Shown piece after piece: positions 1 to 64,000 of a stretch of 64,000 nucleotides of DNA. Below the pieces are notes generated by a model. That model did not search any database. It saw only the letters and a list, made by a program, of their open reading frames with translations, and had not been told where the DNA came from. Source of the stretch: Angiostrongylus vasorum. Lineage: Eukaryota > Nematoda > Chromadorea > Rhabditida > Metastrongylidae. Where the stretch lies: the NCBI GenBank assembly GCA_018806985.1, contig JADANN010000149.1:434001-498000 (forward strand), read 5' to 3'. Every line of letters begins with the position of its first letter. Positions within the stretch are counted from its first letter, which is position 1. The position numbers were made by a program, and so were the translations under genes.

Positions 1-1
1 C

Positions 2-3000
2 GTGCCGGTGCACACTGGTGCTATATTTCGTACCGCTGGAGGGAGTGTCTTAACGAAACATGATGCGAACATCTCGGCTAAACGCAATGCTGATAAAACT
101 ATGAATGTGAACTGGCTCTATATTCGTTTGTGGATTCTTCGATTGTTAGTACCACCAAGTTCCGATATTCCAACCTTATAGTGGAGAATTCCAGGACAAA
201 GTTCCTCTAGCCTTTGGAGATATGCTTAACGAACAAATCAACAGTCGCGTATTTAATTCACTTCGTAAGTTTTCAAAGACAGAAGCGAGGAGGCGGCACA
301 AACTTAAAGATAAGGTCGGTTAGTAGTGCTTAGCGACTTCAACATTGTTGTTTACTCTTAATTTAATTAATTTATAAATGTTTTGTTATTTATGTTATTC
401 CTTAAAGGAAGAGAAGGCGACTATTGAGATATCTATGGACGCAATTGCCCGGTTGCACTTGTTCAAGTGGATTAATCAAGGTGTTTTTGATCGAGTTGAA
501 GGGATCATTGCGACTGGAAAGGTGTGGGGATTACTTCTTGAAAGTCATCTAGACGAATATGGAGTGATTTCTTAGAAGCGTGACCAAATGTTCATGAAAT
601 GAAGGATAATTTATAAAGGTTTATTGAAGTCCGTTAGAAACACTGTGCAATTTCTGTTTGAGAACATTATCTTGTACCCGCCATATATGAAATTTTTTTG
701 GCAAATTTTGAAAAATGTTTCCTTTATAAGGACTGCTTTTTCGCTTGACTGCTGCAGTTTTTGTAAAAACGGTGTTGTCCCCTTAACAATGGTTAACTTT
801 TATCCACTGCCTATTGTTTTTCTCACGGCAGGGTATCATGTGAACCACAACCACAGTTATGCTGAGATAACTGCAATGGTGCTGAGATATTTGCAAAACT
901 CTGGACCGCAGGTGTCTGCGGTGTGTAACGAGCGCACTGTTATACTTTCCGGGGCCAACACGTTCATCACCACACCATGCGTGTCCTTCGTTTCGCCTTT
1001 CTGTCAGCTAGTTTTTCTGTCTTTCTCACTCGGAAATGGTAATAGCGCGTTCGTGCCCCACCGCAAACACCTGCGGTCCAGAGTTTTGCAAATATCTCAG
1101 CACCATTGTGGTTGCGTCGTACATAATATTGTGCCGTGAGAAACTGCAATAGACAATGAATAAAAAGTTAACATTATGCTGAGATATTTGCAAAACTTAT
1201 ACTCCAGGCCATATCGAACTGCGAATTACCCTTTCCGTGTGCTCACGTGTTGTGCACAGCACCACTGAGGCCGTCGCTCTGCCTTTCAGCCAGTCTTTTT
1301 CACCACATTGATAAATGTTATCTTTTTTATAAATCGACTGCTTTTTCAGGAAAGTGCGGTTTTGAACGGTATCAGTGATGAAACTGGCAAGAAATTCGCC
1401 ATAAAGGTTTATAAGATGAGCTTGGCTGAGTTTAAAAACAGATCAGAATACGTGAAAGATGACTTCCGGTTTAAGAATCCTCGTCAAGTGATGAAAATTT
1501 GGGCTGAGCGGGAGTTTATGAACCTTTCAAGGTGAGGTATTATCTTTAAATTGCGAAAGGCAAGGTATTTAAGTTATTTATCAATATTTTATTCTGCAAA
1601 TTGTTCTGTTGGAGAACAAGCTGACATCAAAACTACAAGATTTGTCCGGTTTTCTCTTCAAGGATGGCAAAATGCGGAGTGGCATGCCCAACTCCTATCA
1701 AGCTGAAGCGTCATTTATTGCTGATGTCATTGATCGAGGAAGCTGGAGAGGCCGCACCTCGTTTAAAAAATGTCGACTGGGATTTTCTGACGATTGAGGA
1801 AAGAAGGGGCATATTTCTGCAAGTGCAGGACGTCAGTTTGCTTTTACAGGCTTATTTAAGTTGAACCTTTTTAGCACACTATACTTTATTGTCTGTTTTA
1901 ACTCAGTTTCGACCTTTCAGTCTTTTATATCTATTCGAATTGTTCTCTCCAAGGCGAAGATACGGTGTAATCCTTGTTAACTGAAAGATACTTGTCTGTA
2001 TCACCTGTCATTCTGTCAATCGTAGTGTGACTCGAGATGGCGCCGGTGATTTTTCCATTTCTCCCTGTTGCGTGTAAGAATAGTCCAGTGGTTCTGCTCG
2101 CCCCTAGCGATTCGTTGAGAACCATGTCTTCCTTCTACGATTTTCGTGAGCAATTCCGATCATCAGATCGGTGGCCTTCCTGGTGTGTGTTTGATATCCC
2201 AAGAAACTCAGTCGCGGAAGACTCAAAATCAAATATCCTGTTATATACGCCAAACTGTCGAAAACGTAATGCGTATTAACGACAAATAATGGAGTTTGAT
2301 TTTTGATCGTTGACGTAGCTCGGAGCTTCGAATTTTCTCTCTCACTTGCATGGTACTCGATGCTCCTATCATCATTATTTCGACTGCGCTTTCTACAACG
2401 CTGTGTGATCGTTCATCCTGTCTACGTAGCGCCTTGGTTTGTGCCCATAAGACAGCAGGGAATCGTGGAGTCGAATACGTGGGCATGGAGTCAGGTGTTC
2501 TTTGTTCTGTTCATTAATTCTTGTTGCTCTTGAAAGCTTCACAAGGCATTCGCTGCTTTGTGCTCAACTCGAACTAAGTCGTTCGTCTTGTTGGTTTACC
2601 GACCTAGGCAGACATAGCTGAAGAATTGGCAGGTATTGACTCCGTTGAGCGTGATTGGGTGTATTAAACCAATCTGTTTTTTTAGGAACATCGTTTCTGT
2701 GAGGTTTAGTTGAACATCAATCTTTTCACAAGCGTTTTTCAAAGTCGGCTAGCAGTAGAACTACTCCAAATTCAAATACCACCCTTCGACTTCATCTTCG
2801 TCAGAGCTTGATTTCGTGTGTAGACGACGAAGATTTTCAGAGCCAGTTTTGATCCTCATCTCTACACCCGTAAACGTCCGATTTTGATTTGTAGTGGTTG
2901 GAATGGATCGATGTTCATAGCCAAACTCATGGTGACAAAAGCACAGGCGCTCCCGGCTCATGTATTGTCGCAACCTCCGAAGAACGGTTCTTCTCCGGTG

Positions 3001-6000
3001 TCATAGACATCGTTGAATAAGTGGCTTCTCGTCTCAGCTAGTGCCATGACGTTATACCTTATCCTTCTTGCCTGCATGATCAAGTCTTCTATCGTGGGTG
3101 CAGATGAAAGTGTGGGTGCATTGAAGGTAGAGGTCGTCATTCTAATCCTTCGAGATTTAGGTAACCTAGAACGACTCTGAAATTTTAGCAGCCTCTCCGT
3201 ACCCGTCCTACCCAGCGCTACCGAATCGGGGCTCTTTCGGGGTCAGGGGAATGAGGCCCATTTATTTTGCTGTCTGTAGATTTAGATAGATACTCACATA
3301 TAGCTTGCTGAGCTCTGAGTAGGCGTCGCCTCCCCGTATACTTCCCTATCACTTGGTTGTAGGCTTTTAGTCGAATAGCTTCGTAGAATACAATCCGCAT
3401 AAACGAGAACACACGCACGCACACAAATCCTCGTAAGTACAGGAGATATGTGCCAAATCGGAGCAGCAGAAACAGGGAGTCCATCTCCTGGATCCACCTG
3501 CGTCTCAGAGAAGCAAAGGTGGTATTTGGTCTGCGATTGGCACCATATCCGTTACTTGGGGAAACGGCACTTTAGCTCACGACTAACTGGCCTGAGATCC
3601 CTCTGTGAGGTAGATCCAAGAGATAATTCCGAATTTTAGATTTAAGAGGACTGTTTTTCTTTAGCATGAGATTTCTTGGCTGTTTTTGATACCTTTGCTT
3701 TAATTTTTATCCGTATGAGAGGCTGGCCATGGAGGGCCCTCATATGAGGGATATCGAGCCGTTTAGTCGCGAGGCTACGTGGCGCGTCCCCAGGTGGCGG
3801 ATAGGGAGTTGCTTAATCGTGGACCAAAAGCGACCTTTGCTTCTCTGAGACGCAGGTGGATCCAGGCGATGGGACTCTCTGTTGCTGCTGCGCCGATCTG
3901 GCACATACTTTCTGTATTTACGAGGTGTATTCATGCATGCGTGTGTGGGTGCGTCCTCGCTTGTGCGGATTGTATTCTACGAGTCAATTCGGCCAAAAGC
4001 CTGCAATCGAGTGACAAGGGAAGTACATGGGAGGCGGTTAGGAGTCGCCTCCAACAAATAAGCTCCATATCCACTCTGGGAGAGACGGGCAAGCTACCCG
4101 TGAGTATATCCCAGCCTCCACGTTCAGAGCCCAGCAAGCTGTACGATAGGGTATCAAAATGCTAAACACAGTAAAAAAAAACTGGGCCTCATTCCCTTGA
4201 CTCCAAAGGAGCCATCAATTCAGCAGCGTTGGGTAGGACGAGTACGGAGAGGCTGCTAAAATCTCAGGGGCCAATGGAAGCTGCCTGGATCACCAAGAAC
4301 TATGGTGACAGATCTGTATCTACAATGCACGTACGCTTGCATCCGAGTTCTCAATAGAGGACTTGCTCATGCAAGCAAGAAGGATAAGATACGACGTCAT
4401 CGGCCTTGTCGAGACGAGACGACGACAACCCATTCAGCGCCATCTATGACACCGTGAGAAGAACTGTTCCTCGGGAACATGCGACAGTAGACAAGTCGGC
4501 TGCATCGGCGTTCTGGTCAGCAGGAGTTTGTCCATGAACATCGATTCATTCGAACAACTAACAACCCGAATCGGACGTTTACGATTGAAAAAGATATGCG
4601 ATTAATACCGGCTTTGACAGTCTTCGTCGTTTACGCGCCGTCATCAAACTATGACGAAGAAGAAATCGAAGCGTTCTATATGGACTTGGAGAAGTTCTAC
4701 AGAGAAGACCATACATTCTTCAAGGTCATAATTGGAGATTTCAACATCAAGATTGGACCAAGAAGACCGTCTGAAGCATGTCGAGACCCACGGATTAGAA
4801 TAGAACGAAAAGGGTAAGCAGATCTCTGAGTTTATCATGACGACCAAGACTTTCCAGGGTAACTCACAATTCCAGAAGCCCCACTCTCAACACTGGAAGT
4901 GGGAGTCTCCCATTGGAGAGCACCATGACGAAATAGACTACATAATAGTAAACCGAAGGTTTTGCCTTACCAATGTCGCTGTTTTTCCAAAATTCTACAT
5001 GGGATCAGACCGCCATCTCCTTCGTACAGGATTCCATTTCTCATAGAAAGGAAAAGAAGCCGCTAAATTCAAAAAAACGAAGTTTCGAAACCACCATAAA
5101 CTGGGACTTATTCAATTCATTAGTCGGCTTTTACGAAGACGCCGTTTTTTAATAATACCAACGTGGAGTACGATCGGCTCATTCAATATCTTCACGTTAG
5201 TTCTATGAAGTTCGAAAGTCACCAAGAGACGTCTGTCTCCAGAAACACTCGACCTGATAAGCAAGCATGGAATCGCACGAGCTACAGGGAACCGACAACT
5301 CACGTCCGAACTTGTAAAACAATGCAGGCAGGCGATAAAAGAAGGTCTCAAAGAGGGAAGAGCAGTACTAATAGTCGAAGCTGCAGAGGCTGGGAAAAGC
5401 ATTCGCAAAGCTCACCGAAGCTTCGCCAGTTAGAAGACCAAAATGATTGCACTCCGACGCCCAGACGGAACAGTTACAGCGTCCAGAAAGGCAGTAGAGA
5501 ACATCATTAACGACCACTACTCGGATCTCTTCGATAGCCACGTCCACCTTCCGTCATATGAAGTAAAGGAGGATGGATTCGTTGTGCCACAAGTTCTCCT
5601 TCCGAAACCCGACATGGCATTTCGTCGCTCGTCGATGAAAAAATCGAGCAGCACTGTATCCAGACAGGATAGGATCCGAACACCTGAAGAGCCTTCTGCC
5701 AGTCCTCGTAAACGCACTGGCTCAGCTCCTCACACGTTACCTGTCTGAATGCAAGGTCTCTACTCAGTGGAAGACCAGCAAGACCGTGTTATTGTTCAAG
5801 AAGGGTGATTTGCACGATATCGGCAACTAACGCGCAATCTGCTTGCTGTCTGTCGTCTACAGGCTTTTCACTCGGGTCATCCTAAACAGGATTGACAGAA
5901 CACTGGACGAAGGGCAGCCATGTGAGGAAGCACGGTTTCGAAAAAGGATTTAGTACGATGGACCACATCCACACGGTAACAAGGCTCATTAAATTATCGC

Positions 6001-9000
6001 GAGAGTACAAAAGACCGCTCTGTCTCACTTTCATTGATTTACAAAAGGCCATTGATTCAGTCGACATAGAAGCAGTCTTGGCAGCCCTAAATAGTCAAGG
6101 AGTCCCTACTGAGTACATAAAGATTCTTCGTGAGCTGTACAAAAATTTCACAACCAAGGTATCACCATTCTACGACGATATTATCATATTATATTATATA
6201 TATATATATTATATATTAACAGGATTCAAGCAGGGTTTCAAAAAGAATTTAGTACGATTGACCACATCCACACGATAACAAGGATCATTGAAGTATCACG
6301 AGATAGAAGCAGTTATGGAAGCCCTTGATAGTCAAGAACTCCCTACTTAGTACATAAAGATTCTTCGTGAGCTGTACAGAAATTTCACAACCAAGATATC
6401 ACCATTCTACAACGATATTAAAATCGACGTCAGAAGAGGGGTTAGTCAAGGCGTTACCATCTCGCCAATATTATTTACTGCCACCCTCGAGAACGTCGTG
6501 CGAGCATTGGAATGGGATAATGTGAAAGTGGAAATCGATGGTCCGTAATTACATCATATTTACTATGACATCGACCTTATAACACCAAACATTGGCCAAG
6601 TAGAACGAATGCTTGTCGACTTTGATAAAGCCTGTGGAAAGGTTGGTCTTCGTCTAAATCTCATAAAAACGGTGTTCATGAGGAACGGATTGGTTTCGTA
6701 TGTCCCATTCACGCTCAACTTAACGAATATCTCCGAATACTCCAGTTATGTCATCTAGGTCGAGAAATCAACATGGTGAACGACTTAGACTCAGTGTCAT
6801 GCAGAAGGAAACGAGTGGCTTGGCGAGCTTTCAAGAGCATCGAAGATATAGTGAGCAGAGCAAAGAACATCCGACTCCATGCCTTCGTTTTCGACTTAAC
6901 GGTGCTTTCTGCGTTAACGTATGCGTCAAAAAACCTGGTCGCTGCGTAAACAGGGTGAAAAATCACTCAACGTTATTGAACGTGCAGTCGAAAGGGTGAT
7001 GGTAGGAGTATCCCGTGTCACACAAGTGAGGGAAGGGATCCGAAGCTCCGATCTGCGTCGACGATCAAAAATCAAAGATGCCGTTCTGTACGCCAAACAA
7101 TCGAAGGTGAGGTCGGTCGGACACGTAATGCTTGTGAATGACAACCGATGGACAAGAGCCATTAGTGACTGTATTCCCTGTATGTTAAACGCACTGCAAC
7201 AAGACCACCGACCCGATGGTCGGAGTTCTTCACGAAAAGCCTAGAAGAAAGATATGATGCTCAACGAGTCTTTAGAACCCACTGGGGGTACTCTTACACG
7301 CGAACGAGAAAAATGGATGAGTTACTGGCGCCCGCTCGAGTCACTCGACAACCAACGGGATTACAGGTTATACAGGTGGTACAGGTGATGAGAGGCTGGA
7401 TGAGTATCGTAGGCTGTTTTCGGGAACACAGTGTGTTTTTTTAACAATGTTTGTACAGAGCCCACCTATTCTGTGGCAAGCAGTGGTTCCGGTTGCTTAG
7501 AACTACAGTGTTTATGTCATATTGTAGTAAGAGTTTTTTCTCTTGTTATTCAGACAAACTGAACTGTGAGATGCTCACGAGCCCTTTAATCGCCACGTAT
7601 CCAAGCCCACAAATGAGGAAGCTAAAGGAAATGATATTCTTACCCAGAGTTCAAGTGGTATTTAGGACCGGTTCACTGTGCTTATGCCTTTCTCACGCAA
7701 ACAGACTTCCATGCAGACGTGTTTCGGTATGATTTCACGTATACGAATTTTGTCGTGCACATCTTCGGTGAAAGGTTCCACTCGCATTTGGATTGACTTC
7801 CATTCGTTTCCGAACAATTAGGCTTCGTATTTACGCATCGAGAGTGCAGCGAAATATATGGGTCTGTATTTCTTGCGAAAACAATGAAAAGAACATTTTA
7901 TTAACCCTGGAAGAGTCCTGGGTAGCACTGGTTGCTTAAGACGGGCCTGAAGAGGCTTGCTTGACTTGATGAACAGGCTACTGTACCACATCATGAGTCA
8001 GAAGGAAACTAGAACAATTCCTTCACTAGATGCCGTTTGTGATAGCGAAGAAGAATTATTACAACATGCGCAATTAAATGAGCTGTAGAACTTGGTGTTT
8101 TCATCAGATCAAACTTTGACGGAAGACGGACTCTTGTATAACTGTACGATTTAAACATTTAAGGACGAAAACTTGTTTACGAATTCCGGTTTTGACGGCC
8201 TCCTTTTTGTCGATGTGTAGATGTGAAGAGGGTTCTACGGTGAAAAGCTTGTCTTCTACAAGTCTGTCGTCAACACTCTGGTAACATAGTTTGAGGTAGT
8301 CATGATCACCATTCACTCCCATGGAAGTTCACTGTTCGAAAAATCGATATTCCCCAACTTATGTCAACTCTGTGAAGGTAATGGCACTTCATTAAAATAA
8401 TGGCGATGCAGAAAGAGCGAAATCTACCAAGGCAATAACCATTGTTGAGTAAATGCCACTAATTTGTTCGATCATCGATCGTCTGGTTTTAAATTGCAGT
8501 TGTTCTTGAGAACCCTGACTTTCTCTTCGGCATGCTCATGGAGGTTGTTGGATTTGAACTTAACTGTTTTTTAACAGAAGCATAAGTTTGAGAGATTTTT
8601 ACGATGTGATTTCGTAATGACTTTTTTCGTTTGCCGCATTCGTCTTTCTTCTTATAGATTATGTGCCTTATGTACAAGAATTGCAAGCTGGTCCATGGTG
8701 ATCTGAGCGAGTTCAACTTGCTGCTGTCGGAAGGAAAGGTGTATGTGATCGATGTTTCGCAATCGATGGACCTTTCACATCCGAGAAATCTTCATTACTT
8801 GATAAGGTGAAGAATGAATAGAACGACCTTCTGCAAAATGCAATGCAGTGAAAAAGTTGGAGCGTATTTCAAATAACAGCTGTTTTAATTCTGAGTGTGA
8901 CTTTATGTGAGTGGATACTTAATAGTTATCGTGGATTTAAGTTCATCCTTTGTCTTCAGTGTTTCCTGTGAGCAACCCTAACAACGAGCTTAATGATCTG

Positions 9001-9558
9001 TGGATAAATTTCTGAACACTCTTTGTCCATGGTTTGCAAAGCTGATATCTTCTTAGGGATATCGAGAATGTATTGGCGTTCTTCAGACGTCTTGACATAC
9101 CAGATTTGCCAACGCCTGTAGCCCTGTTTAATACGATAACTGACTTGGCGATGAGCGAGGAAAGTTCGCTAATGGTGCAGGTTCGTCAGTGTTTCTCTAG
9201 ATTCATTTTATATCCTAGCTATATTCCCGACTAATTTTTTGTACCGAATGGATTGTTGTGGATGTTTTTTAGAAGAAATACCTTTTGAAGATGTTTATTT
9301 TTTTTATGTACGAGTTAAACTGTATACGACTAAGCCAGCTCATCTTGAAATGCCGAATTTTTATGATTTTGCATATGCGGTTTTGCATATGAGGAGTTTA
9401 CACCATTACAAGATTGGCTGTTTTAGGTAGAGCGATATTCTGAAGACAGTAGGGCACATCAACTTCATAAATTGAAAACAGCTGATTTTGAATGGTCTGC
9501 CTATAATGTTGAGAGGAAACAGAAGCGAAGCGAGTCACCAGCACATGACTACAACTGA
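2..9558 (+). CDS. riok-1: RIO1 protein kinase (RIOK1), nine exons, 5' truncated by the window edge
   Basis: Atypical serine kinase/ATPase needed for late cytoplasmic maturation of the 40S ribosomal subunit (family knowledge). Exons read: 2-106, 195-314, 408-521, 1350-1531, 1663-1831, 8658-8806, 9057-9184, 9273-9307, 9427-9558. All phases agree, giving 377 codons plus TGA. Seen in order: a basic segment ending [21 protein letters not shown]; the nucleotide loop IATGKESAV, split by intron 3; FAIKVYK with the ATP-binding Lys; [21 protein letters not shown]; the catalytic loop [10 protein letters not shown]; and the metal-binding YVIDVSQS. The length between FLQVQD and [11 protein letters not shown] matches the family exactly, which fixes the 6.8-kb intron 5. 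Donors of introns 2, 5 and 7 are weak (GTCGGT, GTCAGT, GTCAGT). Exons 8-9 are less certain than the kinase core, and the usual Lys-rich C-terminal tail is short (ends [15 protein letters not shown]). The start codon must lie upstream. Confidence 0.9.
522..1349. repeat. riok-1 intron 3: SINE-C copies as an inverted pair plus a fragment
   Basis: Most of this intron is SINE-C sequence. A left arm at about 798-925 and a right arm at about 1065-1178 are near reverse complements; both carry the block reading TTTGCAAATATCTCAGCACC on one strand or the other. A third, minus-oriented fragment (about 1200-1300) ends just before the exon 4 acceptor. ORFs of 60-171 codons here are repeat sequence, not genes. 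Confidence 0.7.
1925..3640 (-). mobile_element. RTE-type non-LTR retrotransposon copy A, degenerate
   Basis: Minus-strand remnants of an RTE retrotransposon inside riok-1 intron 5. The tail of the reverse transcriptase polyprotein is seen at 2241-2486 ([14 protein letters not shown], then [19 protein letters not shown]). Pieces of the apurinic-type endonuclease follow at 2761-3140 ([25 protein letters not shown]). The 5' leader lies at about 3245-3630. Most of the reverse transcriptase is missing, and stops and frameshifts are frequent. The leader is the reverse complement of the leader of copy B, so the two copies stand head to head with under 100 bases between them. Confidence 0.75.
3725..7385 (+). 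mobile_element. RTE-type non-LTR retrotransposon copy B, nearly full length but dead
   Basis: Plus-strand RTE element in riok-1 intron 5. Order: 5' leader (3730-4180); endonuclease (about 4270-5045) with [15 protein letters not shown], the GDFN motif and [11 protein letters not shown]; linker (5160-5740); reverse transcriptase (5750-7250) with [12 protein letters not shown] and [12 protein letters not shown]; and a C-terminal region with [19 protein letters not shown]. Inactivating changes: the endonuclease SDHR is SDRH, the catalytic FADD box reads YYDID near 6560, and there are many stops and frameshifts. A reverse transcriptase segment is duplicated around a (TA)n run (5935-6130 against 6225-6400). 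Confidence 0.85.
6189..6217. repeat. (TA)n microsatellite inside RTE copy B
   Basis: A short TA-rich run lies between the two copies of a duplicated reverse transcriptase segment. Confidence 0.8.
7386..8657 (+). other. remainder of riok-1 intron 5, no recognised content
   Basis: AT-rich intronic DNA with ORFs of at most 93 codons that show no family motif. It ends at the exon 6 acceptor CTTCTTATAG. Confidence 0.5.
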
Positions 9559-10629
9559 TGATGAAGCGACAGGAAAGTGAAAATGACAATGAGATGCTGT
9601 TGTAGAGAGGTGGTTCGCTGTGTGTTAGGTTACGGAGTTATCTGATGGGTTTACAATAATACAAATAATTTTTTGGATTTTTATATGAATATCGTAGTTA
9701 CTCTTGTTGTGTTATTACTTTCTGGTGGTTGTTTGTCTCCAAAAAAATTTTGCGCTCTTGGATTCTCTCACATAGTTGTCGCTGCTCAAGTGTAGATGAC
9801 TTACAGAGTATTCTTGTGGAACAGACTTGATTCCTAGTGACACCTAAGTGTTTATATTGTTCGTACAAACTACATTTACTGCCAAACATGGCATTTCCTG
9901 CACGTTTAGCTCCATATTTAGGTACAATTAAGGCGATCGAGTCCATAAAGGACCAAGATTCCGTATCGATATTGACGTTTAGTTATGCTTAAGTAAGCAG
10001 TGGAACTTCCGCTTTATAGGGCTTCTTGCCGGAATTTTCTCAATGTATGTATCAGCGAAGTTTGTTCTGTGTCTGAAGAAAAGATGACCCATCATCACCA
10101 GGCAACCTTAAAGAATCAACTGTCCCTATGAAGCGGAAGCCGTGGTACTGATTCATGTGTTTCTTTTATCTGGCTCGTTTTCGCGAAAATAATACGTTAC
10201 TTTACAAAAATGGTTGATTAGAGGAGCTAGGAGCTTTGCTTATCGCATTTATGTAGGGCCCTGTTCTTTTTGTGAATTTGTGTGTAGAAAACTGTCAAAC
10301 ACAACTGCTCCTGTTCAACAGATATCTGAAGGAGAAGAGGGGTTGGTACATGACCACTTTTCCATTACATGATTGTAGGTTACTATGTTTCCTAATAAGC
10401 GTCACTCGATATCAAAATACTGCAGAAAGACGGTAGTGAGATCAGTTGATTTCTTTCCGATTACATGTCGAAATATAACAACAATGTTGTATAAGTAAAC
10501 GTATAACAAAACATTAACTTCCTTCAAAAGCTTTTCGGGTATCACTTATAGAAAGGTGAGCTAATAATGTTTACGCCATTAAGAATAGGCGAACATCTGA
10601 AAACAGTTATGAAAAATAATGTGTTTCTT
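9559..10629. other. riok-1 downstream flank and intergenic DNA
   Basis: Contains one minus-strand exon-like ORF (see 9805-9946). Otherwise no gene, tRNA or repeat of the families seen here is recognised. Confidence 0.45.
9805..9946 (-). CDS. orphan exon-like ORF with IVPKYG motif
   Basis: The reading frame starts MDSIALIVPKYGAKRAG and ends at a good donor (CTCT|GTAAGT) at 9804/9805. The IVPKYG string resembles the S1-like end of DIS3/Rrp44 exonucleases, but the rest does not follow that family and no partner exon was found. It may be a gene fragment or chance. Confidence 0.2.
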
Positions 10630-11010
10630 GTTTGTTTTATATGACCCGTCTTCACATCTACTGCCCGATCCCAGCACTTCTCACATTCAATTCGTTTCCT
10701 CTCATCCTTTATCCATGAAGATCTTTCAAATTTTAAGTGTTGCTTCGGCTATTGGTTGGGGATTTCCATTTCATCTTGAGTGTCATAGATTTCTGCTCGA
10801 GCAATTCTTCCTGGAGTCCTGAGATAGTCGGGCTGGATGGCTGGATGGAGCGTTCCCAATTGGATTGTAGAAAGTGATTTTTTTCCCGGACAAGTTCGGT
10901 ACCTATTTACCGACCCTGGAGGGATGAGAGGCTTGGTTGGCCTGGAGCGGAATCGAACTAGCACCACGCTCGTGATGACCGTTATCACTATCACTGTGCT
11001 ATCCGCCTCT
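10630..11010 (-). repeat. SINE-B copy, tRNA-like head at right end
   Basis: Read on the minus strand it begins with a tRNA-like head (TAGCACAGTGATAGTG as A box, GTTCGATTCC as B box), followed by a body shared with 12940-13240, 36850-37155 and 51870-52222. The head abuts a SINE-A head on the other strand. Confidence 0.7.
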
Positions 11011-11141
11011 GGGCGCGTCCGTCGCAGTGGTCGGAGGCTCCCTGGGACACACGTATGGGATCGATTCCAGCGCCCGTGGTTCACCAAGCTTTCCATCCCT
11101 CCGGAGTCGGGATTTTGGTACCAGACTTGTCTGGGAGGACA
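11011..11141 (+). repeat. SINE-A copy, 3' truncated
   Basis: Head with CGCAGTGGTCGGAGG (A box region) and GGGATCGATTCC (B box), then the shared body up to the TTGGTACCAGACTTG block. It starts at the very base where the SINE-B head ends. Confidence 0.75.
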
Positions 11142-12318
11142 GAAAAAATGAGGTTAGGAGAATGAGCTTCCTAAACAAGACGAATTGTAACATTAAGTTA
11201 CTAAGCTGTATTAGATAACATCATGGTTATTTCGCTATTCGTTTTACTTAAAGTACTGTATTAATACTGAATCATTACCATTGCAAGATACTAGTGGTTA
11301 TTCCATTGGTGTGTTCGTCTCCATTCGTGTGGTCCACATCAACATCGACGATGACAGCACGGAGTCCAGTGAATTGATTTCTCGAATCAGCGATCGACAA
11401 AATGACGGATGCGCAAGAAGAACCGGTATTCGACGAAAGATCGCTGAATGGACGACAGCTAAAGACGTCGTCGATTAAGTGACTAGGCATCTTCACGAGA
11501 ACCCATTGACCTTCTTCCTGTGTGGGCGCCACCAGCAATGGTCGGTACTGCTATCATCGTCACATTGTTTGCTGTTGTTAGCCGTGTTTGCGGTAGGTTC
11601 CTATTATACCATGACCCGATATCAAATTTATCACACTGTGTGGATTCCAATACTTCGTGAACTCAGTTCGTTTCCTCGCAGCCACCATGCACGAAGGTCT
11701 TGGAAGTTTGTTGCGTTTGGATTCGGCTGATGCATCACCAGTTTTTGTTTTTCGTCATTAATTTCATCCAATGCCGGTCAAGTGGACCATTCTTGAATTT
11801 CTGGTATAGCCGTCCTACGTCGTTCCCATGTGAATTAGAGGGAGTAGCCTGGTCCTAGGGAAGTCTGGTCCTGATTTCCCGACTCAGAAGTGATGAGAGG
11901 CTTGGTGGCCAAGTTGAGTGTCGAACGACTACCTGGATGGGGTGAGAGGCCCGCATAATGAACAGTATCACTATAATTGTGATACGCTCTTCCTGGTTCC
12001 TGTTCTTCACTTGCTTCAACAATTAAGTGTACGAATTCTAAGCTCGTAGGACGGATCTAGAGCAGATTATTGCGTTTGAAACCGTCCAAGTATAAGAAGA
12101 ACTAGTTTATCAGCTACAATGGATCACTTTTGATTTACATGTAACAAATTTTCAGATGACAATCGTTTAAACGATTCTTGGTATTTTCATCCTTTCGAGA
12201 GTTTAAAGAAATAAACGTTTGAAACACAATCAGGTGAATTCCTAAGAAAATTGGCAAGACCGTCGTAGTAAATGAATTTTACTATGTGACACGCAATTCA
12301 TCATTTATGAAGGCTTAT
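11142..12318. other. gene-poor DNA with a degraded SINE-B-like stretch
   Basis: About 11640-12000 shares the SINE-B layout on the minus strand (TGATGAGAGGCTTGG, then TGTCGAACGACTACC), with many changes. No coding region is supported. Confidence 0.4.
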
Positions 12319-12510
12319 CTGACGTATAAAATAACTTTCGGTGGCCTACCGATGTATCAAGTTAGTGTTTCTGTCTTGTCAGGCAATTCTGATACCAATT
12401 TGTCGACCCCGGGAAGATGGAATGTTTGGTGAGCCGGAGATGCTGGATCGATCCAAAGACCACGTGAGTATGGCAGTACGCCCCTAACCATTGCGCTGCA
12501 CGCACACCAC
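12319..12510 (-). repeat. SINE-A copy, truncated
   Basis: Minus-oriented SINE-A. It shows the GGTGGCCTACCGATGTATC block on the left and ends with the reverse-complemented tRNA-like head (CCATTGCGCTGCACG). Confidence 0.7.
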
Positions 12511-12939
12511 TGTTATTCATTAGAAATATAGATTCCAGCGAAAGCCAACCACGCATCTTGTGGTCACGATCAGAAATATCTGCAAGAGAAGGAGATTTTA
12601 GTGTAGTTATCCGAAATCTAGAGATTTACTACAACTTCTTCGCAAAATATTACAAGCAAAGTAGTGTACGTACGCAGCAAAACTTGGTAGCAATAGTACG
12701 AACCGCTGTACGTTAAAATCGAAATCGAGTAAAAGTCGATGGTCCGGTTTCTCGGCAGTGTAACATTCACTCACGGAAAGCACAAACTAAAGCTGATTGA
12801 GAGTCGGTTGCCACGAATTATGAGTACGCGAAGAACTTTTCGGTCATGATTGATCACTAGCACTTCGTTATCGACTATTTTGACAAAAGACCAGATTCCC
12901 TATTTCTTTCTCTTGTCTCTTTCCAACATTCCAATTCCT

Positions 12940-13240
12940 TGTGCTATTTTTCTACTCTTAAATGGTCCTGCATCCATATTGTACGGACTCTAGCACTTTC
13001 ATTACATTCGTCTCCTCACTTGCCCGTTAATCAAAAACGTTTTCGGATTTGAATTTGAATCAGCTTTTGCTTGGGAATTCGGTTTTTTTCATGAATGTCG
13101 TTGAGTGCTGGTCCAGTAGATTCCTCCTGGAATCCTTGGATTGTTGTGCTATGAGGTTCGCAAATCTTCGTTACTTACTGTCGTCATTCTTCTTTCATCG
13201 AAGTGAGTTTTTTCGAGACAAGTACCAATTTTTCTGACCA
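12940..13240 (-). repeat. SINE-B body fragment, headless
   Basis: Shares the SINE-B body (CATTCGTCTCCTCACTTGC, then the GTCGTTGAGTGCTGG block and the GAATCCTTGGATTG block) but lacks a clear tRNA-like head. Confidence 0.5.
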
Positions 13241-13489
13241 TGTAGGAATAAGAGCTTTGGTTGTTTTGCTGTAACTGTTTGAGTTTATGTTGAGTCTTCA
13301 CTTTTGTTGCAGTTCCACCCTCTTCGGTGCTTAAATGCTAATAACAATTAGTGACTTCATGCTTTGAACATTTCTAAATCGCAGGCGGTAAGGGCCTAAA
13401 CTCAAGTGTTTTATGTAACAATAGCCCTTTAATTCGTTGAAATATCTACGGTAACAATGAAGATCTAACGTATAAATAGACGTCATATT

Positions 13490-14110
13490 GATCAGAAACT
13501 ACTCACCCTGCTGTTACGAGCTGGGCTGTCCGCGTGTTGTTCCTGAAGGATGACGAGAGGCACCCATCCAAGTCAAGAAATTTTTGAAATAAAGCGCCAA
13601 ATCACGTGTGATAGTGAGGCATTCGTCTTTCCTGTTCATCTTTGAATTTTTTAAATTTATCCAAAACGCCTCAAGAGTCTTGCGCATTGACGTTTTTGTT
13701 TCGAGCGCTAGGATCCAGGCAGTTACTTCGAAATCATCACCATTGTGCTTTTGTGCGCTATGCGTACTTAGAGAAGTACTTTAACGATTTTTAGCTTCCC
13801 CATCTAGATGTTCTTTTGCGCGGACACAAAGTGGTCCACTCATTTTTCCTGTGCATTCTTCACCGCATGCTCTAAATGGGATTAAGTCTGTTCTAGCTAA
13901 ACTCATGGAATCGCCGTCTCTCCCGCTAGAACAGACCACAGTTTTCTGAGCCGCAAAAACGATCATAGAGGGATTGCGGACTAATTGACGTCGTAGGGTG
14001 CTACGTGGGAGGCCAATAAGTAGGCGGAATTTTCGAGACCACTTCTTCTTAGCTTCACATTTTGACGCTTCGTAATTAATGAGTTGTATCAAAAGTACCT
14101 TTTTCACCAC
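13490..14110 (-). mobile_element. Penelope-like element, GIY-YIG endonuclease end
   Basis: The minus frame contains CSSGRDGDSM, then TDLIPFRACGEECTGK, then GPLCVRAKEHLDG. This is the layout of the GIY-YIG endonuclease domain that follows the reverse transcriptase in animal Penelope-like elements. Related frames recur at 35500-36050, 38000-38300, 49700-50190 and 62300-62860. It is a broken copy without a reverse transcriptase part. Confidence 0.65.
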
Positions 14111-15497
14111 TGAGCTTCTTGGCGAATTTGGACCAGCATGTAATTTTCAAGACATGGTTAAAATTCAGCATTTTCCTCAACTCCATGCGAACAACGAGAT
14201 ATGGCTGCGTAGATCGACAAAGATTTGTTCATTCGTCTAATTCCAAGAAAGTCCGCGTTAATGACAGTTCTCTTCATAGTTCTAGTTTCCTTGCACGATC
14301 TCAGAGCTGTGCTGCAATACACACACGGACGTTGGTTCGATCTCGCACTCTGCCAAACCATTCCGCCGGAACGCTAGTCATTTTGAATGAAATGGTATAC
14401 TGATGTCTTGTCAAACTATCAAGAATACGGTAACTTATTGGCGAACGCTGAGCTTGGTAGAAAGTCGGTCATTGGTTGTTGCTGTGTATAACTATAACTA
14501 GTTTTTCTTGCTTTGGTACTATTTCATGTGAGCACAAAGTTATTTTTGTTATTTAGCCACCTGAAACTACTTTTCAAAGTACCGTCTTCTGAGCAGGCTT
14601 CATATACTCGGAAGAGTTCTTGAAACTATGAAAGAGTTTGGTATTTCTGTCTACAGGACCAGACAAGAATGAATCAATGTCAGGAATCGCTGCCATCCTA
14701 CTAGCAATATTGTCATATGGAGGCAAATCTCCATGCGCTCTACAAGAGCCGCTCTACACTTTCTAATTTGAGAACCAGCAAAGTGTGAGTGTCTGAGCGC
14801 CAACACTAAAATATGCACGTTCACCTACATAATTCCCTCTCTGGCCCGTTTCCTTAGATTGTGCAATAATGTTACCATGATTCATTGGTAAGTTAGCATG
14901 ATATTGATGAACTCTTCATTGTTGTTTTTTGTTTCTGCGGGATCTTCATTATCAGCACCTACATTCTGGCTATTTAATGGTCTTCAGAGAAGCAATGAGT
15001 CGAAGTGATGTTGAATTAGGTAAAAGGACCTTGAAATGGTCTTCTATACGGGATGGTCACTGAACGATTTTCTAAGAAAGGTGCCCAGTTTTCTAGATGA
15101 AATCCATTTTTTTTCGTCACGGGAATGTTTAACTTATGAATCCGAAGAGGTGTTCCTGTGGTTTTTGGCCTTGTTGGCCTTTTATCCTTTTTTTGAACCA
15201 AAAGAAAGTGTGCCTATCTACCACTGCCTAGATCGAGTTTTGAATTTCTGCATAGAAACGGGGAAGGAAATGAAGGGTGCAGGCGTTTTTCATTGTATTG
15301 TTTCCTTTGTTTCCCTTTCTTAAACACTTGGACACAGAGCCTCAGCACATTTCACATTCGTTTCATTCCTTAGCGTTCATTGTTCATAGTGGTGGTCTTT
15401 TCGAGCGTATGGTGTTTTACCAAAGTGCTTAGCTGAGAGCTGCACGATAATGTGACCTTTTCTAGGTTTTAATTTTGTTTCCATTTCTTTTCGCAGG
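14111..15497. other. gene-poor DNA, no supported feature
   Basis: ORFs of up to 95 codons (for example 15036-15323) lack recognisable motifs and splice context. Around 14440-14480 is a short PLE-end scrap (GAGCTTGGTAGAAAGTCGGTC). Confidence 0.4.
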
Positions 15498-15630
15498 TGG
15501 CATGTTTCCTAGAGCTTAGAGATGCTTTCCAGTACACACTGGATCAATCCCTAGTACGATCCTGCTCTCCGGGCTCACCATTCCCTCTGGGTCAGCAAAT
15601 TGGTACCAGACTTTGCTAAGAAGATATAAA
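15498..15630 (+). repeat. SINE-A fragment
   Basis: Degraded head (CAGTACACACTGGATCAATCC) and the body block AAATTGGTACCAGACTT. Confidence 0.55.
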
Positions 15631-16029
15631 TATTGATTTGATTCATCGGTAGAGCCCAGAAGTTACCATTCTTCTCTGTAGCGCATCACAGCACCCACAT
15701 GGCTCGAAGGCTATCTTTTGAAAACAAGCCATATTATTCTTGTTGAGTTTCTTTTTTATAGGGTACTGGTTAATGGAACCTAGCAAGAACTCTCGAGTGT
15801 TCTGCCTACCACATATTCCTTGGTTTTAGTTTTAGATGTTTTGATTTTTTACATATTGAAATTTCAGGCGATTACCTCGACATCAATCAATGTTTCGTGG
15901 AACTGCCGAATACCCAGGTAAATTGTTGAGCAAGAATACAAAATGACAAGTCAGATTATATATTTCGTCTGCTGAATGAAACAGGTAGTACTGTGAATTG
16001 CGGAATTTTGTAAAGAGTATCCGACTAAC

Positions 16030-16180
16030 AGCGACGCATGTAGAGTAGTAGTTAGAGGTGCAATACACGATGAATCGACTGCTGGTTCAAACCGTACCTG
16101 GGCCCGACCAAGCCTTCAATCCCTTCGAAGTCGGCAAAAAACACTGACTTATTAGATTGGTAGGCCACCATGTGTCGTTG
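16030..16180 (+). repeat. SINE-A fragment
   Basis: Degraded head (GTAGTTAGAGGTGCAATACAC) with the GGTTCAAACCG B box, then the GTCGGCAAA and GGTAGGCCACC body blocks. Confidence 0.55.
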
Positions 16181-16639
16181 CACAGGCCGGAAATTCATTT
16201 CATTTCAATTCATGCATTCAATCACTAGTGCGATGCTTAAACAGATCGAATGCATGACATATTCCTGAGAGGTTGGTTGACCCTTATCGATTTCTGCTCT
16301 ATTTATCTTTCCATCCGACCAAGAGTCTTTTTTTTAGCTTTTTTTCGCGCACTATCAAACTTCCTTTGCACTATCATGTACCAGAGTTGCTCATTGGAGA
16401 AATGCGGAGCGTATCACATTTTTATGATGATGATCGTTTTCGATTGTTTTTGGGAAAAAAGTTAGCTGCTGATAGCTAGGAATTCCATGTGCCGAACGCC
16501 TAATCTTAGTTGGGTGTTCAGATGGAGGCGTCGAAAGTAGTTTGAGTAACCCTGCGGGGTACACCAAAATTCATTGTACACCGTAGTTCTAAGCGATAGG
16601 CGAGATTTTCCGTGTGTTAGATCTAAACGTTATCGGTAT

Positions 16640-16860
16640 TATGAGAACATTGAGCCTAACTTAGGCTTAAACAGTTTGTCAGGATGCTAGTAATTACGCT
16701 AAACCAAGATTTCAATCACATTGAACACAGAATAGCTTCTTTGCACACACACCGCTTTCTATGAGGCTTCCACTGGGTGTGTCGCGTAGAGACCAACAAG
16801 AATACAAAGAATTACTTGATCAATGCCCAGGTTAGTAGAAAGTCGGACGTAGAATTTATT
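16640..16860 (-). repeat. PLE terminal-repeat fragment
   Basis: Matches the noncoding end of the PLE copies at 35330-35440 and 37800-37890 (TTTCAATCACATTGAACAC, then CACCGCTTTCTATGAG). Confidence 0.5.
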
Positions 16861-17429
16861 ACGAGAATGCTAGTATTTTGTTGAATTAAGCTACCATGCA
16901 GAGGGCGGGTAGAACAACGGCAATGATGCTCGTTCACAACGTGCCAAACGCTGGTTTGACCGCGCGCTGGCCCACTTAGCCCTGTGAAAGTGAAAAGTGG
17001 TATTTTAGTATCCAGTTGTGTCAGTACTTGCATGCAAGAATGTCTAGTGTTCCTGTAGTTTATTTATGCTTTTGTGGAAAGCCTAAGCATTGTTTTAGGA
17101 AATGGAGTAAATGTAAAGGTAAAAATTTGGTAGAAGAACTTAAAAATTTTTTGGAAAGACAATATAACAACCGTTTCCTCAGAACTTTATGGATTCAATC
17201 TAAAACAAAAAAGATTAGAAGTTCGCTATTTTTAGCTGTCTGTTGATCCGATGGCTATGGAAACGGTGGAATTTAAAGATGACTGCCTTCGTGCCTGTCT
17301 CCGTAGCCAAATACGTGGTAGGCCATGTGCCAGCGTTGAACATCGCCCTAAGGATAATGTGAGTTCGTTTACCGTCGGTCAATGTGGAAATATCAGGCTA
17401 ACTACGTGAACTTTCTATTTACTGCCTGC

Positions 17430-17720
17430 TATTAGTTTTTGAAAATAGTGGAAAGTAATAATAGGCAGTAAATAAAAAGTTAACGCTGTGATTTTGACTA
17501 CACCCTCAGCTTGACTCGGTTTAATGCCGATTTGTGTTACCCAGATCATTCCCGATGACAGCTGATTGCTGATGGCATCGTTAGATAGAAAACTGGCTGG
17601 GAAAAAAGGCAAAATGAGGGTCTCAATGATACAGTGGGTAACACGTGAACTCCAGGGAAGGGCAGTCGTGGGTTCGAATCTGGCCTGCGTCAAAGTCCAA
17701 ATATCTCAGCACCTAGTGGC
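17430..17720 (+). repeat. SINE-C copy
   Basis: Contains the AGGCAGTAAATAAAAAGTTA block, the GCTGATGGCATCG block, a B-box-like GTGGGTTCGAATCTGG and the AAATATCTCAGCACC block. Confidence 0.65.
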
Positions 17721-18029
17721 TATATATTAGACTGGTTTTTCGTAATTTGCTTGAGAGTTTTTTTGGTTGTAACTGGTTCGTTCTTATACGATCAATCTCT
17801 TAGTTGTTACCAGAGAAAGCTTGTTGTCCTCTAAATAATTCAATTATTGTTAACTGAAGTGGATGAACTGGATAGGTTAAACGGGAACCAAATCGTCCAT
17901 TGCAGAGAATAAGGGCACTAGAGACGTTCTCATAAGTTGCTATTTGTTCGCTAAAATGCTTTTTTAAACATGAAATGAGTAAAAGATGTACTAAAATCTG
18001 ATGCAAAATAATAGTATACCAAATGATAC

Positions 18030-18305
18030 AATAAAAAGGGTAAAGCTCTCGGCGTTGATCAATGCCAGAGGGATGCGCCGTGGATTCGGCTTCATTAAAC
18101 ATCACTGGAGGTGATTGAATGCGTATCTGGCCTATACAATGACTCGCGGTGGTCTGCTGATGTATCGAGCCAGTGTTGCTATCCTCGCAGACGAGTGTGG
18201 TACCAATTTCCTGACCCCGGAGGGATCGGTGAGCTTGGGGGTGCGAGATCGAACTCATGTGTACTGCAGTTCGCCTCTAACTACTGCGCAACACACTCCT
18301 TTAAT
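18030..18305 (-). repeat. SINE-A copy, near full length
   Basis: Minus orientation. The tail AAAGCTCTCGGCGTTGATC is at the left and the tRNA-like head is at the right (TAACTACTGCGCAACACAC). Confidence 0.8.
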
Positions 18306-18641
18306 GGTATAATAACAATACAGTAATACTAAAGATTCTTATAATACATTATAATAATATGCTAAAAATTCAACGATGATTTTATCAACCGGTTAGATCA
18401 CTAGTTTTTTTTTGACGTAAAAATTAATGAGTAATAGTGGATGTTTGTAGAAGTTTATACATTAAGCGCGCTTTGCTTGATATTCATGGCAGAGATCTTG
18501 AATACTTTTCCGGTCCAATCTTTGCTCTGATTGTTAAGAAATCGGCATAGAATACGTCGTTTTCTTGTTCAGCAATCACGAGGTTGTTAAACAGCATACA
18601 TTTACTTCCATCGAAAAACACAATGCAATACAGCAGTAGCT

Positions 18642-18669
18642 GACGTTTCGGCAGAATCGCCTTCTTTAG
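18642..18669 (-). ncRNA. hammerhead-ribozyme-like motif, one core change
   Basis: On the minus strand: CTAAAGA (CTGANGA expected), A, GGC, six-base loop, GCC, GAAAC, GTC. The G-to-A change in the first box probably inactivates it. Confidence 0.35.
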
Positions 18670-18684
18670 AGCCGCTTTTTTCGC

Positions 18685-18892
18685 GACTTGCAATGAGGAG
18701 GGTTAGAACAGCTGATTATAGTCGCATATGGTTGATGACTGCACTACCACGTCATCAGAAATTGATCCGAAGATAGATATCATATCTTATCTTAAGATAT
18801 CTATCTTCGGATCAATTTCTGATGAGGGGGTGGTGCAGTCATCAACCATATGCGCCTATAATCAGCTGTTCTAATCTTCCTCATTGCAAGTC
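18685..18892. repeat. foldback palindrome, arms about 96 bp, 16-bp spacer
   Basis: Left arm 18685-18780 and right arm 18797-18892 are reverse complements with only a few mismatches. The inner block ATATCTATCTTCGGATCAAT is identical. Confidence 0.9.
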
Positions 18893-19022
18893 ACGTAAAA
18901 AAGTGGTGAGTTTTTTCGAGAAGCTGTTGACCATGTATTTACCATAGAGTTTTTCGTCTTTTTGTAAGTGTTATTGAAGCGTTTGGCCTAGCAAATTGTA
19001 TATCAGTGTGCCGTTCCAGGCT

Positions 19023-19050
19023 CTGAAGAAGGCGATACTGCCGAAACGTC
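19023..19050 (+). ncRNA. hammerhead-ribozyme-like motif, intact core boxes
   Basis: CTGAAGA, A, GGC, loop GATACT, GCC, GAAAC, GTC. The first box fits CUGANGA, GGC/GCC forms stem II, and AC-GU of GAAAC-GUC forms a two-pair stem III with no loop, as described for minimal hammerheads of Penelope-like elements, which are thought to act as dimers. One extra A separates the first box from stem II. Activity is inferred only. Confidence 0.5.
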
Positions 19051-19564
19051 AGCTACTGTTGTATTGTTTTTTCTATGGAAGTAAATGTATGCTGTATAAC
19101 AACCTCGTGATTGCTGAAAAAAGAAAACGACGCATTCATATTCCAATGTCGAGGTTAATAGAAAGTCGATCCTGAGAATCGGCATAGAGTCAGTAATTTT
19201 TGACAACATCTTAAAGAGCGTCTGTTCTTAAAAACTTTCTCTGCTTACTAGCATTAGTGCTGATAATGCACATGTTAAATGAGAACTACTGCAGGCATGC
19301 GTTTTATCAGAGAAGATTGGCAAACGGCGAATAGAGTCAACGCGAAAGAAAGGGAACTACTTCGAAAATGTCTGTGCTCGTCCACAAGGTCAGCGACGAA
19401 TCGACAATGGACGGTTTTCGTTGAATTGCGGTCTTTTTTTGTAGCATTAGTGCTTAGACTTCATCAGTATACAACTGGTGTGAGAAAAAACAGATACGCT
19501 CGGTTATTTTTTGACTTCAGGATAATGCGCCTTTTCAAATCCTACTTTTAATGTTTATTTATGA

Positions 19565-19830
19565 AGTAAAAGGTAAGACGTCCAGCGTTGATCAATACCT
19601 TGGAGACATAGCATGCATTCAACTCTATTTGTAGCATCGTGGAGGTTACTGAATGTATATCTGGCCTAAACAATTACTTGTGGTGGCATACCGGTTTAGC
19701 AGGTCAGTCCTGCTACTCTCCCTAAAAAAATTTGTCACCAGTATGCTGACCTCGAGAGGGTGGGATCAAATCAGCGACCACGCATATATTGCAGAGCAGA
19801 TCTAATCCCAGTAGACACAAGCGCCTATTC
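19565..19830 (-). repeat. SINE-A copy, diverged
   Basis: Minus orientation, with GTCCAGCGTTGATCAATACC at the left, then the TGAATGTATATCTGGCC block and the GTGGTGGCATACCGG block. Confidence 0.65.
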
Positions 19831-20034
19831 TGCAAGTATCGACAAATAACTGCTTGCTTAGATACTTGGCCTGTCACCACTGGTTTTACGGGCCCCAGGA
19901 AAATTCTCACTCATTTCTTTATCGCGCAATCGTCGTCCATGGTGGTGGTCTGCTCCGAACATGGTGATGTCTGTGAGACCCATTCCGTAATCATGAAATT
20001 ATTGCCATCTGGGAGTGTAGATGTTTAACATTAG

Positions 20035-20290
20035 CCACGAACACCTCTGCTCATCTGTGGTGGGTCGTCTAAGAGGACGCTTGGAATTGCTTGGACTCCA
20101 CTCCACTGTTCTCTTCATTCATCTGCAATCTGTTTTTCTTATTAAATGACCGGCCCATCTGTGCTTTGCTATCGGTGTATATTCTTTTGGATCTGCGATA
20201 GGTTTCAAAGATCTGAGCTACCCATTCCGGCTACACGCTGTGAATGCTGGTTAAGTTTCAAAAGTCATCCTTCAAGCGCTGTGTATGTAA

Positions 20291-20338
<48 letters not shown>

Positions 20339-21645
20339 ATATATGTATATATATATGTATTGTGCATATATATATGGATATATATATATATACATATATG
20401 ATATGTAGATTTATTTTCATGGTTAAACTATCAGCCCACATTTCTGCTGCATAACAGAGCAGTGGGAGGATTGTTCAATCGAAAAGGTTAGCCCCGAGTT
20501 CTAGGTCTGTTGGTTGATCGGTGGCTTTTTTTGAGTGGCCCTAATGCGGCCTGTGCTGCTCTCCTTCATCTGTCTAGTTGATCCTTCATTTTGTTCTCCT
20601 TGTTCATTGTACGTCAAAGCTACACGTACGAGATGGTTTCTGTTGTCAGAGAACCATCCTGTTCAATTAGTTCACCTTCGCACCATCTGTTCTTTATGAA
20701 CTTCGTCAAACACGACTGGTTCCCTTTCCCCTGGGCGATGGCAAGAGTTCTTTTCCACCTTATGGCTGAATCGAATTCTCGCACGGAGAAGGCGGTGATC
20801 AGATCCAGTATGGAATCCAGGTACCACTGTGTAAAAGGTATTAATTCTTGTTTGTGATAATATGATCGATCTCCGCATGACTCATGCCGTTAGGAGACTC
20901 CCATGTCCGTCGGCGATCGTTTTCCTTTTCGAAAAATGAATTATCTTGGAAGAGACGTACTGCAGACAGGAGTCCTACGTGACGGTTTCCATTTTCCATT
21001 TAGTTCTCGTATTCCGAATTTCCCTACCGTGTATTCATTTTCGTTGGCCGCTCCTAATCTGACATTGAAGTCTCTAACAACAAATCTGTAGAAAGACTTT
21101 TCGTTGTGAATTACTTTTTCCAGCTGGTTGTAGAAAACGTCTAGATCGCTCTCATTACCTGTTCAAATAGGGGAGTAACAGTTGGTGATACTGATTTTCT
21201 TTTGATGTGGAAGTTGGATGCGACGAATGATCAAGCGCGGTGAAAGCATTTCTCATGAGGTGACTGGGTGGTAAATAATTGGGAGTACGACAAAGCCAAT
21301 GCTTCCGACATTTCTTAACCGAAATTTTCCCTCCGCAAATGACAAGTTTTCCGTCGTATAACTGATGTCGATCTTCCTCGTTTTCGTCTCTAGTAGAGCA
21401 ATCCGATGGAATTTGGTGTGTGACATAGCCTCATTAAGAGCGTAATGGTAGGCGCACGAAGAAAATGTTCTGGTGCTATAGGTGCAGAGCAAGAAGTAGT
21501 CTCCATGGAGTGTCGTGGGTGTGCTCGTTTGTCCGTTTCCAATGAGGTCTTGTGCAACTGGAGAATTCATTGCCCCCTGATCAGTTGTCTCAGCTAATAA
21601 CTCAAAAGGTTGTTTCACCGCCGGAAGTAGTAGAAGGGAGCCTTC
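20035..21645 (-). mobile_element. RTE-type element, second family, internally deleted
   Basis: On the minus strand the endonuclease comes first (21253-21618: FHRIALLETKTRKIDISY, then RLRNVGSIGFVVLP). The end of the endonuclease follows at 20672-20878 with an intact GSDHRLLRARIRFS. A C-terminal scrap lies at about 20035-20280. The reverse transcriptase core is missing. The endonuclease differs from that of copies A-C, so this is a separate RTE lineage. Confidence 0.7.
20290..20405. repeat. (TA)n/(TATG)n microsatellite
   Basis: GTGTGTGTATATATAT followed by TA and TATG runs inside the RTE remnant. Confidence 0.9.
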
Positions 21646-21689
21646 AGTGTGTCTTGTAAGGAAGCTGAAATTTTGCTGGCTTAGCCAAT

Positions 21690-21975
21690 GTGGTTCTCTG
21701 GAGTCCTGAAATGTGCCTAGGCGAAATCTTTCTCAGTTCTTCAACACCCCAGTCAGTCGTCGTCCCTGTGGGTCAGAGGGAGATTTGCCACCATGTGATT
21801 AGTTCGATACAAAGATTGTGGTGGATTCTGGAATTGGTTAACTTTTCGCTGGGCTTGATGATGGAAACGCCGGACTCTTTTACAGCTTGGGAGGCTTTGC
21901 TGGGTGGTGAACCTCCGCTGTACATTGCAGCCCGACACCCAGGTACACCTCCTAGCCACCATGTAAACCATTAGG
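21690..21975 (+). repeat. Repeat-D copy
   Basis: Shares blocks with 27380-27650 and 27710-28065: CTCTGGAGTCCTGA, CGTCCCTGTGGGTCAGAGG, GAGATTTGCCACCATG, GATGGAAACGCCGGACTC, and CGACACCCAGGTACACCTCC. Confidence 0.7.
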
Positions 21976-22119
21976 AGGACATCGACACATAGTCCTAAGA
22001 AATCTAGGCATAGAGTACGATAGTACTCTGTTAGCTTCAATGACTTCCCTCTATAGAGCTTATTTGTAGGGTATAGAGTGGCCATTAAGAACTCTGCAGA
22101 AGTCGCTTCGTTGTTGGTG

Positions 22120-22720
22120 GTTTGTTTTGGCTCACAAATTTGTTCCCCCATAATCACGATGATGCTGAATATTTGCAAGCTCAGACCTCAGACGAGATGA
22201 GAACACGCGATCACCTTTTTCGGAGGATCACCCACGTATCACCCACTGCACCACTGAAGTCTTTGCTTTGCGTGTTACCCACTGCACCACTGAGACCACT
22301 GGTTTGCATTTCTCTCAAGCAGTTCTTTACCTTAACGATGAAGCTAGCCTGGAGTTCCGCATAACATCATCATAGTTGTGTTTCACATAATACTCTGCCA
22401 TGAAAAAAAACTGTGAGCAGTAAAAATAAGTTATGCATTATGTTTTCGACTGAAACCTCACCTTAACTGGTTCGAGAACATTCCTGTTGACGGGTTATTG
22501 CTAATGGTATCGTCACCCTAAAAAAATAGGGTGAGAGAACGGCAAAGGTCTCAGTGTACCGTTGGTAACAACATGAGCCCTCGGAGAGCGTAATCGCGAG
22601 TTCGAATTGGACTGATGTCTGAATTTTGCAAACATGTCAGCATCATCGTGGTTCTGTTCCACATAATATGATACCATGAAGAAATAGTGAGCAGTTAATA
22701 AAATGGTGTTCATTATTTAC
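22120..22720. repeat. two SINE-C copies in inverted arrangement
   Basis: A minus-oriented copy (about 22140-22330, TGATGCTGAATATTTGCAAG at the left) precedes a plus-oriented copy (about 22385-22720, with B-box-like GCGAGTTCGAATTGG). Confidence 0.55.
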
Positions 22721-22739
22721 CTACATTTCTTTTAATCAT

Positions 22740-23515
22740 TCAGCTTATTCTTCTGTATGTTGTAGCGGGCGTCCGCCGAGGAAAGCTCTGTTCTTCGCTT
22801 AGAAACGTATAGAAAGCCTTTTCTCGAACGAGTTGATTGACTGATAATTTCACCCGTAATATGAACGGTGAGTATGTCGCGTTGTGCGCGATAATCATCA
22901 CTCTTTCTAAGATCTCCATAAGGAAGGTTAACCAGTGTGTCGGTAGCATTCGTCCTGTACGTGTGATATTTTTGGCCTCATCTTGCTAACGTTTTCCATC
23001 GGTTGTCATTGGGACAGATCACGTATTCAATCCAACTGGTTCTCGACATCTTGGCTTTTTCATGAGCGTCGTGGTAGTTGACATTGCTCAGAAGTTTGAT
23101 ACATAGCCCCTTATTTCATACTTTCTTTGTATTGAAGTCGCCGTCTATTAAAATGCTAAGGTTCGCGTAGAGTTCCGTTGCCGCTTGAGGACTTGTTGTC
23201 TTCCCTTCTTCCCGAAGCCATGAACACTTTGGTTGAAATGAGTACCTTTTGTTATCACAGTATCACCATGCTGGGACGTTCTCAAGTCTTCAACATAGGC
23301 AGTCGCAAATCCCCTGTCGGCGAGAGATTTGCCGCGTTTTGGATAGTATTCTTCCAGACGGCAACCATTCCTCAGATTACTAAACCAAAGACTCGAGGGT
23401 GATGTACTAACAAACCGAGTCCTTTTGCTTGCATACAAAGAGCATGTATCATTCCAGCATTCCAGCGACGGGGAGTCGATCCCCTTAATCCCGCAACATC
23501 TCATGGCAAGCAAAT
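22740..23515 (-). mobile_element. possible non-LTR endonuclease remnant
   Basis: Minus ORFs at 22740-22949 and 23148-23513 (120 codons) are longer than chance frames here and lie in an area of retrotransposon debris. I see no catalytic motif, so the assignment is by context only. Confidence 0.25.
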
Positions 23516-23829
23516 TATCGTTTTTGGTTTGAATAAACTACCAGTCCTCACTGATGAAGTGTCATGTTGCCGTGGGAATGACCGGCATGAGATTCCCCAG
23601 TTAATAGAACCCCTGGGATTTTTAATAGTCAGCCATATCAATCAGCCGCATAGCCACAAGACATGCTGTACATGAAGTATTCAGACAAGTTTCGAAAAAT
23701 TGGTCCTTCTTATGTGGAGTCAAATAAAGTAAGTCAGTGTAGAGGATCTTATCGTGAACAAAAAATATAGAGCTTTGAACTCCTTAGCCAAAAAAGAATT
23801 GTTTTTTAAGAGAGCCTAGAACAAAATGC

Positions 23830-24110
23830 TGTCGGCAGCACAACTACAAGGGTGCTCTGATGTAAGCAAAACTTTGGATGCCAACCGAGCTTCGAACCCG
23901 AGATTACCTTTTCCACGTGCTCACGTGCTATCCTCTACTCAAAGCGAAGCCATTATTTTGCCATTCTCACCTACAGTTCCGAGCTTTGTTCATATCTCGG
24001 CATCCTCGTGGTTGTACTTCGGATTGTACCTTGCTATGACGAAGGAATAAGCATTAAAAGTTAAGACGCTGTTATTGGTAACATTACATTCTTTTTGTTA
24101 ATTAATTTAT
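23830..24110 (-). repeat. SINE-C copy, diverged
   Basis: Contains reverse-complement SINE-C blocks: GAGCTTCGAACCCGAGATTA (B box), CACGTGCTATCC, and CATATCTCGGCATCCTCGTGG nearby in mixed orientation. Confidence 0.45.
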
Positions 24111-24119
24111 CTACTTGTA

Positions 24120-26030
24120 TTGCCTGTCGTCTTTTTTAAACGTCAAGTGACGCGAGTGGATGCCAGTAAGAGTAACTTTTCTCCCTTTCTCGTTAAAGAG
24201 TAGCCTAGTGGGTTCTGTTCGCTCCACGGACGCGTTGAGATCCATGTCTTTCTTCTAGCCTTTTCGTGAAGAATTCCGACCATCAAGTCGATGGTCTTCT
24301 GTTGTGCGTTTGATGTGCCGAGGAATCCAGTCACTAACAACTACCGTCCATAGGTTGTCGCTTATACGCATTAAGTGTCCGGCCCATCTTATGTTCGACA
24401 GTTTTGGCATATACAGCGGCGTCGCTGATTTTTGACTGTTGATTTAGGATGGATCTGTTCTCTCACTTGCATATTATAGGTTATGCATGTTATATTATGT
24501 TCACATAGCATCATCCTTTCGACCATATGTTGCACAATACAGTGATCTTTCATTCTGATTACGTAGAGACCAGGTTTTTCACGCCAACATTGAGCCAGGA
24601 AGAATCATGGAGACGAAGATGTGTGCAAGGAGTTGGGTGTTCCTTGTTTTCTTCACTACATCCTCGATGTTCCTGGAAGCTCCCAATGCTGCTCACTTTT
24701 TTCTTGCTCAATCCTTGAGCTAATTCTTTCGCTGTGTTGAATTCCCGAGCTAGATAGACGTAACCTGGAGCATTTGGAGATAATCGTTCCGTTGAGCGTG
24801 AATGGGGCATACGAAACCAATCCGTTCCTCATGGACATCTTTTTTTGTGAGCTTCAGTTGAAGACCAATCTTTCCACAAAGGTTACCTAAGTTGAATAGC
24901 ATTCATCTGACTGATGATTGGTGTCATAAGAATGACGTCAAGCGAAGATGCTGTTTTTTAAAGACCGTCCATTTTCGCTTCCGTGTTCTCCCATTCCAGT
25001 GTTAGCACGACGTTTTCAAGGGTGGCGATAAATAATTTTGGCGAGATTGTATCGCCTTGCCTAACTCCTCTTTTGGCGTCAGTGTTAATATCATTGTAGA
25101 ATGGTGATATCTGGGTTGTGAAGTTTTTCTATAGCTCACGAAGAATCTTTATATGCTCAGAAGGGCGATGCTGGCTGCGTGTATGACCGCTTATATCTCA
25201 ACTCAGTCAAAAAACTTTCTTTAAATAGATGAAAGTGCGACATAGCCGTCTGTTGTAGTATCGTGATACTTCAGTGAACACTGGTATGAGGTGAGCGTGG
25301 TCCATCGTAATGAATCCTTCTCGACACCCTTCTTTTTCACCTGGCTGTCCTTCATGTTTAGAGTCAATTCGTATTAGGATGACTCGAGTGAAGAGTTTAT
25401 CAGCGACAGAGAGCAAGCTGACCGGGCGATGGTTGCCAATAATTGTGAAAGTCTCTCGTTTGGAGAACAACACGGTATTGCTGATATTCCGCTGAATAGT
25501 AGGCTTAAATTCTGGTAGGTAATGTGTCTAGAACCGAACTAGTGTGTTGGTGAGGAGTGGCGGAAGGTTCTTCAAGTGTTCAGGTTTTATCATATCTGGA
25601 TGAGGTGTTGTTCGACTCTTTACCAGCGAAAGAGTATGTCGGATTTTGGAATAGAGAAATCTCCCACAACCGTCTTTCCCGCAGTGGATGAGGAGCTTGT
25701 TTGCCAGATGCAGCTTTCAACCGGCTCCCATATGGTTCCCCGTCACTTGATCGAAGGCTTTTGGTCGAATTAACTCGTAGAACACAATCCAAATAAACGA
25801 AAACACGCGCATGCACACACGCATAAATACGTTGTCGTAAAAATTGATGGCATGTGCCAAATTGGCCCAGCAGAAACAGGAAGTCCATCTCCTGAATCCA
25901 CCGCCTTCTAGAGGAAACACGAGGTCGCATTTGCTCGGCCCTTAATCACCTGGTCTGTCACCTCGAAGCACGCCACGCTGTTTCGTGATTGACCGACAAG
26001 AGATCCATCCGTAAGAGATCCGTGGATTTT
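24120..26030 (-). mobile_element. RTE-type element copy C, endonuclease deleted
   Basis: On the minus strand: 5' leader (about 25580-26030, same as the leader of copy B at 3730-4180), then directly reverse transcriptase (25207-25473: GNHRPVSLLSVADKLFTRVI, GFITMDHAH, LCRTFIYLKK), palm and thumb (24559-24960: VYLAREFNTAKELA), and the C-terminal tail to about 24120. The endonuclease is absent and several stops interrupt the frame. The 5' end lies just upstream of the gene at 26114. Confidence 0.75.
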
Positions 26031-26081
26031 ATTCATTGTCGTTCATCCATGAATTAATTATCCTATTTACTAACCAAATTT

Positions 26082-26092
26082 TGTTTTTCTAG
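26082..26092 (+). promoter_or_regulatory. putative splice or spliced-leader acceptor before the first exon
   Basis: TGTTTTTCTAG ends 21 bases before the ATG at 26114. This spacing is usual for nematode trans-splice acceptors. The frame is also open back to this AG, so it could instead be a cis acceptor of an internal exon. Confidence 0.4.
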
Positions 26093-26113
26093 TACTCTAC
26101 CACTTCTATTTTT

Positions 26114-28545
26114 ATGAATGACCGTATGACTACTATACCATCTCATCTCGGAATTACAGAGCTGTCTTTCAATGCACATTGTCGCTTATTCGATCCTCCC
26201 ACCCCTCGAGCTCTCACCAGTCCCTTCGTCCCTATGTGTGGACGGCGAATTAATACCATACTTGGCTGGGAAAGTGGAAACACTAACGTAGTCCTGCACA
26301 AGGCAGGTTACCGTAATTCACTGTATAAACCAAAAAATGCATTCACCTACTTGATGCTACGAATGGAATCGTATGAAATTTATCAACGCCAAACGCTCTG
26401 CACTTTCATAAAAAAAATGGGTGTTTGTTCTTCACTCGTCTGAGCTCTAAAGTTTACACTACAATTAAAAGAATAACTACAGCTACTGAAGATGAAAAGT
26501 TAATAATTAAAATGTGACAGTTATGGTATGGACGGCTTTTCAATCAAACAGGAAGAGAACATGAGGTTTTAGACGGCGGTCATCTTGTGGCTAGGCTCAC
26601 TGGATATCAAGGTGGTGAAGGTGTTCTGGAATTGGCGCAACGTAAAGGACAAAATCCAAAACTGTTAGCAATCATGACTGGTCTGCAGGAGAAGCAGGTA
26701 AGAATTTAGTCTATTTTGTGGGGCAGACATCGTTTGAGTTCGTTCGACATGAGGAATATCTCCTTCATTTTTTCGATGTTGTGTCCCGTTGCTTACTATT
26801 TTTTCTCACATACTTGCAAACAATTTCCTATTCTTGATATAGTCTTACTTACTATTCTACTTAAATTGCATGCATGCATACGAGAACATTTCTTTTGCAG
26901 TGTCCTCGAACTTCCGAATTCTTTGTTTGCTATGAAATTTTCTTGTTTAGATACTGTAGTTCTGGCCTCACCTGTGTTAATTATTCATTTCTTGTCACAA
27001 ACTTGTCGATTTTTGCTAAACGTCAGCTAAACATTGTTTTTCCATCTTGCAGGATTTTGATATTTTTTATGCTCCTGACATTGAGTTGTCATCTTGCCAC
27101 AAAGCCACTCAACTTAAAGATAATCTGGGTAAAAAGCTGGTCACCATTGACAGCGATGGCAGAGGAATGGCGGTTCAAGTGAGACAATATCAATGATTTT
27201 TTTTCAACGGTCATACAAGGTATAATCAACAAATTTCAGCCGTGGATCGACGTCGATGATTTTCATATTCTCAGCGATGACGTTGTTGACAAGGTGGAAA
27301 TAAGTTGTTATCGTTTTGCATTTGTTTATTGTGATATCTTACTTGGATACTTGGTGCGGGTCCCAGCATAATTTCCATTTTTTCTGGTTTAGCCATTGTG
27401 ATTCCCTGGAGTCTCGAGATCAGCCTAGCCAAAGTCTGCCCTAGGTCGTCACCACTACAGGCAGTTGCCGCCCTTGTGGATCGAAGGGAGATTTTCCACC
27501 ACACAGCTAGTTCAATATCAGGACAGTGGTGGGTCCTGGCATTGGCTTGCTCTTGGCCGGGCTTCCTGATGGAAACGCCGGACTCTTTCTTTGCTTGCGA
27601 GGCCCTGATCGACACCCAGCAATACCTCTCGACCATGATGAGGCGGTAAACCGTTGGGATGTGATGTTTAACTATATTTTCTTGGATATTTGGGTGGTCT
27701 GTCCTCACTGGTTTTACGGGCCCGGCATAATCTCCATTTTTTTTGGAGTTTTGTTGGTTTGGGCATTATAGTTCCCTGGAGTCCTGAGATCAACCAGGTC
27801 AAAGTCTCCCCAGGTCGTCACCACCGTAGGCAGTCGCGGCCCCTGTGGATCAGAGGGAGATTTGCCACCATGCGACTAGTTTGGTACCAGGACGGTGACG
27901 GATCCTGATATTAGTTTATTTTCAGCTAGGCTTCTTTATGGGAACTTGGATTCCTTCCCAGATTGGGAGGCCCTGCCAGGTGGATGAACCCCTCGCTGTA
28001 CATCGCAATCCGACACCCAGTAACACCTCCCAGCCACGATGAGGTGGCAAACCGTTGGGAGGATGGATGAATTTAGCAAAATCTATGAACTCAGGTCTCA
28101 ATGTAGTCACTTTTTTATTTACTACCTAATTTTTTTTCATGGCCGGATATGCTGTGAAATGTAGCTGCAATGATGCTGAGATACTCGAAGAACTCCGATC
28201 AGGTGTCTGCGGCTGAGATCGTACCTCGTTATTACCCTTTCCGGGAGCTAAGGTGTTCACCACTACACCATGCATGTCCTTCCCTCTTACCATAGAAATT
28301 ACCAGTATTTTCAAGAAATGGAATGATTGTTGATCAGTGCTAGACACTAGTGCTAGTGCTTTCACTGCTGAATTGTCAGCGTCTAGGTGGTGCTCATTGT
28401 CGAGGCGAACACATCTAACATCATCGATTGTGGAGAATTGAAGATTCACGGCAACACTTCAGACTGGTATCGCGCTCTGAACGGAAGTGGCTCTGTTTTA
28501 AGTCAAATCGTCATCTTCTTGGTGGCCGTTTTGTTCATAGGCTAG
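26114..28545 (+). CDS. uncharacterised 229-residue protein with C-terminal membrane-anchor-like tail
   Basis: Five exons: 26114-26287, 26521-26697, 27053-27178, 27240-27293, 28387-28545. All junctions are phase 0, with donors GTAGTC, GTAAGA, GTGAGA, GTGGAA and acceptors TGACAG, CTTGCAG, TTTCAG, GTCTAG. The total is exactly 230 codons including TAG. I do not recognise the family. Visible: an N-terminal part (PTPRALTSPFVPMCGRRIN); a central domain opening LWYGRLFN, with GGHLVARLTGYQGGEG, LLAIMTGL, DFDIFYAPDIEL, LGKKLVTIDSDGRGMAVQ and PWIDVDDFHIL; and a last exon with NTS, NTS and NGS glycosylation sites followed by SQIVIFLVAVLFIG at the very end, like a GPI signal or tail anchor. There is no N-terminal signal peptide in this model, so a further 5' exon is possible. 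Intron 4 contains Repeat-D and SINE-C. Exons 2-4 are firm; exons 1 and 5 less so. Confidence 0.7.
27340..28075 (+). repeat. two tandem Repeat-D copies
   Basis: Copy 1 (about 27350-27660) and copy 2 (about 27705-28070) repeat the order GGCATAATCTCCATTTTTT, CCCTGGAGTC, AGGTCGTCACCAC, GATCGAAGG or GATCAGAGG, then ATGAGGTGGCAAACCGTTGG. They sit inside intron 4 of the gene at 26114. Confidence 0.75.
28100..28300 (-). repeat. SINE-C copy
   Basis: Reverse-complement SINE-C blocks: TTTATTTACTGCCT or close, CAATGATGCTGAGAT, GGTGTCTGCGG, TTACCCTTTCCGGGAGCTAA, CACCACTACACCATGC. A scrap of the same family recurs at 28870-28970. Confidence 0.65.
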
Positions 28546-30089
28546 AGATTCATTACGGTAGTAATAATATTTTATGATATAACTGTACAAATTAAGGAAT
28601 TACTACGTGTATTTCTCAATTTAGAATGGAAATTTTTTAGTAGACTGATGACATATTATTACCGTGATGATTGTATTTATTATCAGATGCATGAGAATGA
28701 AGGTGATTATTGCTCAAGGCTTTTATAACACCCAACATCACCCAATGTGTGGGTCCCATCACTTCTTTGATTCGGTACGCGTCGCGTCAATCCATTATTC
28801 AAGAAACCCTCCGAATTTTCATATAGGTTCGGCTGGTGCATGAGAATTGGTCTTCTTGAATGTCTGTAGGTTTTAACTTATTATTTACTGCCTACTCTTT
28901 TTAATGGCAGGGTATGTTGCGAAATATACTTCACTGATGCCGTCTGTAGGTTCTCCATAAAATGCTGGAATAGCTGCGTTAGAACGTTACCATTTGTTCA
29001 CCACAAGCAGTCATCAGCATTTGCGGATCGTGGGGGGCTTTCCAGACAAGTACGGTAACAATTTCTCGATGTTGGTGATATGGGAGACTTGGCCTACCAG
29101 GACGGGCTCAACCCGAGCGCTCACCTGTATTATTGAATAGTATCTCTACCCCTGCGCTACACGAGCTCCATTATTATTTAAATGGCGGATATATGAATTA
29201 CTATAACTACAACGATACTTTACACTTTGCCCTTAGCTTGAACAATGATTATAGTGAAGTAGAAGCTTGTCAATGCATTTACTATATACTACATGAATAT
29301 TTACAGAAATAGGTTGTTCTTTTCAACCAAGTTCCGTCCTACTAGGTCTCGGTAACCTATCAACTTATCACCTTGTAAAAATAAGTTGACAGATTATTGA
29401 ATGAGTTTAGTGATTACACATTGATATCGGTTTCTTGTACATTCATTGACAAAATATGATAACAAACTTAAAAGCAACATTTGCATCAAATGAACCACTT
29501 ATAAGTTAGCAATTGTCACAGAAGTGACCATTTCCACTGCTTAATCAGAAATAATAATAGCACAACAAAAAAAAGTCAGAATACTCGACTATGAAGAGCG
29601 GAGGATCAGATATCAATGATGAACCCGTCTTGGAAGTAGGAAAATCTACCGCAGTGTTGAATTGTCGATTAGCATGTTTGGATTATGGAATAGGCTCCAT
29701 CTTAGGAATAAAAAATTTAGACCGGAGGCTTTGCTCATTTTTATTCAAAAACTTTGGGGTTAGTAGTGAACGCGGCAAAATTTCACCACTTGTATCACCA
29801 ACGATGCCAAGTTGGGACAATGACGACATTGTGGTGCATATATGACTCACACATCTATTCTAGATCTATTAGCCTGGAATATAAGACCTTGTCAGTTTTT
29901 GTTCAGAGTTGTCACATACAAGACGTTATAGAACACTTTATATGACAGGTATAACTCGACGCAGCACCACAAAGTAAGGTCTGGTTGAACACCTCGCAAT
30001 GCGATGACCAGTCTGTGTGAGTAAGCATCGTGAATTCTCTGTGCTTCACTAGTACCGACAGGACCTCCTAGCAGCGATCAAGACTTTCG
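28546..30089. other. intergenic AT-rich DNA
   Basis: Holds a tRNA-like SINE remnant at about 29040-29165 (minus: GAGCTCGTGTAGCGCAGGGG and GCTCGGGTTGAGCCC). The ORF at 29591-29845 shows no motif. No gene supported. Confidence 0.4.
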
Positions 30090-30460
30090 CCGAATGTCTT
30101 CAAGAATAACACGATGTTTTATAGCTCTCCAACACATTTGGCCGGAAGCTGGTTATATGCGTCTTCTGCGATTCTGCGGCAGCCTGGAGTTACAGGAGCG
30201 GAATCGGACAGTTATCACAGACATACGCACACAGCACCTCCAACGGCTCGTCGTTTGCGTGGACGAAGAGTTGAAACGAAAGACTCACAGACCGTCTTCT
30301 GAATGACAACGCTCAGATCTCGCTTATAGGTCCTTCGAGGAGTTCGGTTGGACTATCGCACCCTACTTACAGTACAGCCTCTACAAATAGTTAGTGGACC
30401 ACATCTTCGCTCTCCCTAAGCATTGTCTACTTAGTAAGAAATTATACCACTGCGAAAAAT
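30090..30460 (+). mobile_element. degenerate mariner-family transposase fragment
   Basis: Frames with LLNDNAQ (DNARPH box), then RSDLAYRSFEEFGWTIAP and PYLQYSLY (LGWEVLPHPPYSPD in intact elements) follow the C-terminal half of mariner transposases. At least one frameshift separates the blocks and the catalytic Asp context is degraded. Confidence 0.45.
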
Positions 30461-30818
30461 CCACTAACACCGGCACCAACTTTTTTCGGGTTATTATCGC
30501 GGTCATTGAGGAATACGTGATCTGCCCGGGAAATGCCACACTTCTTCATAGTGACATCGCTAACTGAAGTTGTGTTCTGAACAACCAGAAACAAAAATGA
30601 AAAGATGGTCACTATCGACAAGGACTTCTGGGTAATTTTTAAGAAACATCGTCAACGAACAAACATGTCATCGTGTCACCGCTGGGAATCTTTCCCTCTT
30701 CTACACCGTATTTTCTTTTGTAGTGATAGAACATTGCTGACTTTCTGTAGATATCTTCTTGAAAGACTCAACAGACCCGGTCAAAAAACCAATTGGTGAT
30801 AAGCGAGACATGTCAGTG

Positions 30819-33800
30819 CTATTGATCATTGTCGTTTCGCATATAATACGCCCAGTAGATGACGTTGAACAGCATGAACACTGCTGAAAGAAAGAAGTTC
30901 GTTTACAAAAGAACGCTGTTTAAAAGGCTCAGGCAAACAACCTTTATGATTCTTTAAATTTTCTGTTAAATATGGCATTAAAAGGCCTTTATTGGATGGT
31001 CACGCTTTTTGTGTTAAGGTGACAAGAAATTTCATTTTCAACTCAATAAACTTACCCACTGGGCCAAAATCCTTTATTTTTCGACATCTTCCTAATGACC
31101 TGTCAAAATGGTTTCGAAACTATTTTTCAACAAAGGTGCTGAAAGCGCAAAGGTACGCACACGTCATGTACTAACCCTCGTGGTCATTGGTTCGATCCAT
31201 CGAGGAGGCAAAGAACCTTTCAACTCTGCGATTTCGGTAAATTGGTGCCCGACTTGCTTGGGAGTACCTCTCTTCGATATATAAAGATGGGTGACAGCTT
31301 CTGACGAAGATATGGGAGCGCTTCAGCAGAGTCATTTCAGAATTCCAGGACGAATCAACTCGTCCAACATTCAAAGACATTCGTGAAGAAGTGAAAGCCT
31401 TGAGTTGGTAGTCGAACCTATATAGAAATCCAAGACTATGCTGGATGCTGGATGACGGGTGTAAAGCAATTAACAGGATGAAAGAAGCGTCTGGAAGAGC
31501 GACAACCTATTTGAACATGAACCCTAAAAACTGAAATTTTTTTCTGTTTCGTTGATTATAAACGGCAGGTGGTTTTTGTTGTAATCTACATTGACGGTTT
31601 TACTGCTCGTATGTGACACGCAATAAACTAACATGGAAATGCCAATCGGGCCGCTTTGTCAATTGCCAGTGCTTTTCGAGAGTATCGTAACGCCCTACAC
31701 ATCAGACTCGTTGACTTTTTATCGATATGCTTGTAGCATTTCTCTGATAGTGGACCCTCCTCGTAGTCGTCCTCATAATCAGTTGCCGCTGAAACAAATA
31801 ATTAGCTGGGACCATCAACTACCAATGAGTGATCACTCGACGAAATTGACGGATTCCGGATAGCACACAGCGATGCCTAATTTATGGAACACTCACCGAG
31901 GACATATTTGTGGGCGTAACCGTTCTGTAATTTTTCGGCCATATGATTGTACTTATTGGCACGTCGCATATAACTATTTACCATAGCAAATTCTAGCAAA
32001 ACACCGAAGATGAACAGCATGCACACTGAAAACCTGCATTGCCCTGAATAACACTGGTCAATAAAAGAGTGTCTGCTCTGCTGCGATTAAAATCTCGGTT
32101 CCATGAAATGGATTCATCTCAAAGATAAAAGCAATGCATAAAATAACCCTAGAAAAAAATACTAAATAGTAATAGATTTTGTGCGCTACAGTCGTTTAAT
32201 GCGCGAATTTTGAAACAGCGATTAGCGGAAAAGAATAGCTTTACTTACCTCCGTAGAAGTAATCGATGGCCTTAGCATACGACACGGGGGGAAGAGCGTA
32301 TCTTATACCATTGCCCTGACAAAAGAAATATATAAAATGAACTCGAATATTGATAATTCCTGGTTATTTGGTATTCTATAACTGCCGCAGATCTTCAAGT
32401 TGCACGTTTATTTTTGGGCACATTCATTGTGCTTTCACCAAAAGCTTTGTAACTTGGGTTTCATAACGCTCCATGTAAAATAGCGGTAGTGAGCCGGCCT
32501 AAGGCAATGTGATACAAACCTCCCCATAAATGTGGGAGAGCTAATGGGCCCCGCTCAAGACATTCCCTCATACAGCAGCCGAACGAAGATGGAAAAAATT
32601 GCAAAACCTTAGTAGTTGGAAGACACGAGAAAACAAATCGAATGCAAGAAGGGCTGGAATCCATCTAAGAGATATGAAGATGGGTCAGGTAAAGAAAAAT
32701 ATGTTGACTCTAGTAAAATTCCCAAATTATTTGACGATGGCAGAAAACTTAGATTGGCAAAATAAATGGTTATGAGATTTTCTATGGGAAGATCTGAAAA
32801 TTGGCATTCGGTTAATAGCTTCTTATATTACTACGAAGAAGAGGACCTGTGTACTGAGAGTGAGCAGCGTGGTGAATGACAGCGATACTCGAGCAGGTAC
32901 TGCTCGTCGATCAATCCAGAATGAAACCCAGGATATCGCTACAATCAAAGCTGTGGGTATATAACTCTGGAAAGAGAGAGACACTTCGAACGTCCACAAC
33001 TCCAGTATACATTTAAAAAGAACTTCTAATGTTCACCTGCACCAAGTGATACCCAATCGCTCTCTTCAAGTTTACAATGCCAATGAGACAACTAAAGTCG
33101 CCTGAAATAGATGAAAATTCAGGCGTACTCTCAAACACAATACCCGAAGCGATTATGAGTAAAAAAATGAGAAAGAAGCAAAGAAACATCCCTGGAAAGT
33201 AAAGTTATAATACGGTCGTAAGTTCGAAACAAAATTAGGAAGTTGCAATGTAGACGAGTTTACCGATTCTGGACGAGTTCGAAGTTATCGTGTAGTGGAA
33301 GACTCCGTTACAATAGCTATGTTCCAGAGATGTGATGTGGTATTCAGGTAATCCGATTTCGGGATTGTAGCGTATCGGACCATTGCTAAACCACGTCGCG
33401 TTCATTTCGCTCTTGACATAAGCATCTGAAAAAGTTGTAGTAATCTTCCATGCTGGATATCCAAAACGCATGTGTAACATGACGAATCGTTAAAATGAAG
33501 CACAACCAAAACCTTTAAGACTGAGAAGTGAATGGGCAGTGCCGCAACTGCTATTTGTTCCACGTTTTAGTTCCAAAACACCGCGAGAAATTCAGGAGCA
33601 TTAAAAAATGAGTAAGTATTGTTTGTAAAAGGATGAAGTATAAAGGGTGAAGTGCTCGGCGTTGACCAATCACTGATGGATGAGTATTCGACTTCATCAA
33701 GCACAGTAGACATGAATTGTTGTAATAACGGCAGTTATTGGGACGATTTTTCCCAAAATCATGGTTTCACAGAAGCATCAAGGAATCAAGCAAAGATTGT

Positions 33801-36800
33801 AGCAGCTCCATCCTCTAACTGACTGACGAATTTTAGAGAAATTACAATAATAAAGGACAAGTAAAGAATAAAGCTCTCAGCGTTGACCAATCTCTGAGGG
33901 ATCCGCAATGCATTCGACTTCATTAAGCATCGTTTGGAGGTGATTGAATGCATATCTGGCCTTTACAGTGACTCGCGGTGGCCTACCGATGTATTGAGCC
34001 AGTGTTGCTATCCTCCCAGACAAGTCTGGTGCTAATTTTCCGACCCCGGAGGGATGGAAGGCTTGGTGTGCCATGGAAGCGGGGATCGATTCCACGTGTG
34101 TGTAGCAGGGCGCCTCCGACCACTGCGCCACACGCGCCCTTACAATAATGAACCCTACGTTAAATCATTACATGGCAGAAATCGACCAAATGTTTCAAAA
34201 AATATGTATATAGCGTGCGACCAGACAGTAGACATACGCAACACGATGGTGGTTCTTTCAACACTATCTCAATGAAGCTATCCAGATATCTGAGATAGTC
34301 GAAATGCATACAACATTCCCAAGGAGTCGACTATACAAACTAGGAAGAACATCTACGACATCATTAAACTGATCGAAGCGAGACGATACCACGCCAGGTA
34401 GACACTAATTATGAAACAGAATATTAACTAGTTCAAGAAACAACAGAGAATTGTCAGTCGTCAGCCATATGCGACTCTGAGCGGCTGTTCTTCCTCGATG
34501 GAAGACAGGTGAAAAAAAGCGGTGGGTTTTTGGAGAAGCCGGTGATCGTGTAATTATTGTTCAGATGTTCATCTTTCTGTTCGCGTTATGGAAGCGTTTG
34601 ATCTAGTAAGTTGCGTATTAGTGTACCCCTTCCAGGCTCTGAAGAAGGCGATTCTGTCGAAATGTCAGCTACGCTTGTGTTGTACGTGTGTTATTGTATG
34701 GAAGCAAAAGTATGCTATTTAACAACCTCGCGATTGCTGACAAGGAAAACGATGAATTTATACTGCAATGCCGAGGTTAGTAGAATCGATCCACAGAATT
34801 GTCAGCTGTTCAGTAACATGCGATGGGGTCGTCGCTTCCTTCTTGTAAGGTTTCTTCCGAGAATGCAGCAGAGATGGAAGAGTATATTGCAACGGTTAGA
34901 GATACCCTACGGTACACAGATCGTCTTCGGCTCGACCTCAAGTCTAGGGGTCACCAAGTTTTCCATCCCTACGAGGTCGGCAAATTGGTACGAAAGTTGA
35001 CTGAGAGCATAGCGGCACTGACTTCATACATTAACAAGTCTTACCGCAGCCCAGATATACACTAAATCACTTTTAACGATATTTGGTAAATCCAAATGCA
35101 CGGAGCATCCCTTAGAGATTAACTAAACCCGAGAGCTACCTATCGCTTTATACAGTAACTCCCACGACCGACTTTCTATTAACCTCGGCACTGATTGAAT
35201 AATTCTTTCTGCTTCTGTTTAGCAAACACGAGGTGTTATTTTATTTCTTTATTTACGCACAAGCTGACGTTTCGGCGGATTTCGCCTTCCTCAGAGCCTG
35301 GGAAGGTCAAGTTGGCGGCCAAACACCTCCATAACCAAACAGAGAAAATGCTGAACCAAAATTTCAATCAAACTGAACACAGAGTCTTTGCACACTCACC
35401 GCTTTCTGTGAGTCTTCCACTAAATAATTCACGTGGAGATTAACCTCACAGAGTTCACATGGAATCGTAATGTACCCAACTCATCAGAATAACGGGCTTA
35501 TATACCGCGTAATATCACGCGTGATAATGAGGCATTCCTCCTTGCGGTTCATTTCCGGATTCTTGGAATTAATCCAGAATGCCTCGAGAGTTTTGCGCGT
35601 TTGTGTTCTCGATTCCTGCGCGAGGATCGTAACCCGTACTTCAGAATCTTCTCCGTTATGTCTCTATGTCTTATGCGTGCCTACTGGAGTATTTAGTTTA
35701 CGTTTGCCGACTGTGTTCTTTTATACGAACGCAGAGTGGTCTACCCGTTTCGCCAACGTATTTGTATCCGCTCGCTTTACAAGAGATCAGATAGACTGTA
35801 CCCGAACTCATGCAGTCACCGTCTCTACCATTAGGGGCAAATTATGTAAATTTTGCGTTGCACATAGACGGTCGCACAGTCGGTTACCAACTAGCTGGCG
35901 TCTTAGATTACTCGGTGGCATTTCAATTATCGTTACTGAATTCTCTAGACTGGTCCTTCTTAAACAGCACTTACTTCATAGCACTTCCTCTCTTACTTCT
36001 TACTTCCTTTATACAGTGGAAAACGCAGCAAAGTAAAAGGTAAAGAATGGTTGAAATCGTAAAGCTACAATACAAATCCCGTTCTTTACTTTTCTAGCCA
36101 TCTATTGAGAATGTTGTCAACGACTAACCTACTAAAGGTGTTTAACACATTTCTAGAAAACGGATTTCTATTCCCCAAAAACTTTGATGACCGCTCTCCG
36201 ATATAAGCACGGAGCTATAACTATTTCCAGAAAAAAACGGCGAAGGCCATTTACTGCTTAGACTTTAATCTCTTTAATAGCTACGTCTATCTTTTTTACA
36301 GTTCGCATAAAAAACAAGCATTATTTTATCTGTGCAGTTCTTCTTTCCAATGTTAGACATATTTATTATATCCGTCAATGAAAAGTACCGTAGCTGCTTT
36401 GAACAGAATTAGAAACAGACATAAAAAAGAACCTATTGCAGGTTTTCACCAATATATTGGCTTTGTTGTTTGCATGATTTCGGTTCAAGTGTAAGTAAAC
36501 AAGATAATACAAGACGATCACGGCAGGGTTACCTTAAAAGAAAGAAGACTAAAATAATAACGTCAGCTATATCGCAATCTGCCTAGTGGCCGTCGTTCGT
36601 ATGAACTGAGCGAATCGCAATGGGACTATCAAAACACTGTGTGAAGGAGAGCCAGTGAAGCAGACAAGCATTCAAATCATGAAATGCATCGAATTCATCG
36701 ACTTAAAGAAAGCTTCGCGATTCCCCTTACTTACGTGGTTTCCACAGCATCAGTAAAGGCTCTTGCTTTGCTTTTCTCTCTGCCACTTTTTTACTCTTTT

Positions 36801-39800
36801 TGGGGCGTAGCAATCACCCGTCAACGGGATTGATAACATTTTCATTTTACATTCTACATAATCCGTCATCACATATAGTGTGTACATCTCAGCATTTCTT
36901 GAATTCGATTCGTTTTCTCACATTCGTCGTCCACAAAAGTCTTCGAAGAATTTGCCTGTTGTTTCAGCTGCTGATTGCGCATTTCTTCTTTCTGTGAATG
37001 TTGTAGAGTGCTGGTCGAGTCGATTCTCATTGCAATCTTGGAGATTGTCAGGCTAAGGCGTTCTTTAGTCCACTTCAGGAGAGCATTGCGGAGGGGGTCG
37101 AACAAGCACCTTGGTTCCTGATGGACTGCATCACTAACCATTGCACCAGCCTTTTACGAGTGGTGATAATGAAAGTTTTATGATTTCAAATGCAGCTTCA
37201 GCTTAACTGGATTCACTGCCCATTTGTGCTGTCCAGGTAATTCCTTGACAAGTGATCGCTGATGACACATTTAGGGTGAAAAACTTGCTGAAAGGAAAGC
37301 AAAGCAACTGCATCGGTTGGTGTGGTGGATTGCGTGCGAGATCCCTGTAAGGGTAATCGCGGGTTCGAAGTCGCATTGAGGTTCCGAGCTTTGCTTATGT
37401 CTTAGCATTCTTGGGGTTCTATTATACATCGCACCCCTGTCCTAAAAAACAGCCAATAATTAGAAGTCGAAAACACTGTGACCACAGTGACGTCATCGCC
37501 GATGTGAGGACAGGAGTTCAGCATAGTGATACCATCTCAGCGAAATTGATTGTTACGACTCTTGAGAATGTCATGTGGAAAGTGGAATGCAGCAATTCCC
37601 AAGACCGCCTTCTTATTAACCTCGACACTGATAAAAAAAAGTGCTATTTTCCTGATAAGCACACGCGAATTTGTTGTTACATTTTATTTACGCCCAACAA
37701 CTGACATCTCCGTGGCTTTCTCCTTCTTCAAAGCATGGAAAGGTCAAGTTCACTGCAATCTACTCAGCCATATACCTCTACAACCTCAAATGAAAAGCTG
37801 CTAAGCTTAGATTTCAATCGCCTTGGAAACAAAACAGCTTCTTCGTACACTCACAACTTTCTACGAGTCTTTCACTGAGTACTATACCTCCGTATATCTC
37901 TAAGAGTATAGTGAAGAGCAACTGTAGAGAGTTCACATGGGTAGTGAGCTCCCTCACGTTAAGCTATTAGCATGACATATTGTGGCTGATCTCGAGTGGT
38001 AATGAGGTATTCCTTCCTGCGGTTTATTTTTGGACTCTTGGAATTCACTACAATCCTTCTAGAGCTTTGCGAGCGGAAAGTCATTATATCTGCGTCATAT
38101 GTGCACGTAATTTCCTTTTAATTTCAAGTTCACCGACTACGTTTCGCCAACGTATTTTTCCCTACACGTTTTACAAGAAATCAGGTAGAGCTAATGCAAT
38201 CGCCATCTTCGTTATGTACAGACGAGCATACAAACGTTTACAAACTAGCTGGCTTATGACAGCGTCGAGTGCTGTTTCCATGGTTGTTACCGAATTCTAA
38301 ACTGGCCCTTCTTAAGCAACGTTTCGTAGATGCACTTCACACACTTCGTTGGAAATCTAGGGCAAGGTAAACGGGACCTTATTCTAGCCAGAACTACCAT
38401 TTAGGAGTGTGATTTTCCTACTGCTGTTATTCCGAGGAGCTACAGGTTCGTAGTCATTGGAAAAGGCTATTTGCTGCGCTGATTTCAGGGATTCTTACTT
38501 TTCCTCCATTACTGTGCATATAATGGTGGTTGCTCGAAATATATTCCCAAGACCGATTTTGTTTTAATCTCGGCGTTGATCAATAGTTCGTTATTTTTCT
38601 TGATGACAAGAACGAAGTTGTTGTTACAGCATTTATTAATACACAGTAGATAACTTTCGGCGGTTTGGTCTTGTTCAGAGCTCTGTTGTTGTTTGTAAGC
38701 TCTCCAGTTAACTTCCTCCTCGACCATATAACACTCTGTGCGGAACAACAAAACGGCTCTGAAGAAGGTGAAACCGCCTAAACGCTATCTATTGCGCATT
38801 ATTAAATGTTGTAATAACAAGCTCGTATTTGGTCATTAAGAAAAACAGTGAACTGTCTGAAATATGTTTCTCACAAACGCCTTTTTGCGTGTGAGGACTG
38901 ATAGAAGAGGGAGTGAGCCAGTATACTCTTGCTACTTTGCTCTTGGTACCATTTGGTGATGTAGTCATTGATCGATGGGTTAATTTCAATGTTCAGAAAT
39001 GGAAGCAAGTTCTCAGTCGGTTTCTCTTGGATGAATTTTATGTACTATGACTGTTCGGTCAACAAATTAAAACATTTATATGTCCCCTCTTGTGTGAAGA
39101 AGATGACAAAGCCATCAGCTATACATTTGCAATTGAGTAATGGTCGGAGATCGTTTATTGGTGCTTGCAGATTAGATATAAAGGCAATAGCACGGCTTGG
39201 TTCCTGTCGCTGTCCCCATTGCTAACCCCCCTCAATGTTGCAAATTATTTCCAGACACATGAGGACTGAGCAGTTTGGAGAAGACAAGAGGTGTTGGTTC
39301 AACAAGCTTTATATTTTCATTGCTCCTACATGCAAGGCTTTGAATTAGAAGTCACCATCGTAGCAAAGAAATCTAAAATAAAACCCTTAAAGCATTCCGG
39401 ATAACTTCAAAGAATCCAACCTCATTATCCTTTTATATGAACTCCGCAGGGTTGATCTCCATGTGGAACACTCAGTGGAAACTGTTAAAAAGCTGCGAGT
39501 GGGCAAAGAAGCTGTTTTGTTTCTAATGCGATTGAAATTTGGGTATCGCCGTTTTCCTTTTGATGTCATAGGGATGATTGGCTTAATAGGTAGCAATTAA
39601 CTTCCCTTCGATCGCACCTAAAGAAAATGAGAATTATGCTGAACGAATCCGTTTTCGAAACTCAGTCCCTTTCAGTGGGACGGATATCTCGGAATGGACC
39701 AGCCATATGTATCCTGATAAGAAAGGCAGCACGATAAATGACTTAGGGGCCAGAGCTGTGAAGGATGCAATGAACCACATGGGACATATAAAGGAGGCTC

Positions 39801-42399
39801 TGTGAAGGGAATAGGATCACCTGGATCTGTGCCTAAATTTTCTTCCTGCCTTACCCTTCGCCTCAGGACATCGAATGAAGGTGTCTTGCAGGCAGAGTGA
39901 AATACCCAGCAGGTTCGAGTGCATTACAGTGACGGTGATTCTTAGCGCATATCCTATACTACGGTGACATAGGAAAGGCGAAATTGCGATCCATGCCGAT
40001 AAAAACTACAGAGCACGCTTTACAAATCCGAAAATATGGATCGTTGGACAGCATGTGGATGTGAAGAACAACAACTGGACGTGAAGCAAGTGATAGGTTT
40101 TAGTGGATATCGAGACACAACAACAAGACTGCGCTAACATTACAGAATTCTTTCTGCAGACATAAGAGTTTGAAGGTGTGATTATGGGTGCTTTTTAAAT
40201 AAGCATAGCCTATTAAGTAATTCTTGAAGGAATAAGGACGAGAAAAGGGGCGTCCGTTAAAGGTTGGAAAAGTCAAGACCTCAGTATGAAGTTTTTGTGA
40301 ATAAATTGCTACGCCAATGAATGAGCAAACTACATTTCAAGTTTCAACGTCAGCATGTTGAATTTGTACGGTGATACAAAATGCATAGAAGTCGTTTCGC
40401 CAAAATGCTACCGGTCGGCTAGTTGTGACCAGTACTATGCAGCATCAACTAAGACATGGATTACGGTAGTATGGGAGATTGCACTTCACCAATATGGCAG
40501 ATTTCCCTCAGCATGCACAGACAAAGACATGAGCGTCTCATCCTCGTGAAAAACCGCTCATTATGAGCCCATTTATGTAACTATATCGAATTAGACCTCA
40601 TTTTCACGCGTTCTAAATTTGATTTAGCCCCAGCCAGCATCGTTTGGTCACTACACAAACATTAAGATGAATAATATCGATTTGTATCGACGTGTTAGTC
40701 ACAAAAAACCAATTTCTGAGTGCAAAATCGATACCATATGGATTGAAAGAGATGGAATTCACCGTAAAGGTCTCGTCATAGCTAGGTAATTTGTCCAGAG
40801 CCCAGAGTCGCTAATAGTCCTCTAGTTAAGAATCATAGTTCTTTTTTATTAAGAGAGAAAAACATCACTGACAAAAAGCAATTCGAACATTCATTCTGAA
40901 GAATATGTTCTAAATACGTATAGAACTCATCCCAATGGAGAAATTGTGATGGATTAATGTTTGCGAAACACGAAAAATTAAGGCAAAGTCATCATGTTTT
41001 TTGAATAGAATGTGTACAATGAGAAGCGAGAAGGAAAAAAGACATAAAGGAGGTTGAGAGAAAAGAAAAGGATACCCCAGGCAAAAAAAATCACTTATTC
41101 TTACCCTCCACCATGTTTCATTTCGCATCTGGCCTGAAAAGTTGTTATCTTGGTCTCTCGCATTGGTGGAAGGGAAACAAACAGCATCCATACGGGATCG
41201 CTTATTTATGCTGCTTTTTTAGAGAGAAGGATTCAGCGTAGTTCTTTTGTGCCATGTGTTTACTCCCGGCCAGATACGAGAGCTTGTGGAGTTTGCCGCT
41301 TTGCTTTTCCTCCAAGTTTCCTCAAGTAGCGTTTTCCTGGTATTGGTTTATTCGTAGCAGTGCTTCTGGACGGAACATCTAAGTTATCGTACTATTTTGC
41401 CGGATTAATGAACCCCTGCTGCAGCTCCCAATTCAATAATAAGCAACATCTCATTATAACGATATGACGGAATCTGTGAGAAAACAACTGCGTATCCGTT
41501 TTTGGAATAAATTAATTATGAGGCCTTTGTGTCTGCTACGCTACTTTGCAAACGAACCACCATTGAGATTCCAAAGACAATCACTACATAGGAAGTGAAC
41601 TTGCGAATTTTCATTCGGCCATCACGTTTTGGAGAAGTTTGTTTTCAACAGTCGTTCAATGATTATGAGTAGATTGAGATTAAGAATACGATATTTCGAC
41701 TGTTTCAATAGTCATAGAATGGAATGTATACACGTCCATGTGCGTACGCAAACACACGCACATACACGCACATACACATACACACATATATATGGCGTCA
41801 GCCAATTCCACACTTCTCTCCACTCGGTAATATCAATCACACTGCATCATCCACTGTCAGTACGCAGACCGTTCATAATAATATTTAAACAGAAACTGTT
41901 CTCGGAAGTTCCACCTTACGAAGTCTTTTTTAAGAAGCTCTACGTGTTTAATACAAGCTGAAAATAATGGATAGTGCTTCCAGCCTTGACTAAGCCCCTA
42001 GGAACACGCCGTGGCTTCTACCCCCATCTTGGCGTCATGAGTGGACGCCTATTTGGCGGGTAGAGTGACTTGTGCCGCCCTAATAAAGTGTCAAGTCAAT
42101 GATTTTATCCTCCCAAGCAAATTCGCTACCAATTTTTTCGCCCCAGAGAGATGAAAGGCTTGGTATGCTCAGGACTCCAGGTCAAATTGAAAAGCAAATC
42201 TGTATTTCAACCACTTCTAATCATTACGTTATTCACGGCTATTTCCAGCACCTCTACCACTAATGCTGACCAATGCCCAATATTTTCAAGCTCTTTTTGG
42301 AACAAGAAACATTCGTTTTGAGCCTGTACTCTGCCTGTTCTAAGGAGGAGAAGTAGTTCTTGTGTTAGTTGTAGTTGTTTAAATCAATGAGTAAGAAAG

Positions 42400-42446
<47 letters not shown>

Positions 42447-45400
42447 AAGAGTTGATGCCCACAACCGTAATCAGAAAATCACCGTCTTCCCACTCATTTG
42501 TCTCGTTTTATCGGAAATCTTCAAAAGTTAAGTTTTTTTCGATTTCTTATCAGTTTTATGATTTTCTTTCTCGGACGATGTGAGTTAATGAACACCGCTT
42601 CCCCCAAGAAGCAACTTTACTTCGCTCAAAAATTGAAAAAAAATTAAATTTTTTTCAAAAAAATCTCAAAAATTCAGAAAAAAATGCTGTCATTGAAGGA
42701 ACTTGACAAACTTATGCTGCTGAGCAGCATGACGGTAGTACAAACTCAGTTAATGGTTCAACATTCGTTCTCGACCTCAGCAACTGCAAATAACAGCTTT
42801 CATCAATTCAAGGTCTGACTAAAGGCTATGATGGTAATTCCGCTAACGTTACTCTTGAACTTTTCTAGATGTGGTTCACGTACAGAATCCAGCGGCCACT
42901 TTCAAAAAAGCTGTCATTTTCAGATTTTTCAGAAGCTATCACGACTTTCTTGTCTAGAGCTGCCAAGCTTAATTCGTAAAATAGAAAACAGCCATGGGAT
43001 TTTGGTTGGCTCCCAATAGTCATATTGGTGATGACTGGAAAACAAAACCTCTTCCATTACCTCTTCAAGATTTTAAGATCATTCTCGGCAGTGTTTCCAA
43101 AATGTTTCAATTTTGCTTCCAAATTAAAAAAGCTTGACGAGAACAGGTTGGATGAGTGTGAGATGAGAATAGATGAGAATGTATGAGTGAGGCAAAAACT
43201 ATTTCCTAGCAAACATTAGTCCACTAATCACATAATTCATTTAACATCATCCAACACAGCGATTCGCAAGCTCACCTTGTGGACGCAAGGACTCACTAGA
43301 AAACTGAAACTGCAAAAGGACTCATTTCTAAGAAAGTGTAGGTGAGTTTACCAAAAATTGAAGGCCACAGTCGATTAGTGTGTTCTATCGCTGATTGACT
43401 GTGGAATTCATTGGAAACACTTTAACGAGTGATGCTTAAATGAGTGGACATATGAAGAAAGCTGCATCATACATCGACAATGTACAACGCTTGAGGTATA
43501 AAACGTTTAGCGTACGCAATCATCCAGGCATATGCCATATACTCGACTCCATCGATAGCGTCGTAGGGATAACTGGGTGTATATTTGGCTTGTACAAGAA
43601 CTTGGCTCACCAATGTAGTAAATCATTGGTTTTCATTTTCTAAGACAAGAATGCCAACCCGAAATTGCAGAGTGATTGAGAGAATGGTTAGCCCCACCGG
43701 CCGGGTCGAACTAACGACCAGTTCGACCATGCACGAGTCTGACTGCTATGTTATACGCCCACTCATTAATTATGGCTTTTTAACATTCTTACACTCAGAG
43801 AATAAGGTTGTGTTCATTGATAAGTAGACAAAGAACAAAGTTTTTTATTGATATTAGCTTGAGACACTGATACTTTATCCCTTTTTTTTTGCCTCCCCTA
43901 ACGCCTTCACCAAGTCTTCCAGCTAGAAGCTGCTATCTAGACGAAAAAGAAATACCTTACCCAAGATGACTATGGTGGTAATACTGCCAAAAATAGGTTA
44001 GAATAAGGACTACATCCTAATAACGTGTGCTCAAATGCAGAATGAGAGTGCGCATAGCGCAGTGGTAAGAGGCACCGTGTAATGCACATGTGGGTTTTAG
44101 TTCAATCCCGCGTCGTGAGTCCACCAGCTTTTCCATCCCTCCAAGATCGGCAATTAGCACAACACACTGGTCTGGAGGATGACACCGCTGACTTTATACA
44201 TCGGTAAGCCCTCATAAGTCATTGTGTAACAAAGATATGTATTCGATCACCTCTAACAATGATGTTTGATGAAGTCGAATGTATGACGCTCCCTCAGAGA
44301 TTGATCAAGATCGAGATCTTTATCGTTTATTCTTCATCCTATTGATGAAATTCCGTGGTTTTCATGTTCCTCTTTTTCTCCCCATTCTTTTATTTACTTC
44401 CTAAAATGGATGACTGCCTAAGCTCACAATGAGTTCGATATTTCACGCGGAAAGCCAGTTAACTGTAAACAAAGGAATTACTGCTAATCTGAAAGAAAGC
44501 TAATAGACGCAAAGTTGCCAGTCTCCCCCGATCCATAGGTGCCGACTTTTCAACACTCTGGTGCGGGGGTTTCTTAAGACACCAAAGAGTCATAGCAAAT
44601 TAGTAATAGATCAGTTAAGGAATAAAGTCCACAAAAATATTAAGAAGGACCATTGAAGTACTCAACTGAGTTATCCAATATAATACTGGGTCTTCCTCGT
44701 ACCAGAAAACTTGAGTTAGGTAGGCAGGAAGCCTAAATGATGTGCCTCCATATTGTGGATAGAGAACTAAATACATAACAGAAATAATCGTGCCCTGATC
44801 CAGGTGGTCTAGGTAATTTCTTACAACTATATCCGCGTCCACTCTAAAAACCCCTAAAAAGATAAGCGCGAATTTATCCAGCCCCATGCGGCGGAGACTG
44901 GTGAGTAACACGTGGGCAAATTCTTGACAAAAAAACAATGAGTATAAAGAAGCCTACATAGAAAGTGTAATGCTCTTTGTGTCTTCTGAGTGAGCATAAT
45001 CAACGATTGGAAGCTTTAGCGGGCGAAAAGCACATTAGTATTGCCACTTAATGCGCCTGCTTTAGTAAAAAGATGATAAACGAGATTGAGTGCTTTAAAC
45101 TTGCGGTTACATCCACATTTTGAGATGTATGTAGTGCAGTGGTCAGAGCCGTCCAGCAATACACACTGAACTGATATATCGATAGAACCATACAAGTTTA
45201 GGTGAAATTTGTGCTCATTAAGGGATTGATCAGCGCTGAACGCTTTAACCTTCCACCCACGTTCTTCCATTACTTTAATTTGCGTTGGACTAGATCCAAC
45301 CCACAGTTGATTGCGATCTACATTTCCATCTAGCACTGACTCTGCAAATGTTCATCGACGCATTCTCAAAACTCGCCACGGAATCTTAGCACGCATTTGC

Positions 45401-48400
45401 TGCTTAATTAAATTATAAACGAACGAAGCAACGCCCCTCAGCGCGACTTCTGGTGAAGGTTTAAAAAACAATCACTCAAGATTACAAGGGTCTCTATTAT
45501 GAAATAGTGCTGAACGAAACTTCGAAATATAATATCATCGAAAAGGAGGAAATTTAGTTAAGATAGTTCCCTGTCCAAAAAAAGGAAAAAAAAAGAAAAA
45601 AAAAGAAGATCATTGATTGTTTTCGACCACAAAAATTTAACCACAATGACGCCGACATATTGGCGAAACCCCCCAAACCGTAGATGTCTGTGTTGGGAAA
45701 CGAATACACTTTTACCCTTTCCGAGGGCTAACGCGTTCACTACCACACCATGCGGGTCCTCCGTGATGCCTTTCACGCAGCCGTGTTTCAACGTACAGCT
45801 GCTAGCAACAGTCAACGAGATTAATCTAGGAAGAACCGATCGGCATTGAACCCATTTAAGCTGAAGGAACCACATCACACCCTGCCATGAAAAAAAGATT
45901 TCGTAGTAAGTAAAAAGTGACTACATTGTGACCATAAAATTATTAAACTACCTAAAGCTCAAATAAATGAAGTAGGAATCGCCCTAACTAGTGAAATTAA
46001 ATAGAAACTAAATCGGTTTTCTGTAGCTTCCAGCCTTTTTTTGTTCTTTTCAAGATTTAGAATGTTACACAAGTGAATTCCTAAAGAATTGGTTCAAACG
46101 AACGAACGAGTTTTACGGTGACTGCAGTTGACAAACGTTTGTGAAATCCCCTTAGCTGATAAAGAAAGCAAGTCTTTTCTCCAGAAGTTCTTTTTCTAAA
46201 ACAACGTCATACATTAGCTTCTACAAGAGCCGTGGATCGAGAGATCATGTCTTAAGGCATCCAAATATTTTTAAATTGATCTCTTAACATCCAAGGGAGT
46301 GTCTGCATATTTACGTCTAAATTTCTGCTGAATACAAACAGTGCACAAAACCGTTTAACCACTACAACGGCAAAGAACTGTTGTACAGAATAAATTTCGC
46401 CCTTTGTACTCAAAAAAAAACAATACTGAAATTACGCCTGCTGGGAAGAGGTCGCAGGACAAAGAGATCGTTAGAGAGCGTTTTTCCGCAAGAGTCAAGA
46501 GAACGGTAAGCATTTTTTATGACAGTTCATCAACTTACAGCTAATGATTTTGATGAGACAAGATTGTCGATCGAGTGGGTAGTCCTGGAGATGGAGATGA
46601 CAAGCTGCAATTATCAGCTTCAGGATTATACTGAGTCACTTGGCACATGTTATAAGCAATACACTTGACCTGTGATCGCGTTCTATTAAGTGGGCAAAGG
46701 AATCCCAGACATCTTCGATTACCACTTACGCAACGATGGTTAATTTTGTCTGGTAGGGGCAGTAGACGACGCCAGTATTTTTACCGTATCCGTGAAGAGT
46801 CCTACAGCGAGCATGCCGCAAAAAAATACGCCAATCGAATGAGTCGTTACGACGGTCACTTCGTTGCGAAAGTGTTAAGACCGTGCTACCGGCAACGTTC
46901 TTTGCTAACAAGCTCATCTACGAAACATAGAATATAGTAATCAGTTTTACTGAAGTGGCCAACCCCATCACCAAACCATTCTGCAAGCCAAACCAGCTTC
47001 ATCGGTTAATTTTATGTAATTATTCCATAGAATATTCAGCTTCTGGAAAAAATTTGTCGAAATCCGATGTATATCAGTTTTTTTTTCATTTATGAGACAG
47101 ACTTAAGGATGCTTCTTTTCTCTTGGGAAAAATTAGGAGAATCTTTTACGGCCTTTTATACAAGAAAGCGTTGTATTAGCCGTATTTTAACTCAAAAGAC
47201 CGAATTTCCATAAACCTCAGCATAAATAATCGACATATTTATCTACAAGTTCTTATGAACTGATCTTTTTCAGTTGATGCGATGTTGGTATAGTTGCTGT
47301 TGTTGTTGTTGCTGTTGTTGTTGCTGCTGTTGTTATTGTTGTTGTTGTCGTTGCTGTTGTTGTTGTTGTTGTTATTTTTTGTCGTTGTTGTTGTTGTTGC
47401 TGTTGTTGTTGCTGCTGTTGTTATTGTTGTTGTTGTCGTTGCTGTTGTTGTTGCTGTTATTTTTTGTTGTTGTTGTTGTTGTTGCTGCTGCTGCTGGACT
47501 CCACTCGCAACAGCACGGCTCCCAGGAAGGCGAAATCGCCGAAAGGTCAGCCATCGACGAACAACAACAACAGCAACAATAACGACAACAGCAAAGGAAC
47601 GTCAACTATTCCAATTTCGCATCAGCTCAACAAGATCGGTTCATAAGCCGTACCATAGTTAGCACACACTCACGAAAATCGATACCTCTAGGCCAACTAG
47701 TTGATGCATCTTCAGAGAAAATTCGAAGATTCTCCGAAATCTATTCACATCTCAGCGTTTTTCTTCAATCATCCCAATTCTGCAATATTACTTACGAGTT
47801 CCTGTTTCTTTTGTCCAGATGGCTAAGTGTACTCATTTTTAGATCCTGCAGATCCAAAAATTAACATGAGGTGACGTATTTTTTTATCGCGAGCACTGAC
47901 CTTGCACCTACTAAATACTTACTGTATTGCTCGGCAAGCGACTTAAGGAACTCAATTTTTTATTTGCTTCTGGTCAAGATTTGCCGACTTTCTGCTCCTT
48001 CTACGCAGCATATATTCCATATACAGTAACTATGACTATCGATTAGCCAGAGGCATGGGGTCGTAAAGTTACTCATTGCGGAAAATCGCGAGAAATATTG
48101 ACAGGTTGGAGAGACGAGAAGAGACGAGCGTGTCTCATGCAAACTCACCTAAATTAAGTGTCACCCTGGTACCATAAGCGATGACACCTTCGGGCGAAAT
48201 GAACATATTGAAATTGTGTACGGTCACTTCATGAAAATAAGCTGTCCTTGCATTCGCAAAATACAAATCGGGCACCCAGATCTGGTTCAGTATCTCTTTG
48301 TCTGGAAACAAGACACTTTCTTGGCGAGTTTTTCTCAAACTATCAGATATATCTTGGTCCCTAAAAGCTTGCACCATGGGCTGGACTTTGTTAATGACAT

Positions 48401-48591
48401 GGTTATTTTTCTTGAACAGGATGTAATTGGAGAACGAATGAAGAAAGTGGTTGTGAGGAACAGGGAAGTGCTGCCAAAAAAAAACTGCAGCGAAAAGGAA
48501 CGAAACCATTGATGAGAACGAAGTCGGTGCCATTGTGCCTCATACGAACGTCCTGCCAGCTCATGTACAGATACAAATCCATGTCGAAAGT
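30819..48591 (-). CDS. Cys-loop ligand-gated anion channel subunit (GluCl/GlyR-like), ten exons, N-terminus not resolved
   Basis: Pentameric neurotransmitter-gated chloride channel subunit of the plasma membrane. Exons 5' to 3': 48507-48591, 48149-48301, 46539-46604, 33264-33425, 33037-33101, 32847-32966, 32249-32315, 31897-32025, 31633-31788, 30819-30883; all phases agree, about 355 residues. Seen in order: [33 protein letters not shown]; the Cys loop [15 protein letters not shown] with exactly 13 residues between cysteines; a second loop-C cysteine pair (SYCNGV to FSCLIG), as in glutamate- and glycine-gated chloride channels; TM1 [17 protein letters not shown]; the PAR signature of anion selectivity ([18 protein letters not shown]); [13 protein letters not shown]3 [17 protein letters not shown]; a loop of about 75 residues with [10 protein letters not shown]4 [14 protein letters not shown]; and end RNDNDQ. 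About 60 N-terminal residues are missing. The ligand cannot be assigned. It could be a GGR/LGC-type subunit rather than a true GluCl. Confidence 0.92.
31140..31350 (+). repeat. SINE-A copy, diverged
   Basis: Lies in the last intron region of the channel gene on the opposite strand: GGTTCGATCCATCGAGG as B box, then TTTCGGTAAATTGGTGCCCG. Confidence 0.55.
33635..34141 (-). repeat. SINE-A: partial copy then near-full copy, both minus
   Basis: Tail fragment at about 33640-33720 (AAGTGCTCGGCGTTGACCAA) and a full copy at 33862-34141. The full copy ends in the reverse-complement head with an intact B box (GGATCGATTCC) and CCACTGCGCCACACGCGCC. Confidence 0.8.
34470..34800 (+). mobile_element. PLE terminal repeat, plus orientation
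   Basis: Homologous to 18830-19160 (CAGCCATATGCGACTCTGAG, TATGGAAGCGTTTGATCTAG, TCCAGGCTCTGAAGAAGG). It carries a hammerhead-like motif at 34639-34666. Confidence 0.65.
34639..34666 (+). ncRNA. hammerhead-ribozyme-like motif, stem changes
   Basis: CTGAAGA, A, GGC, loop, GTC in place of GCC, GAAAT, GTC. The stem II pair and stem III are changed compared with 19023-19050. Confidence 0.4.
34868..35145 (+). repeat. SINE-A copy, diverged
   Basis: Head GCAACGGTTAGAGATACCC and B-box region CGTCTTCGGCTCGACCTC, then CCATCCCTACGAGGTCGGC, AAATTGGTACG and the GATTAACTAAACCCGAGAGCT tail. Confidence 0.65.
35165..36060 (-). mobile_element. Penelope-like element, terminal repeat and GIY-YIG region
   Basis: Minus orientation. 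The noncoding terminal repeat (35165-35460, with a hammerhead-like motif) adjoins the endonuclease region (35500-36040), whose sequence matches the copies at 49790-50180 and 62450-62850. Together with 34470-34800 it forms an inverted arrangement of PLE ends around a SINE-A. Confidence 0.65.
35266..35294 (-). ncRNA. hammerhead-ribozyme-like motif, intact boxes
   Basis: Minus strand: CTGAGGA, A, GGCG, loop, CGCC, GAAAC, GTC. Four pairs are possible in stem II and both core boxes fit the consensus. Confidence 0.5.
36061..36844. other. channel-gene intron, no recognised element
   Basis: AT-rich intronic sequence in the 13.1-kb intron. I see no coding exon or known repeat. Confidence 0.4.
36850..37155 (-). 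repeat. SINE-B copy
   Basis: Minus orientation: TTGAATTCGATTCGTTTTCTC, AATGTTGTAGAGTGCTGGTC, and a degraded head at the right (GGGGTCGAACAAGC, CACTAACCATTGCACCAGC). Confidence 0.55.
37180..37480 (+). repeat. SINE-C copy
   Basis: GCTTCAGCTTAACTGGATTC block, TGATCGCTGATG, head GGTTGGTGTGGTGGATTGCG, B box GCGGGTTCGAAGTCGC, then CATTCTTGGGGTTC. Confidence 0.6.
37590..39330 (-). mobile_element. Penelope-like element with reverse transcriptase remnant
   Basis: Minus orientation: terminal repeat (37590-37930), endonuclease region (37980-38290), then reverse transcriptase debris (38850-39240) with [19 protein letters not shown], matching NWLPFLNVQ of the copy at 61.7 kb. Hammerhead-like motifs at about 37702-37731 (-) and 38759-38787 (+) are degraded. 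Confidence 0.6.
39331..41104. other. channel-gene intron, mostly unassigned
   Basis: One plus frame at about 39600-39805 is open for some 65 codons ([18 protein letters not shown], then [19 protein letters not shown]) and looks protein-like, but no family or splice context is visible. The rest shows nothing. Confidence 0.35.
41105..41191 (-). CDS. orphan exon-like ORF
   Basis: Minus ATG frame of 29 codons ([28 protein letters not shown]) that ends phase 0 at a strong donor (GAGG|GTAAGA). It cannot be a cassette exon of the channel, because that intron is phase 1. No partner exon was found. Confidence 0.2.
41745..41793. repeat. CA-rich microsatellite
   Basis: Imperfect ACACGCACATACACGCAC run. 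Confidence 0.75.
41950..42230 (-). repeat. SINE-A copy, strongly diverged
   Basis: Minus orientation: AGTGCTTCCAGCCTTGACTA tail, TTCGCTACCAATTTTTTCG, GAGATGAAAGGCTTGGT blocks. Confidence 0.55.
42401..42452. repeat. (GA)n microsatellite
   Basis: About 25 GA units. Confidence 0.95.
42453..43479. other. channel-gene intron, no recognised element
   Basis: A homopurine/homopyrimidine-rich patch lies at 42630-42690. No coding exon seen. Confidence 0.4.
43480..43765 (-). repeat. SINE-A copy, diverged
   Basis: Minus orientation: GTGTATATTTGGCTTGTAC block, then GGGTCGAACTAACGACC and the degraded head at the right. Confidence 0.55.
44048..44342 (+). repeat. SINE-A copy, near full length
   Basis: Head GCGCATAGCGCAGTGGTAAG (A box), TTTTAGTTCAATCCCG (B box), then GATGTTTGATGAAGTCGAAT and the tail TTTATCGTTTATTCTTCATCC. 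Confidence 0.75.
44615..45341 (-). CDS. nested two-exon coding region of unknown family, 5' end missing
   Basis: Lies inside the 13.1-kb channel intron on the same strand. Exon 45048-45341 follows acceptor TTTGCAG and ends A|GTGGCA; exon 44615-44922 follows TTGTCAAG and ends in TAA. Splice phases agree, giving 200 codons. Seen: [53 protein letters not shown], then [47 protein letters not shown] and [19 protein letters not shown] do not recognise it. The pattern of a sensor-like half followed by a DxD-like FRVDADIV segment recalls nematode FkbM-type methyltransferases only loosely. It could be a gene missing its first exon or a recent pseudogene fragment; the lack of stops over 200 codons favours recent function. 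Confidence 0.5.
45610..45935 (-). repeat. SINE-C copy
   Basis: Reverse-complement blocks CGTAGATGTCTGTG, TTACCCTTTCCGAGGGCTAA, CACTACCACACCATGCGGG, CACCCTGCCATGAAAAAAAG. Confidence 0.6.
45942..46538. other. channel-gene intron, no recognised element
   Basis: AT-rich intronic DNA. It ends next to the Cys-loop exon (46539-46604). Confidence 0.4.
47284..47505. repeat. (GTT)n/(GTT-GCT) trinucleotide tract
   Basis: About 220 bases of GTT with GCT and ATT/TTT interruptions, abutting a degraded PLE end. The long Cys/Leu/Val frames here are artefacts of the tract. Confidence 0.95.
47506..47680 (+). repeat. PLE terminal-repeat scrap with degraded hammerhead-like motif and (CAA)n
   Basis: CCAGGAAGGCG, loop, CGCCGAAAGGTC at 47522-47549 keeps the stem II and GAAA box. 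It is followed by an AACAACAACAACAGCAAC tract, complementary to the GTT tract on its left. Confidence 0.5.
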
Positions 48592-48754
48592 CTGAACATT
48601 AGGCAATCATCGAATTATCGATTAATATTTCGAGGAGGGCTTTTAGTTGCTTGCATTCATTTCAATGTTCGGATTACTGGTGCAAACTTCGCAGATCCTT
48701 CAGAAAAGTTCTCAAGACGAAGTAATGAGGCGTCAGTGCTTTAAACACCAATGA

Positions 48755-48930
48755 TAGTTTGCAGCTTTTGATATCGAGCTAGTGTTCTACCTTCCCAGAG
48801 AAGCTCGATGCTAATTTGGCGAATGCGGAGTGAGGGAGCGTGTGCTTAACCTAGGCGCTGGATCGAACCAAAGACTATGTGCGCAGTGGAGGGCGCCTCT
48901 AACCACTGCTTTAGATGCGCTCTAACTATG
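48755..48930 (-). repeat. SINE-A copy, 3' truncated
   Basis: Upstream of the first confirmed channel exon. Minus orientation, with GGCGCTGGATCGAACC (B box) and GCGCCTCTAACCACTGC (head). Confidence 0.7.
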
Positions 48931-49554
48931 CATTATATTATTGTTACCGAAATATTGCATATCATGGGAGGGACAGAATTCTTGTCAAGACAAGCCCACC
49001 ATTTCCGTCGATCTGAAGTTTCCAAGGCTTTCCACATAGAAGCCGACATAGACCTGCAACGGTCCAGCTCGTCTTTCATTCGTTGGAATCGCTTTCGCTT
49101 CCAGCTTTGAGTAGACTGGATGTAGCGCCTCGAGCGACCAACTGAAGGCATACTGCATACGATTAAGGTAGTAGTCGATTAGATTAAAGCTAGTTGTAAA
49201 TGATTCTCGAAGAAAAATGTTCCAGCTCAGGAGTTCACTGGCAATGGAAAAATGAGCATAAAAGAATGGAAACAGAGGAAAGAAAACGCCAGAGAATTTG
49301 TAGTGTTCGTGGAACCATAAAAGTGCGGATAAAGAAGAGATTATTTGTCGTATAAGTTCTTGACCAAGGTGAATGTGACTCGGCAGTGAAGTCTCGAATT
49401 CAGTGACGTGTCTTTAACAATGAATATTCAATTTTTTATTCAAGTGACAACTATCCGGCTATCCGATATCCTAATTCACACAGATTTCTTGTAAACTTGT
49501 TGATTCTGGCCTTCTGTTAATCAAGACATTGGAAAATAACTCTCTATTCCTTTG
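48931..49554. other. unassigned DNA upstream of the channel exons
   Basis: Missing N-terminal channel exons should lie in this stretch or further right, but I could not identify them. The minus ORF at 48933-49151 shows no family motif. Confidence 0.35.
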
Positions 49555-50970
49555 TTTAGGTGCACACAAGGTTGTTGTCTTATATCACTCATTCACAATA
49601 ACTGATATTTCAGCGGATTTCGCCATCCACGCAGCTTGAAGATGTCAAGTTAACTGCGACCCACTCAGCAAAAATACCTCTATAACCTTAACAGAAAAAA
49701 ATTCGATGTTTTCCAAAGAGCGCTCTACATGGAGACGATCGCACGTGGTTCACATGGATGGGTAATTCACCACTGCTTGTGTGAGACCATATCTGATAAC
49801 AATGCATTCCGCCCAGCGGTTCATTTTCGGATTCACAAAATTTTTCCAAAAATTCCTCGAGCGTTGTGCGCGCTGAAGTTTTAGATTCCTGTGCAAGGAT
49901 GGTGACTTCCATCAAAATCTTCTCCGTTATGTTTCTATGCTCAAAGAGCAGTCAGTGGAGTACCCGATTTAAGTTCAAGCTCAGCAAACTCGGTGTCCTT
50001 TTACACATATGCAGAGTGGTCTATCCGTTTCGCCAATGTATTCGTCTCCGCACGCTTTACAAGAAATTTGCTAAACCGTACCCGAACTCATGCAATAACC
50101 ATCTCTACCGTTGGGGCATATGCATTTTCGTGTTATGCGCAGATGGTCGTATAGGCGGTTACGAACTAGCTGGCGTCTGATAGTTTTCCGGTATGTTTCA
50201 CTCATTGGTGGCACTGACTGATAGAAAACTAAATGAGAGTCAGGCGAAACGAAAGACGTGCATATGTGGTGGTGAAAGCGTTACTCTCGAAAAGGGAAAC
50301 AGCGCGTTCGTTCCTCACCGCAGACACCTACGGTCCGGAGTTTTGCAATTATCTCAGCATCATTGTGGTTCATTGTCGTTGTATCACACATAATACCCTA
50401 GTGTGAAAAAATAGTAATAGGCAGTAAACAAAAAGTTAACATTGTGATTTCGACTGTAGCCTCAGCTTAACTGAGTTCATTGTCGATTTGGGCTCACCAG
50501 ATCAATCCCGTTAACGAGTGATTGCTGATGGCACTGATGGATAGAACTGAGAGACAAGCGAAACGAAGGACTCGCATGGTGTGGTGGTGAAAGCGTTACT
50601 CTCGAAAAGGGAAACAGCGCGTTCGTTCCTCACCGCAGACACCTACGGTCCGGAGTTTTGCAAATATCTCAGCATAATTGTGGTTCATTGTGGTTGTATC
50701 ACACATAGTACCCTGGTGCGAAAAGTAGTAATAGGCAGCGAATTAAAGGTTACCATTACAATTTCACTCATTGTTACTGAATTCTCTAGATCAAGTCTTT
50801 TTTATGAAACGTTTTATAGCTGTGCCTGTTTCGCTGGAAATAAGGGGCAGGATAAATGGGACATTATTTTCGCAAGAACTACCGTTCGATTTTTTCCTCT
50901 TCAGCTATCCCGAGGAGGCCCCCGGTTCTTAACCATTGGAAATAGCTATTTGCCGAGCTAGCTCCTATCT
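49555..50970 (-). mobile_element. Penelope-like element split by a SINE-C insertion
   Basis: Minus orientation: terminal repeat (49560-49700), GIY-YIG region (49700-50195), SINE-C (50207-50761), then the rest of the linker region (50762-50970). The PLE sequence resumes exactly where it stopped when compared with 35800-36040 and 62700-62900. Confidence 0.75.
50207..50761 (+). repeat. SINE-C insertion, two tandem units, with 11-bp target-site duplication
   Basis: TTTCACTCATT stands at 50196-50206 and again at 50762-50772. Inside are two units; the block from GTGGTGGTGAAAGCG to GAGTTTTGCAA (about 83 bases) occurs at about 50268 and again at about 50585, nearly identical. Confidence 0.85.
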
Positions 50971-50980
50971 AAATCCAATA

Positions 50981-51178
50981 TTATAAAGTAATTTTACAAC
51001 ATTCCAATGCGTTTGGACTTATATTCCAATCATGCAACTGAGCACCGCTGAACTCTCCATTTGTCCTCGTGGCACGTTTGACGGGGTCAGAGAGGTACCC
51101 ATCTATATATTGCTCGCAGATCTTTTTTGCCATTAGGGTAATAACCACGGCTTGCTCATCATGTTTGTTTTGAAAACA
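50981..51178 (-). CDS. orphan exon-like ORF
   Basis: Minus frame open for about 65 codons (KHDEQAVVITLMAKKICEQY, IDGYLSDPVKRATRTNGEF, AQLHDWNISPN). The composition looks protein-like and it is not part of the PLE to its left. No family recognised. It could hold an N-terminal channel exon, but the match is poor. Confidence 0.2.
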   Translation of the reverse strand, partial: CFQNKHDEQAVVITLMAKKICEQYIDGYLSDPVKRATRTNGEFSGAQLHDWNISPNALECCKITL

Positions 51179-51324
51179 AATCAGTGCTGCGCTCAGTGTT
51201 TTTTTCTCCTCTCAGACAATTTGTCTGAGTCGGAGCGACGAGCTGTTTTGTTAGCTCGGTGCATGGTATAGAACCAATGACCAATTGCTGGACACCTTCA
51301 ACTACTGCGCCATGTGCACTCCAG

Positions 51325-51640
51325 CAAATCCAGGAAGAATAAGAGGATAAAGCGCTCAGCATTGTTCAATCCATAATGGACGAACTAATCATTTGACTAC
51401 ATTCGTAGCCTTTTGGAGGTAAGTGAACGCATATCTGGCCTGGTTGTACAATGACATACCGCCAACCTATGTACTATGTCACTGTTTCCTTGCTTCCACC
51501 AGAAAAGTTTGGTGCCAATCTTTCGACCTCAGATGAAGGGAAGGTTTGGTGTACTCCGCGCACGGGGTCGAAACAGCGATCGATCCAGTCTATTGCACGA
51601 CGCCTCTAACCATTTTGATACACGCGCCTCAACGAATCCA
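51325..51640 (-). repeat. SINE-A copy, near full length
   Basis: Tail AAAGCGCTCAGCATTGTTCA at the left, TGAACGCATATCTGGCC block, B box GGGGTCGAAACAGCG, head TCTAACCATTTTGATACACGC. Confidence 0.75.
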
Positions 51641-51869
51641 TAGCATGTAAAAATTTATTTGTAAAAGTACAAACTGAACAATACACTTCAGAATGCATTA
51701 CGGCCGACCTACAGTCATTTATTTTGTCTTCTTTGCAAGAGCACCATTCTGCAGTGAACGTCGAAAATTTTCGTAATGGAAAGAAGTTGCCTATAACTCT
51801 CTAGAAGCTTTGTCTTCTTGAGAAACTTGAATATTTCACATAGGATAATAATCTTTTATTTTTTCTATT

Positions 51870-52222
51870 TTATTTTTATTTGACCCGTCTTCACGTCTAC
51901 TGTGAGAATGCCAGCACTTCTCACATTCGATTCGTTTCATCGCATCTATAGTTTAAGTGTGCCTTCACTTGCTGCTTAAGGATTTCAATTTCATCTTGAA
52001 TGTCGTAGAATGTTGGTCGAGCAGTTCTGTCTGGAATCCTGAGATGGACTGGCTGGAGCGTTCCCAATTGGACTGCAATGCGCGATTTTCGTTTCCCAGA
52101 CAAGTCCGGTACCAATTCCTCGAACCCCCGGAGGGATGAGGAGCTTAGTTGGCCCGGAGCGGAATCGAACTAGCACCATGCTCGTGATGACCGGTATCAC
52201 TACCACTGTGTTATCCATCTCT
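51870..52222 (-). repeat. SINE-B copy, near full length
   Basis: Same order as 10630-11010: GACCCGTCTTCACGTCTACT, TGTCGTAGAATGTTGGTCG, GGAGCGTTCCCAATTGGA, CGGAGCGGAATCGAACTAGC, CACTACCACTGTGTTATCC. Confidence 0.8.
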
Positions 52223-53383
52223 TATGATAACAGTTACCTTCCTTTAGAAGAAGAAAATATGAAGAATGACTTGTCAGCCATCCATGTATAACGGTTGTTT
52301 TTAATTTAATGTTTAGAAGAGGCAAATAACAATGCTGAGGAAAATATCAGAGACCCTTATAGAAATGTCACTACTCATATTTGCTCGTATTCGTACCAAC
52401 GTTGTATGACGACAGAGATCTCAAACCGAAATGAAGTCCTTCAGCTATTATCAATGAATCATGTTCTCTTCGATAATGTTAGCAGTTTCTTTGACAAATA
52501 TCTCGTAGAACCTTAAACAGTGGCAAAAAGACCGACACACATCCGTCATGAAAGGAACCAGGGAACGGAATGTGCTGGATTCTCATGTAAGAGAAAAAGA
52601 ACAAAAAAGGATTGAATACCTTGTCGCCGATGGTTCTTCATATGGACCTGCTAAAATATTAATGTGATTTTTATGTTAGGTGAACATAGTGATGACTCTG
52701 TGCTTCCTGCTCTAACCAATCTCTGTTGAGGCATATCCATCGAAACATTGACATCTCATTTGTTCCGACTTTCTTATTTTTTTCCGATTTTTTGCGGACA
52801 TTTTCATGATTCCCCCCATAGGAAATCAGTGTTCTGCACGTCTCTCCGGGCAAAAAGCCTACAAGCGAGTGGAAACCACGCGAAAAGTGGTTCGAATGGT
52901 CTTCAAGAAATGTGTGGTACTACTGCAGCAGGCCACTACTCCGTTTTCCGTACCACTACCGACTTCCACAGTAGGCTTCAACGAGCTACCGTTATGTATC
53001 CATTATCGAAAGCAATAAAAGAGCTCTAAACTAAAAAGTTTGGTATTATTTTGTTTCTCTTATTACAGCGCAACTAATTGGACAAGTCTGGTGAACTAGG
53101 AAGATCGTCAATATCATCGACTTACCAAAACCTCAAGCGTTCAAGACGCAATGTAGTGAAATACTTGTTTGTTGTTCTTATATGTGACATTACCACACAA
53201 TGGACTATGTGCATTGATATCAATGCATGGAATAGGAGCAATAAACATAGGATTTTGATGCGTTTCGCTTCTAAATGTTCTGTGTTCACGCTAATGTTCA
53301 AAAATAATAAGATGGTTATCATTCCATTACACCACAACTTCCAGTTACACGACTTTGAAAGTGATTTTGATAATCCACGTCAG
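52223..53383. other. gene-poor DNA with one weak receptor-like ORF
   Basis: No repeat of the named families. Apart from the ORF at 52822-53018, nothing can be supported. Confidence 0.35.
52822..53018 (+). pseudogene. possible GPCR-like exon remnant
   Basis: After acceptor CCCCCCATAG the plus frame reads GNQCSARLSGQKAYKRVETT, then RKVVRMVFKKCVVLLQ. This recalls the third cytoplasmic loop and start of TM6 of neuropeptide receptors. The expected hydrophobic helix and CWxP are not there, and other frames are open too, so this is weak. Confidence 0.15.
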
Positions 53384-53658
53384 GGGCGCGTGTAGTGCAT
53401 TGGTTAGAGGCGCCTTGCAATACACATAGGATCGATCCGCGCCCCAGACTCGTCAAGCACTCCACCTCTCCGGGGGTTGGCACATTGGTACCAGACTTGT
53501 ATGGGACGATAGCAGCACTGGCTAATACATCGGTGGGCCACCGCAAGTCATTGTATAAGCCAGATATGTACTCAATCACCTTTAACCATGCTTAATGAAG
53601 TCGAATGCATGCCGCATCCCACAGGGGACTGATCAACGCCAAGAGCTTCATCCTTTAA
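53384..53658 (+). repeat. SINE-A copy, near full length
   Basis: Head GGCGCGTGTAGTGCATTGG, GGATCGATCCGCG (B box), TTGGTACCAGACTTG, TAATGAAGTCGAATGCATG, tail CGCCAAGAGCTTCATCC. Confidence 0.85.
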
Positions 53659-55085
53659 TCCATATGTGAATTTATACTATTTCTTAGAAATTTTCTACCC
53701 TTTGTTTCCTTTTCTTGTATTCAAACGGCACTAGTGGCTTAATATCAAATGTAAAATCATACGTATGGAAGATAATCAAGAAGTACTATTGAAAAAAGAC
53801 CTTCGCCGAAACCTTAACAAGTGGATTGAGAAGAACCAAACTTGTTCGAAATAAAATTACATAGGACAATCAATATACACAATAAATAGCGTTAAGGAAG
53901 GAAAAAAAACGTAATATTTCGTGGATGGAAAAAGAAAACGGAGCAGGTAACTTACATCAATAAAGAATAGAGAGAGGCCGAAAGTAGATGACATCCACGA
54001 GTCATCTAGTCGCCGACGACTTCCGGCGTCGACACAAGCGAATTGCTAAAAAATGGGCGTGGCGATGATGTTTATAGACGGTATTCATAAGGTTGACCCG
54101 AAGAGAAATGCACTAATCAGAAGGAAAACAGGATAAATAATGGGAACAAAAAAGTTGAAAATGAGTGAGATCTGTTTGATATAGGCTAAACGGTACGACA
54201 CAGAGAATGACAGTGAGAATTTGAGAAGAAAGGTAAGGATAACAATAGAATGATGGCAATCATAAAATGATGAGGCATGAAGAGAACTGGAGAAGGATAA
54301 ATAAGAGAAAATAACGTTTATAACAAGAAAACTAAAAGACACATAGAAGCAAGAAACGTAAGATGAACAATGGGACGAAATGTTCGACTCGGGGAAAAAA
54401 AAAGCGAAGAAGCTTAAAAATAATGGCACCGAATGGACCAGAATTATAACAAAAAAAGACAGTAGTTTCTAGAGTTTATATGAAAGGATTTCAGAAACTA
54501 AACCCTTGAAGATCTTCATTAGGGTGGAATGTAGCGCTCAAAAAACTTTCCTATTAGCACATTTCTTCAGATTGTGCGGCTACCTAGATTAAGTGGCAGT
54601 CAAATCAGTAAAGTATTTATCCCTAATTTTACGATTTAAATTACTCTTATTAAAGAAAAAAAGAAAGAGAAAAAAACGAAGAAGAAGGAATCAAAATACG
54701 GGTTGATAAAGGGAATGGAAACCAAAGAAATGAATAGGAAAGCAGACGAGCTAAAAGAGGTATACTCCAGATAAAAAAAGAAGAAGAAAAGGAGGCGGAA
54801 GAAGAAGAGAGGGAGGAGAGAAAGGTGGGCGAGAGGGGAGAGAGGGAGGACAAAACGATAAAAGTTAGCAAACAGACAAAAACAATGGTTAGTTGACTAT
54901 ATGAGAGATGTGACTGAGCACACATGTATCTCAGTGAGGCGATATGGTCCACCAATGAGCCGGTGGTGCAGCATTGCAGCAACTTTCGGAGCTACTCCGT
55001 GTGTTTTCTTCCACTATTTATTGACCACCGGAAAAGATGTGAAGAAAGAGATTTGAGCCTCATATTGTACTCACGGTATATAATT
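53659..55085. other. AT-rich, purine-biased DNA
   Basis: Contains the candidate channel first exon (53956-53994). Long purine runs (54780-54860) give open minus frames rich in Ser, Phe and Leu that are compositional, not genes. Confidence 0.4.
53956..53994 (-). CDS. candidate first exon (signal peptide) of the channel gene
   Basis: A minus ATG opens MSSTFGLSLFFID, then a strong donor GTAAGT in phase 0. A short hydrophobic start fits a channel signal peptide. It lies 5.4 kb upstream of the first confirmed exon and the exons between were not found, so the link is inference. Confidence 0.3.
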
Positions 55086-55135
55086 AACTATAATTATATA
55101 TATATATATATATATATACAACTATATATATACTA
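55086..55135. repeat. (TA)n microsatellite
   Basis: AATTATATATATATATAT run left of the CATA satellite. Confidence 0.9.
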
Positions 55136-55229
55136 TAATCATATTGTATTCTAACATAATATACATTTCTCTCCTGTTTGTGCTCATAAACTGCGAAATG
55201 CGTTGTGCTTAACTGATCACATATCATGG

Positions 55230-58182
55230 AACCAGATACATATTACACACACACATACACATACACATACATACACACACATGCATACACACGTAAATAC
55301 ATACATACATATATAAATACATACATAAATACATACGTAAGTACATACATAAATACATAGATAAATGCATACATAAATACATAGATAAATGCATGCATAA
55401 ATACATACATAAATACATACGCAAATACATACATAAATACATACAGTAAGTACATAGATAAATACATACATAAATACATACATAAATGCATACATACATA
55501 CGTACATACATACATACATACATACATACATACATACATACATACATACATACATACATACATACATACATACATACATACATACATACATACATACATA
55601 CATACATACATACATACATACATACATACATACATACATACATACATACATACATACATACATACATACATACATACATACATACATACATACATACATA
55701 CATACATACATACATACATACATACATACATACATACATACATACATACATACATACATACATACATACATACATACATACATACATACATACATACATA
55801 CATACATACATACATACATACATACATACATACATACATACATACATACATACATACATACATACATACATACATACATACATACATACATACATACATA
55901 CATACATACATACATACATACATACATACATACATACATACATACATACATACATACATACATACATACATACATACATACATACATACATACATACATA
56001 CATACATACATACATACATACATACATACATACATACATACATACATACATACATACATACATACATACATACATACATACATACATACATACATACATA
56101 CATACATACATACATACATACATACATACATACATACATACATACATACATACATACATACATACATACATACATACATACATACATACATACATACATA
56201 CATACATACATACATACATACATACATACATACATACATACATACATACATACATACATACATACATACATACATACATACATACATACATACATACATA
56301 CATACATACATACATACATACATACATACATACATACATACATACATACATACATACATACATACATACATACATACATACATACATACATACATACATA
56401 CATACATACATACATACATACATACATACATACATACATACATACATACATACATACATACATACATACATACATACATACATACATACATACATACATA
56501 CATACATACATACATACATACACATACATACATACATACATACATACATACATACATACATACATACATACATACATACATACATACATACATACATACA
56601 TACATACATACATACATACATACATACATACATACATACATACATACATACATACATACATACATACATACATACATACATACATACATACATACATACA
56701 TACATACATACATACATACATACATACATACATACACATACATACATACATACATACATACATACATACATACATACATACATACATACATACATACATA
56801 CATACATACATACATACATACATACATACATACATACATACATACATACATACATACATACATACATACATACATACATACATACATACATACATACATA
56901 CATACATACATACATACATACATACATACATACATACATACATACATACATACATACATACATACATACATACATACATACATACATACATACATACATA
57001 CATACATACATACATACATACATACATACATACATACATACATACATACATACATACATACATACATACATACATACATACATACATACATACATACATA
57101 CATACATACATACATACATACATACATACATACATACATACATACATACATACATACATACATACATACATACATACATACATACATACATACATACATA
57201 CATACATACATACATACATACATACATACATACATACATACATACATACATACATACATACATACATACATACATACATACATACATACATACATACATA
57301 CATACATACATACATACATACATACATACATACATACATACATACATACACATACATACATACATACATACATACATACATACATACATACATACATACA
57401 TACATACATACATACATACATACATACATACATACATACATACATACATACATACATACATACATACATACATACATACATACATACATACATACATACA
57501 TACATACATACATACATACATACATACATACATACATACATACATACATACATACATACATACATACATACATACATACATACATACATACACATACATA
57601 CATACATACATACATACATACATACATACATACATACATACATACATACATACATACATACATACATACATACATACATACATACATACATACATACATA
57701 CATACATACATACATACATACATACATACATACATACATACATACATACATACATACATACATACATACATACATACATACACATACATACATACATACA
57801 TACATACATACATACATACATACATACATACATACATACATACATACATACATACATACATACATACATACATACATACATACATACATACATACATACA
57901 TACATACATACATACATACATACATACATACATACATACATACATACATACATACATACATACATACATACATACATACATACATACATACATACATACA
58001 TACATACATACATACATACATACATACATACATACATACATACATACATACATACATACATACATACATACATACATACATACATACATACATACATACA
58101 TACATACATACATACATACATACATACATACATACACATACATACATACATACATACATACATACATACATACATACATACA

Positions 58183-58214
<32 letters not shown>

Positions 58215-59092
58215 CATACATACATACATACATACATACATACATACATACATACATACATACATACATACATACATACATACATACATACATACACATA
58301 CATACATACATACATACATACATACATACATACATACATACATACATACATACATACATACATACATACATACATACATACATACATACATACATACATA
58401 CATACATACATACATACATACATACATACATACATACATACATACATACATACATACATACATACATACATACATACATACATACATACATACATACATA
58501 CATACATACATACATACATACATACATACATACATACATACATACATACATACATACATACATACATACATACATACATACATACATACATACATACATA
58601 CATACATACATACATACATACATACATACATACATACATACATACATACATACATACATACATACATACATACATACATACATACATACATACATACATA
58701 CATACATACATACATACATACATACATACATACATACATACATACATACATACATACATACATACATACATACATACATACATACATACATACATACATA
58801 CATACATACATACATACATACATACATACATACATACATACATACATACATACATACATACATACATACATACATACATACATACATACATACATACATA
58901 CATACATACATACATACATACATACATACATACATACATACATACATACATACATACATACATACATACATACATACATACATACATACATACATACATA
59001 CATACATACATACATACATACATACATACATACATACATACATACATACATACATACATACACACATACCTACACACATACCTACACACACA
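55230..59092. repeat. (CATA)n tetranucleotide satellite, about 3.6 kb pure core with a degenerate left flank
   Basis: 55230-55490 is a degenerate flank of ACATAAAT/ACATACGT variants. About 55502-59062 is nearly perfect (CATA)n, roughly 890 units, broken only by eight two-base phase slips (near 56521, 56735, 57351, 57591, 57781, 58135, 58211, 58295). The right border passes abruptly through CACACATACCTACACAC into unique DNA. It yields four artefactual ORFs over 1,200 codons (repeating MYVC or HTYI). Confidence 0.98.
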
Positions 59093-59139
59093 CAGACACA
59101 CTTCGGGCTCTGCTTTGCATTAAAAAAGTTATATTTGAT

Positions 59140-59345
59140 TTATTCCACAGTTAAACTAGTTTTGTTTCAGTACAGTGGTAAATGAAAAACTAGAGCGACC
59201 ATCCCTATTAATCACTTTCACAAGAGCTCGAACTGCAAGTAGAATCATGAAGTGTGACAGTTAATGGCTGTGGACCATTGACTCAGTTCAACACAGCTCT
59301 GAAGAAGACGGAGGTGCGGGAGCGTTAGCCGAATAAAGTACTATA
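59140..59345 (+). repeat. possible PLE terminal-repeat scrap
   Basis: CAGCTCTGAAGAAGACGG and GCGGGAGCGTTAGCC at 59295-59330 keep the order of the hammerhead-like motif with many changes. Confidence 0.35.
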
Positions 59346-59787
59346 CCAACTTCGTGTAAGTCTATAAATATAGGATTTTACTGACTAATTGTTAGTGGCT
59401 TTGAATAGCAGTAGTTGATTGTGCTGGTGATTTACGATGAGTCTGCGTCGTTGTTTTGAGTTGCTCGATATGAACGTAACTTTATCTCCCTGTGTGAAAA
59501 TCTCAGATTTCCTCCTAGATTTAAGCGGGTGCATTTGTCTGCTTGCAATTTTTATAGTGGAAATGGACTTTGTGCCCCGTTATTGGCTTGCAGTTGGTTC
59601 AAGCTCTGTGTTACAGTGTCCAACTGTTGAATGTTTCGAAATATATAAGCTCCACCCATAGGGAATTCGTTCTACTGGCGAGTAGATCTGTGAAGTTGAG
59701 ATCTTTGAACTATGGAGGCAAGTTGTGACATGGTGGATGGACATATCTGCTGTAGGGAGCAGTGAGACTGGATTTCGAAGTAGAGCG

Positions 59788-60050
59788 TTAGAAGGATAAA
59801 ACTTTAGGCATTGATCAGTTACTGAACTATGCGTCATGAATTCGACTTCATTGTGTATTGTTAGAGGACATTGAGTGCTTATGTTGCCTATACAATGATT
59901 TGCTGTAGCCCATCGATGTATTAACCCAGTGCCTCAATGCTTCCATGGAGTTCGAGTACGATATTCAGGGCTTGTTGAGCAGAGATCGCAGGATCAAACA
60001 TGCGATCGTGTGAGTATTGCAGAGCACCTTTGGCCATTCTACTAACCGTA
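59788..60050 (-). repeat. SINE-A copy, diverged
   Basis: Minus orientation, head at the right end; tail TAGGCATTGATCAGTTACTG at the left. Confidence 0.65.
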
Positions 60051-60147
60051 ACCAAGATTAGTTTAGCTATAGTGGAGTTCGAGCAAATACTCTGGATCTT
60101 CGATTTTTTTTATTTTGTACTCTATGTATTATGGAGTAACTGGACTC

Positions 60148-60425
60148 GTGTGGCGCAGTGGTCGGAGGCACCCCTGTGATACACACATGGGATCGATCTT
60201 CGCGCCCATAGCACACTAAACCTTCTATCCCTCCGCGTTTGGCAAATTGGTACCAGACTCGTTTGGGAGGATAGCAGCACTGGCTTGATACATCGGTAGG
60301 CCACCGCGAGTCATTGTAAAGGGCAGATGTGCATCCAATCACCTCTAGCGATGCTTAATGAAGTCGAATGCATGGCGCATCCCTCAGGGATTGATCTGCG
60401 CCAAGAATCTTGTCCTTCATCCTTT
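60148..60425 (+). repeat. SINE-A copy, near full length, best preserved head
   Basis: TGGCGCAGTGGT (A box, 60151-60162), GGGATCGATCTTC (B box region), TTGGTACCAGACTCG, GATGCTTAATGAAGTCGAAT, tail CGCCAAGAATCTTGTCC. It faces 59788-60050 head to head. Confidence 0.85.
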
Positions 60426-60869
60426 TGTGGAGTAATTAAACCTATATATAAATAGTACAGAAATAAAAGTTTAGCGAAGCTGTTAGCAGTGATATAAAAA
60501 AGTGCGTCAGATTGTATCATAACAAAACAGTTAAAAAACGTATGACACAAGTGAGTAGGGAACGCCTGTAGTCTTCTGAGAGAAGAGCAGCTGCTGCATA
60601 ATAATAGAAGTAGGTAGAGTTATCGCTAGAGGAAATTACTGTTATTGTTCAAGAAGAGGTATTGAAATGACATCCGTATAGTACAATCTGATAGAGCTTA
60701 TTCGATGCCTATTACATTAATCCTAGGGAGAATATCACACTAAACGATGTGCAAGAAGCTTCGTTTGCACAGAAAGGATCACAAGGATGGCATAGTTCGT
60801 ATTAGGTTCTTTGGAAGCAAATTAATGCAATATTTCAAATTCTGCATTTTTTAAGCTGGCACACCTCAA
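60426..60869. other. AT-rich DNA, nothing recognised
   Basis: No coding or repeat feature supported. Confidence 0.4.
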
Positions 60870-61045
60870 CTCTTAACAAACCTTGTTCGTCGAAGTAAGA
60901 ACCTCGAGGATCTACACATTTTTGAAAATGATTAATGAAGTCGTTAAAGGTAGTTTCGACCTCAATTTGGTTTATGAAGGATCTCTCTTATAAGAGGGTG
61001 TCGAGATGCTTAAAGAATAGTATTTGGTAGGGTAAGAGGTCTAGC
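60870..61045 (-). mobile_element. mariner-family transposase C-terminal fragment
   Basis: The minus frame reads QIEVETTFNDFINHF then QKCVDPRGSYFDEQG, the WQKCID..GEYFD ending of mariner transposases. Upstream catalytic parts are absent. Confidence 0.55.
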
Positions 61046-61059
61046 GAATAGGCGAATAG

Positions 61060-62545
61060 AAGCGGGCTGGCGCTTGGTCCAAAGGTGAGACAGAGCTTAG
61101 TATCTTGTCTCGTTCAGCTTTCGCATCCTCGCTTGTACGACACGTTATCGCGCGTCATCTTGGAGAATAAGTGGCCCACTAACGGGAGTGACCGGGATTA
61201 CATGAGTTCAGGTACAATATACCTGGTACTCATGTAAGCGATGCAGTGAAGAATACATTGGCGAGATGGGGTAGACTACTTTTTCGTGAGCATTATAGAA
61301 CATTTAGATGGGGAAAGTTAAAATTCGACAAAATGCTCTTCTAGGTACGCATGTGGCACAAAAGCGCAATGGTGATGATTCTGAAAAGACTGGCCGGATC
61401 AAAGCGTTGGAATCAAAACATCAATGCAAGAGGGGCGTTTCGGACAAATTCCAGAAATCCAAGGATGCACCGGAAAGACGCATGCCTCACTATCACACGT
61501 GGCCTGACGCCTTTTTTTCAAACTGATTTTTGTAATATGGGTGAGTTTCATTTGTCATTCCAAGTGAGCAATGGAACAGCTACTGGCATCAAGCTTTGCC
61601 ATTTCCTTTATGTCCAAAGTGGAAGCACCAGCAATCGATCTTCGGCCATTACTCTGCGGCAGATATATAGATGATTGTTTTGTCATTTGCACCACACAAG
61701 AAGGAAATAGACAAATGTTTTAAGTTGTTGAATGAACAGTCAGAGTATATTAAGTTTAATCGAGAAAAACAGAAAGAAAACTGGCTTCCATTTCTGAACG
61801 TTCAAGCTAACCTATCCGAAAACGGCTAAACCAAGAAATGCTACCGAAACCCAAGAAACAAAATAGTCCACTACCTCTCCTCTCACCCCTCAAACATAGA
61901 AAGGGCGCTTGTGACGAATATGTTTCGAGCAGCAACCAGTCTGTGCACAGGAAGAGAGCAGAGCGAAGAATTCCTAAAATTGATGAAGCAAAGCCATTTT
62001 TAATTGCTACGAAGCTGAAGGTGCTCGCGATAGGTACGGAGGAAAACCCACACCCCAAAACGGTAAGTCCAGCGATGACAAGGTCCCGTTTATCCTGTTC
62101 CTCGTTTCAAATGAAATAAGTACAGCTATAAAACGTTGGTTAAGAAGTGTGTGTCTAAAGAATTCGCTAACAGTGATTAAAATACCCCTAACCACGCTAA
62201 GACGCCAGCTGTTTCGCAACCGCCTATATATCTACGCACAGCGCAAAACCACGTAATATGTCCTAACTGTAGAGGCGGTGATTGTACGAGTTCAGGTTCA
62301 GTGTACCCAATTTAAAGCGTGTGGAGAACACCTTGAGGAGACGTATAGACTACTCCGAGTTCGTAGGAAAGAACATCTAGTCGATAAACTTAAGGTTAAA
62401 CCAAATACTCTGCTAGGCGTATAGGATGCAGAGACATAGCGGTGAAGATTTTGAAGTAGAAGTTACCATTCTCGCACAGGAATCGCAGAACTTCACGCAG
62501 AACTGTCGGAGCATTCTGGATAGTTTCCAAGACTGTAAAAAATGA
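61060..62545 (+). mobile_element. Penelope-like element, reverse transcriptase plus GIY-YIG region
   Basis: Plus frames: a palm block with GRYIDDCFVICTTQEE (YIDD at 61664-61675, intact), then NWLPFLNVQANLSENG, HYLSSHPSNIERALVTNMFR, SVCTGRERSEEFLKLM; then the endonuclease-like part FKACGEHLEETYRLLRVRRK and [15 protein letters not shown] (62300-62490). Frameshifts and stops separate the blocks, so it is not intact. The reverse transcriptase is telomerase-like by family. Confidence 0.8.
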
Positions 62546-63440
62546 AAAGAAATTTACCGACTGGATATTCTTTGATGCGGACGCAGTGTGGTCTACTGGT
62601 TTCGCCAATGTGTTCGTCCGCACGCGCTTTAAAAGGATGAGATAAACAGTACCAGAACTCATCCAATCACCGTCTCTACCGTTTGGCCATATTATGCAAT
62701 TCTGCATTGTGCATAAACGGTCATACAGGCTATTAATAACTAGCTGGCGTCTGGGAGTGTTCGGTGGTATTTCATTCACTACCAGCGAATACTCTAGAGA
62801 CGCCTTTCTTAAGCAGCGTTTCATGGTCGCTCTTATTTCGTTGGAAATGAAGGCCAAGATTAACGGGACCTTGTTCTCGCTAGAATTATCATTTGCGGCG
62901 TGGTTCTTCCTCAGAACCTATCCCTAAGGAGCTTCAATTTTGTAGCCGTTTAAAATGGCTATTTGCTGCGCCAATTTCAACGATTCCTCCTCTGCTCTCT
63001 TCCTGCTCAAACAATGGTGGATGTTCGAAAAACATTTCTTACGAGCGCGCTTTTTTAGTGTGAGACGGGAAGGGAGAGGTAATGAACCAGTATACTTTTG
63101 CTACTTGGCTTTCGGTACCACTTCGCGATGTAGCCGTTCTCGGGTAGATTAATCTGAACGTTCAGAAAAGGAAGCCAGTTTTTCCTTTGGTGTTTCACGA
63201 GTAAGCTTAGTGGACTCTGACTGTTCATTCAATAATTTTGAGACATTTAGCCATTTAGTCTTGGCAACCACGTATATATCTATAGCAGACTAATGACCGT
63301 AGATCGATTATGGCGCTTTCACTTTACACATAAAGGCAATGGCAAGGCTTGGTGCTAGTATCTGTCCGATTGCCAACCTATTCACTTATGTGTAATATTT
63401 TCTGGGCTATCTGAAGACTAAGCACCTTAGTCACTCCTTT
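62546..63440 (-). mobile_element. Penelope-like element facing the preceding copy
   Basis: Minus orientation: NSLYDRLCTMQNCIIWPNGR then [20 protein letters not shown] (62570-62760), followed to the right by the linker and reverse transcriptase debris up to about 63440. Its endonuclease end meets the endonuclease end of the copy at 61060, tail to tail. Confidence 0.7.
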
Positions 63441-63674
63441 AAGAGAGCCATCAACTGCTGAATTGAAAAGCCATGCATGTTTATTGCTCCTTCGCGTTGC
63501 ATAAGTAGTTCGAGGATAGCTTCTATAACCGAGTCATTCGACACGTTTGTGTAGGACTCCATCACATATGATGTTACTACGCGCGTTACGTAGACGACCC
63601 ACGAACATCCGGGCGTTCATTAGAGTGTGCTTCAACAACTGGATAAGTATTATGGTTAAAAACGATGTCATTCT

Positions 63675-63945
63675 AAGTGTTGAATGATAAGAGTTAGAGG
63701 CGCCCTGCAATACACATCAGGTTGACCCCGCCAGACTCAGCAAGCATTCCCATTCCTTCGCGATCGACAAGTTGCTACCAAACCTGTCTAGGGAGGATAG
63801 CAGCATTGGTTCGATGCATCGTTGGGCCACTGGGAGTCGTTGTATAGGCCAGATATGCATTCAATCACCTCTAACGATGTCTGATGACGTCGAATGCTTG
63901 GCGCATCCCTCAGGAGTTGTTCAGCGCCAAGGGATTTATCTTTTT
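63675..63945 (+). repeat. SINE-A copy, near full length
   Basis: Head GTTAGAGGCGCCCTGCAATA, TTGCTACCAAACCTGTC, CAGATATGCATTCAATCACC, GACGTCGAATGCTTGGCGC, tail CGCCAAGGGATTTATC. Confidence 0.8.
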
Positions 63946-64000
63946 CATCTTTTTTTAGCTAAATGATATTTTCGCTAAACCGACCATTGCTTTACCTAGG

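Follow-up and report, generated by a model that had tools for sequence, protein, structure and literature searches.

Minimal hammerhead motifs at a predicted 3′ splice site in Penelope-like elements of Angiostrongylus vasorum

A short motif resembling the hammerhead ribozyme was reported at nine sites in a 64,000-nt window of the Angiostrongylus vasorum genome (contig JADANN010000149.1, positions 434,001 to 498,000). Is it a hammerhead of Penelope-like elements (PLEs), and how could it come to stand in so many copies without a coding part? We found that the motif is the small minimal hammerhead already known from PLEs and that PLEs carrying it are very numerous in this genome. Unusual here are a hammerhead that starts exactly at an intron end and one insertion apparently made from a spliced and an unspliced RNA.

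Hammerheads and element remnants in the window

The core is intact at three of the nine reported sites (19023 +, 34639 +, and 35266 −; Table 1). The order CTGANGA, A, GGC, loop, GCC, GAAA(C/T)GTC is exact at 19023 and 35266; the core order is also exact at 34639, which has a G-U pair in stem II (GTC) and GAAATGTC. All three have CUGANGA, GAA, the A-U closing pair of stem III, and a UH cleavage site in that order. The initial annotation had listed 18642 with these, and here the first box reads CTAAAGA, a core G having become A. Decay at the five other sites (37702, 38759, 47522, 49605, and 59298) was described correctly, as were the core boxes, the missing stem III loop, and the ACGU palindrome: stem III consists of two pairs without a loop, and its ACGU is self-complementary.

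A covariance search, suggested in the initial annotation as a check, gave a divided answer. Rfam yielded no hammerhead in the window, at the gathering threshold or at E ≤ 5. A model trained on 46 copies from other loci, with no window sequence among them, found eight of the nine sites at E ≤ 0.3 (these E-values are rough), and 49605 gave no match at E ≤ 1. Downstream of the 59291 hammerhead lies AGCCGAATAAA, as in two fetched loci (L129 and L131). A PDB search returned nothing informative (best E 0.21).

The placement in Penelope-like terminal repeats held. Reverse transcriptase (RT; PF00078) was recognized in four pieces, three above the Pfam cut-off and one below, and the GIY-YIG endonuclease (PF01541) was also found; the two lie in separate pieces with broken frames, and relatives carrying both domains occur in strongylid nematodes. 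Besides these domains, the elements have direct and inverted terminal repeats (pseudo-LTRs), 5′-truncated tandem copies, an optional tail, and target-site duplications, and two loci contain direct hammerhead–ORF–hammerhead units (L024 4307/7333 and L019 4824/7805). That many copies lack a coding part is partly right; the hammerheads at 35266, 37702, and 49605 lie ∼130–410 bp directly downstream of PLE coding remnants on the same strand.

Table 1. PLE features in the window. E-values are rough and come from the covariance model trained on other loci; introns, junctions, and start sites are predicted from DNA copies.
Feature	Position	Strand	Evidence
Left 12-bp target-site duplication, AATCGGCATAGA	18540..18551	+	identical to 19177-19188
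Single PLE insertion, two head-to-head terminal-repeat arms, 625 bp	18552..19176		arm-to-arm alignment; arms end at two discrete element ends
Hammerhead of spliced arm, core G changed to A (CTAAAGA)	18642..18669	-	match 18634-18677 (-), E 4.1e-13
Junction without intron at 18642 hammerhead	...AAAAAAGCG/GCTCTAAAG	-	sequence read
Intron of unspliced arm, GTGAGT...TTCCAG, 114 nt, ends 3 nt before CTGA, absent from minus arm	18906..19019	+	sequence comparison
Hammerhead, intact core, at exon 2 start	19023..19050	+	match 19015-19058 (+), E 3e-16
Putative PLE start codon, within optional tail, frame open 9 codons	19146..19148	+	ATG matches L024:4435, L019:4929
Right 12-bp target-site duplication	19177..19188	+	identical to 18540-18551
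Intron upstream of 34639 hammerhead, GTGGGT...TTCCAG	34522..34635	+	sequence comparison
Hammerhead, unspliced copy, 5′ end at putative transcription start (-189)	34639..34666	+	match 34631-34674 (+), E 1.3e-12
Hammerhead, intact core, second family, 29-nt core, 6-bp stem I	35266..35294	-	match 35258-35302 (-), E 1.4e-16
Intron upstream of 35266 hammerhead, GTGAGT...TTCCCAG, 102 nt	35298..35399	-	sequence comparison
PLE endonuclease-region remnant, directly upstream of 35266 hammerhead	35499..35972	-	tblastn 46% identity, E 9e-36
Decayed hammerhead, downstream of RT remnant 38140-39227 (-)	37695..37739	-	E 0.3
PLE RT remnant in pieces	38140..39227	-	tblastn
Further decayed hammerhead, absent from initial annotation, head-to-head with 38751	38644..38686	-	E 0.0057
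Decayed hammerhead, upstream sequence of spliced type (AAAACG/GCT; resemblance only)	38751..38794	+	E 4.1e-8
Decayed hammerhead, core box CCCAGGA	47513..47556	+	E 2e-8
Decayed hammerhead, downstream of PLE coding remnant 49762-50964 (-)	49605..49633	-	sequence read
PLE RT/endonuclease remnant in pieces	49762..50964	-	tblastn
Decayed hammerhead, resembles CTGATGA/GTT family	59291..59334	+	E 0.014
Doubtful extra match	62887-62922	-	E 0.4

Families and stem pairing across the genome

The motif occurs above chance: genome-wide, CTGANGAN{8,24}GAAAYGTC has 9,818 exact matches and the reversed pattern 77. We grouped copies by eye into family 1, family 2, and a CTGATGA family, which share the extra A and core boxes but vary at N7, in the loop, and in stems I and II (the copies were chosen for intact boxes). 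The core measures 28 or 29 nt, and no single reading frame is kept. When one family 1 copy was compared with one family 2 copy over six segments, similarity was highest in the hammerhead (32/35; intron, 64/115).

In an alignment of 60 sequences, 85% of the stem I and stem II cells are paired. Both-side changes number 36 against a shuffled mean of 16, and the covariation score is 0.223 against 0.164; 0 of 500 shuffles reached either observed value, and kinship among sequences can give such values without structure. Three of five measures indicate compensatory changes in stems I and II; the other two stand at shuffle level (both-side-changed pairs, 4 vs. 3.4; further pair types, 15 vs. 15.2), and each of the two outer stem I pairs is unpaired in 29 sequences. 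The changes are located between families, not within them, and include the compensation in stem II that the initial annotation had looked for, with GGC/GCC replaced on both sides by GAC/GTC.

Among genomic copies, we saw no signal of copy-level selection on stem II or the palindrome. Single changes in stem II gave 319 G-U and 300 A-C pairs. Those in the palindrome gave 393 GAAATGTY (ATGT) and 470 GAAACATY (ACAT), so dimer-compatible changes are not preferred by this test, which was devised here and is not a published criterion. Because both sets of changes are strand-symmetric or nearly so, the genomic copies look like neutral decay. RNAalifold predicted another stem instead, and plain folding was more stable than the drawn dimer in five of five cases (e.g., −32.7 vs. 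−25.3 kcal/mol). We regard the hammerhead as a putative ribozyme, putatively dimeric, with an equally putative role in copy making.

The extra A, unpaired between A9 and 10.1 as in a CChMVd-like core, is nearly fixed: 7,842 copies have it, 35 have no extra base there, and a narrower pattern found another base in 184. Described initially as an unusual feature of every copy, it is present in all three intact ones and has a viroid precedent. According to excerpts of PMC3705267, the CChMVd plus-strand hammerhead likewise has an unpaired extra A after A9, which causes a moderate decrease in trans cleavage; CChMVd, unlike the A. vasorum PLE, is a viroid with loop–loop contacts. A search for the extra A across lineages gave 78 matches in viral contigs; seven had a stem II of at least 3 bp, none of these seven with more than 1 bp of stem I, and we took the matches as chance.

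Introns and head-to-head insertions

Comparison of DNA copies places the start of the hammerhead exactly at the apparent 3′ splice site of a 102–119 nt intron. In 13 of 74 copies, GTGAGT follows a GAAAGSG-like exon end and precedes ...CAG/GCTCTGA by 102–119 nt, and other copies among the 74 have the spliced junction AAAGCG/GCTCTGA. Pattern searches of the genome matched 573 spliced-junction and 5,358 unspliced copies (reversed controls, 0), and in 18 of 20 fetched spliced loci the match to exon 1 continues past the search pattern. A transcription start is suggested by the 5′ ends of spliced copies, which fall at −187 to −192 in 12 of 27, in both families; the family 2 reference also has TATATAA 30 nt upstream. 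Starts at −189 are rare among unspliced copies (3 of 39, all family 1), and 27 of the 39 extend further into the element. The ATG matching the putative start codon at 19146 opens 131 codons at L024:4435 and 122 at L019:4929. Fetched loci contained no string like the trans-splicing leader SL1. Penelope of D. virilis also has an intron near its terminal repeat.

Since the motif starts at the 3′ splice site, the intron AG and exon 1 would replace each other as part of a stem I strand. A rule that splicing weakens the ribozyme fits family 2 (6 to 4 bp, −6.7 to −3.9 kcal/mol), but not family 1 (4 and 4 bp), and was rejected.

The hammerheads at 18642 and 19023 belong to a single insertion, in two arms that lie on opposite strands; no one transcript therefore carries both in the sense orientation. 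A spliced minus arm is joined to an unspliced plus arm, with a perfect 12-bp duplication outside, which suggests that this insertion was copied from two RNA templates, one spliced and one unspliced. It is the one clear case of arms discordant in splicing; two less clear pairs are L018, which has no duplication, and L013 8927/9518, which has a 350-nt spacer. Direct repeats of 12–13 bp surround 9 of 16 tested pairs and repeats of 7–10 bp surround 5, and 12 of 14 head-to-head pairs combine a short arm with a long one that carries the tail.

Proposed mechanism, alternatives, and related elements

The whole is very probably best explained by a minimal type I hammerhead of GIY-YIG PLEs, situated in the 5′ leader of their RNA. 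This RNA would start ∼189 nt upstream (unspliced coordinates), continue through an exon 1 of ∼71–75 nt and the 102–119 nt intron, and enter exon 2 with the hammerhead. The start codon would stand 76–100 nt past the cleavage site, between the two sites where genomic copies end, and the tail would be the interval between those sites. Reverse transcription would begin at these two internal sites and run back through the hammerhead toward the RNA 5′ end, which would leave many short copies without a coding part. Each of two head-to-head arms may arise at a different cut strand of the target, with priming on two RNA molecules that may be spliced or not. The core, its families, the intron, the spliced and unspliced copies, the two ends, and the target-site duplications are read from the DNA itself.

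The hammerhead might further be a splice-junction and RNA-pairing device, a proposal that we consider speculative and rather improbable. Splicing would then set ribozyme activity, since part of a stem I strand would come from the intron end in unspliced RNA and from exon 1 in spliced RNA (6 to 4 bp in family 2). The ACGU palindrome would join two element RNAs, spliced or not, which would then template DNA synthesis on both strands of a single target site and leave head-to-head insertions such as 18552–19176.

It is unlikely that the block is conserved as something else (a binding site for the PLE protein, a splice enhancer, or coding sequence), its hammerhead likeness being a by-product or dead relic. 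The neutral decay of copies and the preference of folding programs for other structures agree with this, as do catalytic mutants of the PAc element that still insert (PMC11167929, excerpts); against it, the families keep core boxes and extra A while differing in loop, stems, and N7 (among copies selected for intact boxes), paired changes on the two sides of the stems separate the families, and 28- and 29-nt cores do not hold one frame. Short noncoding hammerhead repeats are typical of animal retrozymes (PMC7229834, excerpts), and the short copies could be nonautonomous retrozymes spreading as ribozyme-cut circles, but this is hardly credible. Neighbors <1 kb apart in fetched records are mostly head-to-head, with same-strand neighbors that close only twice (L018 and L036); these records contain no tandem short monomers bounded by cleavage sites; and 0 of 63 tail matches begin at the cleavage site, only 10 of the 63 lacking a hammerhead in loci chosen for having one.

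Self-priming of one RNA, as proposed for rotifer Penelope (PMC3846280, excerpts), could take the place of two RNAs in forming head-to-head pairs and has some, rather low, probability. There are palindromes at the junction, and both arms are spliced in six pairs (L016, L017, L020, L159, L161, and L164), three of them fetched for being spliced; yet the arms end at different sites in those 12 of 14 pairs, and the window insertion holds a spliced and an unspliced arm inside one 12-bp duplication. Very improbable is an older intronless lineage that gained the intron later: 10 of 11 fetched CTGATGA/GTT copies lack AG before GCT, as this history would have it, but intronless junctions lie within families 1 and 2, each with its own exon 1 and a gap running exactly from GT to AG, and 12 of 27 intronless copies share the −187 to −192 start.

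Minimal type I PLE hammerheads were described by Cervera and De la Pena (2014) and by Lunse, Weinberg and Breaker (2017), cited via excerpts of PMC7761336, PMC6155905, and PMC6466107. Like those in A. vasorum, they combine this core, no stem III loop, a pseudo-LTR location, thousands of dispersed copies, and a suggested dimer; those excerpts do not mention the 3′ splice-site position or a fixed extra A, and listings and excerpts of the wider literature on PLE hammerheads contained no mention of a hammerhead at a 3′ splice site. In Anolis carolinensis, Poseidon PAc (PMC11167929, excerpts) also has a hammerhead near the ORF start, two internal start sites of reverse transcription whose interval is the tail, and both target strands cut and extended. 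However, the PAc ORF begins at stem II and not 76–100 nt past the cleavage site as predicted here, and the excerpts describe no intron such as A. vasorum copies have. PAc cleavage needs protein. Penelope of Adineta vaga (PMC3846280, excerpts) shares head-to-head inverted pLTRs with a tail on one, duplications of 8–10 bp, and an ORF start inside pLTR and tail; no hammerhead is named in these excerpts. Its template was left open between antisense and unspliced sense RNA, whereas A. vasorum has spliced-junction copies.

Hundreds of precise spliced-junction copies would imply at least occasional copying of a sense, spliced transcript, and a spliced and an unspliced arm in one insertion would imply that a single insertion can draw on two RNA molecules. 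Two RNAs per insertion would fit the dimer predicted for the PAc protein and suggest a use for a dimeric ribozyme. Both the spliced template and the two RNAs can be tested from DNA data in any PLE-rich genome.

Hammerhead cores and their Penelope-like context

The initial annotation listed nine window sites at which hammerhead boxes recur in a fixed order. That order is real, and the core is intact at three of the nine (19023+, 34639+, and 35266-); at 18642- the first box reads CTAAAGA, and the five others are decayed. An Rfam search reported no hammerhead, whereas our own covariance model, trained on 46 copies from other loci, recovered all but one of the nine sites, with E<1e-7 for six. The same model found a further decayed hammerhead at 38644-38686. 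Two decayed hammerheads in head-to-head orientation, separated by 65 bp, occupy 38644-38794 within a reverse transcriptase (RT) remnant of a Penelope-like element (PLE), the minus one having been missed in the annotation.

Genome-wide (280 Mb in 468 contigs), matches to the core pattern numbered 9,818 vs. 77 for its reversal. Hammerhead-ORF-hammerhead units of ∼3 kb are present in the two reference loci, L024 (4307/7333) and L019 (4824/7805). RT pieces with broken frames occur in these and in loci L009 and L014, the L024 piece falling below the Pfam cut-off; L024 also holds a recognizable GIY-YIG piece, likewise with a broken frame. Among the best 120 of 234 matches, the nearest named proteins by identity came from Angiostrongylus cantonensis and A. 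costaricensis (75-90% identity across 40-66% of the query length), and the relatives with the lowest E-values were Ancylostoma and then other strongylid nematodes, making a nematode close to Angiostrongylus the probable host. Judged from the sequence features tested, the copies group with PLEs that carry minimal hammerheads, except for the Rfam match and the copy-level dimer test. In a published account, minimal hammerheads are described as dispersed in their thousands through animal genomes, with dimers suggested and the role of the hammerheads unknown (PMC7761336).

Elsewhere in the window, PLE RT remnants in opposite orientations (61115-63683) contain no recognizable hammerhead except a doubtful match at 62887-62922. 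An endonuclease-region remnant at 13577-14020 has 53% identity to L024, and the covariance model found no hammerhead near it (E<=1). Six long open frames and most mir-297 matches were judged spurious, their source being a long ATAC-type tetranucleotide array of ∼970 copies (55236-59098).

Stems, families, and the extra A

We compared stem I (six pairs) and stem II (four pairs) in 71 copies, 60 of them distinct, with shuffled controls. Standard pairing was found in 85% of cells and in 16-45% when the register was slid; each of the two outer stem I pairs was unpaired in 29 of the 60 sequences. Compensatory change in the stems was partly borne out: cells changed on both sides (36 vs. a shuffled mean of 16) and the covariation score (0.223 vs. 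0.164) exceeded the shuffles, but the count of pairs showing two-sided change (4 vs. 3.4) and the variety of pair types (15 vs. 15.2) did not. The clearest stem II change lies between families: 6,195 copies carry GGC/GCC and 1,028 carry GAC/GTC. Because the mixed states are nearly equal (319 and 300 copies) and the palindrome variants number 393 (ATGT) vs. 470 (ACAT), single genomic copies appear to decay neutrally; those palindrome counts give no support for dimers at the level of genomic copies.

The 1,028 copies match the stem II pattern of a CTGATGA family, which has stem II GACG/CGTC, cleavage triplet GTT, and a stem I of up to 6 bp (L127-L136 and L017:8655). No 3′ splice site precedes the hammerhead in 10 of these 11 fetched copies. 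AATAAA lies just downstream in six of the 11. One (L131, 1-140) has a nearly complete inverted hammerhead ∼30 nt upstream, and therefore, one RNA could fold both hammerheads onto each other.

The extra A after the first box, described as constant in the window, is kept genome-wide: 7,842 copies have it vs. 35 without an extra base, and 184, counted in a narrower pattern, have another base there. The 35 divide into 28 forward and 7 reverse, a strand imbalance that is unexplained. The plus hammerhead of the viroid CChMVd has the same unpaired A after A9; there it moderately lowers trans cleavage, whereas C or G in its place does harm and U makes the ribozyme three to four times faster (PMC3705267).

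An intron ending at the hammerhead

Copies fall into two upstream types, unspliced (...tttccag followed by GCTCTGANGA) and spliced (...AGAAAGCG followed by GCTCTGANGA), the latter being the former minus an exact GT-AG segment. In 13 of 74 copies, a script search found GTGAGT 102-119 nt upstream, preceded by ...GAAAGCG or a similar sequence; in others, the site was decayed, the flank was short, or the output gave an inner GT. Genome-wide, the unspliced pattern matched 5,358 times and the spliced pattern 573 times, although the two differ in strictness; reversed controls gave 0. Of the spliced loci fetched, 20 in all, 18 have an exon 1 that extends past the search pattern.

Coordinates of the paired insertion in the window and of the introns in the reference loci
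Feature	Location	Coordinates	Remark
Insertion	window	18552-19176	perfect 12-bp duplication AATCGGCATAGA on both flanks
Intron	L024	4189-4303	
Intron	L019	4710-4819	starts GTGAAT

In pooled records, 12 of 27 spliced copies, from both of the families grouped by eye, have their 5′ end at -187 to -192 (unspliced coordinates), as do 3 of 39 unspliced copies, all family 1; 27 of the 39 reach beyond -250. TATATAA lies 30 nt upstream of this point (∼-189) in the family 2 reference. We infer that these ends mark the transcription start. With the intron position and probable start codons at L024:4435 and L019:4929 (100 and 76 nt past the cleavage site), this would place the hammerhead within the 5′ leader, at the beginning of exon 2. 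Part of one stem I strand is intron end before splicing and exon 1 afterward; in family 2 this shortens stem I from six pairs to four, and in family 1 there are four in both states. The predicted cleavage would take off the RNA cap. We found no report of a hammerhead at a splice site in the literature searched, whose reach was limited, a weak sign that the position is novel.

Paired insertions and copy ends

Downstream of the hammerhead, there are two sites, ∼45 nt apart, at which copies end. In 12 of 14 head-to-head pairs, one arm ends at each site (L023 included, classed from a separate comparison); one pair has both arms at the first site, and L024, being the reference, is unclassable. Direct repeats of 12-13 bp flank 9 of 16 tested pairs (0/200 shuffles as long) and repeats of 7-10 bp flank 5 (1-4/200 shuffles); L161 and L018 have none. 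We take each repeat-flanked pair to be a single insertion. In the window insertion, both arms begin at about -222. The minus arm is of the spliced type and stops at the first site; the plus arm, which retains an intron of 114 nt, stops at the second. The simplest reading of this sequence is that one target site received copies of two RNA molecules. L018 (4156-/4369+), without a duplication, and L013 (8927-/9518+), with a 350-nt spacer, may be further spliced/unspliced pairs. Six other pairs have both arms spliced, although three of these had been selected for retrieval on that ground.

The two-site difference between arms is the published PLE tail. In the Poseidon PLE of Anolis carolinensis (PAc), reverse transcription has two internal start sites and the tail is the stretch that separates them; cutting and extension occur on both target strands, with no difference between strands in start site (PMC11167929). 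In rotifer PLEs, the tail is described as an extension on one inverted repeat (PMC3846280). The initial annotation stressed the many copies without a coding part; within the window, 35266, 37702, and 49605 do have PLE coding remnants directly upstream. Reverse transcription here would start near the RNA 5′ end and run off after ∼190-350 nt, which would account for the many copies that lack a coding part.
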